Positions 1 to 64,000 of a DNA stretch of 64,000 bases are shown in pieces. Source of the DNA: Sandaracinus amylolyticus (lineage in GTDB: Bacteria; Myxococcota_A; Polyangia; Polyangiales; Sandaracinaceae); the NCBI RefSeq assembly GCF_000737325.1, contig NZ_CP011125.1, forward strand, positions 434,001 to 498,000. Reading direction: 5' to 3'. The notes beneath the pieces were generated by a model. That model was not told where the DNA came from. It searched no databases and saw nothing but the letters and a program-made list of their open reading frames with translations. A program made the translations under genes and the position numbers. Each line of letters starts with the position of its first letter. Within the stretch, counting starts at the first letter, position 1.

Positions 1-1593
1 GACGGGTGGATCGGCGATCACGGCGGGCGCGTGCCACACGTCGGCAACCAGAAGCGCGCCTGCGCGGAGATGTCGTCGTACGTTCGTGAGCGCGCGAGCG
101 AGCGCGTCGTCGTCGGCAAGATAGCCGAGCACCGCGAACATCATGAGCGCCGCGTCGAAGGGAGCGGCGTCGATCGCGAACGTCTCGATGTCTGCGTGCA
201 CGAAATCCACGCCGAGGACGCCGGCGTTGCGCGCTGCTGCGATCGCGAGCATCGACGCAGAACGATCGACGCCCGTCACGACGACGCCCGAGCTCGCGAG
301 CGCGCGCGCATGGCGCCCCGTGCCGCATCCGAGATCGAGCACGCGCCGCACCGGCGTCTCGTCGAAGCGTTGGACGACGCGATGGAACGCGGCGACCTCC
401 TCGTCGTACCGCTTGTCCGCGTAGATCGCGTCGTAGAGCTCGGCGTAGCCCGCGCGGAAGACGTTGGAGCGCCGCAGCGCCGCGCGCAGCGCGTCGCACA
501 CTCGATCGATCTCCTGCTCGCGGAGCTGCGGCGAAGAGGGAAGGAGGAGCCCGTGTCGCGTGGCGTGCTCGGTGATCGGAAATTGCGCATCGATCACGAC
601 GCCGCGATCGCGGAGCGCCGGCTGTTCGTGCATGCCCACGAAGAACCCGCGCGTCTCGATGTTCGATCGCGCGAGCACGCCACGCAGCTCGTCGCTCGCG
701 ACGCCATCGACGACCACCGCGGTCATCCACGGCACCGGTCGCGCTCGAGGGTGCGCGACCGCGAAGCGCACCTGCGGGACGTCGGCGAGCCGCGCGCGGT
801 ACGCGTCGTCGACGGCACGCTTGCGTGCGATCGTCTCCGCGACGCGCGCGAGCTGCGACAGGCCCAGCGCTGCGTTCACGCCGCTCATCCGGTAGTTGTG
901 ACCGATCTCGTCGTGGCGAAATCGATCGTCGCGTCCGAAGAACAGGCTCGCGGCGTCGCGCGCGCGCTCGATCGTGGGCGCGTCGCGGCCGAGCAGCATG
1001 CCGCCTTCGCCCGTGGTGATCGTCTTGTTCGCGTAGAAGCTGAATGCCGCGAGCTCGTCCGCGCCACCGCAGCGACGCCACGCGCCCGCCACCTGCACCT
1101 CCGCGCCGATCGCCTGGGCGGCGTCTTCGACCACCACCACGCCCGCGCTGCGCGCGTCGCGTAGCGGATCGAGATCGACCGGGTGCCCGAAGAGGTGCAC
1201 CGCGAGCAGCGCTCTGGTGCGAGGTCCCACGCGCGCGAGCGCCGCGCCGATGTCGATGCACCAGGTGGTCGGGTCGACGTCGACGAGCACCGGTGTCGCA
1301 CCCACTGCGAGGATCGCGCGCACGCACGAGATGATGGTCAGCGACGGACAGATCACCTCGTCGCCGGGCCCGATCCGCAGCGCGATCAGCGCGAGCTCGA
1401 GCGCTGCGGTGCCGCTGCTCACGGCCACCGCAGCGGGGGCGCCGCAGTACGCGGCGAAGCCACGCTCGAACTCCCGCACGGGTCGCGTCACGCCCGAGAG
1501 CGTGCCCGCGCGCACCGCCATCGCCACGGCTTCGGCGTCCTCGTCGGTCACGCTCGGCGCGTACACCGGGATGTGCTCGTCGTATTCGCGCAT
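1..1593 (-). CDS. DegT/DnrJ-type PLP aminotransferase fused to class I methyltransferase (partial at window edge)
   Basis: The reading frame is open from an ATG at 1593 to the window edge, at least 531 residues, so the C-terminus is missing. Residues 1 to about 385 are a DegT/DnrJ/EryC1/StrS aminotransferase: the substrate loop SSGTAALELAL, the cofactor segment VEDAAQAIGAE, and the PLP lysine in NKTITTGEGG near residue 191. Without a stop, the frame continues into a SAM-dependent methyltransferase with motif I VLDLGCGTGRHA near residue 420 and a later FDAALMMFAVLGYL strand. The family normally transaminates keto sugars; here the substrate is unknown. It starts 10 bases after the upstream gene's stop, so the two are probably co-transcribed. 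The fusion is seen directly; a role in the neighbouring radical SAM pathway is inference from position. Confidence 0.85.
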   Translation of the reverse strand, partial: MREYDEHIPVYAPSVTDEDAEAVAMAVRAGTLSGVTRPVREFERGFAAYCGAPAAVAVSSGTAALELALIALRIGPGDEVICPSLTIISCVRAILAVGATPVLVDVDPTTWCIDIGAALARVGPRTRALLAVHLFGHPVDLDPLRDARSAGVVVVEDAAQAIGAEVQVAGAWRRCGGADELAAFSFYANKTITTGEGGMLLGRDAPTIERARDAASLFFGRDDRFRHDEIGHNYRMSGVNAALGLSQLARVAETIARKRAVDDAYRARLADVPQVRFAVAHPRARPVPWMTAVVVDGVASDELRGVLARSNIETRGFFVGMHEQPALRDRGVVIDAQFPITEHATRHGLLLPSSPQLREQEIDRVCDALRAALRRSNVFRAGYAELYDAIYADKRYDEEVAAFHRVVQRFDETPVRRVLDLGCGTGRHARALASSGVVVTGVDRSASMLAIAAARNAGVLGVDFVHADIETFAIDAAPFDAALMMFAVLGYLADDDALARALTNVRRHLRAGALLVADVWHAPAVIADPPV

Positions 1594-1603
1594 GCACCGC
1601 CTC

Positions 1604-2605
1604 TCAACATCTGATCCAGGGCGGCGGCGGCGACGCGAGGGCGCGCTGCGGGTCCTCCTCGTCGCGCATCACCGCGACCGCCCACTCGAGCAGCGGGCGC
1701 ACGAGCTCGCGCGGCGCATCGCGCTCGCCGCGGAACGAGATCGCGTGGCGCGCGGTGCGCGCGTACGCGCGCTCTTCGTGATCGTGGGGCGCGACGAACA
1801 TCGCGACGTGCACGTCGCCCGCGCGGAACCGCGCGAACGGCTCGACGCTCCACAGCGGCGTGCCCGCGCCCGCCGGCTTGAAGTACGCGGTCCAGCGGAG
1901 CTCGTCGCCGCGCAGATCGACGCCGATCGATCGACACTGCCCGCGCTCGAACGGGAGCGCGCGCGCGCTCCGTGCGTCGTCGAACCCCGGCAGCGCGGCG
2001 AGCAGCGCGTCCGCGCGATCCCGCGATCCGCCGCGCACCGCAACGAAGTACGCGCGCTCGTGCGCGGTGCCCTCGGCGAGATCCCAGCTGCGCACGACGC
2101 CGCCGTGCGCGCCGTGCGACGACGCGAGCGCGTCGAGCCAGCGTGCGCGCGCGTGGTCGCTCGATGCGTGCGCGGACTGCACGTATGCCTTGCGCTCGAC
2201 GCCCCGCGCGCTCGCGTTGATCGCGACGAGGTGCGGCGGCGCGGGCAGCGCGTCGAGCGCGGGCCATCCGAGCGATGCGGGGATCGCAGCGCGCACCGGC
2301 GGCGCCGCGTCGGACGCGTTCACGTACAGCTTCGCGATCGCGTGCTCGTGGGCGACGTCCCAGCCCGCGATCAGCGGGACGCGCGCGTCGCGCGCCGCGC
2401 GGATCAGCGCGTCGACGTCGGGCGCCGGTGCGAGCGCGATCGTGCGCCAGATCGCCTCGACGATCGCGGGGCTCGCGCGTTCGATCATCATGCGCGCGCC
2501 GGAGATCGCGACGCCCGCGCCGCCGCGCACCGAGGCCTCCAGCTGGGCCCCGCGCGCGCCCGCGGCGTCCGCCGCGTCGAGGAGCGCACGTTCGAGATCC
2601 GACAC
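1604..2605 (-). CDS. Uncharacterised protein, possible prenyltransferase-like barrel
   Basis: A 333-residue protein from a GTG at 2605; an ATG at 2653 in the same frame would add 16 residues but would overlap the start of the divergent gene, so GTG is preferred. I do not recognise a family with certainty. Four spaced strands carry a basic-x-Tyr or Ala-Tyr pattern: KLYVN (about residue 92), KAYVQ (139), RAYFV (184) and TAYFK (240). This periodicity resembles the Lys/Arg-Tyr strands lining the pyrophosphate pocket of ABBA (PT-barrel) aromatic prenyltransferases, but that is only a visual analogy. No signal peptide or membrane segment is evident. It lies directly upstream of the aminotransferase-methyltransferase gene and is likely in one operon with it. 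Confidence 0.6.
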   Translation of the reverse strand: MSDLERALLDAADAAGARGAQLEASVRGGAGVAISGARMMIERASPAIVEAIWRTIALAPAPDVDALIRAARDARVPLIAGWDVAHEHAIAKLYVNASDAAPPVRAAIPASLGWPALDALPAPPHLVAINASARGVERKAYVQSAHASSDHARARWLDALASSHGAHGGVVRSWDLAEGTAHERAYFVAVRGGSRDRADALLAALPGFDDARSARALPFERGQCRSIGVDLRGDELRWTAYFKPAGAGTPLWSVEPFARFRAGDVHVAMFVAPHDHEERAYARTARHAISFRGERDAPRELVRPLLEWAVAVMRDEEDPQRALASPPPPWIRC

Positions 2606-2651
2606 GCACGGGATCGTACCCGCGGCCTCGCCGCGATGCGATGATGCGCGC

Positions 2652-3602
2652 ATGTCGCGGCGCGCGAACGACCCCGCCGAGCTCGCGCGCGGGCTCGACG
2701 TCGAGGACCTCGCGGCGCTCGAGCGCGCGCGCGACGCCGCGTGCGCGCGGCCGATCTCGTACGTGCTCGGCAGCGGTGAGGCGGACGAGGTCGCGCTTCA
2801 TGCGGGCATCAAGCCGCTGGTGCGGCAGGTCGTGCCCGACGATGCCGCGGCACCGACCCGGGCGCGGTTCGAAGCGCTCGGGCTCGCGGTGCGCGAGGCG
2901 CTCCATCGTGTCGACACCGCGACGACGCGGGGGCGCGTGCTCTTCGTCGCGCGCGATCCGCGTCGTGCCGAAGCGGCCGCCGCGATCGAGGCCGAGCCGG
3001 AGCACGACGTCGAGCTCGGGAAGCTGCTCGGATATCCGCGCTGCTGCGTCGAGGCGTACCTCGCGGCGCCCCCGCCGCGCGAGAACCTCGATGTGCTCGC
3101 GCGCGCCGCGCACGGCGTGGGGCACGCGCGCCTGAACGTGCTCGATCTCGCGGTGTTCCACTACGTCTCGTGGATCCCGTGCTCGCTCACCTGCTCGCTC
3201 TCGCTCGCGTACGCCGACGCGGTCGCGACGCACATCGCGAAGCGCCACGGACAGCTCGTGGGACGCGCCGTCACGCGCTGTCCGCCCGGATGTCGTCACG
3301 AGGTCTTCGTGCGCGAGATCGATCGCGCGCTCTCCGCGCATCGCATCGTGCTGTTCGAGGACGTGCAGCTCTCGGTGCGCGGCGCGGTCGAGCGCGACGT
3401 GGTGCGCGTGGACGCGCTCTGGCCCACGGCGCGCGATCGTCACCCCGACGCGATGCTCGACGACGCCGCGCTCGAGGCGGTCGCGCGCGTGATGGTCGCG
3501 CTCGAGGGCGCGCGCACGCTCGCGGTGCACGACGGGACGCTGTTCGCCGACGAGCGCGCGCTCGTGAGCACGCCTCGCGCTGCGCTCTATCGCTTCTCGT
3601 AG
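2652..3602 (+). CDS. DUF483-family protein
   Basis: A 316-residue cytosolic protein starting at ATG 2652. Around residue 125 it carries LGKLLGYPRCCVEAYL, the Cys-Cys signature of DUF483 proteins, whose function is not established. Further Cys residues follow (PCSLTCSLS near 178 and CPPGCRHEVF near 215), a set that could bind metal. The same signature recurs inside the 1070-aa radical SAM protein at 18553, linking this free-standing copy to the locus. It diverges from the gene ending at 1604, and its 3' end overlaps the convergent radical SAM gene by 16 bases. The family assignment rests on the GYPxCCVE motif; any catalytic role would be a guess. Confidence 0.75.
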   Translation: MSRRANDPAELARGLDVEDLAALERARDAACARPISYVLGSGEADEVALHAGIKPLVRQVVPDDAAAPTRARFEALGLAVREALHRVDTATTRGRVLFVARDPRRAEAAAAIEAEPEHDVELGKLLGYPRCCVEAYLAAPPPRENLDVLARAAHGVGHARLNVLDLAVFHYVSWIPCSLTCSLSLAYADAVATHIAKRHGQLVGRAVTRCPPGCRHEVFVREIDRALSAHRIVLFEDVQLSVRGAVERDVVRVDALWPTARDRHPDAMLDDAALEAVARVMVALEGARTLAVHDGTLFADERALVSTPRAALYRFS

Positions 3603-5434
3603 CGCAAGAGCCACTGGTTCGCGGTGCCGGGCCCGACGTCGTGCCGCTCCCGCAGCACCAGCGCGCTCGTCGCGCCCTCGATCGTGCGCGCCGCGCGATC
3701 CGCGTCGTCGTTCCGGTAGTGCTCGAAGCGCGCGGGACCGCGGTGCGCGACGTGGGTCTGGCCCCGGGTGCGCGCGAGCCCGAACGCGACGTTGTCGACG
3801 ACCAGCAGCGATCCTCCGACGCGCAGCGCGTCGACCACCCGCTGCACCACGCGCGACGGGTCGGCGAGGTGGTTCCAGCTCCGCAGGATCAGCGCGTGAT
3901 CGAAGGTGCGATCGACGACGAACGTCTCGCCCTCGCCGCGCACGAGCGTCGCCCACGGCCAGCGCGCGCGGAGCGCGTCGAGATCGGCGTGGGGATCGAC
4001 GCCGACGTAGCGCACGCGCCCGCTCGTCGCGCGCGGCGCCCACACGTCCTCGTAGGGTCCCTCGCCGCACCCGAGATCGAGCACGTCGCCCTCGAGCGCG
4101 CGCAGCACGTCGCGCACCCGTGCGTCGTCGCGCGTGAACGGATCGTCGTCGAGCGCCGGCTCGAACATCCCGGTGCACGTGTCGCGATGCGCGCATCCGT
4201 CGCACAACGTCGAGCGACGCAGCGGGCGCAGATCACGCGCGAAGTCGTCCGGCGCGGGCTTGCGCGACACGTCGAGGTAGAGCTGCCCGAGCGCGTGTTT
4301 GGTGCGCGCGATCTCCACGTCGGCGAAGTCGCGCGTGTCGCTGCGGAAGCGCGCGACGCGATAGCCGCCCTCGCCGCGGTTCCGCACGAAGAGCTCGCGC
4401 CCGCGATCCCACGGGATGACGCCGAGCTCGCCGTCGCGCAGCGGACAGTGGGCCTCGCTCGCGTCGGTCGCGACCTGCGACTCGAACGTGTAGGTGAACG
4501 AGTTCGAGCGCGGCGCGGGCTCGGGCGCGCGGATCTCCTCGACGCCGAACTGCTCGGCGTACCCGCGGAAGAGCCCGGGGCACGGGCCGCGCTTCGGGCA
4601 CCCGCCGCAGATCTCCTCGGGCTGCACGTTGAGCGCTTCGTCGACCGGGAAGAAGTCGGGCTCGCCGATGTCGCACATCGTCGCGAAGCGGTGCGTCTTG
4701 AGATCGTCGTAGAGCGGCTCGAGCCCGGGGAGCAGACAGTGCGGGATGCCGTCGTGCCCGAACGTCGGGCCGCTCGCGCCGCGCTTCGCGACCTGCTCCT
4801 GACCGTGTCGGATCGCGCGCGCGGCCCGATCGGCGACGTCGGAGACGCGTGGCGTGATCGCGTCGAACAAACGTTTCCCGCCACCCTTCGGCTGCACCAT
4901 CGAGAACTTCAGGCGCAGATCGGGGTAGGGCAGCAGCGCGTCGACGAGCGGGATCAGGTGCTCGAGGTTCTGCTGGGTGACGACGCAGTTGATCGTGAGA
5001 TCGAGCCCGCGCCCCGCGAGGTTCTGCACCGCGCGATACGCGGCTTCCCACGCCTCGCTGCGCACCAGCCGATCGTGAATGCGCCCCACGCCGTGCAGCG
5101 ACATGTACACGTAGCGCAGGCGTCGCTCGAGCAGCGCGTCGAGCTTCTCGGGGTACGCGAGCACGAGCCCGTTGGTCACGAGCCCGACGTCCATCCCGAG
5201 GCGCGCGGTGAGCGATGCCCACTCGAGCAGCTCGCCGCGGATCGTCGGCTCGCCGCCCGAGAACACGACCATGCCGTGCCCGAGCTGCTTCGCGCGATGG
5301 ATCTTCGCCACGACCTCGGCGCTCGCGCCGTCGATGTGGCGCACCTCGGCGGTGTGGCAGAAGGTGCAGTTCTCGTTGCACCCGTAGCCCACCTTCACGA
5401 GGGCCTTGCGGCCTCGCCATCCGCTCGCGATCAC
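3587..5434 (-). CDS. Radical SAM protein fused to C-terminal methyltransferase
   Basis: A 615-residue protein from a GTG that overlaps the upstream stop as GTGA, implying translational coupling. Residues 19, 23 and 26 form the CX3CX2C cluster ligand set (CNENCTFC). VVFSGGEPTIRGEL supplies the GGE motif and LVTNG and MSLHG follow on later barrel strands. Two Cys modules of the CX2CX5C type, CGGCPKRGPC and CDGCAHRDTC, suggest auxiliary iron-sulphur clusters as in twitch/SPASM domains. From about residue 445 a class I methyltransferase follows (VLDLGCGEGPYED, VGVDPHAD, then a GGSLLVVDN strand). The family binds SAM and a [4Fe-4S] cluster for radical chemistry; a second, conventional SAM-using domain in the same chain is notable. 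Substrate unknown. Confidence 0.85.
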   Translation of the reverse strand: MIASGWRGRKALVKVGYGCNENCTFCHTAEVRHIDGASAEVVAKIHRAKQLGHGMVVFSGGEPTIRGELLEWASLTARLGMDVGLVTNGLVLAYPEKLDALLERRLRYVYMSLHGVGRIHDRLVRSEAWEAAYRAVQNLAGRGLDLTINCVVTQQNLEHLIPLVDALLPYPDLRLKFSMVQPKGGGKRLFDAITPRVSDVADRAARAIRHGQEQVAKRGASGPTFGHDGIPHCLLPGLEPLYDDLKTHRFATMCDIGEPDFFPVDEALNVQPEEICGGCPKRGPCPGLFRGYAEQFGVEEIRAPEPAPRSNSFTYTFESQVATDASEAHCPLRDGELGVIPWDRGRELFVRNRGEGGYRVARFRSDTRDFADVEIARTKHALGQLYLDVSRKPAPDDFARDLRPLRRSTLCDGCAHRDTCTGMFEPALDDDPFTRDDARVRDVLRALEGDVLDLGCGEGPYEDVWAPRATSGRVRYVGVDPHADLDALRARWPWATLVRGEGETFVVDRTFDHALILRSWNHLADPSRVVQRVVDALRVGGSLLVVDNVAFGLARTRGQTHVAHRGPARFEHYRNDDADRAARTIEGATSALVLRERHDVGPGTANQWLLRYEKR

Positions 5435-6564
5435 GCTTCCCACGACACACCCGCGGGCTTCGCGAGATCGAGCGCGAGGTGCGTCGCGTGGAGCGCCTCG
5501 AGCTCGTCGATCAGCGCTGCGCCGATGCGCGTCGGCCTCGCGTGCTCGCGCACCGTGCGGAGGCCCTCGTCGTTGCGCGCGATCACGTCGGCGAGCCGCG
5601 ACTGGATGCGAACGTCGCCCGCGGCGAGCATGCGGCGATAGAGCTCGGCGACCGGCACGAACGCGTGCACCGCGAGCAGCACGCCCCAGATGGGCCGGAG
5701 ATCGGGGCGCACCGGCGACCGCACCATCGTGCCCAGCGCGTTCTCGAGCAGCGCGTCGTGGTACGAGGCGAGGTTCGCCTTGTTGTGCTGGAACTCGTGC
5801 ACGATCGCCTCGGCCATCGTGCGCACGTCGGGGTGCAGCGTCAGGTAACACGCGCCGACGTACTCGCGGTACGACGCCGAGAGGTGCTTCTCGGGCTCGT
5901 AGCCGACCGGCACGAGCACCATCGAGAGCGCGCGCATCTCGTCGACGAGCTCGGGGAGATGTCGCTCGACGATCGCGAGCGCCTCGCGCAGCGACGCGAT
6001 CCACTCGTGCGGATCGCGACCGCCGAGCGAGAGCGCGTTGCCCTGCTTGTCGGGGTGCGCCTCGACCATCGCGAGGGGGTTCGCGTCGTAGGTGGCGAAG
6101 CGGATGCCGGGGCGCAGCGCGACGAACTGCTCCGGAGCGATCGCGTCGAGCGCGACCGTGCGCCCGTCGACGTCGATCGCGCGCGACGAGAGCGTCATCC
6201 GCGCGCCGGAAAAGATGGCACCGAGTGCCAGATTCGCGACGCGCCTCCCTCGCACTTCGTAGCGCCCCGGGAGCGCACCGCGCCGCGCGAGCTCGAGCGC
6301 CCAGGCATCGGCGGCGTCGTCGTGGCGGCCGCATCGCGCGAGCACGCTCGCGATCGGATCGGCGAGCACAGAGGCCGCGTCGTCGGGCGCGCTGCGCGCG
6401 AGATCGGCGAGGGGTCGCGCGATGCGCAGATCGCCGGTCGCCGCGTGCGCCTTGAGGAGTCGCCACGCCTCGGCGCGACGCAGCTGGAGCAGCCGGCGCG
6501 GCGGCTCGTGCTCGGGCGGGAGCACGAGCCCGGTGCTGGGCGCGTGGGCTTCGGCGGCGCTCAT
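5431..6564 (-). CDS. HExxH-motif protein, peptide beta-hydroxylase type
   Basis: A 377-residue protein whose ATG overlaps the stop of the upstream radical SAM gene (ATGA) and whose stop overlaps the next radical SAM start (GTGA), so three genes are coupled. The clearest signature is IVHEFQHNKANLASYHDALL with His256, Glu257 and His260. This context matches the HExxH domain found with radical SAM peptide maturases of the FxsB type, members of which NCBI names alpha-ketoglutarate-HExxH-type peptide beta-hydroxylases. The alternative reading is a zinc metallopeptidase. The upstream half (RPLADLARSAP...) looks helical, and a beta-rich stretch precedes the motif. There is no signal peptide. Coupling to two radical SAM genes favours a peptide- or protein-modifying role; this is inference. 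Confidence 0.75.
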   Translation of the reverse strand: MSAAEAHAPSTGLVLPPEHEPPRRLLQLRRAEAWRLLKAHAATGDLRIARPLADLARSAPDDAASVLADPIASVLARCGRHDDAADAWALELARRGALPGRYEVRGRRVANLALGAIFSGARMTLSSRAIDVDGRTVALDAIAPEQFVALRPGIRFATYDANPLAMVEAHPDKQGNALSLGGRDPHEWIASLREALAIVERHLPELVDEMRALSMVLVPVGYEPEKHLSASYREYVGACYLTLHPDVRTMAEAIVHEFQHNKANLASYHDALLENALGTMVRSPVRPDLRPIWGVLLAVHAFVPVAELYRRMLAAGDVRIQSRLADVIARNDEGLRTVREHARPTRIGAALIDELEALHATHLALDLAKPAGVSWEA

Positions 6565-8423
6565 TCGGCGGCGATGCTGGTCTCGACGATCGGGCGCATG
6601 AGGCCGTAGCCGTGGGCGCGCACGTAGTTCACGTGCATCCCTCGGCACGTCGCGTCGTGCACGCACGTCCGACAGCGCAGCGCCTTCGTCATGTAGCCCG
6701 ACTCGATGTGGCGGCGCGTGAACCGGAAGATCTCGAGCGCGCCCTCGGCGGAGAGCATCGACGCGTCGAGCGTCGCGGGCTGCGCGCGCGGCGCGCGACC
6801 GATCACGCACGCGGGCACGTCGATCACCGGCACGTCGTGGCGGAACGCGGCGAAGAACGCGGGCAGATCGACGTCCTCGCTCGCCGACTCGGTGAGCCGC
6901 TCGTGCGTCGGCTGTCGGAGCACGAGGCGCGCGGGCGGCGACGCCATCGCGAGCAGCCACGGCTGGGTGCGCGTGGTGAGCGCGACCACGACGTCGAAGC
7001 CGTGCGGCGACGCGAGCAGCGTCTCGGCGTCGGCGACGTCCTTCACGTGCACCGCGATCACGCGGCGACCGTCGAGGTGATCGCCGTCGAGCGCCGCGAG
7101 CAATCCGTCGATCGATCCGAGCTCGAGCTCGACGTCGGTCAGCGCCCGATGCGCGGCGATCGCCTCGCGAGCGCGCGCGAGGTCGGGCGCGACGATCCAG
7201 CCGCAGGTGATCGACGCGGCGCCGATGCGCTCGTCGAGCGTGCGCGGCTTCACCGCGTGGGTCTTCGCGGCGAGCGCGCCGACGATCGGCAGCGCGCGCT
7301 TCTGCGGCTTCTCGCTCTCGGCCTCGCCCTCGGCGGGACCGCCGAAGTGGATCGCGCGCTTCGCGCTCGCGGGGTCTCCGCCGAACACCACCGGCCGATT
7401 GCGCTCGGCCTCGGTGTCGATGCGCACGCGCGATACCGCGTCCGCCGCGAGGCGATCACGCTCGTCGTAGAGGTGGTTGCAGAGCTGCTCGAGGTAGCAG
7501 TAACGACAGCGACCTTCTTTTTCGCGACAGTCGAGGTCCTCGCCGGTCGCGAGCAGGCGCGCGAACTCTTCCTTTCGCCCGCGCACCTCGTCGTTGAGCT
7601 TGTAGGGGTCCTGGATGAGGTGCTCGAAGCCCTCGAGGTGCGGCGGCGGGAAGCGGTTGAGCCAGATGTGCATCCCGGGGCGCTTCGTGTACTCGAAGGC
7701 CTCGCGCAGGTACGGCTGCATCTCCTCGAGGTCGTAGAAGAGCGTGGTGCGCCCCTCGGTGAACGCGCGACCGAAGGGGACGACCTGCAGCAGATCGAAC
7801 TCGTGCACGCCCCACGAGATGAAGAGATCGAGCATCTCCTTGAGGTGCTTCACGTTCGCGCGGTTGATCACGATGTCGACGTTGACGATCGGTCGACCGG
7901 TGCGATCACGCGTCGCGATCGCGCGGCGCAGCCCCGCGCTCTCCTGCTCGAACGCGCCCTTCACGCCGACGAGCGCGTCGTGGATGCGCGCGTTCGGGCC
8001 GTGGAGCGAGAACGTGATCTCGTCGAGCCCCGCGGCGATGCAGCGATCGAGGAAGTCCTGGTACTGGAAGAGCCGGCCGTTCGTGACGGTCTGGATCTTC
8101 GTGTAGCCCGCGAGCTTGCCGAGCTTGATGAAGTCGACGTAGCTCGGATGGATCGTGGGCTCGCCGCCCGAGAGGATGAGGCGCGTCGCGCCGGCCTTGC
8201 GGCCCTCGAGGATCTGCTGCTTCACCTCGTCGCGATCGCGCATGCGACCGTCGTGGGTGTCGGAGTCGAGGCAGAAGACGCAACGGTTGTTGCACTCGAA
8301 GGTGAGCCGCACCCAGTTGCGCTTCTCGTGCGCCGCTTCTTCGTGCGAGACGACCTTCTCGATCGTCTGCGGCTCGCCGAGCGCGATCCTCACGTCGGAT
8401 GCAGGCACTGCCGAGGAGCTCAT
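6561..8423 (-). CDS. Radical SAM protein with degenerate second barrel and Cys-rich tail
   Basis: A 620-residue protein. The ATG at 8423 is chosen over one at 8516 because the extra 31 codons have non-coding-like third positions (AGA, GTA, GCA, GTT). Cys44, Cys48 and Cys51 form CNNRCVFC; LILSGGEPTIHPSY, TVTNGR and FSLHGPNARIHDALVG give the standard MoaA-like barrel. A first Cys set (CREKEGRCRYCYLEQLC) ends this half near residue 325. The second half, from about 390, alternates strands and helices like a barrel but lacks a CX3CX2C motif. It ends with CRTCVHDATCRGMHVNY and the tail GYGLMRP shared with other locus members. The stop overlaps the next start (ATGA). Product unknown. Confidence 0.85.
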   Translation of the reverse strand: MSSSAVPASDVRIALGEPQTIEKVVSHEEAAHEKRNWVRLTFECNNRCVFCLDSDTHDGRMRDRDEVKQQILEGRKAGATRLILSGGEPTIHPSYVDFIKLGKLAGYTKIQTVTNGRLFQYQDFLDRCIAAGLDEITFSLHGPNARIHDALVGVKGAFEQESAGLRRAIATRDRTGRPIVNVDIVINRANVKHLKEMLDLFISWGVHEFDLLQVVPFGRAFTEGRTTLFYDLEEMQPYLREAFEYTKRPGMHIWLNRFPPPHLEGFEHLIQDPYKLNDEVRGRKEEFARLLATGEDLDCREKEGRCRYCYLEQLCNHLYDERDRLAADAVSRVRIDTEAERNRPVVFGGDPASAKRAIHFGGPAEGEAESEKPQKRALPIVGALAAKTHAVKPRTLDERIGAASITCGWIVAPDLARAREAIAAHRALTDVELELGSIDGLLAALDGDHLDGRRVIAVHVKDVADAETLLASPHGFDVVVALTTRTQPWLLAMASPPARLVLRQPTHERLTESASEDVDLPAFFAAFRHDVPVIDVPACVIGRAPRAQPATLDASMLSAEGALEIFRFTRRHIESGYMTKALRCRTCVHDATCRGMHVNYVRAHGYGLMRPIVETSIAAE

Positions 8424-8553
8424 CGACGACGATGCTACCAGAACGCGTCGTCCGATGGCTCTCGGGGTGCTCTCGCCGGCGGCGTTCTTCGTGGGCGCGC
8501 GCAGCGTGGTCCCCATGCGTGCGCCGCGTGCTCGGGTACGCGCCGTCTCCGCG
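8424..8553. other. Gap between membrane-protein gene and radical SAM gene
   Basis: A 130-base gap between two minus-strand genes in an otherwise tightly packed locus. It includes an ATG-initiated in-frame extension of the radical SAM gene (from 8516) that looks non-coding. It may hold a promoter for the three coupled downstream genes, but I see no convincing -35/-10 pair. Confidence 0.4.
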
Positions 8554-10809
8554 TCAGCGCGCGATTGTGGAGAGGTCCAGCCGGTAGCGCAGGTGTCCGC
8601 GCTCCTCGCAGTCGCCGCACGCGGCGAGCCGCGCGCGCACTCGCACGCACGAATCGCCTTCGCGCTCGACCGAGATCACGCGCGACCCGCACCTCGTGGC
8701 GTCGTCGGAGTAGCTCCAGTCGGAGCGCGCGATCGTGAGCCCTCGCGGCACGCAGTAGACCTGCACGTCGAGGTGGTCGGCGTCGCACGCGGCGAGCGGA
8801 GCGGACCAATAGTCGAACGCGAACCGATGCGCATGGGCGGCGAGGTCGGTGGCATCGGGAGGCGGGGCCTCGGGCCACTCCATCGCACCGCCGCGTTCGA
8901 CATCGCGCGCCCGCGCGGCGGTCGTCGCGCGGGCGCGCTCGATCGTGTGGGCGTCGCCACGCTCGAGGGCGAGCGTCAGCTCGCGCAGCGCGAGGACGTA
9001 GTGCACGCCGCGGATCGCGAGATCGCGGCGCTCGCGGTCGAGCTGCTCGAGCGGCACGTCGAGCACGTCCTCGGCGTCCTCGAGACGATGCGCGAGCAGC
9101 GTCAGCACCGCGTCGGCCTCGGCGCGCACCTCGCGCGCCTGCTCGCGATCGCGCGGTGTCGTCGCGACGTGCTCGAGCGACGCGAGCAGGTGCTCGATCC
9201 ACAGCAGCACGAGCCCCGGCGTGTGCGTCCCCGCCGGCACGCCGGCGATCGTCCGCGGCGGCTCGGGGCCGCCCTCGGGCGCGCGTGCCTCGAACCAGAG
9301 CGGCGTGAACGAGCGCGGAGGCGGCCCGTACACGCGACCGCGACACCACCGGAACACCGTGGCGCCCTCGCTGCCGACGAGCTCGTCGCGCCCGATGCGG
9401 ACGTCGGCGCTCCAGGCGCGCGTCGCCCAGCGCAGCGCGTCGCGATCGTCGCGGTGCAGGAACAGCCCGCGGATGTCGCGCGCTGCGGGCTCGTCGGCGA
9501 CGCCGGGCTCGCACTCCGCGACGAGCCCGATGATCGCGGGGCGCCGCGCACCTTCGGCCTCGCGACGCACGCCGTGCACGATCGCGCTGCGCGTCGAGCC
9601 GAGCCGAGCCGCGCAGCGCCCGATCACGTCCGGCAGGTTCGCGAGCAGGAGCGCCGCGATGAGCACCCGCGACGTGCCTGCGCTCGACGCGCTCGCCGCG
9701 AGGAGCGGCGCGAGCGTGATCGCGAGGAACGCGAAGGGAAGCAGGAGGTAATACGCCTCGAAGTACCGCGCGTTGAGCAGGAAGGGCGCCAACGAGAGCG
9801 CGGAGAGGGCGAGCCCCGTCGTGAGGTCGAAGGGTCGCAGTCCTTCTCGCCAGGGGGCGGGCCGGCCGACGAGGAGCACGCCCACCGCGAGCGCCGCGAG
9901 CAGCGTGGAGGGAACGAGCAAGTCACCCGCGATGCGCAGGTTCTCGCCGATCCGTGCGAGCCCGAGCTTGTCGAGCTCGCCCGACGCCGCTCGAGACGGA
10001 TGCGCGAGCGCCAGCGGCACCGCGACCGCGAGCGCGAGCAGCAGCGCGACGACGAGCGCGCTCGCGCGCGTCTGACGATCGGCGCGCCACCACCAGAGCG
10101 CCGCGAGCGCGGGTACGGCGCTCATCACCGGGTACTTCACGAACACGCCGAGCGTCACGAGGAAGACTGCCACCGCGACGCGCGACGCGCGCATCGCGCG
10201 ATCCCGCGCCGCCCCGTCGACCGCGACGAGCACGCCGAGCACGATGGCGATCGCCCAGAGCTGCTGCGCACCGACGCCCCACGACACGAGATCGCTCACG
10301 CCCGGCGCGCACACGAAGACCGCCGCGGCGATCAGGGCCTCTCCGCGCGAGAGCCCGATCCGACCGGCGAGCGCGTGCACACACGCCGCGCCCGCCGCGA
10401 GCCCTCCGGCGTTCACCGCGACGAACACCAGCCGCGAGTCGTCGAGCCACGACGCGACGCGGAATACCGCGCTCACGCTCAGGACGCGCAGGCTGTCGTC
10501 GGAGAGGAGGTCGCGCGTCCTCGCTGCGACGAGCTGGAAGAAGTCGTCCGCGCGCAGCTCGAACGTGGTGAGCACGACGACCGCCCGCAGTGCTGCAACG
10601 GCAGCGAGCGCGACGGCGAGCGGGCCCAGCGCGGTCGCGCGCTGTGACGGCCGGGAGCGCGCGCGCAGCACGAGCGCCACCGCCGCGATCCCGAGCAGCG
10701 CGGTCCACGCCGCGGCGAGCGCGAGCCCGCAGCGGGTCTCGCCCGACGGATCGAGCCACGCCTCGACCAGCGAGGGCCCGGACAGATGCGAGCGCAGCAG
10801 CGGAGGCAC
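8554..10809 (-). CDS. Polytopic membrane protein with soluble C-terminal domain
   Basis: A 751-residue protein from GTG 10809, 78 bases from the divergent radical SAM gene. The first 440 residues or so hold about ten hydrophobic segments (for example AAAWTALLGIAAVALVL, VAVFLVTLGVFV, ALVVALLLALAVAVPLAL, YYLLLPFAFLAITLAPLLAA). An acidic pair in the first long loop (FELRADDFFQL) recalls GT-C glycosyltransferases and PMT/DUF2029 proteins, but this is suggestive only. The remaining 300 residues are hydrophilic, with a central helical part (LEQLDRERRDLAIRG) and a Cys pair near the end (AACGDCEERGH). Sitting inside the radical SAM locus, it could act at the membrane on the pathway's product. No transporter family signature is seen. 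Confidence 0.75.
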   Translation of the reverse strand: MPPLLRSHLSGPSLVEAWLDPSGETRCGLALAAAWTALLGIAAVALVLRARSRPSQRATALGPLAVALAAVAALRAVVVLTTFELRADDFFQLVAARTRDLLSDDSLRVLSVSAVFRVASWLDDSRLVFVAVNAGGLAAGAACVHALAGRIGLSRGEALIAAAVFVCAPGVSDLVSWGVGAQQLWAIAIVLGVLVAVDGAARDRAMRASRVAVAVFLVTLGVFVKYPVMSAVPALAALWWWRADRQTRASALVVALLLALAVAVPLALAHPSRAASGELDKLGLARIGENLRIAGDLLVPSTLLAALAVGVLLVGRPAPWREGLRPFDLTTGLALSALSLAPFLLNARYFEAYYLLLPFAFLAITLAPLLAASASSAGTSRVLIAALLLANLPDVIGRCAARLGSTRSAIVHGVRREAEGARRPAIIGLVAECEPGVADEPAARDIRGLFLHRDDRDALRWATRAWSADVRIGRDELVGSEGATVFRWCRGRVYGPPPRSFTPLWFEARAPEGGPEPPRTIAGVPAGTHTPGLVLLWIEHLLASLEHVATTPRDREQAREVRAEADAVLTLLAHRLEDAEDVLDVPLEQLDRERRDLAIRGVHYVLALRELTLALERGDAHTIERARATTAARARDVERGGAMEWPEAPPPDATDLAAHAHRFAFDYWSAPLAACDADHLDVQVYCVPRGLTIARSDWSYSDDATRCGSRVISVEREGDSCVRVRARLAACGDCEERGHLRYRLDLSTIAR

Positions 10810-10887
10810 GGCGCGCCGCGAGGATAGACCGGACCCGCGCGATCTGCGCTCGCACCGCGCCGCGTTCTCGGCGACAATCGCAGCGGG

Positions 10888-13188
10888 ATGTCGCGCGCCC
10901 GCACCCTGATCGTTCATCCGCCCACCACGATCGCGCGGGACTTCATCGACTATCCGTATTTCTCGGACCTCGGCGCGCTGCAGCTCGCGGCCGTGCTCGA
11001 CGCGCCGGTCGTCGATGCGTTCGCGCTGCCGGGGAGCACGCTCTCGTGGCGCGCCGACGGCCGCGCGCATCTCGGCGCGAGTGTGGACGAAGTGCTCGCC
11101 GCGGTGCGCGCGAAGGGCACGTTCGACACCGTCGTCGTCGCGTACACCCCGTTCCATCGGCCTCCGCATCGCTGCGACGTGCTCGGCGCGCTGCTCGCGG
11201 GGCTCGACTGCGAGCGCATCGTGCTCGCGGACTGCTTCCAGTCGGGCCAGCACTACGTCGAGGTGCCGGGCGAGTCGGTGCTCGCGTCGTACCCCGAGGT
11301 CGCGGCCTACGTGAAGTACGAGGCCGAGCTCACGGTGCCGCGAGTCGTCGAGGAGCGCGGCCGCGGCGTGTTCCGCGGGGAGTCGCCGCGCCTCGACGAG
11401 CTCCCGCTGCCGGCGTGGGATCGCATCGATCTCGCGAGCTACTTCCGCTTCCACCAGCGTGTCGTCGCGAACCTCGGCCGTGCGGCGTGGGCCTTTCCGA
11501 TCGACGGGCGCACGATCCCCGTTGTCACGTCGCGCGGCTGTCCGTTCTCGTGCGCGCACTGCAGCTCGAACCCCGAGCGCCTGCCCGGCGAGCCCAAGAA
11601 GCAGCGCCGTCCTTCGCCCGAGCGCCTCGGCGAGACGCTGCGCGCACTGAAGGAAACGACCGGTGCGACGCGGCTCTTCGTGCTCGACGAGCTGGTCAAC
11701 GTGAACGAGCGCCACTTCGACGCGTTCCTCGCGTCGATGCGCGAGCTCGATCTGCGCTTCGAGCTGCCCAACGGGATGCGCGCCGACTACCTCGAGCGGC
11801 GTCACCTCGAGCTCATGAAGGGACGCGTCACGACGGTGAGCGTCAGCGCGGAGAGCGGCTCGCCGCGCGTGGTCTCCGACGTCGTCGGCAAGCAGCTCGA
11901 TCTGCGCGACATCGCGCGCGTCGCCGAGGACGCGCACGCCGTCGGGGTCGAGCTGCTGATCCACTACATGATCGGCCTGCCCGGCGAGACGCGCGAGGAG
12001 ATCAACGAGACGCTCGCCTTCGCGATGGACCTCTGGGATCGCTTCCGCGCGTTCCCCGCGGTGCAGTTCGCGACACCGCTCCCGGGCACGAAGCTCGCGC
12101 ACGAGGTCGAGCGACGCGGTCGCGCGCTGCCGATCGTCGAGGACTGGGGCCCGGTGTTCCAGCACGGCCCGCGGAGCGAAGAAGAGCGCGCCGGCGACGT
12201 GTCGCTCGCGGTGCTGCGCGAGTTCAAGGAGACCCTCGATCGACGTCTCCGCGCGTCGAGCGGCCCCGAGAAGCTGATCGTCAACCTCACCTATGCCTGC
12301 AACAACCGCTGCACGTTCTGCGCGGTGGGCACGCGCACCCAGCTCCACGGCCACACCGAGAGCCAGCACGAGCACCTGCGCGAGTACCGCGCGCGCGGCG
12401 TGACGATGGTCGACTTCGACGGCGGCGAGCCCACGCTCCACCCCGATCTGATCACGACGGTCCGCTACGCGCGATCGATCGGCTACGAGCGCGTCAACGT
12501 CACGACCAACGGCCGCATGGCGTTCTACGAGGGCTTCGCGAAGAAGCTCGTGCGCTCGGGGCTCACCTCGCTGCTCTTCAGCGTGCACGGGCCCGACGCC
12601 CAGTCGCACGCGCAGCAGGTCGGCGTCGCCGAGGCGTTCGAGCAGACGACCGGTGGGATCCGCAACTGCGTCGCGCACGCGCCGCCCGGCGTCGAGCTCG
12701 GGATGAACGTCACGCTCACGAAGTCGAACACCGACAAGCTCGAGCAGCTCGCGCAGCTCGCGTGGGACCTCGGGCTGCGGTGGATCAACATCCAGTTCCT
12801 CACGCCGTTCGGGCGCGCGACGCGGATGATCGCGCCGGACACGCAGTACGCGGCGGACGTGACGCGCGGCGTCATCGAGCGGTGGCGCGATCGCATGAAG
12901 GTGCAGGTCATCAACCTGCCGTTCTGCTTCCTGCCCGGGCTCGAGGCGCACCTCGAGGGCGATCTGCTCAAGCTCGCGCGGCACATGATCTTCGTGAACA
13001 ACGAGGACGTGAACCTCGCGCAGTACCTCGCCGAGCGCCGGGTGCGGAAGCCGGTGTGCGAGGGCTGCACGCGCGCGGTCTTCTGCGGTGGGTTCTACGA
13101 GCTCGACAAGGTGCCCGAGCCGCCGTGGCTCGTGAGCGTCGACGATCTCGTGAAGAAGAAGCCCGCGAGCATCGACGCCGCGGAGTGA
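10888..13188 (+). CDS. Tandem radical SAM protein with N-terminal B12-binding-like domain
   Basis: A 766-residue protein from ATG 10888. Residues 1 to about 150 resemble the Rossmann-like cobalamin-binding domain of B12 radical SAM enzymes (VHPPTTIARDFIDYPYFSDLGALQLAA), but no DxHxxG cobalamin-ligand motif is visible. The first radical SAM domain has C218/C222/C225 (RGCPFSCAHC) and the elements VSVSAESGSP and HYMIGLPGET typical of the Elp3/MiaB-like barrel. The second, MoaA-like domain has C471/C475/C478 (CNNRCTFC), DFDGGEPTLHPDL, TTNGR and FSVHGPDA. The tail has CEGCTRAVFCGGFYEL, a CX2CX5C auxiliary-cluster pattern. Two different barrel types in one chain is uncommon. The next radical SAM gene follows after 38 bases on the same strand. 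Confidence 0.88.
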   Translation: MSRARTLIVHPPTTIARDFIDYPYFSDLGALQLAAVLDAPVVDAFALPGSTLSWRADGRAHLGASVDEVLAAVRAKGTFDTVVVAYTPFHRPPHRCDVLGALLAGLDCERIVLADCFQSGQHYVEVPGESVLASYPEVAAYVKYEAELTVPRVVEERGRGVFRGESPRLDELPLPAWDRIDLASYFRFHQRVVANLGRAAWAFPIDGRTIPVVTSRGCPFSCAHCSSNPERLPGEPKKQRRPSPERLGETLRALKETTGATRLFVLDELVNVNERHFDAFLASMRELDLRFELPNGMRADYLERRHLELMKGRVTTVSVSAESGSPRVVSDVVGKQLDLRDIARVAEDAHAVGVELLIHYMIGLPGETREEINETLAFAMDLWDRFRAFPAVQFATPLPGTKLAHEVERRGRALPIVEDWGPVFQHGPRSEEERAGDVSLAVLREFKETLDRRLRASSGPEKLIVNLTYACNNRCTFCAVGTRTQLHGHTESQHEHLREYRARGVTMVDFDGGEPTLHPDLITTVRYARSIGYERVNVTTNGRMAFYEGFAKKLVRSGLTSLLFSVHGPDAQSHAQQVGVAEAFEQTTGGIRNCVAHAPPGVELGMNVTLTKSNTDKLEQLAQLAWDLGLRWINIQFLTPFGRATRMIAPDTQYAADVTRGVIERWRDRMKVQVINLPFCFLPGLEAHLEGDLLKLARHMIFVNNEDVNLAQYLAERRVRKPVCEGCTRAVFCGGFYELDKVPEPPWLVSVDDLVKKKPASIDAAE

Positions 13189-13226
13189 GATCGGTCGCGC
13201 GCGCACGGGTGTGTTAGACACGTCGT

Positions 13227-14900
13227 GTGGCGCCGCCGGTGTTCGAGCACTGGGCCGTCGTGGGGCTCGCGGCGGACGTCGCGGGCGCGGTGCGGGTCAC
13301 GCTCCAGCACACGACGCGTGGCGAGCGGGTCGTGCTGCGGCTCGCGAGGGACCCCGACGATCCACACGCGCGCGGCAGCACGCGGACGCGCGCCGGCGCC
13401 CTGCACGCGGAGCACGACACGTCGAGCGCACGCGAGGCGCTCGCGGCGGTGATCGCGGACGAGGCGCGCTGGAGCGCGATGATCACGCGGAACTTCCCGC
13501 ACACGCTGCTCTTCGACGCGGCGGTGGAACCGCGCCGGCTCGAAGCCGCGTTGGAGCGTGCCTCGCCCGAGCCCGTGCGTGCCCCGATGGACGGCGACTT
13601 GTCCGCGCTGCTCGCGGATCGGCGGCTCGTGTTCGGCGAGACGGTGTACGCCGTCGAGTCGGTGCAGGGGAGCGACGAGGCGACGGGTCTCCTGCGCGAC
13701 GCGGCGCGCATCGTTCTCGTGGACGAGACGGGCGCTCGCGTGTCGGTGTCGGCGGCGCCGGTGTGGTCGAGCCCGAACGCGTTCGTGGTGGTCGGGCCGG
13801 TCGCGCTCTCGCTCGAGGGGCTCTCCGGGTCGCTGCGGCTCTCGGTCGCGCGCGCGGTCGGAGCGCTCGCGCTGGTCCTCGCGCTCGCGGTGCGATCGGG
13901 CTTCGCGCCGGCGCTCGTCGCTCCGCACGACGACGTCGATCGACCGCTCGTGATCGACGTGCGGTCGGAGTGCCACCAACAGTGCTCGTTCTGCACGGTG
14001 AAGCTCCAGCGGGGCCCCTCCGACGGCGGCGCCGAAGAGGTCGCGCGCTGGCGCGAGACGATGCGCCTCGCGCGTGCGCAGGGCGTGCGATCGGTGCAGC
14101 TCGACGGGATCGATCCCATGCGCCACTCGGGCATCTTCGAGCTCGTTCGGAGCGCGCGAGAGCTCGGCTTCGAGCGGCTGGTGATCGCGGGGCCCGGTCG
14201 TGTGCTCGCCGACCGGCCGACGCGAGACGCGGTGTTCGACGAGGGACCCGCGAGCACGTCGGTGCTCGTGGCGATCTACGGCGTGCGCGCCGAGACCCAC
14301 GACGCGGTGACCGGCGCGCCGGGCTCGTTCGACGAAGCGCGCGCCGCGCTCGATGCGATCGTGCGCGAGCGCGGGCGCGAGAGTGTCGTCGTCGGCACGG
14401 TCGCGACGGCGCGGAACGTCGAGGAGATCGGCGCGATCGTGGCCGACGCGCTGGAGCGGACCGACACCGTGTGGATGCGGATGCCGTACCCGCGTGACGA
14501 CCGCGAGCGACATGCGCGCGACGGGTTCGCGCGCAGCGCGGTGCGCGAGACGGACGTCGTCGAGCACTTCGCGCGCGCGATCGTCGCGGCACCACCCCAC
14601 GTGCAGCGCCGGGCGCTCGCCGTGCTCGCGACGGCGATCTCGCACCCGTGCGTGCTCCGGCGCGCAGCGCCGATGGTGGGCGATGCCCTCGTGGACGACG
14701 TCGTCGCGGCGACGAGCCCACGGCTCCACGGCGTGTCCTCGGCGAGCGCACGCGGCGGCACGCACCTGCACCTCGCGGAGGGCCCGGCGATCGTGCCGTG
14801 CCGCCACGCGCGCACCTGCGTGTGGGCCCCGCGCTGTAGCCAGGCGCAGCTCGCCGCCTACGTCGACCGCTTCGGCGACGACGAGCTGCGCCCCGGGTGA
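13227..14900 (+). CDS. Radical SAM protein with long N-terminal domain
   Basis: A 557-residue protein from a GTG. The first 240 residues are not recognised: they contain ITRNFPHTLLFDAAV and a beta-rich stretch (YAVESVQGSDEA...). C249/C253/C256 (CHQQCSFC) begin the radical SAM domain; the usual GGE is replaced by QLDGIDPMRHS, so SAM amino-group binding may be altered. IYGVRAETHDAVTGAPGSF corresponds to the SLHGxxxxxHDxxTxxPGSF strand of locus relatives. The C-terminus has CRHARTCVWAPRC and YVDRFGDDELRP, a version of the shared tail. It ends directly abutting the convergent gene: the stop TGA is followed immediately by the other gene's TCA. Activity and substrate are unknown. Confidence 0.8.
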   Translation: MAPPVFEHWAVVGLAADVAGAVRVTLQHTTRGERVVLRLARDPDDPHARGSTRTRAGALHAEHDTSSAREALAAVIADEARWSAMITRNFPHTLLFDAAVEPRRLEAALERASPEPVRAPMDGDLSALLADRRLVFGETVYAVESVQGSDEATGLLRDAARIVLVDETGARVSVSAAPVWSSPNAFVVVGPVALSLEGLSGSLRLSVARAVGALALVLALAVRSGFAPALVAPHDDVDRPLVIDVRSECHQQCSFCTVKLQRGPSDGGAEEVARWRETMRLARAQGVRSVQLDGIDPMRHSGIFELVRSARELGFERLVIAGPGRVLADRPTRDAVFDEGPASTSVLVAIYGVRAETHDAVTGAPGSFDEARAALDAIVRERGRESVVVGTVATARNVEEIGAIVADALERTDTVWMRMPYPRDDRERHARDGFARSAVRETDVVEHFARAIVAAPPHVQRRALAVLATAISHPCVLRRAAPMVGDALVDDVVAATSPRLHGVSSASARGGTHLHLAEGPAIVPCRHARTCVWAPRCSQAQLAAYVDRFGDDELRPG

Positions 14901-16706
14901 TCAGCCGACCGGGCGGAGCTCGCTCGCGCCGTGCAGCTCGACGTAGCCGCGACGGATCCCGTAGCAGCGCGACGCGAGGGAGCACCGCGCGCACGTGTCG
15001 GTCTTCACGAACTCGCCCGCGTCGAACCCCGGCGGCACCTCGGAGAGCTCGAAGTAGCGATCGAGCGAGCGCGGCACGAGACAGAGCGGGACGCCGCACA
15101 TCGACTCGAAGCCGCCGATCTCGACGCCGCGCGACTCCGCGAGCGCGACCGCGTCGGCGAGCACGGGCAGCACGTCCGCGTAGCGCGGCACGAGCGCGTG
15201 CTCGCGCGGCACGACGTCGGTCGAGGGCGCGACGAACGACACGTTCGCGAACACGCGCGGCCAGCGATCCGCGATCAGCGCGACCCACGCCGGGAGCTCG
15301 TGCAGGTTCGCCTGGCAGATCACGAAGTTGAGCGTGACGTTGGTGCCGAGCGCGACGAGCTGATCGACGCCGCGCACGGTCTTCTCGAACGTGCCGGGCG
15401 CCTGCGTGACCAGGTCGGACACCGCGGCGGTCGCGCCGTGGAGCGAGACGAACGCCTCGTCGATCCCAGCGTCGACGAGCGCGCGCGCGAGCGCGGGATC
15501 GGCGAGACGGATCGCGTTCGTCTGGAGCAACACCGGGAGCTTCGAGAGCGACTTCGCGAGCCGCACGTAGCGCACGAGCTCGGGGTGCAGCGTGGGCTCG
15601 CCGCCCGAGAGCGTGACCTTCTTCCCGCTGGTCGCGGCGTCGCGGATCGCGCGCTCGATCGCGTCGCTCTCGGCCGCGGGAAGGTGCGTCGACACGAAGC
15701 AGAAGCGGCACGCCTGGTTGCACTGGAACACGACGCGCACGAGCGCCTCGTCGACGTCGCCGTGCACCGGATCGAGGTAGCGGTTCGGCGTGACGAGCTC
15801 GCGCGCGACCTGCTCCTCGACCGTCGAGATCAGCGAGAGCCGACGCCGCGCGCGATCGGTCGTCACCGGCGTCATCGAGGGCGCGCCCGTGCGATCGAGC
15901 ACCTCGCGCGGGATGCCCGCGCACCGATCGCGCACCACGCACGTCTCGCACGCGGCGAGGTGCACGTGATCGCGCCGCACCGACGCGCCGGGCGTGAGCG
16001 AGTAGAGGTGCGCGACGCGCGGATCGCGGCCGTGCACGCAGGGCGGCGGACCGCTGCCCGGCGCGAGCTTGAGCGCGACGCCCGCCTGTCGCGCGCGCAT
16101 CTCGACGGCGCGCACCACGCGCCCGGCGGTGTCGTAGTCGAGCAGCTCGCTCGCGTCGGGCGCGCTGGTCGGGACCGTGAGCAGCAGCGTCCGCACGCGT
16201 TCGCCGAAGCGCTCGCGCACGAACGCGGGCAGCTCGGGCAAGCGCGCCGCGGTGCTGCGGATCACCGCGGCCTGCACGTCGACGCGCACGCCCGCGGCGA
16301 GCAGCGCGTCGATGCCGCGCACCGTCGCCTCGAAGCCGCCGGGGTCGCGTGTCACGGCATCGAGCCACGGGCCGTCGCCCGCGAGGTTCACCAGCGCGCG
16401 CTCGAGGCCCGCCTCGCGCAGCTCGCTCGCGCGCGTCGCGTCGATCACGGTCGCGTTGGTCTCGAGCGCCACGCGCTCCGCGCCCGCGTGCCGCGCCGCG
16501 GTGATCAGCGACGCGAGATCGCGACGCAGCGCGGGCTCACCGCCGCTCAGCACGACCTCGCGCGCGCCCGCCGCTCTCACGGCGTCGACGCGCGCGATGA
16601 CCGCGCTCGCGCGCACGAACGCGGGGTCGTCGGTCGTCCGGCGCGCGTTGCAGTACGTGCAGTTCTGGTTGCACCGGAGGTGTGTCTGGACCTGCTCACT
16701 GCGCAC
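14901..16706 (-). CDS. Tandem radical SAM protein (two complete MoaA-like domains)
   Basis: A 601-residue protein from GTG 16706. Domain one starts almost at the N-terminus with C12/C16/C19 (CNQNCTYC), then LSGGEPALRRDL and LETNATV, and closes with CETCVVRDRCAGIPRE near residue 255. Domain two has C329/C333/C336 (CNQACRFC), TLSGGEPTLHPEL, LQTNAIR and SLHGATAAVSDLVTQAPGTF, and closes with CARCSLASRCYGIRRGY followed by VELHGASELRP. Each barrel therefore carries its own CX2CX5CxG auxiliary module, making this the clearest internal duplication of the locus. It lies 14 bases downstream of the 95-aa gene on the same strand. The family does SAM-dependent radical chemistry; the substrate is unknown. 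Confidence 0.9.
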   Translation of the reverse strand: MRSEQVQTHLRCNQNCTYCNARRTTDDPAFVRASAVIARVDAVRAAGAREVVLSGGEPALRRDLASLITAARHAGAERVALETNATVIDATRASELREAGLERALVNLAGDGPWLDAVTRDPGGFEATVRGIDALLAAGVRVDVQAAVIRSTAARLPELPAFVRERFGERVRTLLLTVPTSAPDASELLDYDTAGRVVRAVEMRARQAGVALKLAPGSGPPPCVHGRDPRVAHLYSLTPGASVRRDHVHLAACETCVVRDRCAGIPREVLDRTGAPSMTPVTTDRARRRLSLISTVEEQVARELVTPNRYLDPVHGDVDEALVRVVFQCNQACRFCFVSTHLPAAESDAIERAIRDAATSGKKVTLSGGEPTLHPELVRYVRLAKSLSKLPVLLQTNAIRLADPALARALVDAGIDEAFVSLHGATAAVSDLVTQAPGTFEKTVRGVDQLVALGTNVTLNFVICQANLHELPAWVALIADRWPRVFANVSFVAPSTDVVPREHALVPRYADVLPVLADAVALAESRGVEIGGFESMCGVPLCLVPRSLDRYFELSEVPPGFDAGEFVKTDTCARCSLASRCYGIRRGYVELHGASELRPVG

Positions 16707-16720
16707 GGCGGCTCACGATT

Positions 16721-17008
16721 CTACGGGATCGGCGCGACCGCGCGTGCGCCGAAGAGCGCGTAACGCTTCGTGACGTCGACCGCGAACGGCTCGCGCGAGC
16801 GCGGCGCGAGGTGCGCGCGCGCGAACGGCGAAGGTGCGCCGAGCACCAGATCGAACCCGTCGTCCGAGGGCTCCACCGCGACCAGCGTCAGCCCGAAGCG
16901 CGGCAGCGGCTGCGGCAGCGCCGGCGGACCCACCAGCGCGCGCGCGATGGCGACCCGTCGCTCGTGCGCCGCGTCGTCGGCGTTCGGAGGATCGCGGAAC
17001 GAGGCCAT
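16721..17008 (-). CDS. Small hypothetical protein in radical SAM locus
   Basis: A 95-residue protein from ATG 17008 (MASFRDPPNADDAAHERR). The frame extends upstream to 17218, but there it overlaps the region in front of the divergent membrane-protein gene and looks non-coding. The body is short beta strands: RFGLTLVAVEPSDDGFDLVL, FARAHLAP, FAVDVTKRYALFGARAVAP. It has no Cys, no signal peptide and no family I recognise. Position 14 bases before a tandem radical SAM gene suggests co-expression, so it could be a partner, recognition domain or substrate. None of these is shown by the sequence. Confidence 0.55.
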   Translation of the reverse strand: MASFRDPPNADDAAHERRVAIARALVGPPALPQPLPRFGLTLVAVEPSDDGFDLVLGAPSPFARAHLAPRSREPFAVDVTKRYALFGARAVAPIP

Positions 17009-17186
17009 GCGCGAGCAGCACGTTCGCCCGGCGATCCGCGTCGCGTCAACACGCGTGACACCGTGGCGATCGCTTCGCGCGGGCGCTGACGCGTTGGCAC
17101 CACCGCGCCGACGCGACCACGCGATGCGCGGGATCTCGCGCTGGCACCGCGCGTGCTCGGGCCGCGTCGCACCCGAGGAGGTCGTC

Positions 17187-18506
17187 GTGAGCACGCTCGA
17201 GTCACCCCCCGATCCCACGCGCGACGAGGACGCGCTGCGCGCGCTGCTGCATCGCTGGCTGTTCGAGCACGACCCGGTCTACCTGCTCAGCGCGATGCTC
17301 GTGCTCGCCGGGCTGTGGCTCGTCTCGCGCGACATGGCGGAGGTCGCCGCGCTCGGTGGGCTCGGCGTCGGGATGATCGCCGAGCTCTACGCGCTGGCGC
17401 TGATCGGCGGCGCGGCGTTCCTGTGGCGCCGCCACGAGCGACGCGCCGCGGTGATGCTCGCGCTGCTCGCCGCGATCTATCAGTGCGATCCGACGCTGCA
17501 GGTCGAGCTCTTCTCGTTCGTCGGGCCGATCGGGATCGCCGCGTCGGGCGGGTGGATCGTGCTCTTCGTGGTGAAGCTCGTCGCGCTCGCGCGGGCGCTC
17601 GAGCTGCGCGTCTCGCGCTCCGCGCTGATCGTGCCGGTGATCGGCGCGCTCGGCCTCGCGCTGCTGCCGCAGCTCTTCCGCGGGAGCGCGCTCGAGCTCC
17701 GCACGTCGCTCACGATGCTCTGGCTCTTCGCCCTCGGCGCGGCGGCGCTCTGGACCTCGCGAAGGATCGAGAGCGTGCGCGGGCTCGACGTGCGCGGACG
17801 TCGCGCGCTCACCGGCACCTGGGCGCTCTGGGCCGCGGGCGCGCTCGCGCACGTGACGTACTGGTGCGCGGAGCTCCGCGTGTCGCCGGGCGCGCTCGTC
17901 GCCGCCGCGACGCTCCTCGCGACGCGCTGGGCACCGCGTGAGCGCGAGGTGTGGGGCATCGCCGGCGCGGCGCTCGCCGGGACGATGCTGATCGCGCCGT
18001 CGCAGACGTGGTGCGTCGCGCTGATGGTCGCGTGCGTGCTCGTGCTGCGCGCGTGGCGCGCGCCGGACGCGCGCGTCGAGCTCGTGCGCGCGCCGCGCCC
18101 GCCCTATCGCAGCATCGACGAGCAGGACGTGCACGAGCTCGCGGTCGGCTTCGCGCCGGCGCCGCAGATCGCGCGCAGGAGGCTGCTCGTCGGCGCGCTC
18201 GCGAGCGTGTACCTCGCGCTCTGGACCTTCGATCATCACGTCCGCGGGCTTCCGCCGCACGAGCTCGTCCTCGACGTCGCGCTCGCGGTGTTGTGCGTGA
18301 TCGCGGCGCGGCGCTGGCGCGCCTGGACCCCGCTCGCGCCGATCGCGCTGACGTCGGCGCACGCGGCAGTGGAGCGCGGGTGGCTGGTCGCGCCGCGCGG
18401 CTCGTTCGAGTGGGGCGCGGCGTCGATCGCGCTCGGGTTCGCCCTGCTCGCGGCCGGTCTCGCCCAGGCGGCGCGCCGCGCGCGCGGTCTCGCACCGCCC
18501 GGGTGA
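17187..18506 (+). CDS. Polytopic membrane protein of unknown function
   Basis: A 439-residue protein from a GTG preceded by a good ribosome binding site (GAGGAGG, then TCGTC). I see about ten hydrophobic segments, such as VYLLSAMLVLAGLWLVS, LYALALIGGAAFLW, WIVLFVVKLVALARALEL, ALIVPVIGALGLALLPQL and ASIALGFALLAAGLAQAA, with a hydrophilic loop near residue 305 (RPPYRSIDEQDVHELAVGF). It resembles poorly conserved myxobacterial membrane proteins. It is 46 bases upstream of the 1070-aa radical SAM gene and diverges from the 95-aa gene. A link to the radical SAM pathway is positional only. Confidence 0.75.
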   Translation: MSTLESPPDPTRDEDALRALLHRWLFEHDPVYLLSAMLVLAGLWLVSRDMAEVAALGGLGVGMIAELYALALIGGAAFLWRRHERRAAVMLALLAAIYQCDPTLQVELFSFVGPIGIAASGGWIVLFVVKLVALARALELRVSRSALIVPVIGALGLALLPQLFRGSALELRTSLTMLWLFALGAAALWTSRRIESVRGLDVRGRRALTGTWALWAAGALAHVTYWCAELRVSPGALVAAATLLATRWAPREREVWGIAGAALAGTMLIAPSQTWCVALMVACVLVLRAWRAPDARVELVRAPRPPYRSIDEQDVHELAVGFAPAPQIARRRLLVGALASVYLALWTFDHHVRGLPPHELVLDVALAVLCVIAARRWRAWTPLAPIALTSAHAAVERGWLVAPRGSFEWGAASIALGFALLAAGLAQAARRARGLAPPG

Positions 18507-18552
18507 TCGTGATGGTGGTGCCCGCGGTTCTCGGCCTATCATCGCGGGCGTC

Positions 18553-21500
18553 GTGGCGTCGAAGATCGCAGTGCTGGATCTGCGTGCGCGATCCGACGTG
18601 TTCCTCGGGGATCGCGGGCTCTCGCGCATCGCGGAGCGCCTCGAGCGCGCGGGGCACGAGGTCGCGCGGCTCGACGCGACCTGGCCCGCCGACGCCGCGC
18701 AGCGGGGCGCGTTCCTCGAGTCGCTCGCGCGCGACGTCGGAGGGCGCGCGCTCGACGCGCTGGTGGTCGAGCGCGCGTGGGACGCCGAGACGCTCGACGT
18801 GCTGCGCGGTGCGCTCGGTGGCGGCAAGCTGGTGCGCCTCGCGGGCGGTGTGCGCGCCGCCCTCGACGATCGGTTCGACGCGGTCGTCGACGAGAACGGC
18901 CTGCGCGCGCTGCTCGCGGGCGACGTGGTGCCCGAGCCGGCGCGGCCGCCCTCGAGCGCGAAGGAGATCCGCGCGCTCCGTGTGCTCGCGCACGACGAGA
19001 TCGAGCCCGAGCACGCCGGGGCGCTCCCCGCGATCCGCGGCCCGGCCGTCGGCTGCCCGTACCTCGTGGACGCGGCGAAGCAGGCCCCGTTCGCGAAGCT
19101 CGCGCTCGACCGCGAGAAGGTGCAGACGCGCGGCTGCACGTTCTGCCTCGACAACACCGGCGCCTACGCGGCGGTGAACGGGGACGAAACGGTGACACGC
19201 TGGCTCGCGCAGCTGCGCACGCTGCGCGCGTCGCGGCCCGACGGACGCCTCGAGGTGCTGCTCGTCGACGAGCGCCCGCACCCGCACCTGCCGCAGCTGT
19301 TCCGCGCGGTCGCCGCCGAGGGCGCGCTCGGCGCGATCGAGCTCTTGATCAAGAGCCGCGTCGACTGGCTGCTCGAGCACGAGGCCGAGCTCGCGGAGGC
19401 GTGCACGATCGCCGAGACGAGCGGGAGCGTGGTGCACGTCTATCTCGTCGGGTTCGAGAGCTTCGATCCCGACACGCTCGTGCTCTTCAACAAGGGCACG
19501 AGCGCCGAGGACAACGTGCGCGCGATCGCGCTGCTGCGCGATCTCGCGGCGCGCTTCCCGCGCAGCTTCGAGCACCGGCGGCTGCGCGCGCACGGGTTCG
19601 TCGCGTTCACGCCGTGGACCACGCCCGAGGCGCTGCTCACCAACGCGCGGAGGATGCGCGAGGTCGGGTTCGACGAGCTGCGCGCCGACGCGGCGCGCAC
19701 GCGCCTGCGGCTCTATCCGCGCACGCCGCTGCACGCGCTCGCCGAGGCCGATGGGCTGCTCACGCCCTCGTTCGACGCGACGCGTGGTGATCGCGCGGCC
19801 GAGCAGGGCTACGACGCGAGCTTCGCGTGGCGCTTCGCCGATCCGCGCGTCGAGGCGATCTTCGCGATCTGCGAGGCGCTGCGCGAGCGATGGCGCACGC
19901 TGCCCGACGCCGATCGGCTCGAGCTCGCGACGCGCTTCGTGCTGCGGTGGCCGGGCCTCGCGAGCGTGCCCGACGTCGCGCACCTGCCCCTCGTCCACGT
20001 GCTCGACGCGTGGGACCTCGATCCGCGCACGCTCTCGTCGACGCTCGGTGCGGCGGCGATCGTCGATCTCGAGCTCGAGCGGCTCGTCGCGGGCCACAAG
20101 CGCGGGCTCCTGAAAGAAGGTGTCGCGGCGCGCGACGTGGACGGCCTGATCCGCGCGTATCGCGCGACGGGCCTCGTGGCCGCGGTGGTCGAGACCCACG
20201 ACATCGACGCGAGCGGGAGCAAGCACCTCGAAGGTCGCTCGCACGCGATCGTCGCGGTCGCGCGCACCGATGACGATCTCGCGGAGATCGTCGCGCTGCA
20301 GCGCGCCCGCGACACCCGCGCGATGGGCGCGCGGATGGGCTATCCGACGTGCTGCGTCGAGGCGTTCCTCGCGCAGCCGGACCGCCGCGACAACGTCGAG
20401 AACGAGCGCGCGACGCTGCGTCGCACCGGAGCGCGCGCGATCGACGCGCGCGTCGTGCGCACCGGGCCGGTGCGACTGCTCTCGCACCACCCGTGCAGCG
20501 GCGACTGCGCGGCGTCGATCGCGATCGCGGAGCAAGCGCTCCAGCATCTCGCGGCGATCGATCCGCGCGGTGCGAGGTGGGCTCGCGAGACCCTCGCACG
20601 TCCGTCGCTCTTCCTCGATCACGCGCGCTCCGCGCTGCTCGAGGGTGCGTGGCGCGGCGATCGCTTCGAGGTGCGCGCGATCGACGACGTGCCGCGACGC
20701 TCGCTCGGCGTGCGTCACGACGACGTCGTCGCGATCGAGCTCGCGCGTGATCGCGTGGTGCTCATCGACGCGCGCGGTGATCGCACGGCGATCGCGGCGT
20801 CGTCGCCGCTGCTGATAGTGCCCGGCGAGCCGCTCGCGCTCGCGGCGCGCGCGGTGATCGCGCCGTCGCTCCCGGTCGCGCTGTCGACGCGCCCGAAGTG
20901 GCTCGAGCTCACGCCCGACTACCGCTGCAACCAGCGCTGTCTCGGGTGCGGCGTGATGAACGAAGGCGGCCCCTCGCTCTCCTCGCGCGATCTCGTGAGC
21001 GCGATGATCGACGGACGCCGACAGGGCATCGAGCAGCTGTGGATCGGCGGGGGCGAGCCCACGCTGCGACGTGACCTGCTGCCGCTGGTGCGCGAGGCGC
21101 GCGCGCGGGGCTACACGCGGGTGCGTCTCCAGACGAACGCCGCGATGCTCGCGTATCCCGAGGTCGCGCGCCGTCTCGCGGACGCGGGCGTCACCGAGAT
21201 CGCGGTCTCGATCAAGGGCGCCGACGCGCTCACCCACGACCGCTTCGCGCGCACCGAGGGCGCGTTCGAGCTGCTGTGTCGCGGCATCGAGCACGCGCGC
21301 GCCGTCGGGCTCGAGGTCGAGGGCGACGTGCTGGTCTATCGCTCGACCACCCCGACGATCCCCGACGTCGTGCGCGTCTTCTCGGCGCGCGGCGTGGCGC
21401 GCTTCCGCCTCTGGATGATGGCGCCCGACGCGTCCGATCCCGCCGCGCTCGCAGAGGAGCCGCGCATCGCCGACGTCGCGCGCGCGGTCCACGACGCGCT

Positions 21501-21765
21501 GGCACACGGCGAGGTCGTCTCGCTGCACACGCCGCCGTGTGCGCTCGACGACGGCGACGCGCGCGCGCGCTTCTTCGCGCCCGAGCTCGGCCTGCTGGTC
21601 CACGACGCGACGGGCCGACGCTTCCGCCTCGAGCGCTCGGAGATCGAGGGCGGCGCGTTCGCGCCGCGTTGCGACGGATGCGCGCTCCGCGCGCGCTGCA
21701 ACGGCGTGCGCGCGTCGTACCTGTCACGACACGGCGAGGCGGAGCTGCGACCGAGGCGCGGGTAA
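18553..21765 (+). CDS. Multidomain protein: degenerate radical SAM, DUF483 and C-terminal radical SAM
   Basis: A 1070-residue protein from a GTG. Residues 1-150 look like a Rossmann-type B12-binding-like domain. A radical SAM-like barrel follows, but its cluster motif is reduced to GCTFC (C195, C198), with Gln where the first Cys should be; Cys in VGCPYLVD, about 22 residues earlier, is the only nearby substitute. Elp3/MiaB-like strands follow (VYLVGFESFDPDTLVLFNKG). Near residue 597 is the DUF483 signature GYPTCCVEAFL, then HPCSGDCAAS. The C-terminal MoaA-like domain has C792/C796/C799 (CNQRCLGC), IGGGEPTLRRDLL and LQTNAA, closing with CDGCALRARCNGVRASY and SRHGEAELRP. In effect it fuses the free-standing DUF483 protein to two barrels. 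Function unknown. Confidence 0.88.
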   Translation: MASKIAVLDLRARSDVFLGDRGLSRIAERLERAGHEVARLDATWPADAAQRGAFLESLARDVGGRALDALVVERAWDAETLDVLRGALGGGKLVRLAGGVRAALDDRFDAVVDENGLRALLAGDVVPEPARPPSSAKEIRALRVLAHDEIEPEHAGALPAIRGPAVGCPYLVDAAKQAPFAKLALDREKVQTRGCTFCLDNTGAYAAVNGDETVTRWLAQLRTLRASRPDGRLEVLLVDERPHPHLPQLFRAVAAEGALGAIELLIKSRVDWLLEHEAELAEACTIAETSGSVVHVYLVGFESFDPDTLVLFNKGTSAEDNVRAIALLRDLAARFPRSFEHRRLRAHGFVAFTPWTTPEALLTNARRMREVGFDELRADAARTRLRLYPRTPLHALAEADGLLTPSFDATRGDRAAEQGYDASFAWRFADPRVEAIFAICEALRERWRTLPDADRLELATRFVLRWPGLASVPDVAHLPLVHVLDAWDLDPRTLSSTLGAAAIVDLELERLVAGHKRGLLKEGVAARDVDGLIRAYRATGLVAAVVETHDIDASGSKHLEGRSHAIVAVARTDDDLAEIVALQRARDTRAMGARMGYPTCCVEAFLAQPDRRDNVENERATLRRTGARAIDARVVRTGPVRLLSHHPCSGDCAASIAIAEQALQHLAAIDPRGARWARETLARPSLFLDHARSALLEGAWRGDRFEVRAIDDVPRRSLGVRHDDVVAIELARDRVVLIDARGDRTAIAASSPLLIVPGEPLALAARAVIAPSLPVALSTRPKWLELTPDYRCNQRCLGCGVMNEGGPSLSSRDLVSAMIDGRRQGIEQLWIGGGEPTLRRDLLPLVREARARGYTRVRLQTNAAMLAYPEVARRLADAGVTEIAVSIKGADALTHDRFARTEGAFELLCRGIEHARAVGLEVEGDVLVYRSTTPTIPDVVRVFSARGVARFRLWMMAPDASDPAALAEEPRIADVARAVHDALAHGEVVSLHTPPCALDDGDARARFFAPELGLLVHDATGRRFRLERSEIEGGAFAPRCDGCALRARCNGVRASYLSRHGEAELRPRRG

Positions 21766-21818
21766 TCGGTCCGGTGGTACCCTCGCGTTCGTCGCCCGCG
21801 ACCGGCGGAGGAGGACGC

Positions 21819-22109
21819 ATGGACGATCGTCTCGACGAGATCCTCGATCGGCTCCGCGAGCTCGATCATCGCCTCGCCACGCTCGAGGGGCGTCGTGGGC
21901 ATCACGAGCCGCGCTGCCACGCGTGCGGCGCGCCGCGCGGCGGACACCGCGGGCGTCACCGCGAGCACGAGCGCCGCGGCGGCGGCGACTTCGACGAGAA
22001 GCGCGTGATCGACACGATCGTGCGGCTGGTGTGCGAGAACGTCGCGCCGATCGTCGAGGACGTCGTCGCGCGCGAGCTCGATCGACGCCTCTCGCGTCGC
22101 GAGCCCTGA
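21819..22109 (+). CDS. Small Cys/His/Arg-rich protein, candidate substrate or metal-binding partner
   Basis: A 96-residue protein with a strong ribosome binding site (GGAGGAGG) five bases before ATG 21819. Residues 1-25 form an amphipathic, probably coiled-coil helix (MDDRLDEILDRLRELDHRL). Residues 26-56 are disordered and rich in His, Arg and Gly with a CHACG motif. Residues 57-96 form a second helix with one Cys (IVRLVCENVAPIVEDVV). It lies 7 bases before the next radical SAM gene and 53 bases after the previous one. As the only tiny, low-complexity, Cys-bearing protein in the locus it is a candidate for the modified substrate. However, its special segment is central rather than C-terminal, and a metal-binding role is equally possible. 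Confidence 0.7.
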   Translation: MDDRLDEILDRLRELDHRLATLEGRRGHHEPRCHACGAPRGGHRGRHREHERRGGGDFDEKRVIDTIVRLVCENVAPIVEDVVARELDRRLSRREP

Positions 22110-22116
22110 ACGAACG

Positions 22117-23892
22117 ATGTACGTCGCGTGCTTCGAGATCCGGCGGAAGCCCTCGGACGTCGTGCTCGCCGAGCTGCGCGCGCGCATCGCCGGCGCGGTG
22201 TCGCGAGGCGCGCGCACCATCGTGATCTCGGGGGAGGGCGCGACCGAGGGCGTCACGCGGGTCGCCGATGCGGCGCGCGGCGCGTCGCACGTCGATCTCG
22301 TGATCGACGAGGGCGCGTCGGTCGCGCCGTCGTCGCTCGGCGCGCTCGTCGAAGTGGGGGTGACGCGGCTCGTGCTGAGGGTGCTGCGTCGTGATCCGCG
22401 CGCGATGATCGAGCTCGCGCGCGCGTGGCGAGCGCTCGGTCGAGACGTCGTCGTGCAGCTCCCGATCGAGCCCGGCGCGCCCTCGGCCCAGCAGCGCCTC
22501 GCCTGGCTGCGCCGCGCCGCGCCCGAGCTCGATCGCGTCGAGCTCGCGCCGCGCGCGATCGGCACCGCGATCGCCGACGACGTCGCGCGGGCCGAGGCCG
22601 ACGCGCGCAAGGCGAAGATCGAGCTCTCGCTCGCGAACGATCACCCGCTGCCGCCCTGTCTCGTGGAGCTCGCGCCGCACGCGCGCCGCCTGCTCGCACC
22701 GCGCTTCCGCGACGTGCTCCCCGGCCGTCCCGGCGCCGAGGCCGCCCGTCGCAACGACGCCCACGAGGCGTGCGGGACGTGCGCGCTCGCCGAGCTCTGC
22801 ACGATCACGAGCGCGGAGCTCGAGCGCCTCGCGGGCGACACGATCACGCCGCGCCCGATCGCCGACGCGACGCCCTATGCGCGTCCCGGTCGCAACGCCG
22901 GCAAGCGCCTGCGCGTGCTCGGCGCGAACGACGTGAAGACGTTCTTCCACGTCGACTACGACTACGCGCCGATCGGTGACGGCGCGGCGCACGAGCGCCC
23001 GACGAGCCGCATCGGGCTCGTCTATCGCTGCAACCAGACGTGCACGTTCTGCGAGCTCGCCGACATGGACGTCGATCTCTCGAAGGACGACGTACGCGCC
23101 GCGCTCGATGCCGCGCGCGCCCGCGGATCGACGCGCGTGATCCTCACCGGCGGCGAGCCGACGCTGAGCCGTGACCTCGTCGATCACGTGCGCTACGCGC
23201 GCTCGATCGGGTTCGAGGAGATCGAGCTGCAGACCAACGCGGTGCTCCTCGACAAGCCGGGCGCCGCGCGCGCGCTCGCCGATGCGGGCCTCACCAGCGC
23301 GCAGGTGTCGCTGCACGGGCCCGACTCCGCGATCAGCGATCGCCTCACCGCCGCGCCCGGCACCCACGCGCGCACGCTGCGCGGCGTCGACGCGCTGCTC
23401 GAGGCCGGCGTGCGCGTGCTGCTCAACCACCTGATCTTCGTCGACAACGCGCCGCTGCTGCTCGACTTCGTCGACCTCGTCGTGACGCGATGGAGCGCGC
23501 GTCGCGATCGCCTCGTCGTGCAGTTCCACTCGCCGCGCAACGAGTTCGCGACGCGCGAGGAAGGCCTGCGCCACGTGCCGCGCTACTCCGACTACGCGAC
23601 GCGCTTGCGCGCGGCGATCGATCGCGCGCGCGCCGCGGGCCTGAACGTACGCGATCTGCAGGATCCGACGGGCATTCCGTCGCTCTGCGTGCTCGGCGCG
23701 GACGCGAGCTACCTCGGGACCATCACCGCGCAGCGCACGCTCCCGCGTTATCACGCGTGGGAGTCGGACTGGCTCACGCGCGTCGCCGCGTGCGAGCCTT
23801 GCGCGATGCGCGACGCGTGCATGGGTGTGCCGAAGCACTACCTCGCGCTCCACGGTGACGCGGAGTTCCGGCCTTTCACGGAGGGCACGTAG
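22117..23892 (+). CDS. Radical SAM protein with degenerate N-terminal barrel
   Basis: A 591-residue protein. The N-terminal 230 residues alternate strands and helices like a radical SAM barrel (TIVISGEGATEG sits where SGGEPT would be) but have no CX3CX2C; the half closes with CGTCALAELC. The C-terminal domain is complete: C305/C309/C312 (CNQTCTFC), ILTGGEPTLSRDL, LQTNAVL and SLHGPDSAISDRLTAAPGTH. It ends with CEPCAMRDACMGVPKHY and ALHGDAEFRP. The arrangement matches the two-barrel protein at 14901 with its first cluster lost. The stop TAG shares a base with the next gene's GTG (TAGTG), so translation is probably coupled. Confidence 0.88.
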   Translation: MYVACFEIRRKPSDVVLAELRARIAGAVSRGARTIVISGEGATEGVTRVADAARGASHVDLVIDEGASVAPSSLGALVEVGVTRLVLRVLRRDPRAMIELARAWRALGRDVVVQLPIEPGAPSAQQRLAWLRRAAPELDRVELAPRAIGTAIADDVARAEADARKAKIELSLANDHPLPPCLVELAPHARRLLAPRFRDVLPGRPGAEAARRNDAHEACGTCALAELCTITSAELERLAGDTITPRPIADATPYARPGRNAGKRLRVLGANDVKTFFHVDYDYAPIGDGAAHERPTSRIGLVYRCNQTCTFCELADMDVDLSKDDVRAALDAARARGSTRVILTGGEPTLSRDLVDHVRYARSIGFEEIELQTNAVLLDKPGAARALADAGLTSAQVSLHGPDSAISDRLTAAPGTHARTLRGVDALLEAGVRVLLNHLIFVDNAPLLLDFVDLVVTRWSARRDRLVVQFHSPRNEFATREEGLRHVPRYSDYATRLRAAIDRARAAGLNVRDLQDPTGIPSLCVLGADASYLGTITAQRTLPRYHAWESDWLTRVAACEPCAMRDACMGVPKHYLALHGDAEFRPFTEGT

Positions 23893-25841
23893 TGCATCGC
23901 CTGGCCGTGATGCCGCGCTGCGCGACGCCGTGCGCTGCGTGTGATGCGTGCGCGCCGACGGGTCGCCCCGCGACGCTCGTCGAGGCGCGACGGCTGCTCG
24001 ACCACGACGAGGTCCTCCTCGGCGGCGGCGACGCGACGGCGTGGCCCGCGCTCGATGCCTTCCTCGCCGAGGCGCGCGGACACCGCGTGTGGCTCGAGGC
24101 GCCCGCCGCGTCGCTGACCCACGAGCGACTCCGCGCGCTGCGCGACGCGGGCGTGCACGGCGTGCTCGTGCAGATCGAGGGCGTGGGCGAGAAGCTCCTG
24201 CGCGCGATGCGCGCCGGCGACGGAGAGCGCGTCATCGCCGACGCCGAAGCGCTCGGCCTCGAGACGCAGGCGCGCGTCATCGCGCGCCCGGCGACGTTCC
24301 CGATGGTCGCGCCGCTCGCGATGCGCCTCGCGCCGCGCGTGGTGTGGCTCGAGCTCGTGCGACGCGACTGGGGCAAGCCCGAGATCGAAGCATCGCCGTC
24401 GTCGATCGCGCGGCTCTTGCTCGCGTGCCCGAACGTGAGCTTCTCGGGCCATCGTGCGCTCGACCGCGGCTATCTCCCGCCGTGCACGCTGCCGAGCGTG
24501 TGGGCCGCGCGACCGACCGCGTTCCGCACCACGCTGAAGGACGGAGCGCGCGACACTCCGAACACCACGCTCCCCGCGTGCGGCGAGTGCGCGCTGCGCA
24601 GCTCGTGTCGCTTCGCCGATCGCGGCGCGCTGTCCGATGACGACGCGGGCGCGGCCGAGGCGATCCGCGACGCGGTGCTGCCCTGGACGCGCATGCGCAC
24701 GACGCAGCAGCAGGTCCCCGCGGCGATCACGAGCAAGCGCCGCGGCCCCGACGTGATCTGCACCACGCCGTGGACGACGATGGAGGTCGTCGATCCCAAC
24801 GGGCTCGTCCGGCAGTGCTGCTCGACGTGGACGATCGGCGATCGCGGCAACGTCCACCACGCGTCGCTCGGCGCGATCTGGAACGGCCCGGGGTACCAGC
24901 TCGCGCGGCGGCAGATGATCGGCAGCGATCACGGCGCGCTCTGCCATCCGATCTGCTCGCGCCTGCACGATCGCAAGTACGACGAGCAGGCGTTCCGCAT
25001 CCAGACCGGCAGCGAGGCGTTCGTCGCGAACCAGCTGCAGATCGCCGACGACATCGCGGAGCGCCGCGAGGTCGTGCGCAGCAAGCCGCTGCGCCTCGCG
25101 ATCTGCCCGAGCACGTACTGCAACTACGACTGCATCATGTGCGACCTCGGTCGCACGCCACGGCGCGAGCTCCCGGAGTCGATCTGGGAAGAGCTGCCCG
25201 AGCTCCTGCCGACGCTGCAGACGCTGACGATGCTCGGCGGCGAGCCGCTCGCGAATCCGTCGACCATGCGTTTTCTGCGCGAATTCGACGTCGCGAAGTA
25301 TCCCGACTGCGCGATCGACTTCGTCACCAACGGCTCGCTCCTCACCGAGCCCGTGCTCGCGCGCATGCAGCGCTGCACGCTCGGCGACGTGACGATCAGC
25401 CTCAACGCCGGCACGCCCGACGTGTACGAGCGCGTGCAGCGCGGCGTCGAGATGTCACGCGTGCTCGAGAACCTCGACGCGCTGATCCGATTCAGGGGTC
25501 GACACCACCGGTGGTTCGGCATCACGGTGAGCTTCGTGGTCCAGCCCGCGTCCGCCCACACGCTCGTGCAGTTCGGGGAGATCGCGCACGCGCGCAACCT
25601 CCGCATCCGGCTGATGGCGCTGAACCCCGAGAACCACGAGGGCCTCGACTTCTATCCCGACGGCGACGCGGTCGCGAAGGTGCTGCGCGAGGTGGACGTG
25701 TTCGAGCAGTGGGCCCGCCGGGTGCGCCCCGAGTGGCTCTCCGAGATCCGCGCGACGCGCGCCGCGGTCGCGGCCGAGGCAGCGTCGCGCGTCCGCACGA
25801 GCGTGCCCAGCGGCGCACGTCGTCTGCCCGTGGTGGCGTGA
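23892..25841 (+). CDS. Two-barrel radical SAM protein with SPASM-like central segment
   Basis: A 649-residue protein from a GTG overlapping the upstream stop. The N-terminus has CATPCAACDAC, in which C10/C14/C17 fit CX3CX2C, followed by LLGGGDATAWPAL in the GGE position; this half closes with CGECALRSSC. A central segment (CTTPWTTMEVVDPNGLVRQC, then NVHHASLGAIWNGPGYQ and CHPIC) strongly resembles a SPASM-type auxiliary-cluster domain. The C-terminal barrel has C410/C414/C417 (CNYDCIMC), MLGGEPLANPSTMRF and FVTNGSLL. Finding a SPASM-like unit before rather than after a barrel is unusual and suggests that it belongs to the first, partly degenerate barrel. It ends 3 bases before the next gene. 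Confidence 0.85.
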   Translation: MHRLAVMPRCATPCAACDACAPTGRPATLVEARRLLDHDEVLLGGGDATAWPALDAFLAEARGHRVWLEAPAASLTHERLRALRDAGVHGVLVQIEGVGEKLLRAMRAGDGERVIADAEALGLETQARVIARPATFPMVAPLAMRLAPRVVWLELVRRDWGKPEIEASPSSIARLLLACPNVSFSGHRALDRGYLPPCTLPSVWAARPTAFRTTLKDGARDTPNTTLPACGECALRSSCRFADRGALSDDDAGAAEAIRDAVLPWTRMRTTQQQVPAAITSKRRGPDVICTTPWTTMEVVDPNGLVRQCCSTWTIGDRGNVHHASLGAIWNGPGYQLARRQMIGSDHGALCHPICSRLHDRKYDEQAFRIQTGSEAFVANQLQIADDIAERREVVRSKPLRLAICPSTYCNYDCIMCDLGRTPRRELPESIWEELPELLPTLQTLTMLGGEPLANPSTMRFLREFDVAKYPDCAIDFVTNGSLLTEPVLARMQRCTLGDVTISLNAGTPDVYERVQRGVEMSRVLENLDALIRFRGRHHRWFGITVSFVVQPASAHTLVQFGEIAHARNLRIRLMALNPENHEGLDFYPDGDAVAKVLREVDVFEQWARRVRPEWLSEIRATRAAVAAEAASRVRTSVPSGARRLPVVA

Positions 25842-25844
25842 GCG

Positions 25845-26585
25845 ATGGATCGTCCTCGCGAGCGACCGACTGCGCGCCCCGGTGAGGCGCCCGACGAGCA
25901 CGAGTCGGGCGCCGAGGTCGTGCTCGTCGCGAAGATCGTGCGCGAGGCGCTCGACGCGTACGCGACGACCGAGACCGCCGACGGGATCCTCAAGCGTGCG
26001 CTCGCCGCGGCGGGGCGCGACGGCATTCCGCGCGAGCCTCGCGAGCTCGATCGCTTCGTGCACGATCACCTTCTCGTCGAGGCGCGCGATCGGCTCGGCG
26101 AGGACGCGGGCGACGCGATCGCGGTGCGCCTCGTTCCGCTGATCGCGGCGCTCGAGCGCATGGAGCAGCGCAGCGTCGAGACCTTGCCCGCGCCCGCGCC
26201 GGGCGCCGAGGTCGCCGCACCATCGCGCTTCGCGACGGTCGTCCTCGCGGGCTCTCCGCAGGACGCGCGGCGCCTCTCGTTGCGCGTGCAGATGGCGGTG
26301 CACCGCGTCGTCGACGCGCGCGCGCTCGTGCAGACGGTCGAGGCGTGCGGCGGCGCGCCGGTGATGATCGTGCTCGACTGCCGCGCGCCGAACCTCGTGC
26401 TGCGGACGACGCTACGCGCGGCCGAGCCGGCGTTGCTCGACGGCTCGGTGGTCGCGCTGTGGGGCGCGACGCAAGCGGACGAGCGCGAGTGGCGCTCGAC
26501 GTTCCCCGGTGCGCTCGTGCTGCGGACCGACGTCGCCTCCGACGTGGAGGACATCGCGGTGCTGATCCGTCTCGGGCCCGAGTAG
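25845..26585 (+). CDS. Uncharacterised protein with receiver-like C-terminal domain
   Basis: A 246-residue soluble protein, the last gene of the plus-strand radical SAM run, beginning 3 bases after the previous stop. The N-terminal 90 residues are acidic and helical (EVVLVAKIVREALDAYATTE). From about residue 125 a five-strand alternating fold appears (FATVVLAGSPQDARRLS, PVMIVLDCRAP, GSVVALWGA) that resembles a response-regulator receiver domain. LDCRAP would be the phospho-acceptor strand, with its Asp positioned as in many myxobacterial pseudo-receivers, but the N-terminal acidic pair is missing. No output domain is seen. It may regulate the locus; that is conjecture. Confidence 0.6.
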   Translation: MDRPRERPTARPGEAPDEHESGAEVVLVAKIVREALDAYATTETADGILKRALAAAGRDGIPREPRELDRFVHDHLLVEARDRLGEDAGDAIAVRLVPLIAALERMEQRSVETLPAPAPGAEVAAPSRFATVVLAGSPQDARRLSLRVQMAVHRVVDARALVQTVEACGGAPVMIVLDCRAPNLVLRTTLRAAEPALLDGSVVALWGATQADEREWRSTFPGALVLRTDVASDVEDIAVLIRLGPE

Positions 26586-26660
26586 TCGACGCCGCGGCGC
26601 GTGCTGATGCACGATGCGCCGGGGCACCACGACGTATCGGCGCTCGGGGAGGAGAGCACG

Positions 26661-26951
26661 ATGGACGTCGCCGCACATGCTCGGAGCGCGTTGGCGATCG
26701 CGCTGGCGAACGCGCTCGTCCTCGCGTCGTGCGGCGGGCCGAGCGTGCCTTCGGAGCTGCCGAGCACGTCCCCGCTCTCGCCGCGCGCCGAGGCGGCGCC
26801 GCTCCCGATCATCGGCGCGTCGCTCGAGGAACGACCGCTCGCGGTCGAGGCACCGAGCGCCGATCCTCACGCGGGGCATCGCGATCACGGCGCTCCATTC
26901 GCCACCGACGCGGGCACGCCGGAGGAGCACGGTCATGGCCAACATCACTGA
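26661..26951 (+). CDS. His-rich lipoprotein of copper operon 1
   Basis: A 96-residue protein from ATG 26661, chosen over an earlier in-frame ATG at 26601 because GGGGAGGAGAG sits just upstream. The signal peptide ends in a lipobox (LVLASC) near residue 24. The mature part is Pro/Ser/Ala-rich and ends in a His-rich tail (DPHAGHRDHGAP and EEHGHGQHH) suited to binding copper or another metal. The gene's last 17 bases overlap the outer-membrane efflux gene. The 82-aa lipoprotein at 35146 is its counterpart in the second copper operon, sharing layout and an HGGHDH-type tail but little sequence. Role in periplasmic metal capture is inferred. Confidence 0.7.
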   Translation: MDVAAHARSALAIALANALVLASCGGPSVPSELPSTSPLSPRAEAAPLPIIGASLEERPLAVEAPSADPHAGHRDHGAPFATDAGTPEEHGHGQHH

Positions 26952-28368
26952 TCGCGCGCTCGCGCTCCTCCTCGCGCTGAGCGGCGGCTGCGCGAGCCAC
27001 GCGATCCGCGAGGACGTCGACGCGACGCGCGAGATCGTCCGCGCCCGCGCCGATCTCGAGCTCGTCGATCGCGATCCCGAGCGCTGGCAGGACGACGAGC
27101 CCGCGGTGCGCGAGCTGCTCGCCCAGCCGCTGACGATGGAGAGCGCGGTCCGCATCGCGCTGCTCAACAACCGCGATCTGCGCGCCGAGCTCTACGAGCT
27201 CGGCATCGCGCGCGCGCAGCTCGTCGGCGCGGGGCTGCTCCCGAACCCGATCCTCGAGGCCGAGGCGCGGATCCCCGAAGATCAGGCCGAGCCCGTGCAG
27301 TACGACATCGGTCTCGCGATCGACCTGACCGCGCTGGTGCTCGCACCGCTCCGTGCCCACGCCGCGAGCGCGAGGGTCGAGGCCGCGCGCTTCCGCACCG
27401 CGGGCGCGGTGCTCGATCTCGCGTACCGCGTGCGCCTCGCGTTCGTGCGCTACCAGGCCAGCGCGCAGACGCTCGAGCTCGCGCAGACCGCGCTCGAGAG
27501 CTTCGCCGCGAGCCTCGAGGCCGCGCGCGCCCTGTATGCGGCGGGCAACGTGCGCGAGCTCGACGTCGCGATGGAAGAGGCCGCGTACGAGCAGGCGCGC
27601 ATCGAGGTCGCGCGCGCCGAGCTCGAGATGCTCGACGATCGCGAGCGGATGAACGCGCTGCTCGGTCTGTACGGCCACGACGTCACGTGGGAGCCCGCCG
27701 GGCGTCTCCCCGATCCACCGCGCGACGTGCTCGACGTCGACGAGGCGCTCGAGCGCCGTGCGATCGAGTCGAGCCTCGAGCTCGCGTGGACGCGCGCCGA
27801 GCTCGAGGCAGTCGGGCGCGAGCTCGGCCTCGCGCGCACCGTCGGCCTGGTGCCCGACGTCGAGATCGGCGTGCACGCGGAGTTCGACGAGGAGCGCTGG
27901 GAGGTCGGGCCCGAGGTCGCGATCGGTCTCCCGATCTTCTCGCAGGGGCAGGGCGCCGTGCTCGCGCGCGAGGCGGAGCTCGAGTCGATGCGCGAACGCT
28001 ACGTCGGCATCGCGATCGCGGTGCGTGCCTCGGCGCGCGCCGCGCGCAACCGCGCGCTCACCGCGGAGCTGCTCGCGCGCCGCACCCGCGAGTCGCTGCT
28101 CCCGGCGCGTACGCGCGTCTTCGAGCAGACGCTGCTGCTCTACAACGCGATGCAGCTCGACGTCTTTCGTCTGCTCGAGGCACGTCGCGATCAGATCGAC
28201 GCCGCGCGGCAGTACATCGACGCGCTGCGCGAGTACTGGCAGGCGCGCGCGACGCTCGATCAGGTCCTCGCGGGTCGTCTCGCCGGGACGATCGGCGGGG
28301 ACGGCGATCTCGAGAGCGCGCCCTCGTCGCGATCGCGCGCGACGCGGACCGCGGAGAGCCCGCACTGA
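26935..28368 (+). CDS. TolC-family outer membrane efflux protein
   Basis: A 477-residue lipoprotein-like protein (ALLLALSGGC lipobox) from ATG 26935. It has the paired alpha-hairpin layout of outer membrane efflux proteins: MESAVRIALLNNRDLRAELYELGIARAQLVGAGLLPNP opens repeat one, and long heptad helices (SFAASLEAARALYAAGNV) and the matching second repeat (FEQTLLLYNAMQLDVFRLLEARRDQI) follow. It is the CusC/CzcC-like type. No RND pump or membrane-fusion gene is adjacent; instead a multicopper oxidase follows 16 bases downstream, so the partner pump must lie elsewhere. The paralogue at 35384 has the same order of parts. Function in copper efflux is inferred from the neighbours. Confidence 0.85.
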   Translation: MANITDRALALLLALSGGCASHAIREDVDATREIVRARADLELVDRDPERWQDDEPAVRELLAQPLTMESAVRIALLNNRDLRAELYELGIARAQLVGAGLLPNPILEAEARIPEDQAEPVQYDIGLAIDLTALVLAPLRAHAASARVEAARFRTAGAVLDLAYRVRLAFVRYQASAQTLELAQTALESFAASLEAARALYAAGNVRELDVAMEEAAYEQARIEVARAELEMLDDRERMNALLGLYGHDVTWEPAGRLPDPPRDVLDVDEALERRAIESSLELAWTRAELEAVGRELGLARTVGLVPDVEIGVHAEFDEERWEVGPEVAIGLPIFSQGQGAVLAREAELESMRERYVGIAIAVRASARAARNRALTAELLARRTRESLLPARTRVFEQTLLLYNAMQLDVFRLLEARRDQIDAARQYIDALREYWQARATLDQVLAGRLAGTIGGDGDLESAPSSRSRATRTAESPH

Positions 28369-28384
28369 GCCGGAGGCCGCGCAC

Positions 28385-29785
28385 ATGGTGAATCGACGAG
28401 ATTTCCTGGTCTCCGGCGCCCTCGCGAGCGCCGCGATCGTCGCGTCACGCGCACGCGCGCAGGAGGGCGATCACGCCGGTCACGGCGCGCACGCAGGCGC
28501 TCGCGGCGTCGCGCCCGAGGGCACGCGCGTCGAGCAGAGCGATCGATCGTGGGTGCCCGCGCGACGCACCGATCGACGCCCGGCGTTCCCCGGCGGACAG
28601 GTCCCGGTGCACGTGCCGAACGGCGCGAAGCTGCGCTGGCGCGTGCAACGCGGCGTGAAGGTCGGCCACGTGGTGGTCGCGCCCTTCGAGCACGAATTCG
28701 CGCCCGGCCTGCGCGCGACGTGCTGGGGCTACAACGGCCGCACGCCGGGCCCGCTGGTCGAGGCGGTCGAGGGCGATCGCGTTCGCATCTACGTCACGAA
28801 CCGACTGCCCGAGCCGACCACGATCCACTGGCACGGCTTCATCCTGCCGAACGGCATGGACGGCGTGTCGGGCCTCAACCAGCGCCCGATCCCGCCCGGC
28901 GCGACCTACCGCTACGAGTTCGCGCTGAGCCGCGCCGGCACCTTCATGTACCACTCGCACCACGACGAGATGACGCAGATCGCGCTCGGCTGCGTCGGCA
29001 TGTTCGTCGTGCACCCGCGCCGCGCCGTCGGTCCGCGTGTCGATCGCGACTTCGCGCTCATGACGCACGAGTGGCGCGTCGAGCCCGGCACCGGTCGCCC
29101 CGATCCCAACGAGATGACCGACTTCAACGTGTTCACGTTCAACGGCAAGGCGTTCCCGTCCACCGAGCCGATGCTCGTCGGCGTCGGCGAGCGCACGCGC
29201 ATCCGCCTCGGGAACCTGAGCCCGATGACGACGCATCCGATCCACCTGCACGGCCATCACTTCCGCGTCACCCAGACCGACGGCGGCGACGTGCCCGCGA
29301 GCGCGCAGCACCCCGAGACCACGGTGCTCGTGCCGGTCGGCGCGGTGCGCGTGATCGAGACGGTCTCCACCGAGCCCGGCGACTGGGCCCTCCACTGCCA
29401 CATGACCCATCACGTGATGATGCAGATGGGCCACGACTTGCCGAACATGGTCGGCGTCGACGCGTCGCGTCTCGATCCGCGCATCCGCCGCGTCGTGCCC
29501 GAGTACATGTCGATGGGCACGCGCGGCATGGGCGACATGGGCACGATGGACATGCCGCTGCCCGAGAACAGCATCCCGATGCGCGGCGGACCGGGCCCGT
29601 TCTCGTACATCGACATGGGCGGGATGATGACGGTGCTCAAGGTCCGCGAGGACCCCGAGCGCGCCGATCCCGCGGGGTGGTACGCGCATCCGCGCGACAC
29701 CGTGTCGTCGCCGGCGACCGGCGACGAGCTGCGCGAAGCGGGCATCGATCCGGACGCGATGCCCGAGGACGACGTCGCGCCCTGA
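28385..29785 (+). CDS. Multicopper oxidase, Tat-exported, copper-resistance type
   Basis: A 466-residue periplasmic oxidase. The N-terminus has a twin-arginine signal (NRRDFLVSGALAS) cleaved after SRARAQ. A His-rich stretch (HAGHGAHAG) follows. The copper ligand motifs are all present: HWHGF, YHSHHDE, HPIHLHGHHF and HCHMTHHVMMQMGH. A Met-rich loop (MSMGTRGMGDMGTMDM) precedes the C-terminus, as in copper-oxidising enzymes that detoxify Cu(I). The family oxidises Cu(I) or phenolic substrates with reduction of oxygen to water. It follows the efflux gene after 16 bases. A close paralogue lies at 36781; they share WGYNG, NGMDGVSGLNQRPIPPG and the whole C-terminal third. Confidence 0.92.
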   Translation: MVNRRDFLVSGALASAAIVASRARAQEGDHAGHGAHAGARGVAPEGTRVEQSDRSWVPARRTDRRPAFPGGQVPVHVPNGAKLRWRVQRGVKVGHVVVAPFEHEFAPGLRATCWGYNGRTPGPLVEAVEGDRVRIYVTNRLPEPTTIHWHGFILPNGMDGVSGLNQRPIPPGATYRYEFALSRAGTFMYHSHHDEMTQIALGCVGMFVVHPRRAVGPRVDRDFALMTHEWRVEPGTGRPDPNEMTDFNVFTFNGKAFPSTEPMLVGVGERTRIRLGNLSPMTTHPIHLHGHHFRVTQTDGGDVPASAQHPETTVLVPVGAVRVIETVSTEPGDWALHCHMTHHVMMQMGHDLPNMVGVDASRLDPRIRRVVPEYMSMGTRGMGDMGTMDMPLPENSIPMRGGPGPFSYIDMGGMMTVLKVREDPERADPAGWYAHPRDTVSSPATGDELREAGIDPDAMPEDDVAP

Positions 29786-29899
29786 TCGCGGGTCCGTCGC
29801 CGACGACCAGAGCACGTGCTCGGGCTCGCGTCGCGCCACCTGCGCAGTCGCGGACCTCCAATGCGCGACGTTGAAGGGCGCCTCCATGCGGGGCCATTC

Positions 29900-30730
29900 A
29901 TGCGCCACATGCATCGGGCCCTCGGCGTCGCGCTCGCTCTCGTGGTGCTGGTGGTGGGATCGTCAGGGTGCACCGACGACACGCGCCCCGCGGGCCCGCG
30001 GATCGTCGCGCCGCCCGATGGCGGCGGCTCGAGCGACGCGTCCGTCGCGTGCAGCGGCGTCGACCTCACGAGCGACTTCGCGAACTGCGGGGCGTGCGGC
30101 AACGCGTGCAGCGCGGGTGAGGTGTGCAGCGCGTCGCGCTGCACCGCCGGTGGGTGCCCCACCGGCACGACCGAGTGCGGCGGCTCGTGCGTCGACACCG
30201 ACACGAGCGCGACCCACTGCGGTGCGTGCGGCAACGCGTGCGGCGCCGGGTCGAGCTGCGTCGCGGGCGAGTGCGCGTGCAGCGGTGCGCTCGAGCGCTG
30301 CGGCAACACCTGCGTCGACACGTCGAGCGACGAAGCGCACTGCGGCGCGTGCGGGACCGTGTGCGGCGCGGGTGAGCGCTGCAGCGCCGGGAGCTGCGTC
30401 GCGTGCGGCGCGGACGTGTCGTTCGCGACCGACGTCCAGCCGATCTTCACCGCCAGCTGCGTCGGCTCGTGCCACGGCGGCGCGCGCCCCTCGTCGGACC
30501 TCGATCTCACCGAGGGCCGCGCGTACGCGGAGCTCGTCGGCGTCGCGTCGACGTGCACCGATCGAAGGCCGCTCGTCGTGCCCCGCGATCCCGACGGCAG
30601 CGCGCTCTACCAGAAGCTCGTCGGGACCGCGTGCTCCGGGCAGCGCATGCCGATCGGTCGCGACGAGCTCTCGACCGCGCAGATCGCGACGGTGCGCGAC
30701 TGGATCTGCGGCGGCGCGCGCGACGACTGA
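29900..30730 (+). CDS. Cys-rich lipoprotein with cytochrome-like C-terminal domain
   Basis: A 276-residue lipoprotein from ATG 29900 (in-frame ATGs at 29861 and 29909 are alternatives); the lipobox is VVGSSGC. The middle holds four Cys-rich units of the type CGACGNACSAGEVC, common in myxobacterial surface proteins and often wrongly named in databases. The C-terminal 100 residues (FATDVQPIFTASC, then CHGGARPSSDL, GSALYQKLVG, MPIGRDELSTAQIATVRDWI) match the fold seen in cytochrome c-like domains of planctomycetes and myxobacteria, with a CVGSCH (CX3CH) heme-binding variant instead of CX2CH. It follows the oxidase gene and may be part of the same unit. Heme attachment is not certain. Confidence 0.75.
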   Translation: MRHMHRALGVALALVVLVVGSSGCTDDTRPAGPRIVAPPDGGGSSDASVACSGVDLTSDFANCGACGNACSAGEVCSASRCTAGGCPTGTTECGGSCVDTDTSATHCGACGNACGAGSSCVAGECACSGALERCGNTCVDTSSDEAHCGACGTVCGAGERCSAGSCVACGADVSFATDVQPIFTASCVGSCHGGARPSSDLDLTEGRAYAELVGVASTCTDRRPLVVPRDPDGSALYQKLVGTACSGQRMPIGRDELSTAQIATVRDWICGGARDD

Positions 30731-30743
30731 GCCCATGCACGAA

Positions 30744-30770
30744 TGCATGGCGCGGAGCTCGCGCCATGCA
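30744..30770. terminator. Bidirectional terminator hairpin
   Basis: A perfect 11-base stem (TGCATGGCGCG / CGCGCCATGCA) with a 5-base loop lies between the convergent Cys-rich lipoprotein and cupredoxin genes. It lacks a long U tract. Extra ATGCA copies flank it and could form alternative pairs. Confidence 0.6.
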
Positions 30771-30787
30771 TCCATGCATACCTCCGA

Positions 30788-31156
30788 TCAGCGCGGCTCC
30801 ACCACGATCGTCCCGCGCACCATGTTCATCCCGCAGCGGAACTCGTGCTCGCCGACCGCGAGCTCCGGCAGCTCGATCACGACCGGCTGGTGCGGCGGGA
30901 GCTCGCGGCGGATGCCGAGCGCGGGGAACACCACCTCGCGCGTGCACGACGCGTACTCGTGTCGCACGAAGCGCAGCCGCACGCGCTCGCCCTCGCGCAC
31001 CACGATGCGGCTCGGCTGGTAGCCGCCGCGCACCACGATCTCGATCTCGCGCACCTCCTGGGCACGCGCGATCGGCTCGGCGAGCGGCATCGCGACCACC
31101 CCCGAGCCGATCGCCAACGCGAGCACCAGCACCATCGTCTTCGTGGTCTTCGTCAT
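30788..31156 (-). CDS. Cupredoxin-domain protein
   Basis: A 122-residue exported protein with a signal peptide (MVLVLALAIGSGVVA, cleavage near IARAQ) and one cupredoxin fold. The type 1-like ligand set is His in RFVRHEYASC, Cys, then the C-terminal loop GEHEFRCGMNMVRG with Cys and Met. This matches the EfeO-type cupredoxin-1 group frequently found beside CopA ATPases, where it is thought to carry periplasmic copper. The ribosome binding site GAGGAGACCGAG precedes the ATG. It is the last gene of a minus-strand set after the P-type ATPase (42-base gap), with its own upstream GTAATGG element. Confidence 0.85.
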   Translation of the reverse strand: MTKTTKTMVLVLALAIGSGVVAMPLAEPIARAQEVREIEIVVRGGYQPSRIVVREGERVRLRFVRHEYASCTREVVFPALGIRRELPPHQPVVIELPELAVGEHEFRCGMNMVRGTIVVEPR

Positions 31157-31186
31157 CTCGGTCTCCTCTTTCCGGCAGACGCGGAC

Positions 31187-31205
31187 GGGGCGGCGCCATT
31201 ACGCG
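31187..31205 (-). promoter_or_regulatory. Copy of shared copper-region upstream element
   Basis: On the minus strand this reads CGCGTAATGGCGCCGCCCC, about 40 bases before the cupredoxin start and overlapping the ATPase stop codon. It matches related GTAATG-plus-GC elements before other copper genes here. It could be a regulator site or a promoter element; no regulator is identified. Confidence 0.3.
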
Positions 31206-33514
31206 ACGAAGCGCTTGAGGCGCAGCGAGCTCAGCAGCACCGAGACGCTCGAGAGCGACATCGCCGCGCTCGCGAGCACCGGCGAGAGCAGCCAGCCCGT
31301 GAAGGGGTGCAGCAGGCCCGCCGCGATCGGGATGCCGACGACGTTGTAGACGAAGGCCCAGAACAGGTTGCGCCGGATCGTGCGCAGCGTGCTCCGCGCG
31401 AGGCGCAGCGCGGTGGGCAGGCGCGCGATCCCGCCCTGGAGCAGCGCGACGTCCGCGGCCGCGATCGCGATGTCGGTGCCGCTCCCGATCGCGATCCCCA
31501 CGTCCGCGCCGGCGAGCGCGGGCGCGTCGTTCACGCCGTCGCCCACCATCGCGACCACGCGACCGTTCGCCTTCTCGCGCGCGACGACCGATGCCTTGTC
31601 CTCGGGGCGCGTCTCCGCGAACACCCGATCGATGCCCAGCTCCGCCGCCACGGCGTGCGCGGTGCGCGTGCGATCGCCGGTGACCATCGCGACCTCGATG
31701 CCGAGCTCGCGCAGCGCCGCGACCGCCGCCTTCGCCTCGTCGCTCGCGCGATCCGCGACCGCGACGAGCCCCGCGAGCGCGCCGTCGATCGCGACGAACG
31801 ACGGAGTGCGGCCGCGCGCGGCGAGCTCCTCGGCGTGCGCCTCGAGGGGCGTGGTGTCCACGCCGATCCGAGCGAGCCAGGCGCTCGTCCCGACCCGCAC
31901 CCGCGCTGCGCCGACCTCGCCCTCGATGCCCGCGCCCGCGACGCTGACGAAGCCCTCGGCGCGCACGATCTCCGCGCCACGCGCCCTCGCGCCTTCGGTG
32001 ATCGCGCGTGCGATCGGGTGCTCGCTCTCGTTCTCGACCGACGCGACGAGCGAGAGCAGCTCGTGCTCGCTGCGCGCGATCGCGACGACGTCGGTCAGCG
32101 CGGGCTCGCCCGCGGTGAGGGTGCCCGTCTTGTCGAGCAGCACGGTGTCGACGCGGCTCGCCGCTTCGAGCGCGGCGCCGCCCTTCACCAGCACGCCGAG
32201 CTCGGCGCCGCGTCCGGTGCCGACCGCGACCGCCGCGGGCGTCGCGAGACCGAGCGCGCACGGGCACGCGATCACCAGCACCGCGACGAATCGCTCGATC
32301 GCGATCGCGATCCCGTCCTGCGTCGGGTCGATCAGCGCCCACGCGACGAACGTGAGCGCCGCGATCACGAGCACCACCGGGACGAACCAGCTGCTGATCA
32401 CGTCCGCGAGCCGCGCGATCGGCGCCTTGCTCCCCTGCGCCTGCTCGACCGCCTCGACGATGCGCGCGAGCGCGGTGTCGGCGCCCACCCGCGTCACGCG
32501 GAACGTGAGCGCGCCGCTCTGGCTGAGCGTGCCTCCGTACACGCGCGCGCCGACGCTCTTGTCGACGGGCATGCTCTCGCCGGTGAGCATCGACTCGTCC
32601 ACCGCCGAGCTCCCGCGCACGACCTCGCCGTCGGTCGCGATGCGCTCGCCGGGCCGCACGAGCACGAGATCGCCGCGCACGAGGCGCTCGACGGGCACGT
32701 CCTCTTCGCGATCGTCGATCACGCGCCGGGCGCGCTCGGGCTGCAGCGCGACGAGCCCGCGCACCGCGTCCGCGAGGCGCTTGCGGGCGCGGCTCTCGAG
32801 CACCTTCCCGAGCAGGACGAACGTGATGATCGCGCCCGCGGCCTCGAAGTAGACGTGCGGGAGCACGCCGTGCTCGGCGTGCGGGAAGAGCTGCGGCATC
32901 AGCACCGCGACCGTGGAGTACGCGTACGCCGCGCCGGTCCCGATCGCGACGAGCGTGCTCATGTCGCTCGTGCGGTGCATCGCCGCGCGCCACGCGAGCG
33001 AGAAGAAGCGCCGCCCCGGTCCCAGCACCACGATGCTCGCGAGGACGAGCTGCACCGCGCGCCCGATCGGTCCGTCGCTCCCGGGGATCGCGCCGTGCGC
33101 CATCCCGAGCACGAGCAGCGGGATCGTCGCGCTCGCCGACACGACGAGACCACGCACGAGCGAGCGCCGCTCCTGGTCGTCGATCGCGTCGCGTCGTGCT
33201 GCGCGATCGCCGCGCGGCGACGCCGCGGGCGCGGGCGTCGAGTCGGTGGTGTCGGCGACCGAATAACCCGCCTTTTCCACCGCTCGCGCGAGCGCGTCCG
33301 GGGCCACGACGCCGGGATCGATCGTCACCGTCGCGCGCTCGAGTGGCAGGTTGACGCTCGCGTCCTGCACGCCCTCGACCTTCTTCAGCGCGGTCTCGAC
33401 GCGCCGCACGCACGCCGCGCACGTCATCCCGACGATCTCCAGCTGCACCGTCGTGCGCTCGTCGATCGCGGGGGTCGCGCCAGCGAGGTCGCGCGCGTTC
33501 ATCGGGGTCTCCAT
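31199..33514 (-). CDS. copA: Copper-exporting P1B-type ATPase
   Basis: A 771-residue inner-membrane pump. The ATG at 33514 is chosen because GGAGGAGAG sits just upstream; an ATG at 33577 adds 21 unlikely residues. There is one N-terminal heavy-metal domain (GMTCAACV). Then come the copper-type transmembrane motif CPC (VIACPCALG), MLTGES in the actuator, DKTGT with the phosphorylated Asp, the SEHPIA motif of P1B ATPases, and GDGVNDAP. The C-terminal helices end in [18 protein letters not shown] and [15 protein letters not shown]. The CPC and the flanking YN and MSxxS residues mark Cu(I) specificity (P1B-1). It sits between the YXWGXW and cupredoxin genes in one minus-strand set. Confidence 0.95.
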
Positions 33515-33561
33515 CGGCTCTCCTCCGGCGGCTCGATCGGCCTGCCTGAGAGGAGGACGCA

Positions 33562-33580
33562 GAGGGCGCCCCGGCATTAC
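33562..33580 (-). promoter_or_regulatory. Copy of shared copper-region upstream element
   Basis: On the minus strand this reads GTAATGCCGGGGCGCCCTC, about 50-65 bases before the ATPase start. The second best match lies at the same distance before the YXWGXW lipoprotein gene (GTGAATGCGAGGGCGCC). Such recurrence at a fixed distance suggests a regulatory element, but the factor is unknown. Confidence 0.35.
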
Positions 33581-33592
33581 GTCGATCGTCCC

Positions 33593-35038
33593 TCAGCGCC
33601 CGATGCGCAGCTCCCAGCGCCCCGGCACGAACACCGCGCCGCCCGCGCCCACGCGCCACGTGGGCGGCTGCCACGAAGCGCCCTGTCCGCGCGGCAGATC
33701 CCAGCGCCCCGCGATCCACACGAAGCGCGCGCCGTCCCACTGCCAGTAGCCCTCGATCCACACCATCCCCGGGGCCGGTGCCGCGGGACGCGCCTCGACC
33801 TGCGGCGGAGGCGGGGCCTCGGGCGCGCGCACCGTCTGCTCGCGCACGATGTCTTCCTCGGGCACGTCCCACGTGCCGCCGATCCACACCCAACGCGCGG
33901 CGTGCCAGTGCCAGTACCCCGGGGTCCACGTCGCGTGCACGCTCGGCTGCGGCGGACGCAGCTCGGCGCGCGGCGCCGGCGGCGGCCCGTCGGGACGCGC
34001 AGGAGGAGGAGGCGGCGGCGCCACTTCCGGTCGTCGCGCGCGCTCGGCTTCCATCCGCGCTTCGCGCTCGGCGCGCTCGCGCTCGATGCGTGGCGCGTCG
34101 GCCTGCGCGCGCTGCATCCGTTCCACCGCGCCGTGGTAGCCGCCCGGGCCCCAGCACGCCTCGTCCTCGTGATGCGTGTTGCAGTGCGCCTGCCACTCCG
34201 CGTTGCGCCGCTCCGCCTCGGCGTGCCGCTCCGCGTCCTCGCGCTCGCGCTGCTCGCGCTCGTGGCGGAGGTGCGCGATCCACTCTTCTTCCGGCACGTT
34301 CGGCTGTGCGATCCAGTGCACGAGCACGAACGTCGCGCCCTCGAGATCGTTGGGCAGATCGGACCACACGCGGATCCGGATCGGCGTGCCCGCCGCGAGC
34401 GCGGGCGCCGGGTCGCGCTCGGGATCGTGCGGCCACCACCACTCGCGTACGACCTCGATGCGTCCGACGCCGAGCTGCTGCAGCTCGATCGCAGAGAGCG
34501 GGTGAGGCGCGGTCCACTCGATCACGCGCAGCTCGAGCCCGGGCGTGTGGATCGCCTCGGTCGGGCCCCCGCTGGTCGGCTCCTGCGGGACCGCGACGAC
34601 CGGCGGCGGCGTCACGATCTCGCCGCCACCGCCGAGCTCGACCGCGCGCTGTGCCTCGAGCGAGAGGCAACGCGCGTTGTCGACCGGCCCTGCGTCCTCG
34701 CGCAGCTCGTACGTGCCCGCCGTCGACGTGAGGGACGGCACCCATCGGCGCGGGAGCGCCCCTCGCGCCACGACCTCGTCGCCGGCGCGCACGTCGTACT
34801 GGCCCTCGATGTTGCGCGGTGACAGCGCGACGAGCTCCACGCCCTCGCCCCAGCGATGCCCGCGCGCCTCCACGACGATCTCGTACGGGCCCTGCCCGCA
34901 GCGCTCGGGAGGTTGGAAGCCGCGGATCGCGATCGCCTCGTGGCTCAGCGCGGGACCACAGCCGAAGAGAACGACCGCTGCGAGCGAGGTCAGCGAAGGA
35001 AGAACAGCCCGTTGCGTCATGGCGGAACGACGGAGCAT
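33593..35038 (-). CDS. YXWGXW-repeat lipoprotein
   Basis: A 481-residue lipoprotein from ATG 35038 (an internal ATG at 35020 is possible); lipobox VVLFGC. After a beta-rich N-terminal domain and a Glu/Arg-rich helical stretch (REQREREDAERHAEAERRNAEW) comes a Pro-rich linker. The tail has tandem aromatic repeats, TPGYWHWHAARWVWIGGTWD and IEGYWQWDGARFVWIAGRWD, of the YXWGXW group of exported proteins, whose function is unknown. It is the first gene of the minus-strand copper set, followed by the ATPase after 78 bases, and diverges from the second copper operon. A cell-envelope role is likely. Confidence 0.75.
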   Translation of the reverse strand: MLRRSAMTQRAVLPSLTSLAAVVLFGCGPALSHEAIAIRGFQPPERCGQGPYEIVVEARGHRWGEGVELVALSPRNIEGQYDVRAGDEVVARGALPRRWVPSLTSTAGTYELREDAGPVDNARCLSLEAQRAVELGGGGEIVTPPPVVAVPQEPTSGGPTEAIHTPGLELRVIEWTAPHPLSAIELQQLGVGRIEVVREWWWPHDPERDPAPALAAGTPIRIRVWSDLPNDLEGATFVLVHWIAQPNVPEEEWIAHLRHEREQREREDAERHAEAERRNAEWQAHCNTHHEDEACWGPGGYHGAVERMQRAQADAPRIERERAEREARMEAERARRPEVAPPPPPPARPDGPPPAPRAELRPPQPSVHATWTPGYWHWHAARWVWIGGTWDVPEEDIVREQTVRAPEAPPPPQVEARPAAPAPGMVWIEGYWQWDGARFVWIAGRWDLPRGQGASWQPPTWRVGAGGAVFVPGRWELRIGR

Positions 35039-35090
35039 CCGCTCCCTTTCGTCGGAGGTCGAGCGCGGACGACGGTCGGGGGCGCCCTCG

Positions 35091-35107
35091 CATTCACGCT
35101 GTAATGG
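35091..35107. promoter_or_regulatory. Inverted repeat between divergent copper operons
   Basis: CATTCACGCTGTAATGG forms an imperfect palindrome: CATTcAC and its partner GTAATG point outward toward the YXWGXW gene on the left and the copper operon 2 lipoprotein on the right. Both halves match the element seen before the ATPase, cupredoxin and CopZ-like genes. A shared operator is a reasonable reading; not proven. Confidence 0.4.
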
Positions 35108-35145
35108 CGCGGCAGGGTCGGCGTCAGCACGCGTGGAGCCACGAC

Positions 35146-35394
35146 ATGCGTACGCGATCCTTCGTCCTCGCGACCGCGCTCGCCGCCGTCCTCGCGGCGT
35201 GCACGCGCTCGTTCCCTGCTGCGTTCCCGACGTCCTCGCCGGCCTCGAGCGACGCGACCGAAGCCCCGGTCGCCGACGTCGGTCGCGCGCTGCGCGAGGA
35301 TCCACCGCTGCCCGGCGAGCCGACGCGGGGCTGGCACGGCCTCGAGCCCGCGAGCGTCACGCCGCCGCACGGAGGCCACGATCATGCGCGCTAG
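35146..35394 (+). CDS. Small lipoprotein of copper operon 2
   Basis: An 82-residue lipoprotein from ATG 35146; signal peptide with lipobox AVLAAC near residue 19. The mature chain is Pro/Ser-rich and ends TPPHGGHDHAR, a short His-rich metal-binding tail. The last 11 bases overlap the efflux gene start. It corresponds in position, size and tail to the 96-aa lipoprotein at 26661, which is why I treat it as a real gene despite its low sequence similarity. Confidence 0.65.
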   Translation: MRTRSFVLATALAAVLAACTRSFPAAFPTSSPASSDATEAPVADVGRALREDPPLPGEPTRGWHGLEPASVTPPHGGHDHAR

Positions 35395-36781
35395 CCTCGT
35401 CGCCATCGTGCTCGCGCTGCTCGGCGCGGGCTGCGCCACGACGTCGATCCGCGCCGATCTCGATCGCATCGAGACGATCAGCGGGCACGCGCTGCCGCCC
35501 GACGTGCTCGATCGGGTCGACCCGGTCGGTGACGCGCGAGCGCGCGAGATCCTGCGCGCGCCGCTCGACGCCGACGACGCGGTGCGCCTCGCGATCGCGA
35601 ACCACCGCGAGCTGCGCGCGGCGCTGCGCGAGCTCGGGATCGAGCGCGGCCGCGTGCTCCAGGCGGGCCTCTTGCCGAACCCCGAGATCGAGATCGATCT
35701 GCGCTCGCAGGACGACCCCGAGCAGCCGCTCCAGGTCGAGCTCTACGCGGAGTTCGAGCTCACGCACGCGCTGCTGACGCCGATGCGCGTCGACGTCGCG
35801 AGCCGCGAGCTCGACGCCGCGCGATTCCGTGCCGCGGGCCGGGTGATCGAGACCGCGTACCTCGCGCGCGCGACGTTCTACGACGCGCAGGCCGCCGAGC
35901 AGCGGCTCGCGGTCGCGGTGCGCGCGCTCGATGCGCTCGCCGCCGCGCGCGACACCGCGACGATGCTCTTCGACGCGGGAAACGTGCCCGAGCTCGACCT
36001 CGCCACGCAGATCGCCGCGTACGAAGAGGCGCGCGCCGTCACGGCGGAGCTCGAGCTCGCGCGCGCTGCGTCGCGCGAGCGGCTGCACCGCGTGCTCGGT
36101 CTCCACGGCGACGCGACCGAGTGGACGATCGCCGCGCCGCTCGACGACGTGCCCGAGGAGAGCGAGATCCCCGACGCGCTCGAGCGCCAGGCGATCGAAT
36201 CGAGCGTCGAGCTCGCCGAGACGCGCATGCGCCTCGAGGCGATCGCGGGCCGCGTCGGGCTCTCGCGCACCGAAGGGTGGCTCCCCGACGTCACGGTCGA
36301 CGTGCACGCGGAGCAAGACGGACAGACGTGGGAGATGGGCGGCGGCGCGAGCATCGAATTGCCGCTCTTCGATCGCAACGAAGGCACGACCGCGGCGTAC
36401 GAGGCCGAATTCGACGGCCTCATGGAGCGCTACGAGGGCGCGGCGATCGACATTCGCTCCGCGGCGCGCGACGCGCGCAATCGCCTCGTGTCGGCGCACC
36501 TGCGCGCGAAGCAGTACGGCACGGTGATCGTGCCGGCGCGAGCGCGCGTCTTCCGCCAGACGCTCCTGCAGTACAACGCGATGCAGGTCGGCGTCTTCGA
36601 GCTGGTCACCGCGCTGCGCGCGCAGCTCGCGGCAGAGCTCTCGTCGATCGACGCGCTGCGCGACTACTGGACCGCGCGCGCCGCGATGGAAGCGCTGCTG
36701 CGCGGCCGTCGCGTGAGCGGCGAAGTCGTCTCTTCGAGCACCGGAATCGGCGCGGGCGAGCAGTCCGCCGGAGGTCACTGA
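35384..36781 (+). CDS. TolC-family outer membrane efflux protein, second copy
   Basis: A 465-residue lipoprotein-like efflux protein (ALLGAGC lipobox). It repeats the organisation of the copy at 26935: DADDAVRLAIANHRELRAAL and GIERGRVLQAGLLPNPEIE, central long helices (ALDALAAARDTATMLFDAGN), and RQTLLQYNAMQVGVFELVTA near the end. Both copies keep the ALERxAIESSxEL and GLxPDVxxxVHAE segments, so they are paralogues rather than unrelated TolC members. Its stop overlaps the oxidase start as TGATG, implying coupled translation. Partner pump not encoded nearby. Confidence 0.85.
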   Translation: MRASLVAIVLALLGAGCATTSIRADLDRIETISGHALPPDVLDRVDPVGDARAREILRAPLDADDAVRLAIANHRELRAALRELGIERGRVLQAGLLPNPEIEIDLRSQDDPEQPLQVELYAEFELTHALLTPMRVDVASRELDAARFRAAGRVIETAYLARATFYDAQAAEQRLAVAVRALDALAAARDTATMLFDAGNVPELDLATQIAAYEEARAVTAELELARAASRERLHRVLGLHGDATEWTIAAPLDDVPEESEIPDALERQAIESSVELAETRMRLEAIAGRVGLSRTEGWLPDVTVDVHAEQDGQTWEMGGGASIELPLFDRNEGTTAAYEAEFDGLMERYEGAAIDIRSAARDARNRLVSAHLRAKQYGTVIVPARARVFRQTLLQYNAMQVGVFELVTALRAQLAAELSSIDALRDYWTARAAMEALLRGRRVSGEVVSSSTGIGAGEQSAGGH

Positions 36782-38121
36782 TGGATCGTCGATCGTTTCT
36801 CCGCTGGAGCGGCGCCGCCGCCGGCGCGGCCGTGCTCACGCGCGCCGCGCCGGTGAGCGCGCAGGACGCCCACGCGCACGCCGAGGCGAGCGCCACGGCG
36901 GCCTCGGCCGTGCCCACGTTCGAGCGCCGTCCCGCCTCGCGCACCGCCGCGCCGGGCGGACAGCCCTCGGTGATCACGCCCAACGGCATCTCGTTGCCGT
37001 GGACGGTGCGTGACGGCGTGAAGGTCGGTCACCTCGTCGCGCACGAATTCGATCACGAATTCGCGCCTGGGATGCGAGCGCGGGTGTGGGGCTACAACGG
37101 CCACACGCCGGGCCCGACGCTCGAGGCGGTCGAGGGAGAGCGCATTCGTGTGTACGTCACGAATCGACTCCCCGAGCCGACCACCGTGCACTGGCACGGT
37201 CTCATCCTCCCGAATGGCATGGACGGAGTCTCGGGCCTCAATCAGCGCCCGATTCCGCCCGGCGAGACGTGGGTCTACGAATTCGACCTCCGTCATCCGG
37301 GCACGTTCATGTACCACTCGCACTACGACGAGATGACGCAGATCGCGCTCGGCATGATGGGCATGTTCATCGTGCATCCGCGGCGCCCCGTCGGGCCGCG
37401 CGTCGATCGCGACTTCGTGCTGATGACGCACGAGTGGAAGCTCGAGGTCGGCGCGCGCCGTCCCGACCCGAACGCGATGAACGACTTCAACGTGCTCACG
37501 TTCAACGGCAAGTCGTATCCGGGCACCGAGCCGCTGCTCGTCGGAGTCGGCGAGAGAGTGCGAATCCGGCTCGGCAATCTGTCTCCGATGGATCACCACC
37601 CGATCCACCTCCACGGATTGAACTTCGTGATGACCGCGACCGACGGCGGATACGTTCCGTCGAGCGCGCAATATCCGGAGACGACCGTCATCGTCCCCGT
37701 CGGGAGCACGCGAGTCATCGAATTCACGCCCACCGAGCCCGGCGACTGGGCGATGCACTGCCACATGACCCATCACGTCATGACGCAGATGGGGCACGGA
37801 CTGCCTCCGATGGTCGGAGTCGACACGAGCACCGTCGATCGCCGGATGTCGCGCGTCGTGCCCGAGTACATGTCGATGGGCCAGACCGGCATGGGCGGGA
37901 TGGGCGAGATGGAGATGGACATCCCGCCCAACTCGCTGCCGATGCGCGGCGCGCGCGGGCCGTTCAGCTACATCGACATGGGCGGGATGTTCACCGTGCT
38001 CAAGGTGCGCGAGCGCCCCGAGCGCGCCGATCCGAACGGCTGGTTCGAGCACCCCGCGGGCACCGTCGCCGGCCCCGCCGATCCCGCGCGCCTGCGCGCC
38101 GACGGAATCGAAGCGCCGTAA
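36781..38121 (+). CDS. Multicopper oxidase, second copy
   Basis: A 446-residue Tat-exported oxidase (signal DRRSFLRWSGAAAG, cleavage near PVSAQ). Copper ligand motifs HWHGL, YHSHYDE, HPIHLHGLNF and HCHMTHHVMTQMGH are complete, with a Met-rich loop (MSMGQTGMGGMGEMEM). It is closely similar to the oxidase at 28385 along its whole length. Codon choice in the middle (frequent AAT, ATT, GGA) is less GC-biased than in the first copy, which may mean a different history for this copy. The stop codon TAA is embedded in a GTAATG element preceding the CopZ-like gene. Cu(I) oxidation in the periplasm is the expected role. Confidence 0.92.
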   Translation: MDRRSFLRWSGAAAGAAVLTRAAPVSAQDAHAHAEASATAASAVPTFERRPASRTAAPGGQPSVITPNGISLPWTVRDGVKVGHLVAHEFDHEFAPGMRARVWGYNGHTPGPTLEAVEGERIRVYVTNRLPEPTTVHWHGLILPNGMDGVSGLNQRPIPPGETWVYEFDLRHPGTFMYHSHYDEMTQIALGMMGMFIVHPRRPVGPRVDRDFVLMTHEWKLEVGARRPDPNAMNDFNVLTFNGKSYPGTEPLLVGVGERVRIRLGNLSPMDHHPIHLHGLNFVMTATDGGYVPSSAQYPETTVIVPVGSTRVIEFTPTEPGDWAMHCHMTHHVMTQMGHGLPPMVGVDTSTVDRRMSRVVPEYMSMGQTGMGGMGEMEMDIPPNSLPMRGARGPFSYIDMGGMFTVLKVRERPERADPNGWFEHPAGTVAGPADPARLRADGIEAP

Positions 38122-38133
38122 TGCGCGCGCCGC
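38118..38133 (+). promoter_or_regulatory. Copy of shared copper-region upstream element
   Basis: GTAATGCGCGCGCCGC lies about 46 bases before the CopZ-like start and overlaps the oxidase stop codon. It belongs to the set of GTAATG-plus-GC elements found before the copper genes of this window. Weak on its own. Confidence 0.25.
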
Positions 38134-38168
38134 CTCCGCGTCTTCGCATTCGAGAGGAGAACGACACC

Positions 38169-38396
38169 ATGACCGAGAGCACGAATCGCGAGACCCGCCT
38201 GCGCGTCACCGGAATGACGTGCATGTCCTGCGTGCGGCACGTCGATCACGCCCTGCGCGATCTCGACGGAGTCGCCGCGGTGCAGGTGCGCCTGCGAGAG
38301 GGCGAAGCGCTCGTCGAGCACGACCCCGCGCGCGCGACCGTCGACGAGATGATCGCTGCGCTGCGCGACGCCGGCTACGACGCCGCCGCGGCGTGA
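38169..38396 (+). CDS. copZ: Heavy-metal-associated domain copper chaperone
   Basis: A 75-residue single HMA-domain protein from ATG 38169 with ribosome binding site GAGAGGAGAA. The Cu(I) site is GMTCMSCVRHV (CX2C), and the betaalphabetabetaalphabeta layout ends in IAALRDAGYDAAAA. Such chaperones deliver Cu(I) to CopA's N-terminal domain, and CopA is encoded at 31199 nearby. It closes copper operon 2, 47 bases after the oxidase. The symbol is used for the general family; orthology to a specific CopZ is not tested. Confidence 0.85.
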   Translation: MTESTNRETRLRVTGMTCMSCVRHVDHALRDLDGVAAVQVRLREGEALVEHDPARATVDEMIAALRDAGYDAAAA

Positions 38397-38405
38397 TCGA
38401 GACGA

Positions 38406-38439
38406 GAGGCGCGCTCGCCCGCGGCGGAGAGCGCGCCTC
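38406..38439. terminator. Bidirectional terminator hairpin
   Basis: GAGGCGCGCTC pairs perfectly with GAGCGCGCCTC across a 12-base loop, between the converging CopZ-like and SnoaL-like genes. On the plus strand it is followed by GTTCGTC, not a strong U tract. Confidence 0.55.
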
Positions 38440-38466
38440 GTTCGTCTCGGCCGCGCGTTCGCCTCG

Positions 38467-38937
38467 TCAGCGGCGCGCCTGCGGCGGCGGAGGCGCCTTC
38501 GCGGAGCCTCCGTTCGGGCGCATCTGCAGCGCGGGCGCGGCGCCGATCTGGCGCATCAGCCCCATCGCGTCCCACTGCGCGTAGGACTCGACCACCTTCC
38601 CGTTCACGACGCGATCGATCGAGATGCCCTCGACCATGGCTCTCTTGTTGGACGGGGGGATGCCCATGAGCTCGGCCTGGTGCGTGCCGCTCGCGCGCCA
38701 CTTGGTGATCACGCGATCGCCGGAGCAGATCTGCTCGACGACCTCCATCTTCGTGTCCGGGAACGCGCGACGGTACATCTTGATCTGCTCCTCGAGCCCC
38801 CGGCGATCCATCCGCCCCATCAGCGGATCGTGCGCGACGAACTCGTCGGCGCAGAGCTGCGAGACGAGCTCGATCTTCCCCTTCGAGTACGTGTCCTCGA
38901 GCAGCGCTCGAGTGATGTCCTGCGGCTTCTGGCTCAC
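38467..38937 (-). CDS. SnoaL-like / ester cyclase family protein
   Basis: A 156-residue cytosolic protein from GTG 38937, chosen because a GGGGGG run sits seven bases upstream; an ATG at 38952 would add five residues. Motifs: LVSQLCADEFVAHDP, the helix IKMYRRAFPDTKMEVV, and DRVITKWRASGTHQAELMGIPP, typical of the SnoaL-like NTF2 fold used as polyketide or ester cyclase relatives. Members usually bind small hydrophobic substrates; the actual one is unknown. The Pro-rich tail (SAKAPPPPQARR) is unusual. It converges with the copper operon and has no clear operon partner. Confidence 0.8.
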   Translation of the reverse strand: MSQKPQDITRALLEDTYSKGKIELVSQLCADEFVAHDPLMGRMDRRGLEEQIKMYRRAFPDTKMEVVEQICSGDRVITKWRASGTHQAELMGIPPSNKRAMVEGISIDRVVNGKVVESYAQWDAMGLMRQIGAAPALQMRPNGGSAKAPPPPQARR

Positions 38938-39158
38938 GGCGAGACCCCCCATGCGAGCGCGCTCGTGCACCTCGCATCGAGCACGTCGCGCGAGGTGAGC
39001 TAGACGCTCCCCTCGTCGCACCAACGTCCACGCCGCACGTCGCGCGACGCGCGTACGCCGTCGTCACGCCCGAGCACACGGTCTCGTGGTGCGACGCACC
39101 GCGCGCACATCTCGCTCGAGACGCGCCGGTCACGCGCGCGCTCGCGAGGGGGACGACG

Positions 39159-39947
39159 ATGCATCCGAGAGGGGCGGTGCGGTTCGAGCACGCGCGCGAT
39201 CGACGCGGCGTGGAGCACGCGATCGTGCGCATGGAGGGCGAGAGCGTGTGGCTCCACATGCCGAGCGTCACGACGCTCGCGTGGGTGAGCGAGGGGCGCG
39301 TGCAGGTCCACCGGCGCGGCACGCGCCGCGAGCTCGGGCGCGGTGCCGTGCGTCGCATCGGCGGCTTCGAGCTCGAGGTGATCCGCGCCGATCGCGAGGG
39401 CGCGCGGCTCTCGCTCGTCTCGATCCCGCGCAGCTTCCTCCGGGGCGCGCGCACCGTGCCGCACGATCAACTCGAGGACGCGACGCACGGCGCGCTCGCG
39501 CGCGTCGCCGCGCGCTGGCCGTCGGGTCCGCCGGCGCTCGACCGCGAGATCGACGAGCTCGTCGATCTCGTGCGTCACGTCGATCACGACGACGATCACG
39601 ACGAGCTCGAGCCCGGGCCGGTGCGGCGCGCGCGGCACCTGCTCGAGACCTGGCACCGCGCACCCCCGACGCTCGACGAGCTCGCGGGCGTCGCGCGCAC
39701 GACGAAGCTGCAGCTCGTGCGCTCCTTCCACGCGCACCACGGCGTCGTGCCGCACACGTTCGTGCTCTGCCTCCGGCTCGCGATCGCGCGGACGATGTTC
39801 GCGTCGGGCCGGCGCGAGACCGAGGCCGCGCACGCGCTCGGCTTCCCCGACGCGAGCGCGCTGACCCGGGAATTCCGCCGCATCGTGGGGGTCTCGCCGG
39901 CCGAGTACGCGCGGCCTCGCCCCATCGCGGTCGCGCGCGGCGCGTGA
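39159..39947 (+). CDS. AraC-family transcriptional regulator
   Basis: A 262-residue regulator preceded by GAGGGGGACGACG. The N-terminal half is a beta-rich sensor domain (VWLHMPSVTTLAWVSEGRVQV). The C-terminal 100 residues are the double helix-turn-helix: TLDELAGVARTTKLQLVRSFHAHHGVVPHTFVLCLRL for the first and EAAHALGFPDASALTREFRRIVGVSPAEYAR for the second, the signature segment of AraC/XylS members. Targets are unknown; the nearest candidates are the SnoaL-like gene and the YbhB gene 60 bases downstream. Confidence 0.9.
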   Translation: MHPRGAVRFEHARDRRGVEHAIVRMEGESVWLHMPSVTTLAWVSEGRVQVHRRGTRRELGRGAVRRIGGFELEVIRADREGARLSLVSIPRSFLRGARTVPHDQLEDATHGALARVAARWPSGPPALDREIDELVDLVRHVDHDDDHDELEPGPVRRARHLLETWHRAPPTLDELAGVARTTKLQLVRSFHAHHGVVPHTFVLCLRLAIARTMFASGRRETEAAHALGFPDASALTREFRRIVGVSPAEYARPRPIAVARGA

Positions 39948-40007
39948 TCTCCTCCAGCTCGCGTGGTGCTCATGACGCGGTGAGCGAGGCTCGAGGAGGA
40001 GAGAACG

Positions 40008-40484
40008 ATGTCGCTCGAGATCCACGGACCGACGATCCAGACGAACGCGCCGATCCCGGTCGAGCACACCTGCGACGGCGCGGATCGTCCGCCGGCGCTC
40101 GCGTGGTCGGGCGCGCCGCCGCGCACGCGCTCGTTCGCGCTCGTCGTGCACGATCCCGACGCGCCGCGCGGCGACTGGGTGCACTGGGTGCTCTTCGACG
40201 TGCCGGCCGAGACGTCGATGTTGCCCGAGGGCCTACCGCCCACGCCGGTGCTGCGCGACGGATCTCGCCAGGGCACGAACGACTTCGGGCACGTCGGCTG
40301 GGGCGGGCCCTGTCCTCCGCGCGGCGCAGCGCACCGCTACGTGTTCGAGCTGTATGCGCTCGACTCGATGCTCGGCCTGCCGCCCGGCGTCTCGCGTGAT
40401 CGCCTCGAGACCGCGATGCGCGGTCACGTGCTCGCGCACGCGAAGCTCGTCGCGACCTACGCGCGCGCCGCGGGGCGCGCGTGA
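40008..40484 (+). CDS. YbhB/YbcL family PEBP-like protein
   Basis: A 158-residue protein of the phosphatidylethanolamine-binding/Raf-kinase-inhibitor-like family: SFALVVHDPDAPRGDWVHWVLFDVP (ligand pocket DPDAP and the HW motif) and GTNDFGHVGWGGPCPPRGAAHRYVFELYALD (GxxxWxGPxPPxGxHRY signature). There is no signal peptide, so it is cytosolic. GAGGAGAG provides a good ribosome binding site. Bacterial members have no firmly assigned function. It follows the AraC-type gene and converges with the HPP gene 4 bases away. Confidence 0.92.
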   Translation: MSLEIHGPTIQTNAPIPVEHTCDGADRPPALAWSGAPPRTRSFALVVHDPDAPRGDWVHWVLFDVPAETSMLPEGLPPTPVLRDGSRQGTNDFGHVGWGGPCPPRGAAHRYVFELYALDSMLGLPPGVSRDRLETAMRGHVLAHAKLVATYARAAGRA

Positions 40485-40488
40485 TCGC

Positions 40489-41022
40489 TCAGGGCTCGCG
40501 CGAAGTCCACACCGGATAGGCGATCCCCGCGAGGCGATTGATCACGATCGCCTGCAGCGTGAGCGCCGCGACCGCGAGCTCGATCACGCCGAGGTGGAGC
40601 GGGCCGCTCACCAGACCGAGCGAGACGATGAGCGCGGTCGCGCCCGCGGGCGGATGCGATGCGCGGAGCAGCACCATGAGCGCCCCGGTCGCGGCGAGCG
40701 ACGCCGCGACTGCGATCACGCGCGCATCGCTCACGCCGGCGAGGATCGCGGAAGGCGCCTCGTCGAGCCCGACGAGCCAGAGCGCGCCGAAGCCGCACGC
40801 GATGCCGATCGCGTGACCGACGAGCGTGTTGCGCGGGCTCGCGCTCGGCGCGAGCGGCGTCGTGAAGTGCAGGAACGCGGTCGCTCCGAGCGACGGGAAG
40901 ATGAACGGCGAGCCCGTCGCGCGCGCGACCGCCGCGAGCGCGGCGATCGCGGCGAAGCCCGCGACGAACACGAAGCCGGCCCAGACGGTCCGCTCGGGAA
41001 AGCGCTCGAGCAGCGCGCTCAT
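40489..41022 (-). CDS. HPP-family integral membrane protein
   Basis: A 177-residue protein with four to five transmembrane segments. The motif SHPPAGATALI defines the HPP family; GSPFIFPSLGATAFLHFTTP is its other conserved block. HPP proteins of cyanobacteria and chloroplasts have been linked to nitrite transport, but most bacterial members are uncharacterised. The start is ATG 41022; an ATG at 41088 would extend it by 22 basic residues and sits closer to the possible promoter near 41161. Confidence 0.88.
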   Translation of the reverse strand: MSALLERFPERTVWAGFVFVAGFAAIAALAAVARATGSPFIFPSLGATAFLHFTTPLAPSASPRNTLVGHAIGIACGFGALWLVGLDEAPSAILAGVSDARVIAVAASLAATGALMVLLRASHPPAGATALIVSLGLVSGPLHLGVIELAVAALTLQAIVINRLAGIAYPVWTSREP

Positions 41023-41549
41023 GCGCAGGCGCTCCGTGGCCGCCGAGCGAAGCGGAGGAAGTCCGAGCGAGCGAAGACGTCGAGCCAAGGCGAAAGCCTC
41101 GAGAATCCTCCCGATCGCGAGGCCCGCAACAGCGCGGCTCCACGTCGGAAACGGCGGCGAAACCTATGTGAAAGCTCACGGACGTCAAGCGCGGATGCGC
41201 GTGATTCGTGATTCGGCGATTGGCCTCGTGACGCGGCCCCGACTGGTCCATCGTGTCCGAGAGCGCGACGAGATCGTCGGAACGTCGAGCGACGTAGTCG
41301 GCACGCATCGGACTCCATCGCACGACTGGCACCTTCGCGCGTCGGACTCGGCATCTCGACTCCTGTGCTGAGTCTTTCTGCTGCCGAACGATCGAAATCG
41401 TCCCGACGCAATTGCCACGCTGACGTGCAACCACGCGGACTCGTCTCGTTCCTCGCGAAGCGCGTGCGTCTGCAATCGTTTTTCTGCACGTGGTCCCGAC
41501 CTGGCGATCTGGACGCACCCCACGTCCACGTCGCACGCTGCGCGCCGTC
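41023..41549. other. Intergenic region with a candidate minus-strand promoter
   Basis: About 527 bases of less GC-biased sequence between the HPP gene and the sensor kinase. Apart from the TTGACG/TAGGTT pair I see no RNA gene, repeat or convincing small gene. Confidence 0.5.
41161..41188 (-). promoter_or_regulatory. Candidate sigma-70-type promoter for HPP gene
   Basis: On the minus strand TTGACG is followed after 16 bases by TAGGTT. It lies 73-139 bases before the possible HPP starts. Matches are reasonable but not perfect, in a region of lower GC than the neighbouring genes. Confidence 0.35.
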
Positions 41550-43820
41550 ATGCCGCCCCACGCCCGATGCGCGCTCGCGTCGATGCTCGTGTGGCTCGCG
41601 GCAGGTTGCGCCGCGGGCTCGGACGGCATCGCGCTGCGCTCGTGGACCGTGCGCGAGGGCGATGCGCCCGCCGCGCCGATCACGCTGCCGACGCACCTCG
41701 TCGGCGACGCGTTCGCGCGCGACGGCACGCACGTGCTCGAGAGCGACGTCGTCATCCCGCTCGAGATGCGCGATCGCGATCTCGAGCTCGTCGTGCCGAG
41801 CCTCGCCGCGATCGTCACGCTGCGCGCCGACGGGATCTCGCTCGGTCGCGCCGACCTCGCCGCGTCGTATCGCTCGGTCGCGCCGCAGCGATGGCGCATC
41901 CCGCGCGCGCTCGTGCGAGACGGCTCGGTCCACCTCGCGCTGCACGTGACGCGACGCTGGACGCAGGCGTCGTGGATCGACGTCGTGCCGCGGCTGCGCA
42001 CGATGGGCACCACCGACTGGTCGACGTCGATCGTCGACGCGACGAACCGCGCGGGCGCGGCGTGCGGCGCCGCCGCGACGCTGCAGGTCGGGCTCACGTG
42101 CCTGCTCGTCTACTTCCACGATCGACGGCGCAGGCCGTACCTGTGGTTCGGCATCCAGGCGTTCTCCGCCTCGACGTACCCCTCGTTCGTGCTCGGCGCG
42201 TTCCAGTGGCTCGGCCCGATCGACGTCGTCGTGATGGAGCTCGGGCTCCTCTCCGCGGTGTGGGCTTCGGTGCACTTCACGCACGCCGCGTTCGCGCTCG
42301 GTCGCCCGCCGCGCGCGTTCGGGGTCGGCGTGGCGATCAGCGCGATCGTCGTCGTGCTCTTCTCGGGGCCGTACGTCGCGACGCAGATCGCAGTGCCCTT
42401 CGTCGTCGCGCTGGTCGCGACGGTCACGCTCTACCAGCTCGCGCGCGGCATCGGCCTGCTCGCGTGCTCGCGCGATCGCGGCAGCGCGCTGCTGCTCTTC
42501 CTCGCGTGGACCGCGCTCGCGACGACGACCTGGAGCGATCTCTGCACGTGGTATGCGCTCGGCGAGCCGCTCGGCGGTGCGCGCCCGGGCGTCGTCGGGC
42601 TCGCGTTCTTCGCGCTCTTCCTGTCGCTGCTGCTCTCGCGCAGCCACGTGCTCGCGCTCGGCGACGCGGATCGCCTCAACGCGGAGCTCGCGGATCGCCT
42701 CGCGCTGCTCGAGACGCGACAGAAGGAGGTCGAGGCGCTCAACGCCGAGCTCCGTCATCAGGTCGCGTCGCGCTCCGAGCAGCTCTTCTCCGCGCTCTCG
42801 GTCGTCGCGAAGGTGCGATCGACGGTGGTCGAGCCGGCGCCCGGGGACGTGCTCAGTGATCGTTATCGTCTCGAGCGCATCCTCGACGAGGGCGGCATGG
42901 GCGTGGTCTACGAGGCCACGCGCGTCTCGGACGGATCGCAGTTCGCGATCAAGATCGCGCTCGAGGCCCACGGCACCGCGGTCGCGCGGCTCGCGCGCGA
43001 GGCGCACCTCGCGTCGCGCGTGCGGCACCCGCACGTCGTGGAGATCGTCGACGTCGACGTGACGCGCGCGGGCCAGCTCTTCCTCGTGCTCGAGCTCGCG
43101 CGCGAGGGGACGCTCAAGCAGCACCGCGAGCGCTATCGCACGCCCGCGCTCGCGATCGTCGTGCTCGCGCAGATCGCGGACGGCCTCGCCGAGCTGCACC
43201 GGCTCGGGATCATCCATCGCGATCTGAAGCCCGCGAACGTGCTCTTCTTCCGCCACGGCGACAGCCCGATCGCGAAGCTCACGGACTTCGGCATCTCGCG
43301 CCCCGCGCTGCGCCGCACCCAGACGTCCTCCGAGCGCCTGCGCGCGTCGTCGCCGCCTCCGCGCACGAGCGACATCGTCGAGCTGAAGGAGCGCGCCGCC
43401 GCGGAGGCGCGCATCGAGGAGACGCTCGACGAGCCGAGCGCGCCCGATGCGCTCACGGAGCTCGGCGCGGTCGCGGGCACGCCGCGCTACATGGCGCCCG
43501 AGCTCGGGCGCGACGCGAGCTCGTTCGGCACGCGCTCGGACGTGTTCGGCTTCGGCGTGATGGCGTACGAGCTCTTGTCGGGCGCCGGGCCGTGGACCGA
43601 GCCGCCTGCGTCGCTCGTCGCGCGTGGGATCGAGCCGCTGCCGCACATCGCCCTCGCGGCGCGCGTGCCCTCGCTCGATCCGCGCCTGATCGCGCTGATC
43701 GACGCGTGCCTGTCGCTCGATCCTGCGTCGCGTCCGAGCGCCGCGCAGATCGGTGTCGCGCTGCGCTCCATCGAGCGCTCGCTGCACGCCGCGCCTGCGC
43801 CTCGGGTGCAACGCCGCTGA
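41550..43820 (+). CDS. Membrane sensor serine/threonine protein kinase
   Basis: A 756-residue protein from ATG 41550, with a lipobox-like LVWLAAGC after the signal segment. Residues 20-150 form a beta-sandwich-like sensor. Seven hydrophobic segments follow (for example LQVGLTCLLVYF, VVMELGLLSAVWASVHF, VAISAIVVVLFSGPY, LAFFALFLSLLLS), the layout of 7TM-DISM receptors. After a coiled coil (LNAELADRLALLETRQKEVEAL) comes a eukaryote-type kinase: LDEGGMGVVYEA, FAIKIAL, IHRDLKPANVLFF, LTDFGIS, and YMAPELG. All catalytic residues are present, so it should be active. A DISM-type sensor usually pairs with histidine kinases; here it drives a Hanks-type kinase. Ligand unknown. Confidence 0.88.
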   Translation: MPPHARCALASMLVWLAAGCAAGSDGIALRSWTVREGDAPAAPITLPTHLVGDAFARDGTHVLESDVVIPLEMRDRDLELVVPSLAAIVTLRADGISLGRADLAASYRSVAPQRWRIPRALVRDGSVHLALHVTRRWTQASWIDVVPRLRTMGTTDWSTSIVDATNRAGAACGAAATLQVGLTCLLVYFHDRRRRPYLWFGIQAFSASTYPSFVLGAFQWLGPIDVVVMELGLLSAVWASVHFTHAAFALGRPPRAFGVGVAISAIVVVLFSGPYVATQIAVPFVVALVATVTLYQLARGIGLLACSRDRGSALLLFLAWTALATTTWSDLCTWYALGEPLGGARPGVVGLAFFALFLSLLLSRSHVLALGDADRLNAELADRLALLETRQKEVEALNAELRHQVASRSEQLFSALSVVAKVRSTVVEPAPGDVLSDRYRLERILDEGGMGVVYEATRVSDGSQFAIKIALEAHGTAVARLAREAHLASRVRHPHVVEIVDVDVTRAGQLFLVLELAREGTLKQHRERYRTPALAIVVLAQIADGLAELHRLGIIHRDLKPANVLFFRHGDSPIAKLTDFGISRPALRRTQTSSERLRASSPPPRTSDIVELKERAAAEARIEETLDEPSAPDALTELGAVAGTPRYMAPELGRDASSFGTRSDVFGFGVMAYELLSGAGPWTEPPASLVARGIEPLPHIALAARVPSLDPRLIALIDACLSLDPASRPSAAQIGVALRSIERSLHAAPAPRVQRR

Positions 43821-43898
43821 CCGCGACCACGACGAAGCCTGGCGAGAAGCGCCGGGGCGAGTGTCCATCATCGAGGAGATCACACGTACACTCCGCGC

Positions 43899-47042
<3,144 letters not shown>

Positions 47043-47048
47043 GAACGA

Positions 47049-47087
47049 GAACGCCGCAGCAGAGACGGAATCTCCGCTGCGGCGTTC
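47049..47087. terminator. Bidirectional terminator hairpin
   Basis: GAACGCCGCAGC pairs with GCTGCGGCGTTC, and an inner GAGA/TCTC extension continues the stem, leaving a short CGGAA loop. It lies between the convergent RCC1 lipoprotein and outer-membrane genes. On the plus strand TTC follows; no long U tract. Confidence 0.65.
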
Positions 47088-47110
47088 TTCATGTGTGGGA
47101 GCGATGTTCG

Positions 47111-48355
47111 TCAGTAGCGGCCGAACACGCTCACGACGAAGCGCGTCTCGTCACGATCGAACCCGATGATCTGCTGCACGCCGCCGCGCACGATGTCGCT
47201 GTATCCGTGCTCGAGCGAGAGCGTCAGCGACACGTACTCGATCGGCGTGTACGTGGCGCCGAGCGACCAGTACCAGTCGCCCTCCCACGGATCACGCGCG
47301 CCCGTGGCCGACTCGTCGGCCGCCATGTAGCGCAGCAGTCCTCGGATTCCCGCCGAGCCCTGCACGAGCAGCGATCCGAACGTGGGATCGTCGAAGATCC
47401 CCTGCTGCAGCAGCAGACCGGCCTCGAGCCGAAGGCGCGTGTTGAGACCCCCGGTGGTGTCCCACGCGTCCACGATCACCGCGCCGTTCTGCTCCGCGTA
47501 TTCGTGGAATCGATACTGCGCGCGCAGATCGACACCCACCATGAATCGATGGATCACCGGCAGACGCATCGCCGTGATCCAATCGAGCGCCGTGTAGTAC
47601 AGGTTCGCTCGGCTCTCGCGCGACGCCGGGAAATACGCCGCGAGCCGATGCACGAAGTGGAGCGAGTGATCCGGCAGCCCGATGTCGCGCAGCGACTGCG
47701 AGTGACGGATACCCACGCCGACGAAGGGATCGGTGAAGTCGACTGCCGACTCCCCGTCGACCGTCCAGAAGCGCTGCGAGAGACCACCCCACGCCGTGGC
47801 GTAGAGCCCCTGCAGCACCGGAATGTCGAATTCGACCCCGAGGTAGTAGTACATGAGGATGTCGTTCTCGGGATCGCGGTCGAGGACGATCGGCTGCTGG
47901 TAGTCGATTCGCCCCATCACGCGCCAGAACTTCTGCGCTGCGCTCGCCGCCGCCTGCTCCGCGGTGCAGAGGCCGCGCAGGACGTCCTGCGCGGTGCACC
48001 CACGGGCCTGCGGCTCACCCGGCGACTGGCTCGCCTGATCCGCCGGCTGCTGCGCGCTCACGCTCGCAGCGGTGTCCGGCGTCGTCGGCTCGTCGATCGT
48101 CGTGGTGGGCTGCACCTCTGGCTCCTCTGCCGTCGTCTCGACCTCGGCCTCGACGACACTGTCTGCTTCGGTCGCGACCTCGGCCTCGGCAGCAGCCTCG
48201 GCCTCGGCTTCGATCGTGGCGTCGCCCTCGCTCTGTGCGCGCGCCGCGCGCGGCGCGACTGCGATGCTCGTCATCGCGAGCAACACCGCCGCCCACGGCG
48301 CGAATCGGATCCTCTCGAGAGGGCCGGGGCCCTCTCGCGATTGGACGCCTCGCAC
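47111..48355 (-). CDS. Predicted outer-membrane beta-barrel protein
   Basis: A 414-residue exported protein from a GTG one base after the upstream stop. The signal peptide is VLLAMTSIAVAPRAARAQ. Residues 45-100 are a low-complexity Glu/Ala/Thr stretch, then from about 140 there are many alternating amphipathic strands (FWRVMGRIDYQQPIVL, MYYYLGVEFDIPVLQG, ...LSLEHGYSDIVRGG) and the last residues TRFVVSVFGRY, ending in aromatic Tyr as expected for BAM recognition. I cannot name a family. Its coupling with a metalloprotease lipoprotein and a large lipoprotein suggests that the three form one envelope system. Confidence 0.7.
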   Translation of the reverse strand: MRGVQSREGPGPLERIRFAPWAAVLLAMTSIAVAPRAARAQSEGDATIEAEAEAAAEAEVATEADSVVEAEVETTAEEPEVQPTTTIDEPTTPDTAASVSAQQPADQASQSPGEPQARGCTAQDVLRGLCTAEQAAASAAQKFWRVMGRIDYQQPIVLDRDPENDILMYYYLGVEFDIPVLQGLYATAWGGLSQRFWTVDGESAVDFTDPFVGVGIRHSQSLRDIGLPDHSLHFVHRLAAYFPASRESRANLYYTALDWITAMRLPVIHRFMVGVDLRAQYRFHEYAEQNGAVIVDAWDTTGGLNTRLRLEAGLLLQQGIFDDPTFGSLLVQGSAGIRGLLRYMAADESATGARDPWEGDWYWSLGATYTPIEYVSLTLSLEHGYSDIVRGGVQQIIGFDRDETRFVVSVFGRY

Positions 48356-48356
48356 G

Positions 48357-51300
48357 TCAGAAACCCACGAAGTTGTTGTAGTACTCGTAGTACGCGAGGA
48401 GCGTCTTGATGCCGTAGTTGTCGAGATCGCCTCGACGCCCGGCGTTCAAGTCCTCGTTGTACTCGCGCATCGACTGGAAGCTGACCGGGCTCCGCGAGCG
48501 GCTCGTCACGAGATGCCAGCCCTGGTCCTCGAGGAACGTGTAGATGTGCTCCTCGCCGTCGTGCACGAAGATCTGCGCGGGGTTGCCCTCCGCCGTCGCC
48601 TCCTCGATCACGTGCTCGCCGAGCTCCAGCTCGAGCTCCTCGAGGTTCTCGTAGCGGCGGATCGCGATGCGCTCGCGAAGGCCGACGTCACCGATGAGGT
48701 TCGTGTTGGTCGCCGACGCGAACAGGTTCACCGCGAGGAAGCGGAACCACGGGAACGTGTCGTAGTTGGCGCCCAGCATGTCGTCGAGCACGCGCTGCGA
48801 GAGCGCGCTCGTGCGCGAGCCGAACGGAGGCGCGTCGTACATCGCGGCGTACGTCTCGACGTTCGGGTCGTAGTTGTAGACGAGCTGCAGATCCATGAAC
48901 GCGAACGTCGCGTACAGCTTGTCCGTGATGATGCCCAGTCGGAGGATGTCGCCGTAGTACGGGTCGAACTCCGTCTGATAGTTCCGCAGCGATGCAGGCT
49001 GGTTGATGACGGCGTCGTAGAACGCCATCACGAGATCGATCGACGCCTGGATGTCCGAGTAGAAGTCGCGCGCGATGGCGTCGTACTCGGGGTCGCTCAG
49101 CACCTCGCGCTCGGGGTCGAGCTGATCGAGGCGCTTCAGCACGTCCTGCACGCCGCCGCCCGACCAGTCGAACTGGCCGAGGTACCACATGCGCTGGAGA
49201 TCGAAGATCGCCGCGAAGATCTGTCCCGTGTACGCGCTGGTGTCCCAGAAGCGGCGGTACGCGCGACGATTGCGGATCGAATAGAGCCAGTCGTAGCGCT
49301 CGATCGCGTTGAGCGTGATCTGGCTCGGCGTGACGCCGAGATCGTGCGCGCGGCAGAGCGGCGAACGATACCGGTGCTCGTCGGTGCAATAGAGATAGTC
49401 ACCCGCCATCGCGCGCTCGCGCGCGTCGGCGTTGCCGTAGATCCACGAGAGCGCGGCGCGGTCGTACTGACCCCATCCGCGCGGCGAGCCCGCCTCTTCC
49501 TGCGACGTGACGTAGTCCATCACCGACGACGAGAGATCGCCCTCGTCGAAGTGGTGCGCGTCGATGCTGCCGTAGAAGTTGTGGCGGAGGCTCAGCGTGT
49601 GGCCGAACTCGTGGATCGCGACGTGCGACACCACGTCCTCGATGATCCGCTCGCGGTACTCCTCGTTCGACTCGAACACGCCCGCGTCGGTGCAGCGGCG
49701 CGCGCCGTTCGAGATCGCGCCGATCGCGTCGGTCTCCTCGAACACGTGGATGTTGTGGCGCGCCAGCGCGAGCTCCTCGTCCGCCTGGAGCTCGTCGTGG
49801 TTGCGACGCCACTCGCGGAACTGATCCGCGAAGTCGTTCATCGCCTCGATGCCCTCGGTGCCCGTCATGTCGGTCGGACCGAACGGGCTCTCGTTCATCG
49901 TGATCTCGTCCATCGCCGAGCGGAACTCGCGATCCACCGCGCGACGCTCGCGGTAGCGCTGGATCGGCATCTCGGTGTTGCGATAGACGTAGCTGTTCCA
50001 GTCCGGACGCACGTAGCGGAGCTCGCCCATCGTGCGGAGGTAGTCCGTGATGAACTCGTCGCGCGGACGCACCGGGCTCGGGATCAGCTGATCCGTCGGA
50101 TTCTGGTCCTCCGCCGGCTCCGGCAGATCCATCACGCGGCGCATCTCCTGGAAGAGGCCGGTGCGAAGGCGGCTCGCGCGCTCGATCGGCGCGACGGTCT
50201 CACCGGGCTCGCACGCCGTCGTCTCCCACGTCGCGCCCTCTTCGAGCTGACGACCGCCGTTCTCCTCCAGGTAGTCCTGGATGAGATAGCGGTAGTAGTC
50301 CATTCCGACGTTGTAGAGATTCAGATACCCGTTGATCAGCTCACCGGTGCGCGGGTGCGCGCCCGAGGGGCCGTATCCGAGCAGGCCGCGCGTCGTGTCG
50401 ATGTCCTGGTGCCACGCGACGAAGCTGTAGCGGAGATCGCCGAAGTGGCGCTCCACGCCGTCCTCGTTCCACTCCGCGAAGCGGAAGCGCAGCGTCGCGC
50501 CCGCCTCTTCGAGCACCTGGTTCGTGTGCTCCGCGATCGCCTCGTACATCGGCTTGAAGCGCTCGGGGAACCCGGGGACGAAGTAGTACGTGACGGGCTC
50601 GTCGCTCGGACGGTTCGGATCCCAGCGGTGCAGATAGCTCGTCGCCTCGAGCAGACCGCTCTCGGGATCACGCAGGAACGAGAGGTGCTGGAAGGTGCCG
50701 AATCGGCGATTGACCTCCGCCTTCTCCTCGATCGTCTCCGCCTGATAGGTCGACTCCGGACGGCGCCAGAAGCTCAGCCGGTAACGCACCGTCGTCGTGC
50801 CGACGCCGGTCGCCAGAGAGACCATGTCGTAACACCCGCCGTCGGCGCGAACCGCGTAGTTCACCTCGACGACGAAGCTCATGTACTGGTCCTCGTCGTC
50901 CCGCTCGAACGAGTCGGGCACGAGATTCGTGCTCTGCTGGTTCGCGCACTCCGCGACGAAGTCCGCGTAGAACCACGCGATCTGCGAGACCGGATCGAGC
51001 GTCGCGTCCTCGAAGTCGACGCGGAACTGCTGGCGGCGCTGCCAGGGGAGCTCCGTGTTCTCCTCGAGGAAGTTCGTGCGCTCGCCGTTCAGCGTCTCGC
51101 GCAGGCGCACGTCGACGTGCTGCCCCGGGAACTCGAGCAGCACGCGGTCGGTGCGGCTCGTCGTGTCGTCGTTCGGGTTCGCGGGGTCGTCACCCTGCAG
51201 CGTCTGCGCGTCGATCAGCTGCAGCGCGTCCTCGCTGAAGCGGAAGTCGACGAGGCGCAGATCACTCTGGAATCCGGGGAACACGTAGTCGCCGAGCACG

Positions 51301-51488
51301 TTGGGCGAGCTCGTCTCGACCACGGTGACCTGGAAGAGCCAGTCGTCCTCCCGACCCTCGACCGGCTCGACGAGATCGAGCTTGTCGAGATAGACGACCT
51401 CGTCGTCGAGGCCGTTGCGCACCGGGCGGTGCGACACACACGCAGCCAATACGAGGCTGCACATCATCAGTCCGATGGAGCGCTTCAT
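48357..51488 (-). CDS. Metzincin-like zinc metalloprotease lipoprotein
   Basis: A 1043-residue lipoprotein (MCSLVLAAC lipobox). Near residue 626 lies HEFGHTLSLRHNF, which gives HExxHxxxxxH with His626, Glu627, His630 and His636; the usual Gly of the metzincin site is Ser. The Met-turn segment SSSVMDYV follows. This pattern is that of DUF4953/DUF5117-type met-zincin proteins. The chain before it is mostly beta-rich; the chain after is helical. The protease is expected outside the cytoplasm. Its gene follows the 780-aa lipoprotein gene by 11 bases and precedes the beta-barrel gene by one base. Substrate unknown. Confidence 0.85.
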   Translation of the reverse strand: MKRSIGLMMCSLVLAACVSHRPVRNGLDDEVVYLDKLDLVEPVEGREDDWLFQVTVVETSSPNVLGDYVFPGFQSDLRLVDFRFSEDALQLIDAQTLQGDDPANPNDDTTSRTDRVLLEFPGQHVDVRLRETLNGERTNFLEENTELPWQRRQQFRVDFEDATLDPVSQIAWFYADFVAECANQQSTNLVPDSFERDDEDQYMSFVVEVNYAVRADGGCYDMVSLATGVGTTTVRYRLSFWRRPESTYQAETIEEKAEVNRRFGTFQHLSFLRDPESGLLEATSYLHRWDPNRPSDEPVTYYFVPGFPERFKPMYEAIAEHTNQVLEEAGATLRFRFAEWNEDGVERHFGDLRYSFVAWHQDIDTTRGLLGYGPSGAHPRTGELINGYLNLYNVGMDYYRYLIQDYLEENGGRQLEEGATWETTACEPGETVAPIERASRLRTGLFQEMRRVMDLPEPAEDQNPTDQLIPSPVRPRDEFITDYLRTMGELRYVRPDWNSYVYRNTEMPIQRYRERRAVDREFRSAMDEITMNESPFGPTDMTGTEGIEAMNDFADQFREWRRNHDELQADEELALARHNIHVFEETDAIGAISNGARRCTDAGVFESNEEYRERIIEDVVSHVAIHEFGHTLSLRHNFYGSIDAHHFDEGDLSSSVMDYVTSQEEAGSPRGWGQYDRAALSWIYGNADARERAMAGDYLYCTDEHRYRSPLCRAHDLGVTPSQITLNAIERYDWLYSIRNRRAYRRFWDTSAYTGQIFAAIFDLQRMWYLGQFDWSGGGVQDVLKRLDQLDPEREVLSDPEYDAIARDFYSDIQASIDLVMAFYDAVINQPASLRNYQTEFDPYYGDILRLGIITDKLYATFAFMDLQLVYNYDPNVETYAAMYDAPPFGSRTSALSQRVLDDMLGANYDTFPWFRFLAVNLFASATNTNLIGDVGLRERIAIRRYENLEELELELGEHVIEEATAEGNPAQIFVHDGEEHIYTFLEDQGWHLVTSRSRSPVSFQSMREYNEDLNAGRRGDLDNYGIKTLLAYYEYYNNFVGF

Positions 51489-51499
51489 GACCGACCTCT

Positions 51500-53842
51500 T
51501 CAGCGCCAGAGGGCGACGGTCGTCGCGCGCCCAGCGATCGTGGTGAACTGGATGCGATTCGTCAGCGACGCGACGCTGTTCAGCACACTGCCGTCGTCGG
51601 AGTAGTTGAAGACGAGCTCACACGACTGGTACGTGTCGTCGCCCACGATGCGTCGCCATCGCTCGACCGAGCGGCGCACGTCGTCACCGAACGCGATGCG
51701 CAGCGGCGCGCGGCGCGTCGGATCGGTGCAGAGCGTCGGACGGCCCTTGAACACGCGCTGCTCGACGCGACCGATCGTCCCGTCGGCGAGCACGTGGAAG
51801 ACCTGCAGCGTCTCCTTACCGAGCAGGAAGACTTCGTGCGCCGGCACGAACTCCCAGCGCTCGCCGCGAAGCTGGCGCAGGAAGCCGGCGCGGTCCTCGA
51901 TCGACGTGCCCGGCACGACGAGCGGGATCCGACCCTCCGCGCCCTCGCCGAGCACCAGCGCGATCTCGAGCGTGTCGAGCGTGCGATCGGGACTGCCCAC
52001 CTCGATGCCTCCGCCGCCGAGCGCGAACGGATTCACCTGCGCGAGCTGCTCGACCGCGATCCGGACGTCGTAGTAGGTCGGCGCGACTCCGCCGACCGCA
52101 GGCCACACCGCCTGGTTCACGCTGCCGAAGACCTCGTCGACGCCACTGCCGCCGTGCTCGATCGTGATCGCGGTGACCGCGCCGAAGTTGAGGCTGTACT
52201 GGACGACGAGGCGATAGGGCTCGTCACCTTGCACGAAGCTGCCGAACGCGATGACCCAGCGCTCGTCGTCGGTGGTGCGGAACCCACGGAACGACGTCGG
52301 CGCATCGGTCTGACCGAAGCTGAACGACGACATGACGGTCGCGACGAACGGCTCGATCAGGGCGGTGTCGGTGAGCGCATCGGGATCGACCTGCGCGCGC
52401 TCTTCGTCGGAGAGCGCGGCGTACGCCGCGCGCACGCGCGCGAGCACGGTCGGCACCCAGCTCGTCGGCGCGCCACCCATCGGCGTGAAGAGCAGCTCGC
52501 CGATGCGCTGCGGATCGTTCGCGAGCGTCGGCTCGGGCGGGATCACGAAATTCGCGAACGGATGGCTCTCGCTCGCGTCGTCCGAGAGGCTCGCCGCGAG
52601 GTGCGCGCGCAGACGCACGAGGTAGTCGTCGCCGAGCGTGCGGGGCACGAACTGGGGCACCACCGCGGGGAGCGAGCGCGTGAAGCTCAGCGAGTGGAGG
52701 CGATCCGAGTCCGCCGGGCGCTCGCCGTCCTCGAACACGCCGTTCTCGCTAGGGCGCAGGAAGTCGAGCGTCATTCCGTCGAACTGCACCGACACCGAGT
52801 CGCGCTGTCCCGCGACGTCGTAATTGGCGCGCTGGAGAGTGCGCTCCGCGGTCACGCAGCCCTCGCGGAACTGCGCCCACGTCATCGAGCCCGCGAGATC
52901 GACGTCGCACCCGTCGACCGACTCGCTCGCGAACCGCGGCGCCACCACGGACGAGCCGCGCTCGCCGAAGCTGAGCTCGCCGAAGAGCTCGAAGTCCGCT
53001 TTCCGGACCGGCTGCAGATACACGAAGATCAGATGCCCGTCCGGGGTGAAGCGCAGCTGCACGCCGGAGTCCGAGAGATCGACGAACGTGTCCTGCGGGA
53101 CCGTCTCGTCGGTCGCCGTGTAGATCACGTCACAGCGCTGCTCGGCGATGCAGTCGTAGCCGGCAGGCAGCGGGTCGTCGCCGAAGAACGTCTGACGGAC
53201 CATGCCGTAGATGCGAGTGACGTTCTGACGATTGAGCCACGAGCGCGGGCGGCTCGCCGCCTCGGCGCGCGAGCTGTACTCGTCGAGCTCGACTCCGCCG
53301 ATCGTCACGCGCTCGCGCGGGCGCACGACGATCTCCTCGGTCGTGTCGCCGATGCGCACGCTGCCGCGCATCGATCCGAGGTAGCTCTGATAGGCCATCA
53401 CGCCTTCGATCAGGCGCGTCTCCTCGTTGAAGAAGACGATGAGCTCCTGAGTCGGGCCCCAGACGAACGCGTCGGAGTACGTCTCCGTGGGCTCGCAGAA
53501 CTTGCCGTCCGAGGGACGTCCGAGCAGCGCGTCCGCGTGGAGCGGCTGACCGTCGGGCGACCAGAGCGGGATGCGCCCCGCGGACACGTCGGGGACGAGA
53601 GGCTCGTCGACGAGATCCGCAATCAGGCTGGTCGCTTCCGCTTCGTCACAGAAGCGCGCGCGGCCGGCGCTGTCGCCACCGGTGAATCCGTCGAATCCGC
53701 GACTGCCATCCTCCGTCCAGCCATCACCGGAGCGCAGTGGAGGGTCGCGATCCAGCGGGCGATAGACCTGAGTCGGTCCGTCTTCACAGCCTGCTGCGGC
53801 GACTCCCGCAGCGATTATCAGCGCGAGTGATCTCTTTTGCAT
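51500..53842 (-). CDS. Large exported lipoprotein of unknown function
   Basis: A 780-residue lipoprotein from ATG 53842 with ribosome binding site GAGG; lipobox AGVAAAGC. It is rich in beta strands and has scattered Cys (FCDEAE, GKFCEPTE, CIAEQRCDV, VDGCDVDL). I recognise no domain. Segments such as VQLRFTPDGHLIFVYLQPV and FVWGPTQELIVFF look like propeller or sandwich strands. As first gene of the set with the metalloprotease and the beta-barrel protein, it could be a partner or substrate. Function is not known. Confidence 0.7.
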   Translation of the reverse strand: MQKRSLALIIAAGVAAAGCEDGPTQVYRPLDRDPPLRSGDGWTEDGSRGFDGFTGGDSAGRARFCDEAEATSLIADLVDEPLVPDVSAGRIPLWSPDGQPLHADALLGRPSDGKFCEPTETYSDAFVWGPTQELIVFFNEETRLIEGVMAYQSYLGSMRGSVRIGDTTEEIVVRPRERVTIGGVELDEYSSRAEAASRPRSWLNRQNVTRIYGMVRQTFFGDDPLPAGYDCIAEQRCDVIYTATDETVPQDTFVDLSDSGVQLRFTPDGHLIFVYLQPVRKADFELFGELSFGERGSSVVAPRFASESVDGCDVDLAGSMTWAQFREGCVTAERTLQRANYDVAGQRDSVSVQFDGMTLDFLRPSENGVFEDGERPADSDRLHSLSFTRSLPAVVPQFVPRTLGDDYLVRLRAHLAASLSDDASESHPFANFVIPPEPTLANDPQRIGELLFTPMGGAPTSWVPTVLARVRAAYAALSDEERAQVDPDALTDTALIEPFVATVMSSFSFGQTDAPTSFRGFRTTDDERWVIAFGSFVQGDEPYRLVVQYSLNFGAVTAITIEHGGSGVDEVFGSVNQAVWPAVGGVAPTYYDVRIAVEQLAQVNPFALGGGGIEVGSPDRTLDTLEIALVLGEGAEGRIPLVVPGTSIEDRAGFLRQLRGERWEFVPAHEVFLLGKETLQVFHVLADGTIGRVEQRVFKGRPTLCTDPTRRAPLRIAFGDDVRRSVERWRRIVGDDTYQSCELVFNYSDDGSVLNSVASLTNRIQFTTIAGRATTVALWR

Positions 53843-54348
53843 GGGACCTCGATCGGCGTTCGCGAGCGCGAACGGACTCCGGGACAAGTGGCTCGGCTAA
53901 CACGCGTCCAGAGGGGTCGACAAGACCGGAAAACTCACGCGCTGATTGGTTTTTCATCGGCGCGCAATGACGCGCGAAACCTGCAGCTCGCGCGCGAAAA
54001 ACGTCTCTGCGAAGACGGAAATCGCGCGGCGCGAGTGATCGCTTTCCGCGTCTCGATCCACCGTGCGCGAGCTCCGTTTGCAGCCGCGGCATTCCGCGCG
54101 TGTTTCGTTTTCCGCGCCGACGGAATAGGCGCTCCCGCGCGGTAGTCGGAGTGGTCACTCCGGGCGCCACGAATGGTCGGTCCAGCCGCCATCACGAGAT
54201 GCGGGCGCATCCGGGGCGCGGCGGGGCGCGCACCCGGAGCGAGCGCGCGCGAGCGAGCCCGTCGCATCGTCGAGCGAGCCAGTGCGAGCACGCATGTCGG
54301 GCGCGCATCGATCTGCGCGCCACTGCGACTCGCGGGCTCGTGCTCGAA
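53843..54348. other. Intergenic region without recognised genes
   Basis: About 506 bases between the 780-aa lipoprotein start and the purU end. I see no RNA gene, repeat or coding frame with plausible content. A weak TTGTCG/TTAGCC pair on the minus strand, about 75 bases before the lipoprotein ATG, might be its promoter. Confidence 0.4.
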
Positions 54349-55199
<851 letters not shown>

Positions 55200-55784
55200 C
55201 GTCTGCCGTATACCGCGCGCCGCACCGCACGAGAACGTCCCTCGATCGCGTCTGAGCGGCCGACCGCGCGGTCAGATGATGAGTGTTTTGCGTTCGCGCC
55301 CAGGCGCCTGGCCACCCCAGAGCAAATGAGAGCTTCAACAGCTCACGATGCGGCTGCGACTCTATTCACCACTGCGCAAGGCGGGCGCGGCCCCGAAATT
55401 CTGCGTGAACTCCCGCGCCACGACAGGCGAAGAGGAAGTCGGCGTCGACATCATCGAAATGCTCAGCGCCAGATTCTGATGCGGCGCCTGCCGCCGAGTG
55501 TCGTTCGGAGGGTCGTGCTCGCGCGGAAGCCGATGACGCGCGAGCTCCGTTCACAGGCGCGCGGTGCCATCGACGTGCCCGTGGCGGTGTCCGCCGCCCG
55601 CTCGTGCGGGTCGCTGAACGCCTGCGCTAGCGCCGGTGATCGACGCGGGGCGACTCCGCCGCGGCCGCGTGCGTCGTCGCAGCGTCGGGCGCGCGCACGA
55701 TGTCGGCATCCTGAACCCAGTACTGCGCGAATGTTCGCGTGGGAGCGGCGCCGTGGCTCCGCTCGGGTCAGACTCGGGCCGGCG
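55200..55784. other. Intergenic region without recognised genes
   Basis: About 585 bases between purU and the 163-aa gene. Base composition is less GC-biased than in coding DNA (for example GATGAGTGTTTTGC). No RNA gene, repeat or credible open frame is seen; it may hold promoters for both flanking genes. Confidence 0.4.
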
Positions 55785-56276
55785 ATGAAGAACGCAGCAT
55801 TCCGGCTGGTGCGCGGGATCGGAATTGCGATCCACAACGCGACCAACCCCAACAAGGAAGAGTGGGACGCCTATCTCGCGATGTCGGACGCCACCTTGCG
55901 GGCGGGCGGCGATCTGTCCCGCTTCAAGCAGCTCGTCTTCACCGACGGCGGTGGCCCCAACGCGGCGCAGCGCAAGGCGGCGCTCGATCTCGGGAGGCCG
56001 TTCGGGAGCTGGAGCGACGTCAAAGTCGCGGTCGTCTCGAGCAGCATGGGCGTGCGGGGCATCGTGACGGCGTTCAACTGGTTGGGTGCCTCGCTGCGCT
56101 CGTTCTCGCCGAGCCAGCTCGACGACGCGTTCGCGTACCTCGGCGTGTCCCCCGACGCCGCGCTCGCGATCTGCGATGCCGTGGACGCGCTGAGCGCGAG
56201 CGTGAGCGGGACGGTCCGCAGCACTGCGGGCGTCTCCGACTCCAAGCGCGAGCTCGCCAGGCGCGCCGCGCGCTGA
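55785..56276 (+). CDS. Hypothetical protein, possibly myxobacterial-specific
   Basis: A 163-residue soluble protein from ATG 55785 (MKNAAFRLVRGIGIAIHNAT). It has an alternating fold: GDLSRFKQLVFTDGGGPNAAQ, VKVAVVSSSMGVRGIVTAFNWLG, then a helical tail (PDAALAICDAVDALSASVSG). The arrangement vaguely recalls STAS-like domains, but no family signature is certain. It is followed by a strong hairpin terminator. No operon partner. Confidence 0.6.
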   Translation: MKNAAFRLVRGIGIAIHNATNPNKEEWDAYLAMSDATLRAGGDLSRFKQLVFTDGGGPNAAQRKAALDLGRPFGSWSDVKVAVVSSSMGVRGIVTAFNWLGASLRSFSPSQLDDAFAYLGVSPDAALAICDAVDALSASVSGTVRSTAGVSDSKRELARRAAR

Positions 56277-56307
56277 CGCGCTCGGGCAATCTGCGCCCAG
56301 AAAAGCC

Positions 56308-56342
56308 GAATCCCGGGTGACCTTTGCGGTCACCCGGGATTC
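56308..56342. terminator. Strong hairpin terminator, probably bidirectional
   Basis: GAATCCCGGGTGACC pairs perfectly over 15 bases with GGTCACCCGGGATTC around a TTTGC loop. On the minus strand it is followed by GGCTTTTC, giving a U-rich end just after tRNA-Leu. On the plus strand it sits 31 bases after the 163-aa gene. Confidence 0.85.
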
Positions 56343-56350
56343 ATTCCGTC

Positions 56351-56434
56351 TGCGGAAGATAGGACTTGAACCTACACACCCTTGCGGGTACTGGAACCTG
56401 AATCCAGCGCGTCTGCCAATTCCGCCACTTCCGC
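56351..56434 (-). tRNA. tRNA-Leu (anticodon CAG)
   Basis: The minus strand folds as a class II tRNA. Acceptor arm GCGGAAG/CTTCCGC with discriminator A; anticodon stem CTGGA/TCCAG around loop TTCAGGT (anticodon CAG); a variable arm (TACCCGCAAGGGTG); and T arm TAGGTTCAAGTCCTA. The 3' CCA is not encoded and must be added. Confidence 0.95.
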
Positions 56435-56446
56435 GTGGGGTCGCAA

Positions 56447-56475
56447 GGGGTACGGCAATGGCGCTCGGCTGTCAA
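56447..56475 (-). promoter_or_regulatory. Promoter of tRNA-Leu
   Basis: On the minus strand a perfect TTGACA lies 17 bases before TACCCC, placing the start of transcription a few bases ahead of the mature tRNA. The -35 and spacer are ideal; the -10 is GC-rich, as often in this kind of genome. Confidence 0.6.
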
Positions 56476-56622
56476 GCGCGCGTCCCCGGGGTCCGCAATC
56501 GTTTCGTACCCCGCATCCGATGCAGGGTCGCGTTCGCCCGCCGTTCTGTGATTCTCGCGTGATCTCCGCGCGTTCCCGCGCGGATCAGGCGAGGAACACA
56601 GCTTGCAGTCGCGACCGCCGCC

Positions 56623-57231
56623 GTGCGTCCGTCCACGCCCCGACGAAGGACTCCCACCCGCTCGCGCGCCGGGTTCACCCTGCTCGAGCTCATGGTGATC
56701 GTCGTCCTGATCATGATCACCGCGGCGCTGGCGGCGCCCGGGCTGATGCGCTCGATGGCCGTCAGCCGCGCCCAGCGCGCGACCCACGACGCCTCCCGTC
56801 TCGCGCGACAGGCCCGCTCCGACTCCCTCTCCTACGGGCGCGCGTACCTGATGATCCACACCGCGGGCACGAGCTCGCGCGGCCGGCTCGAGCTCTGGCG
56901 CGGTCTCACCGACACGTGCCGCAGCAACGACTGGAACGCGATCGTCGTCACCGGCGGATGCTCCGCCAATCCGCGCGCCGTCGACTGCGTCGACGCCGTC
57001 GACTTCTCCGACTACGCGAGCGCCGGCCACACCGTGCAGATCACCGCGCCGGAGTCGGCGACGCGGGTCTGCTTCGAGCCCGACGACGAGATCTGGGTCG
57101 CGAACGGCGCCGGGACCTTCTCGCGCCCCGCACAGGCGCTCCGCTTCCCGATCCAGCGGCTCGAAGGCTCGACCGCGCTCGAGCAGCGCGGCCTCTTCGT
57201 CCCGATCTCGGGCGCTCCGAGGGTGTTCTGA
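56623..57231 (+). CDS. GspH/FimT-like type IV minor pilin
   Basis: A 202-residue prepilin from a GTG. The type III leader is RSRAGFTLLELMVIVVLIMI: cleavage by prepilin peptidase before Phe, with Glu at position 5 of the mature protein, followed by a hydrophobic helix. The C-terminal domain has paired Cys (DTCRSNDWNA, GGCSANPRAVDC) and LRFPIQRLEGS. This is the FimT/GspH pseudopilin layout. It is first of five pilus genes; its stop overlaps the next start (TGATG). It probably primes pilus assembly at the inner membrane. Confidence 0.85.
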   Translation: MRPSTPRRRTPTRSRAGFTLLELMVIVVLIMITAALAAPGLMRSMAVSRAQRATHDASRLARQARSDSLSYGRAYLMIHTAGTSSRGRLELWRGLTDTCRSNDWNAIVVTGGCSANPRAVDCVDAVDFSDYASAGHTVQITAPESATRVCFEPDDEIWVANGAGTFSRPAQALRFPIQRLEGSTALEQRGLFVPISGAPRVF

Positions 57232-57857
57232 TGACGTCGATGCGACATCGCGCGACGCGCCGCGCACGCCGCGCCGGCTACACGCTGATCGAAGTGATGA
57301 TGGCGCTCGGCGTGCTCACCGCGGGCGCGGTCGGCGTGCTCGGGCTCCAGCAGGCGGTCATGCGCGGCAACCTCGAGGCGCGCCAGATCGCGACCGCGAC
57401 GCACATCGCGAGCACGTGGATCGAGCGCCTGCAGCGCGACGCGATCGGCTGGTCGCGCGGCGGACCCGGCGTCGTGTTCTCGGCGACCGATCTCGTCCAC
57501 ACGCGCTACCTCAACCGCGTCCCCGCGGTGGGCGACGCGCCCGTGTGGTTCGAGCCCGTGATGGCCGCGCCGGCGACCGAGCGCGCGACCTTCGATCACT
57601 TCGGGCGCGAGACCGCGGTCGCCGCGGACATGCGCTTCTGCACCAACGTGCGCCTGCAGTGGGTCTACGAGGGCGACGCGATGCGTGCCGACGTGCGCGT
57701 CTGGTGGCCGCGCCGCACCGCGTCCGCGCAGACCGCCGCGCTCCAGGGATGCAGCGCGCCGGACCTCCAGACGCTGGGCACGCGCACCCGCGACGTCGGG
57801 TTCGTCTACGCGTCGACGGTCATCCGCTGGACGCCGGTCCCCGGAGCGGCGCGATGA
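57231..57857 (+). CDS. pilV: PilV-like type IV minor pilin
   Basis: A 208-residue prepilin with leader RRAGYTLIEVMMALGVLTAG, cleaved before Tyr, Glu5 present. The conserved second segment GLQQAVMRGNLEARQIATATHIASTWIERLQRD is the hallmark of PilV members. Its start and stop overlap the FimT-like and PilW-like genes by a few bases (TGATG, GATGA), which indicates coupled translation. Minor pilins of this type sit at the pilus tip complex. Assigned by sequence and gene order. Confidence 0.85.
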   Translation: MTSMRHRATRRARRAGYTLIEVMMALGVLTAGAVGVLGLQQAVMRGNLEARQIATATHIASTWIERLQRDAIGWSRGGPGVVFSATDLVHTRYLNRVPAVGDAPVWFEPVMAAPATERATFDHFGRETAVAADMRFCTNVRLQWVYEGDAMRADVRVWWPRRTASAQTAALQGCSAPDLQTLGTRTRDVGFVYASTVIRWTPVPGAAR

Positions 57858-59035
57858 GGCGTCGTCGTCCTTCGTCGCGCCGCGCGGGCTTCACGCTCGT
57901 CGAGATGATGGTCGCGATGACCATCGGCGCGCTGGTGATCGCGAGCGTGTACACGCTCGGCGGCTCGGCCGCGCGCGACTTCCAGGAGCAGCAGCGCGTC
58001 ACCCAGCTCCAGCTCTCGACGCGCCTCGCGCTCGATCGCGTGCGCCGCGACGTCGAGCGCGCAGGCCTGCACGGCACGCCGGACTCGATGGTCGAGCGCA
58101 CCTGCGTGACGCCGGCGCGGCGTGTCCGCGCGGTGCAGCTGGTCAACGAGGACGGCGGCTCGCGCGCAGCGATCAACGCGCACCAGGCGGGCGCCGCGAA
58201 CACCACCACGCAGGCCGATCTGCTCCGGCTCGTCGGCAACTTCGCGACGAGCGACGCGTACCTCGTGCGCAGCTTCGACTCGAGCGGCGGCACCGCGTTC
58301 CTGCAGACGAGCTGGCAGGGCTTCCGCCGCAGCTTCGCCGCGGACTCGACCGGCACGACGATCGATCCGACGATCTTCCAGGACGTGTTCCGCGCCGGCC
58401 GGATGCTGCACATCCAGACCGTCCAGGGGAACCACTTCTTCGTGCGCGTGGCGAGCGCGACGGTCTCCGGCAACAGCGCGAGCGTCTCGTTCACTCCGGC
58501 GCTCGGGGTCGGCGGCACCTGCGTGGTGGGCCTCGGCGAGGGCGCGCTGCTCGCGCCGCTCTCCGAGGTCGAGTACGCGCTGCAGGCGAACGCCGAGGAC
58601 CTCCCCACCGCGACGAGCAGCTCCGGCGCCGACGTCACCGGACCCAACGTCTCGCTGGTGCGTCGCGAGCGCGACATGGTGACCAACGCGATCACCGAGA
58701 CGCGCACCGTGCTCGAGTGGGCGATGCACTTCGACGTCGACGCGATCTTCGACGACACCGCGGTCGGCAGCGCGCCCGACGCGCGCCTCGCGACGCTGTA
58801 CGGCGACGAGCTCGCGGAGACGAACATGGCTGCGCGCGCCTCGCGCGTTCGCGCCCTCGTCGTCACCATCGGCGCGCGCTCGCGCGATCAGGACCCGAAT
58901 TTCCCGTGGGCTGCGCCCGTCCCGGGCGCCCCGCCCGTTCGGTTCCGCGTGTTCTCGGATCGCGTCGGCGCTGCGCGCGTGCGCACCGCCACCGCCGAGA
59001 TCGGCCTGCCCAACCTGATCCAGCGAGGGCTCTGA
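57854..59035 (+). CDS. pilW: PilW-like type IV minor pilin
   Basis: A 393-residue prepilin with leader RRAGFTLVEMMVAMTIGALV and Glu5. The helix QQRVTQLQLSTRLALDRVRRDVERAGL matches PilW, which is the largest of the minor pilins. A long beta-rich domain follows with one Cys pair (ERTCVTP and GGTCVVG). It is in the correct PilV-PilW-PilX-PilY1 order. It should join the tip complex with PilV, PilX and PilY1. Confidence 0.85.
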   Translation: MRRRRPSSRRAGFTLVEMMVAMTIGALVIASVYTLGGSAARDFQEQQRVTQLQLSTRLALDRVRRDVERAGLHGTPDSMVERTCVTPARRVRAVQLVNEDGGSRAAINAHQAGAANTTTQADLLRLVGNFATSDAYLVRSFDSSGGTAFLQTSWQGFRRSFAADSTGTTIDPTIFQDVFRAGRMLHIQTVQGNHFFVRVASATVSGNSASVSFTPALGVGGTCVVGLGEGALLAPLSEVEYALQANAEDLPTATSSSGADVTGPNVSLVRRERDMVTNAITETRTVLEWAMHFDVDAIFDDTAVGSAPDARLATLYGDELAETNMAARASRVRALVVTIGARSRDQDPNFPWAAPVPGAPPVRFRVFSDRVGAARVRTATAEIGLPNLIQRGL

Positions 59036-59038
59036 GCG

Positions 59039-59743
59039 ATGACCACGCGGAAGAAGAAGCGCGCGTTGTTGGGTGCTTCGCGGACGAAGCGCCGCGACGG
59101 TGCCGCGATGCTCGTCGTGATGGCGCTGCTGCTCATCGTCACCGCGACCGCGACGCTCGCGATCCACTCGACGAGCGTCGAGCTGCGCGGCACCGGCAAC
59201 GCGCGCCAGCGCATGCAGACGCGCTACGTCGCCGAGGGCGCGCTCGTGAGCGCGATGACGATGATCGAGCAGTCCGGTCCCGAGCCGCTCAGCCTCTCGC
59301 TCGAGCGCTCGCAGACCCGCACCGGCAGCACGCGCCGCCTGGCGCCCGAGGAGCCGGTCATGGACCCGATGGTCGGCAACCATCGCATCGAGATGACCGA
59401 GCTCGTCGCGCCCTACGTCGCGAACGAGCCGATCGCGAGCGACTCGCTCGGTCATGGGCTCGGCTACGTGCCGAACTTCGTCGTCGACGTGAACGACAGC
59501 TATCGCTTCACCGGGATCATCGCGGGGCATCGCTCCGACGGAATGGGCACGCTCGAGTACGTCGCCGCGACGTACACCGCGCGCGGCCGCACCCAGCTGC
59601 CGGGGCGCGTCGACGCGTACTCGCCGGGCGCGGGCGTCGGCACGAGCGCGCCGGACGAGAGGAACTGGACCGTCCGTGGTCATCACGAGTCGGCCATGAA
59701 TTCGCGCGCGATCGGGATCAGCGGCCCGACGCGCCGCCGCTGA
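59039..59743 (+). CDS. pilX: PilX-like type IV pilus assembly protein
   Basis: A 234-residue protein with a basic N-terminus and one transmembrane helix (RRDGAAMLVVMALLLIVTATATLAI), the PilX N-terminal form, where the Gly-Ala cleavage site and Glu5 are replaced by a more hydrophobic run. The segment VELRGTGNARQRMQTRYVAEGALVSAMTMIE corresponds to the PilX N domain. Three bases separate it from the PilW-like gene and 20 from PilY1. PilX is part of the tip priming complex. Confidence 0.75.
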   Translation: MTTRKKKRALLGASRTKRRDGAAMLVVMALLLIVTATATLAIHSTSVELRGTGNARQRMQTRYVAEGALVSAMTMIEQSGPEPLSLSLERSQTRTGSTRRLAPEEPVMDPMVGNHRIEMTELVAPYVANEPIASDSLGHGLGYVPNFVVDVNDSYRFTGIIAGHRSDGMGTLEYVAATYTARGRTQLPGRVDAYSPGAGVGTSAPDERNWTVRGHHESAMNSRAIGISGPTRRR

Positions 59744-59763
59744 ACGGGCGCAGGAGGGTGGGC

Positions 59764-63198
<3,435 letters not shown>

Positions 63199-63269
63199 TC
63201 TGCTGAAGAGACGACGCGCGCTCGTCCTCGGAAACTCTCCGGCTCTCGTCGCTGCGTATACTCGCGGTC

Positions 63270-63800
63270 GTGCACGTGACGAGAGCGGCGCTCGGGATCG
63301 TGATCGGGCTCGTGGTGATCGGGTGCGGTGACGAGCCCGATGCGCCGGTGGTCTCCGAGGAGGTCGCGCCCGCGCCGGTGGTGCCGCGTCCCGAGCCGCG
63401 CCCCGCGCCCGAGCCGATCTACGGAGCGGACGGGGAGCTGCTCGAGTCGGACGAGGTCGTCGCGGGGCTGCGGCTGCCGCGCGGGCTCCGGCCGCTGAGC
63501 TCGCGCGAGCGACGCCACGTGTACGGCAGCGACGTGCCGCTCGCGAAGGTGCAGCGCTACTTCGGGCCGCGGCTCGTGACCGGTCAGGTCGACGCGCGCC
63601 CGAGCGGCCGCGCGACCTACGTCGACGCGGTGCCGCGCGACGTGCGCGGCGGCGAGGTGCGCCTCGACGTGACGATCGAGCCGGCGTCGGGCATGGCGAC
63701 GCGGGTGGAGATCGTCGAGCGCGCGCCCGCGCCGCTCAGCGCGCCGCCCGAAGAAGAGACGCTGCGCGAGGCCCGTGAGGCCTGGCGACAGGCGGACTGA
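63270..63800 (+). CDS. Small lipoprotein of unknown function
   Basis: A 176-residue lipoprotein from a GTG; lipobox GLVVIGC. A Pro-rich linker (APAPVVPRPEPRPAPEPIYG) precedes a globular part with LPRGLRPLSSRERRHVYGSDVPLAKVQRYFGPRLVTG and a strand-rich end (VRLDVTIEPASGMATRVEIVE). I recognise no family, although the layout suggests an envelope-bound domain on a flexible stalk. It follows PilY1 by 71 bases. A link to the pilus operon is unproven. Confidence 0.7.
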   Translation: MHVTRAALGIVIGLVVIGCGDEPDAPVVSEEVAPAPVVPRPEPRPAPEPIYGADGELLESDEVVAGLRLPRGLRPLSSRERRHVYGSDVPLAKVQRYFGPRLVTGQVDARPSGRATYVDAVPRDVRGGEVRLDVTIEPASGMATRVEIVERAPAPLSAPPEEETLREAREAWRQAD

Positions 63801-63842
63801 ATCCACCTCGCGCAGGTCGCGCGCGGGCTCGCGCGGGGCCCC

Positions 63843-63956
63843 GCACCTCCGCGCGCCGGTGGGCGGACGAGCGCGCGCGCGTCGCGCGACGTGCTCGCGC
63901 CGGGCGCTGCACCTCCGCGCGCCGATGGACGGACCAGCGTGCGCTCGTCGCCCGAC
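63843..63956 (+). repeat. Imperfect 48-base direct repeat, two copies
   Basis: Copies at 63843-63890 and 63909-63956 both begin GCACCTCCGCGCGCCG, continue TGGGCGGACGAGCG or TGGACGGACCAGCG, and end near CGTCGC-CGAC, with an 18-base spacer. It lies after the last gene of the window; only two copies are visible before the edge. Confidence 0.55.
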
Positions 63957-64000
63957 CACCACGCGCTGGTGGAGCGACGAGCGGGTCGGTGGTCTGCAGA

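Follow-up and report, generated by a model that had tools for sequence, protein, structure and literature searches.

Several radical SAM proteins encoded close together in the genome of Sandaracinus amylolyticus carry the same cysteine module, CX2CX5CxG, and the locus raises the question of whether these proteins form one enzyme family and what that family works on. We use 'window' for the whole stretch of 64,000 nucleotides that was analysed. The twelve module and tail strings quoted in a preliminary description of the window were searched in six frames, and the window was scanned with a regular expression for the module. All twelve were recovered letter for letter, in frame in real genes. 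The 16 window gene products hold CX2CX5CxG eight times, compared with a mean of 0.01 and a maximum of 1 in 500 residue shuffles. Seven of these sites had been listed and stand; the eighth, in the N-terminal half of w7, had been overlooked (Table 1). One of the quoted tails likewise exists but does not continue a listed module, being part of w6, in which the cysteines are respaced. CX2CX5C without the final glycine occurs at three further places, namely in the N-terminal halves of w9 and w10 and at residue 296 of w3.

A fourth cysteine, usually within P-x-C, precedes nearly all module sites by 21-69 residues (VPLC, LPFC, IPHC, TPPC, PPPC, LPPC and VPAC, among others). The exceptions are the second site of w1, with EAHC 81 residues upstream, and the residue-296 site of w3, which has no such cysteine; in the C-terminal half of w9 (w9C) PSLC stands where P-x-C is expected. 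Because it accompanies nearly every site, we read the unit as a putative four-cysteine auxiliary-cluster domain, going beyond the three cysteines described before. In an alignment of 61 radical SAM domains, which come from the window and from loci that a scan had turned up, C263, C266, C272 and G274 are invariant together with C20, C24 and C27 of the SAM cluster, and P231-x-C233 is kept at 90% or more. Since four cysteines are conserved across these domains, the single auxiliary cluster that had been suggested is plausible, and the four residues would hold one iron-sulphur cluster. In w1, w5, w7N, w7C and w8, P-x-C and CX2CX5CxG come after a radical SAM core with CX3CX2C; the core motif is missing from the C-terminal half of w3 and from w9N and w10N.

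Table 1. Features of the window and of the adjoining Hxs genes. Positions are those of the window unless marked 'genome'.
Feature	Position	Strand	Description
Conserved locus member	2067-3602	+	GYPxCCVxA segment common to w8; tblastn 54% to Minicystis
w1	3587-5434	-	HxsC-like radical SAM and auxiliary domain, second Cys module, C-terminal methyltransferase domain; Pfam Radical_SAM 4e-22, Methyltransf_11 1e-7
w1 first module	4574-4609	-	CGGCPKRGPCPG, tail ...YAEQFGVEEIRA
w1 second module	4169-4204	-	CDGCAHRDTCTG, without tail
Peptide beta-hydroxylase	5431-6564	-	alpha-ketoglutarate HExxH type; NCBIfam TIGR04267 84.9 bits, cut-off 40
w3	6561-8393	-	radical SAM N-half; C-half without CX3CX2C, four Cys and tail kept
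w3 module	6639-6674	-	CRTCVHDATCRG
w3 tail	6591-6614	-	HGYGLMRP
w5	10888-13188	+	B12-type radical SAM domain fused to HxsC-like radical SAM domain
w5 module	13057-13092	+	CEGCTRAVFCGG, GGF ending like canonical HxsC, without tail
w6	13227-14900	+	divergent radical SAM, respaced CX5CX5C
w6 tail	14859-14894	+	YVDRFGDDELRP
w7	14901-16706	-	two HxsC-like radical SAM domains in tandem; Pfam: two Radical_SAM stretches
w7 N-terminal-half module	15915-15950	-	CETCVVRDRCAG
w7 C-half module	14958-14993	-	CARCSLASRCYG
w7 C-half tail	14910-14933	-	HGASELRP
w8	18553-21765	+	large protein, HxsC-like domain at C-terminus
w8 module	21670-21705	+	CDGCALRARCNG
w8 tail	21730-21753	+	HGEAELRP
w9	22117-23892	+	N-half without CX3CX2C, with P-x-C and CX2CX5C; C-terminal HxsC-like radical SAM
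w9 N-half CX2CX5C	22771-22800	+	
w9 module	23791-23826	+	CEPCAMRDACMG
w9 tail	23851-23874	+	HGDAEFRP
w10	23892-25841	+	N-half with LPPC and CX2CX5C, SPASM-type stretch (Pfam SPASM 28.8 bits), then radical SAM (Radical_SAM 1e-23); NF033640 below cut-off
w10 N-half CX2CX5C	24579-24608	+	
HxsC4	genome 418236-419306	-	NF038332 631 bits, cut-off 500
HxsA4	genome 419303-419563	-	NF038313 102.5 bits, cut-off 55
HxsB	genome 419600-421207	-	TIGR03978 533 bits, cut-off 370
HxsD-like	genome 421204-421431	-	NF038315 65 bits, cut-off 41
HxsD	genome 421428-421949	-	TIGR03976 52.2 bits, cut-off 50

For the closing tail, a profile built from other genomes only was scored at each site against 200 shuffles of that tail. 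The true tail beats all 200 shuffles at 7 of 11 sites (w1 first site, w3, w6, w7N, w7C, w8 and w9C), and there the shared tail is real, with the closing-segment consensus Y-x3-[HYF]G-x2-[EL]-x-P; at the second site of w1 and in w5, w9N and w10N the score was not above all 200. An AlphaFold2 model of the C-half of w7 (mean pLDDT 91.8) gives pLDDT 86-94 for blocks of residues 271-292, with a helix at 277-283, and the tail is predicted to be an ordered part of the auxiliary domain. The structures of SuiB, anSME, CteB and ChlB align with this model to residues 282-291, through the auxiliary domain, with Z of 16-18; when the module profile was compared with PDB sequences, no solved structure gave a meaningful match. 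The twitch/SPASM maturases of RiPPs (SkfB, SuiB, CteB and ChlB) would share with the window enzymes a fold of core plus auxiliary domain, whereas they carry a seven-cysteine SPASM motif in place of the four-cysteine P-x-C and CX2CX5C.

The module had been placed within the known SPASM/twitch pattern, correctly as far as spacing goes, as the SPASM consensus given in PMC6231123, CX9-15GX4C-gap-CX2CX5CX3C-gap-C, includes CX2CX5C. Pfam SPASM (PF13186) matched none of the window modules; its only match, at residues 290-352 of w10, is in a different place. When the module profile was run against the genome of S. amylolyticus itself, ten matches were obtained at E < 1e-6, eight in the locus and two in relatives elsewhere, and no other SPASM protein of the genome was among them. 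A profile matching radical SAM proteins of all kinds, which would have spoken against a distinct family, was thus not what we found. The profile tests and the alignment bear out a single family that has an auxiliary-cluster motif at the C-terminus and shares a closing tail; the label 'local' is not supported, since the profile matches 115 of 284 genomes of the phylum and HxsC4, encoded outside the window, shares module and tail. The profile does not find this locus type only, and its matches reach far beyond it.

The HxsC4 and HxsC models are among the best NCBIfam matches for most window domains, always far under their cut-offs: window proteins score 38-145 bits with HxsC4 (NF038332, cut-off 500), and none pass, while with HxsC (TIGR03977, cut-off 267.9) the best window protein reaches 135 bits over two domains and 87.3 for a single domain. 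Among the best 25 NCBIfam models listed for w7C, only TIGR03977 extends into the module (residues 16-274 of 292), and the others end at residue 233 or earlier. Canonical HxsC of Novosphingobium (two plasmid proteins) also contains the Cys module, CEGCAAQGECGGFF and CATCEVRNDCAGFF; both proteins end in CX2CX5CxGFF, with a different tail. Because HxsC4 and canonical Novosphingobium HxsC end in the CX2CX5CxG module, we assign it on sequence grounds as an HxsC trait, a putative C-terminal domain of HxsC-type radical SAM enzymes. The closing tail seems to belong to the branch described here and not to canonical HxsC. HxsC4 resembles the window enzymes in its radical SAM core, upstream P-x-C, CX2CX5CxG and tail Y-x3-YG-x2-EF-x-P; unlike it, the window enzymes come with B12-type radical SAM or methyltransferase domains, or with tandem or degenerate halves. 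Canonical HxsC (TIGR03977) shares the C-terminal CX2CX5CxG and the upstream Cys but is without the Y-x3-HG-x2-E-L-x-P tail, and one HxsC is present per plasmid operon (two operons seen).

Searching the S. amylolyticus genome with HxsC4 located the true member 15 kb left of the window and more relatives on either side. About 15 kb left of the window, HxsA4, HxsB, HxsC4, HxsD and an HxsD-like protein all score above curated cut-offs, all on the minus strand, and make up a complete His-Xaa-Ser (Hxs) set; together with them the window forms a single locus of ~46 kb, of which it is the right half. HxsA4 is an 86-aa peptide with HC, then 11 His-Gly-Ser units, then W; several synonymous codons are used in the array for an unchanged peptide, as expected of a selected coding sequence. 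HxsC4 ends in module and tail, CAQCKHEKSCEG...YLKRYGWDEFVP. Other genes between or beside the Hxs genes resemble, by sequence reading, an NDP-sugar epimerase, a glycosyltransferase, a DegT-type aminotransferase-methyltransferase and three PhyH-like proteins, and a NodU-like carbamoyltransferase is also present. A 96-aa ORF of the window (21819-22109, plus strand; CHACG and HRGRHREH) was considered as a precursor and rejected, with no match in the seven neighbourhoods searched. The Hxs system is that of Haft and Basu, as cited in PMC9062424. It has in common with the set described here an HxsA-type repeat precursor, HxsB, HxsC-type and HxsD proteins; it has one HxsC module, and here the HExxH hydroxylase, methyltransferase and B12-type fusions are added. 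In the literature searched, Hxs proteins are mentioned only in passing, and a report of a modified His-Xaa-Ser product was not found.

Across the 284 genomes of the phylum, HxsB was found in 98, every one of which also has the module (98/98). HxsB is present in 97 of the 102 genomes with at least two modules (Fisher 1e-68, a value in which shared ancestry overstates independence), and the 17 genomes with the module and without HxsB mostly hold a single copy. Up to 16 HxsC-like modules were counted per genome in the phylum, counts per genome being lower bounds since no more than 25 candidates were scored. The C-half of w3 is encoded in 86 genomes, 82 of them with HxsB (2e-49, again inflated by shared ancestry), and in at least 39 genomes no more than 25 kb separates it from HxsB. 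In the 184 genomes of the order that were scanned, w5 was found in 53, with HxsB in 51 and His-Gly-Ser arrays in 52 of these; full-length matches to HxsC4 were likewise found in 53 genomes, all with arrays (53/53), and the six HxsB genomes without arrays are all without w5 and without HxsC4. A reversed-pattern control for the arrays was almost empty. In four genera (g12, g18, g76 and g83) some species have both w5 and HxsB and others neither. Several of the locus genes are far apart in some genomes, G150 and G085 among them. Within the phylum, the module family is almost confined to genomes encoding the Hxs system. HxsA4 is the sole recurrent repeat peptide found in neighbourhoods and array scans; around w5 (64 loci) the small proteins seen to recur are HxsD, the HxsD-like protein, one of ~142 aa and a few that are unlinked. 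Co-occurrence of this kind falls short of proving a common substrate.

The family had also been taken for a local expansion by duplication. Identity among the window paralogues is 22-34%, and between window enzymes and their orthologues from other families, orders and classes it is 48-65%; the orthologues of w1 in other families are at 54-56%, with both modules present. In a quick tree of 73 domains, with some long branches, w1, w3, w5, w7N, w7C, w9 and w10 group with their own orthologues, mostly with SH-aLRT of 99-100; w8 and w6 are less securely placed, w6 beside two module proteins encoded elsewhere in its own genome. This grouping and the low identity between paralogues count against the earlier claim, and the family is, judging from tree and identities, large and ancient, neither local nor recently duplicated. 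Scanning named genomes with w5 gave 78 loci, nearly all in Myxococcota or allied 'Deltaproteobacteria' records and one in Elusimicrobia, with genera including Sandaracinus, Nannocystis, Polyangium, Plesiocystis, Enhygromyxa and Minicystis. A Kofleriaceae-type contig (G255) holds HxsB, HxsD and HxsC4 within ~35 kb together with orthologues or relatives of w1, w3, w5, w7 and w8 and of two enzymes from outside the window.

Some members lack the core motif. In 35 orthologues the C-half of w3 is without CX3CX2C, and the four auxiliary Cys are invariant in the alignment, as are R213, G216 and P222 of the tail. In a profile-profile comparison this half lines up with the module and the second half of the radical SAM core (probability 96, E 3.8e-9), and it likely descends from them. 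Its model (pLDDT 92.7) gave weak TIM-barrel matches, the best at Z 7.6, with no radical SAM entry among the matches listed, and a dead radical SAM barrel is not proven by fold. The N-halves of w9 and w10 resemble it by eye in having the auxiliary Cys without CX3CX2C. The auxiliary site seems to have been retained where SAM cleavage was lost.

We consider it fairly probable that a greatly enlarged HxsC-type enzyme set matures HxsA4 at this locus, and have weighed four other readings. The proteins could be ordinary, unrelated radical SAM enzymes with a CX2CX5C inherited by superfamily descent and no special link to one another; the published SPASM motif in PMC6231123 contains this spacing, and the radical SAM cores match many families, but the profile passes over the genome's other SPASM proteins, its matches in the 284 genomes follow HxsB nearly perfectly, and Pfam SPASM matches no module. 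On profile specificity and HxsB co-occurrence we reject a generic motif and hold this reading to be very improbable. Recent tandem duplication within the locus would explain why many paralogues stand in one place; it is harder still to credit, as orthologues are much more alike than paralogues and the window domains branch with their own orthologues, so that the tree refutes it for w1, w3, w5, w7, w9 and w10; w8 and w6 have a less certain place in the tree.

The suggestion that the closing tail docks a shared protein partner draws on the conservation of its sequence across paralogues and orthologues. We find it improbable: the high-confidence prediction makes the tail an ordered part of the auxiliary domain, a helix and a turn; it is absent in w5, w9N and w10N and different in canonical HxsC; and a docking role would fit a separate accessory domain of ~90 aa better. 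More serious, though unlikely, is that the window enzymes are HxsC relatives serving another product, peptide or small molecule, and are carried or regulated together with Hxs. Glycosyltransferase, aminotransferase, PhyH-like and carbamoyltransferase genes lie among or beside the Hxs genes, and w3 and w5 are distant from HxsB in some genomes. Against this, these accompanying genes do not recur with the enzymes in most other neighbourhoods, whereas HxsA4, HxsB, HxsC4 and HxsD do; no other small precursor-like family was seen to recur around w5 in 64 loci; and the His-Gly-Ser array is missing in only 1 of 53 w5 genomes.

Under the preferred reading, maturation of HxsA4 by an enlarged HxsC-type set, some ten HxsC-like enzymes probably work on the small His-Gly-Ser repeat peptide. 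HxsB and HxsC4 would start the modification of the repeats, and the remaining HxsC-like enzymes and the HExxH hydroxylase would add further modifications along them; the set would include the B12-type/HxsC fusion, the methyltransferase fusion and halves with auxiliary cysteines only. In each domain a P-x-C some 20-70 residues before CX2CX5CxG would, together with it, provide the four ligands of a single cluster, and the tail segment would close the unit. We infer that HxsA4 is the substrate of all these enzymes, and likewise which reactions take place and in what order. A bolder possibility, which we hold as tentative, is that one HGS peptide and at least ~10 radical SAM enzymes yield a peptide-derived cofactor or a redox or metal-binding polymer throughout Myxococcota, with some members without a SAM-cleaving cluster serving as an auxiliary-cluster scaffold for peptide handling or electron transfer.

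In one phylum, then, the Hxs system is accompanied by a large HxsC-like set that tracks HxsB, and a sequence signature distinguishes these Hxs-linked enzymes from most other radical SAM proteins. The C-half of w3 lets one ask whether an auxiliary cluster works without a SAM-cleaving site of its own. One repeat peptide is the obvious candidate for a common substrate of the set, and w3, w5, HxsC4 and HxsB with the precursor form a concrete group that can be tested together.

An accessory domain of about 90 aa recurs among radical SAM enzymes of the His-Xaa-Ser (Hxs) locus and beyond it; the stretches concerned are the window, the one to its left (L020, genome 415001-434400) and two more (L161 and L162). 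One HxsC-like enzyme and two B12-type radical SAM proteins carry it C-terminally. The same domain is N-terminal in two enzymes with the CX2CX5CxG module that are encoded elsewhere in the S. amylolyticus genome. It carries no name in the versions of Pfam and NCBIfam scanned, and may serve as a leader- or partner-binding domain.

A second shared element, a segment containing GYPxCCVxA, is common to two proteins of the locus, encoded at 2067-3602(+) and 18553-21765(+) of the window (BLAST, 1e-7). The latter protein also has weak similarity to DUF483, and Minicystis has a conserved partner. The 96-aa ORF (see table) looks like a precursor; no relatives of it were found in the seven neighbourhoods searched. 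The three PhyH-like proteins are 33-38% identical to one another.

Features in and around the Hxs locus
Feature	Location	Strand	Position
ORF with part of the ~90-aa domain	window 1604-2095	-	
96-aa ORF with CHACG and HRGRHREH	window 21819-22109	+	between two radical SAM genes
Outer-membrane efflux-like genes (by eye)	window 26935-30730	+	
Metal P-type ATPase-like gene (by eye)	window 31199-33514	-	
Heavy-metal-associated small protein-like gene (by eye)	window 38169-38396	+	
Three PhyH-like proteins (by eye)	L020, genome 421994-422752, 426744-427544, 427510-428298		near Hxs genes
NodU-like carbamoyltransferase	L019, 402820-404661		near Hxs genes

The ATPase-, heavy-metal- and efflux-like genes all lie right of the Hxs locus and apparently constitute a separate metal-resistance region.

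Outside the Myxococcota, an Elusimicrobia contig (CAIRTQ010000041.1) encodes a relative (38%) of the window's fusion of a B12-type to an HxsC-like radical SAM domain, together with an HxsA4-type precursor peptide bearing a long array of His-Gly-Ser units. Their joint occurrence suggests that the Hxs system has been transferred.
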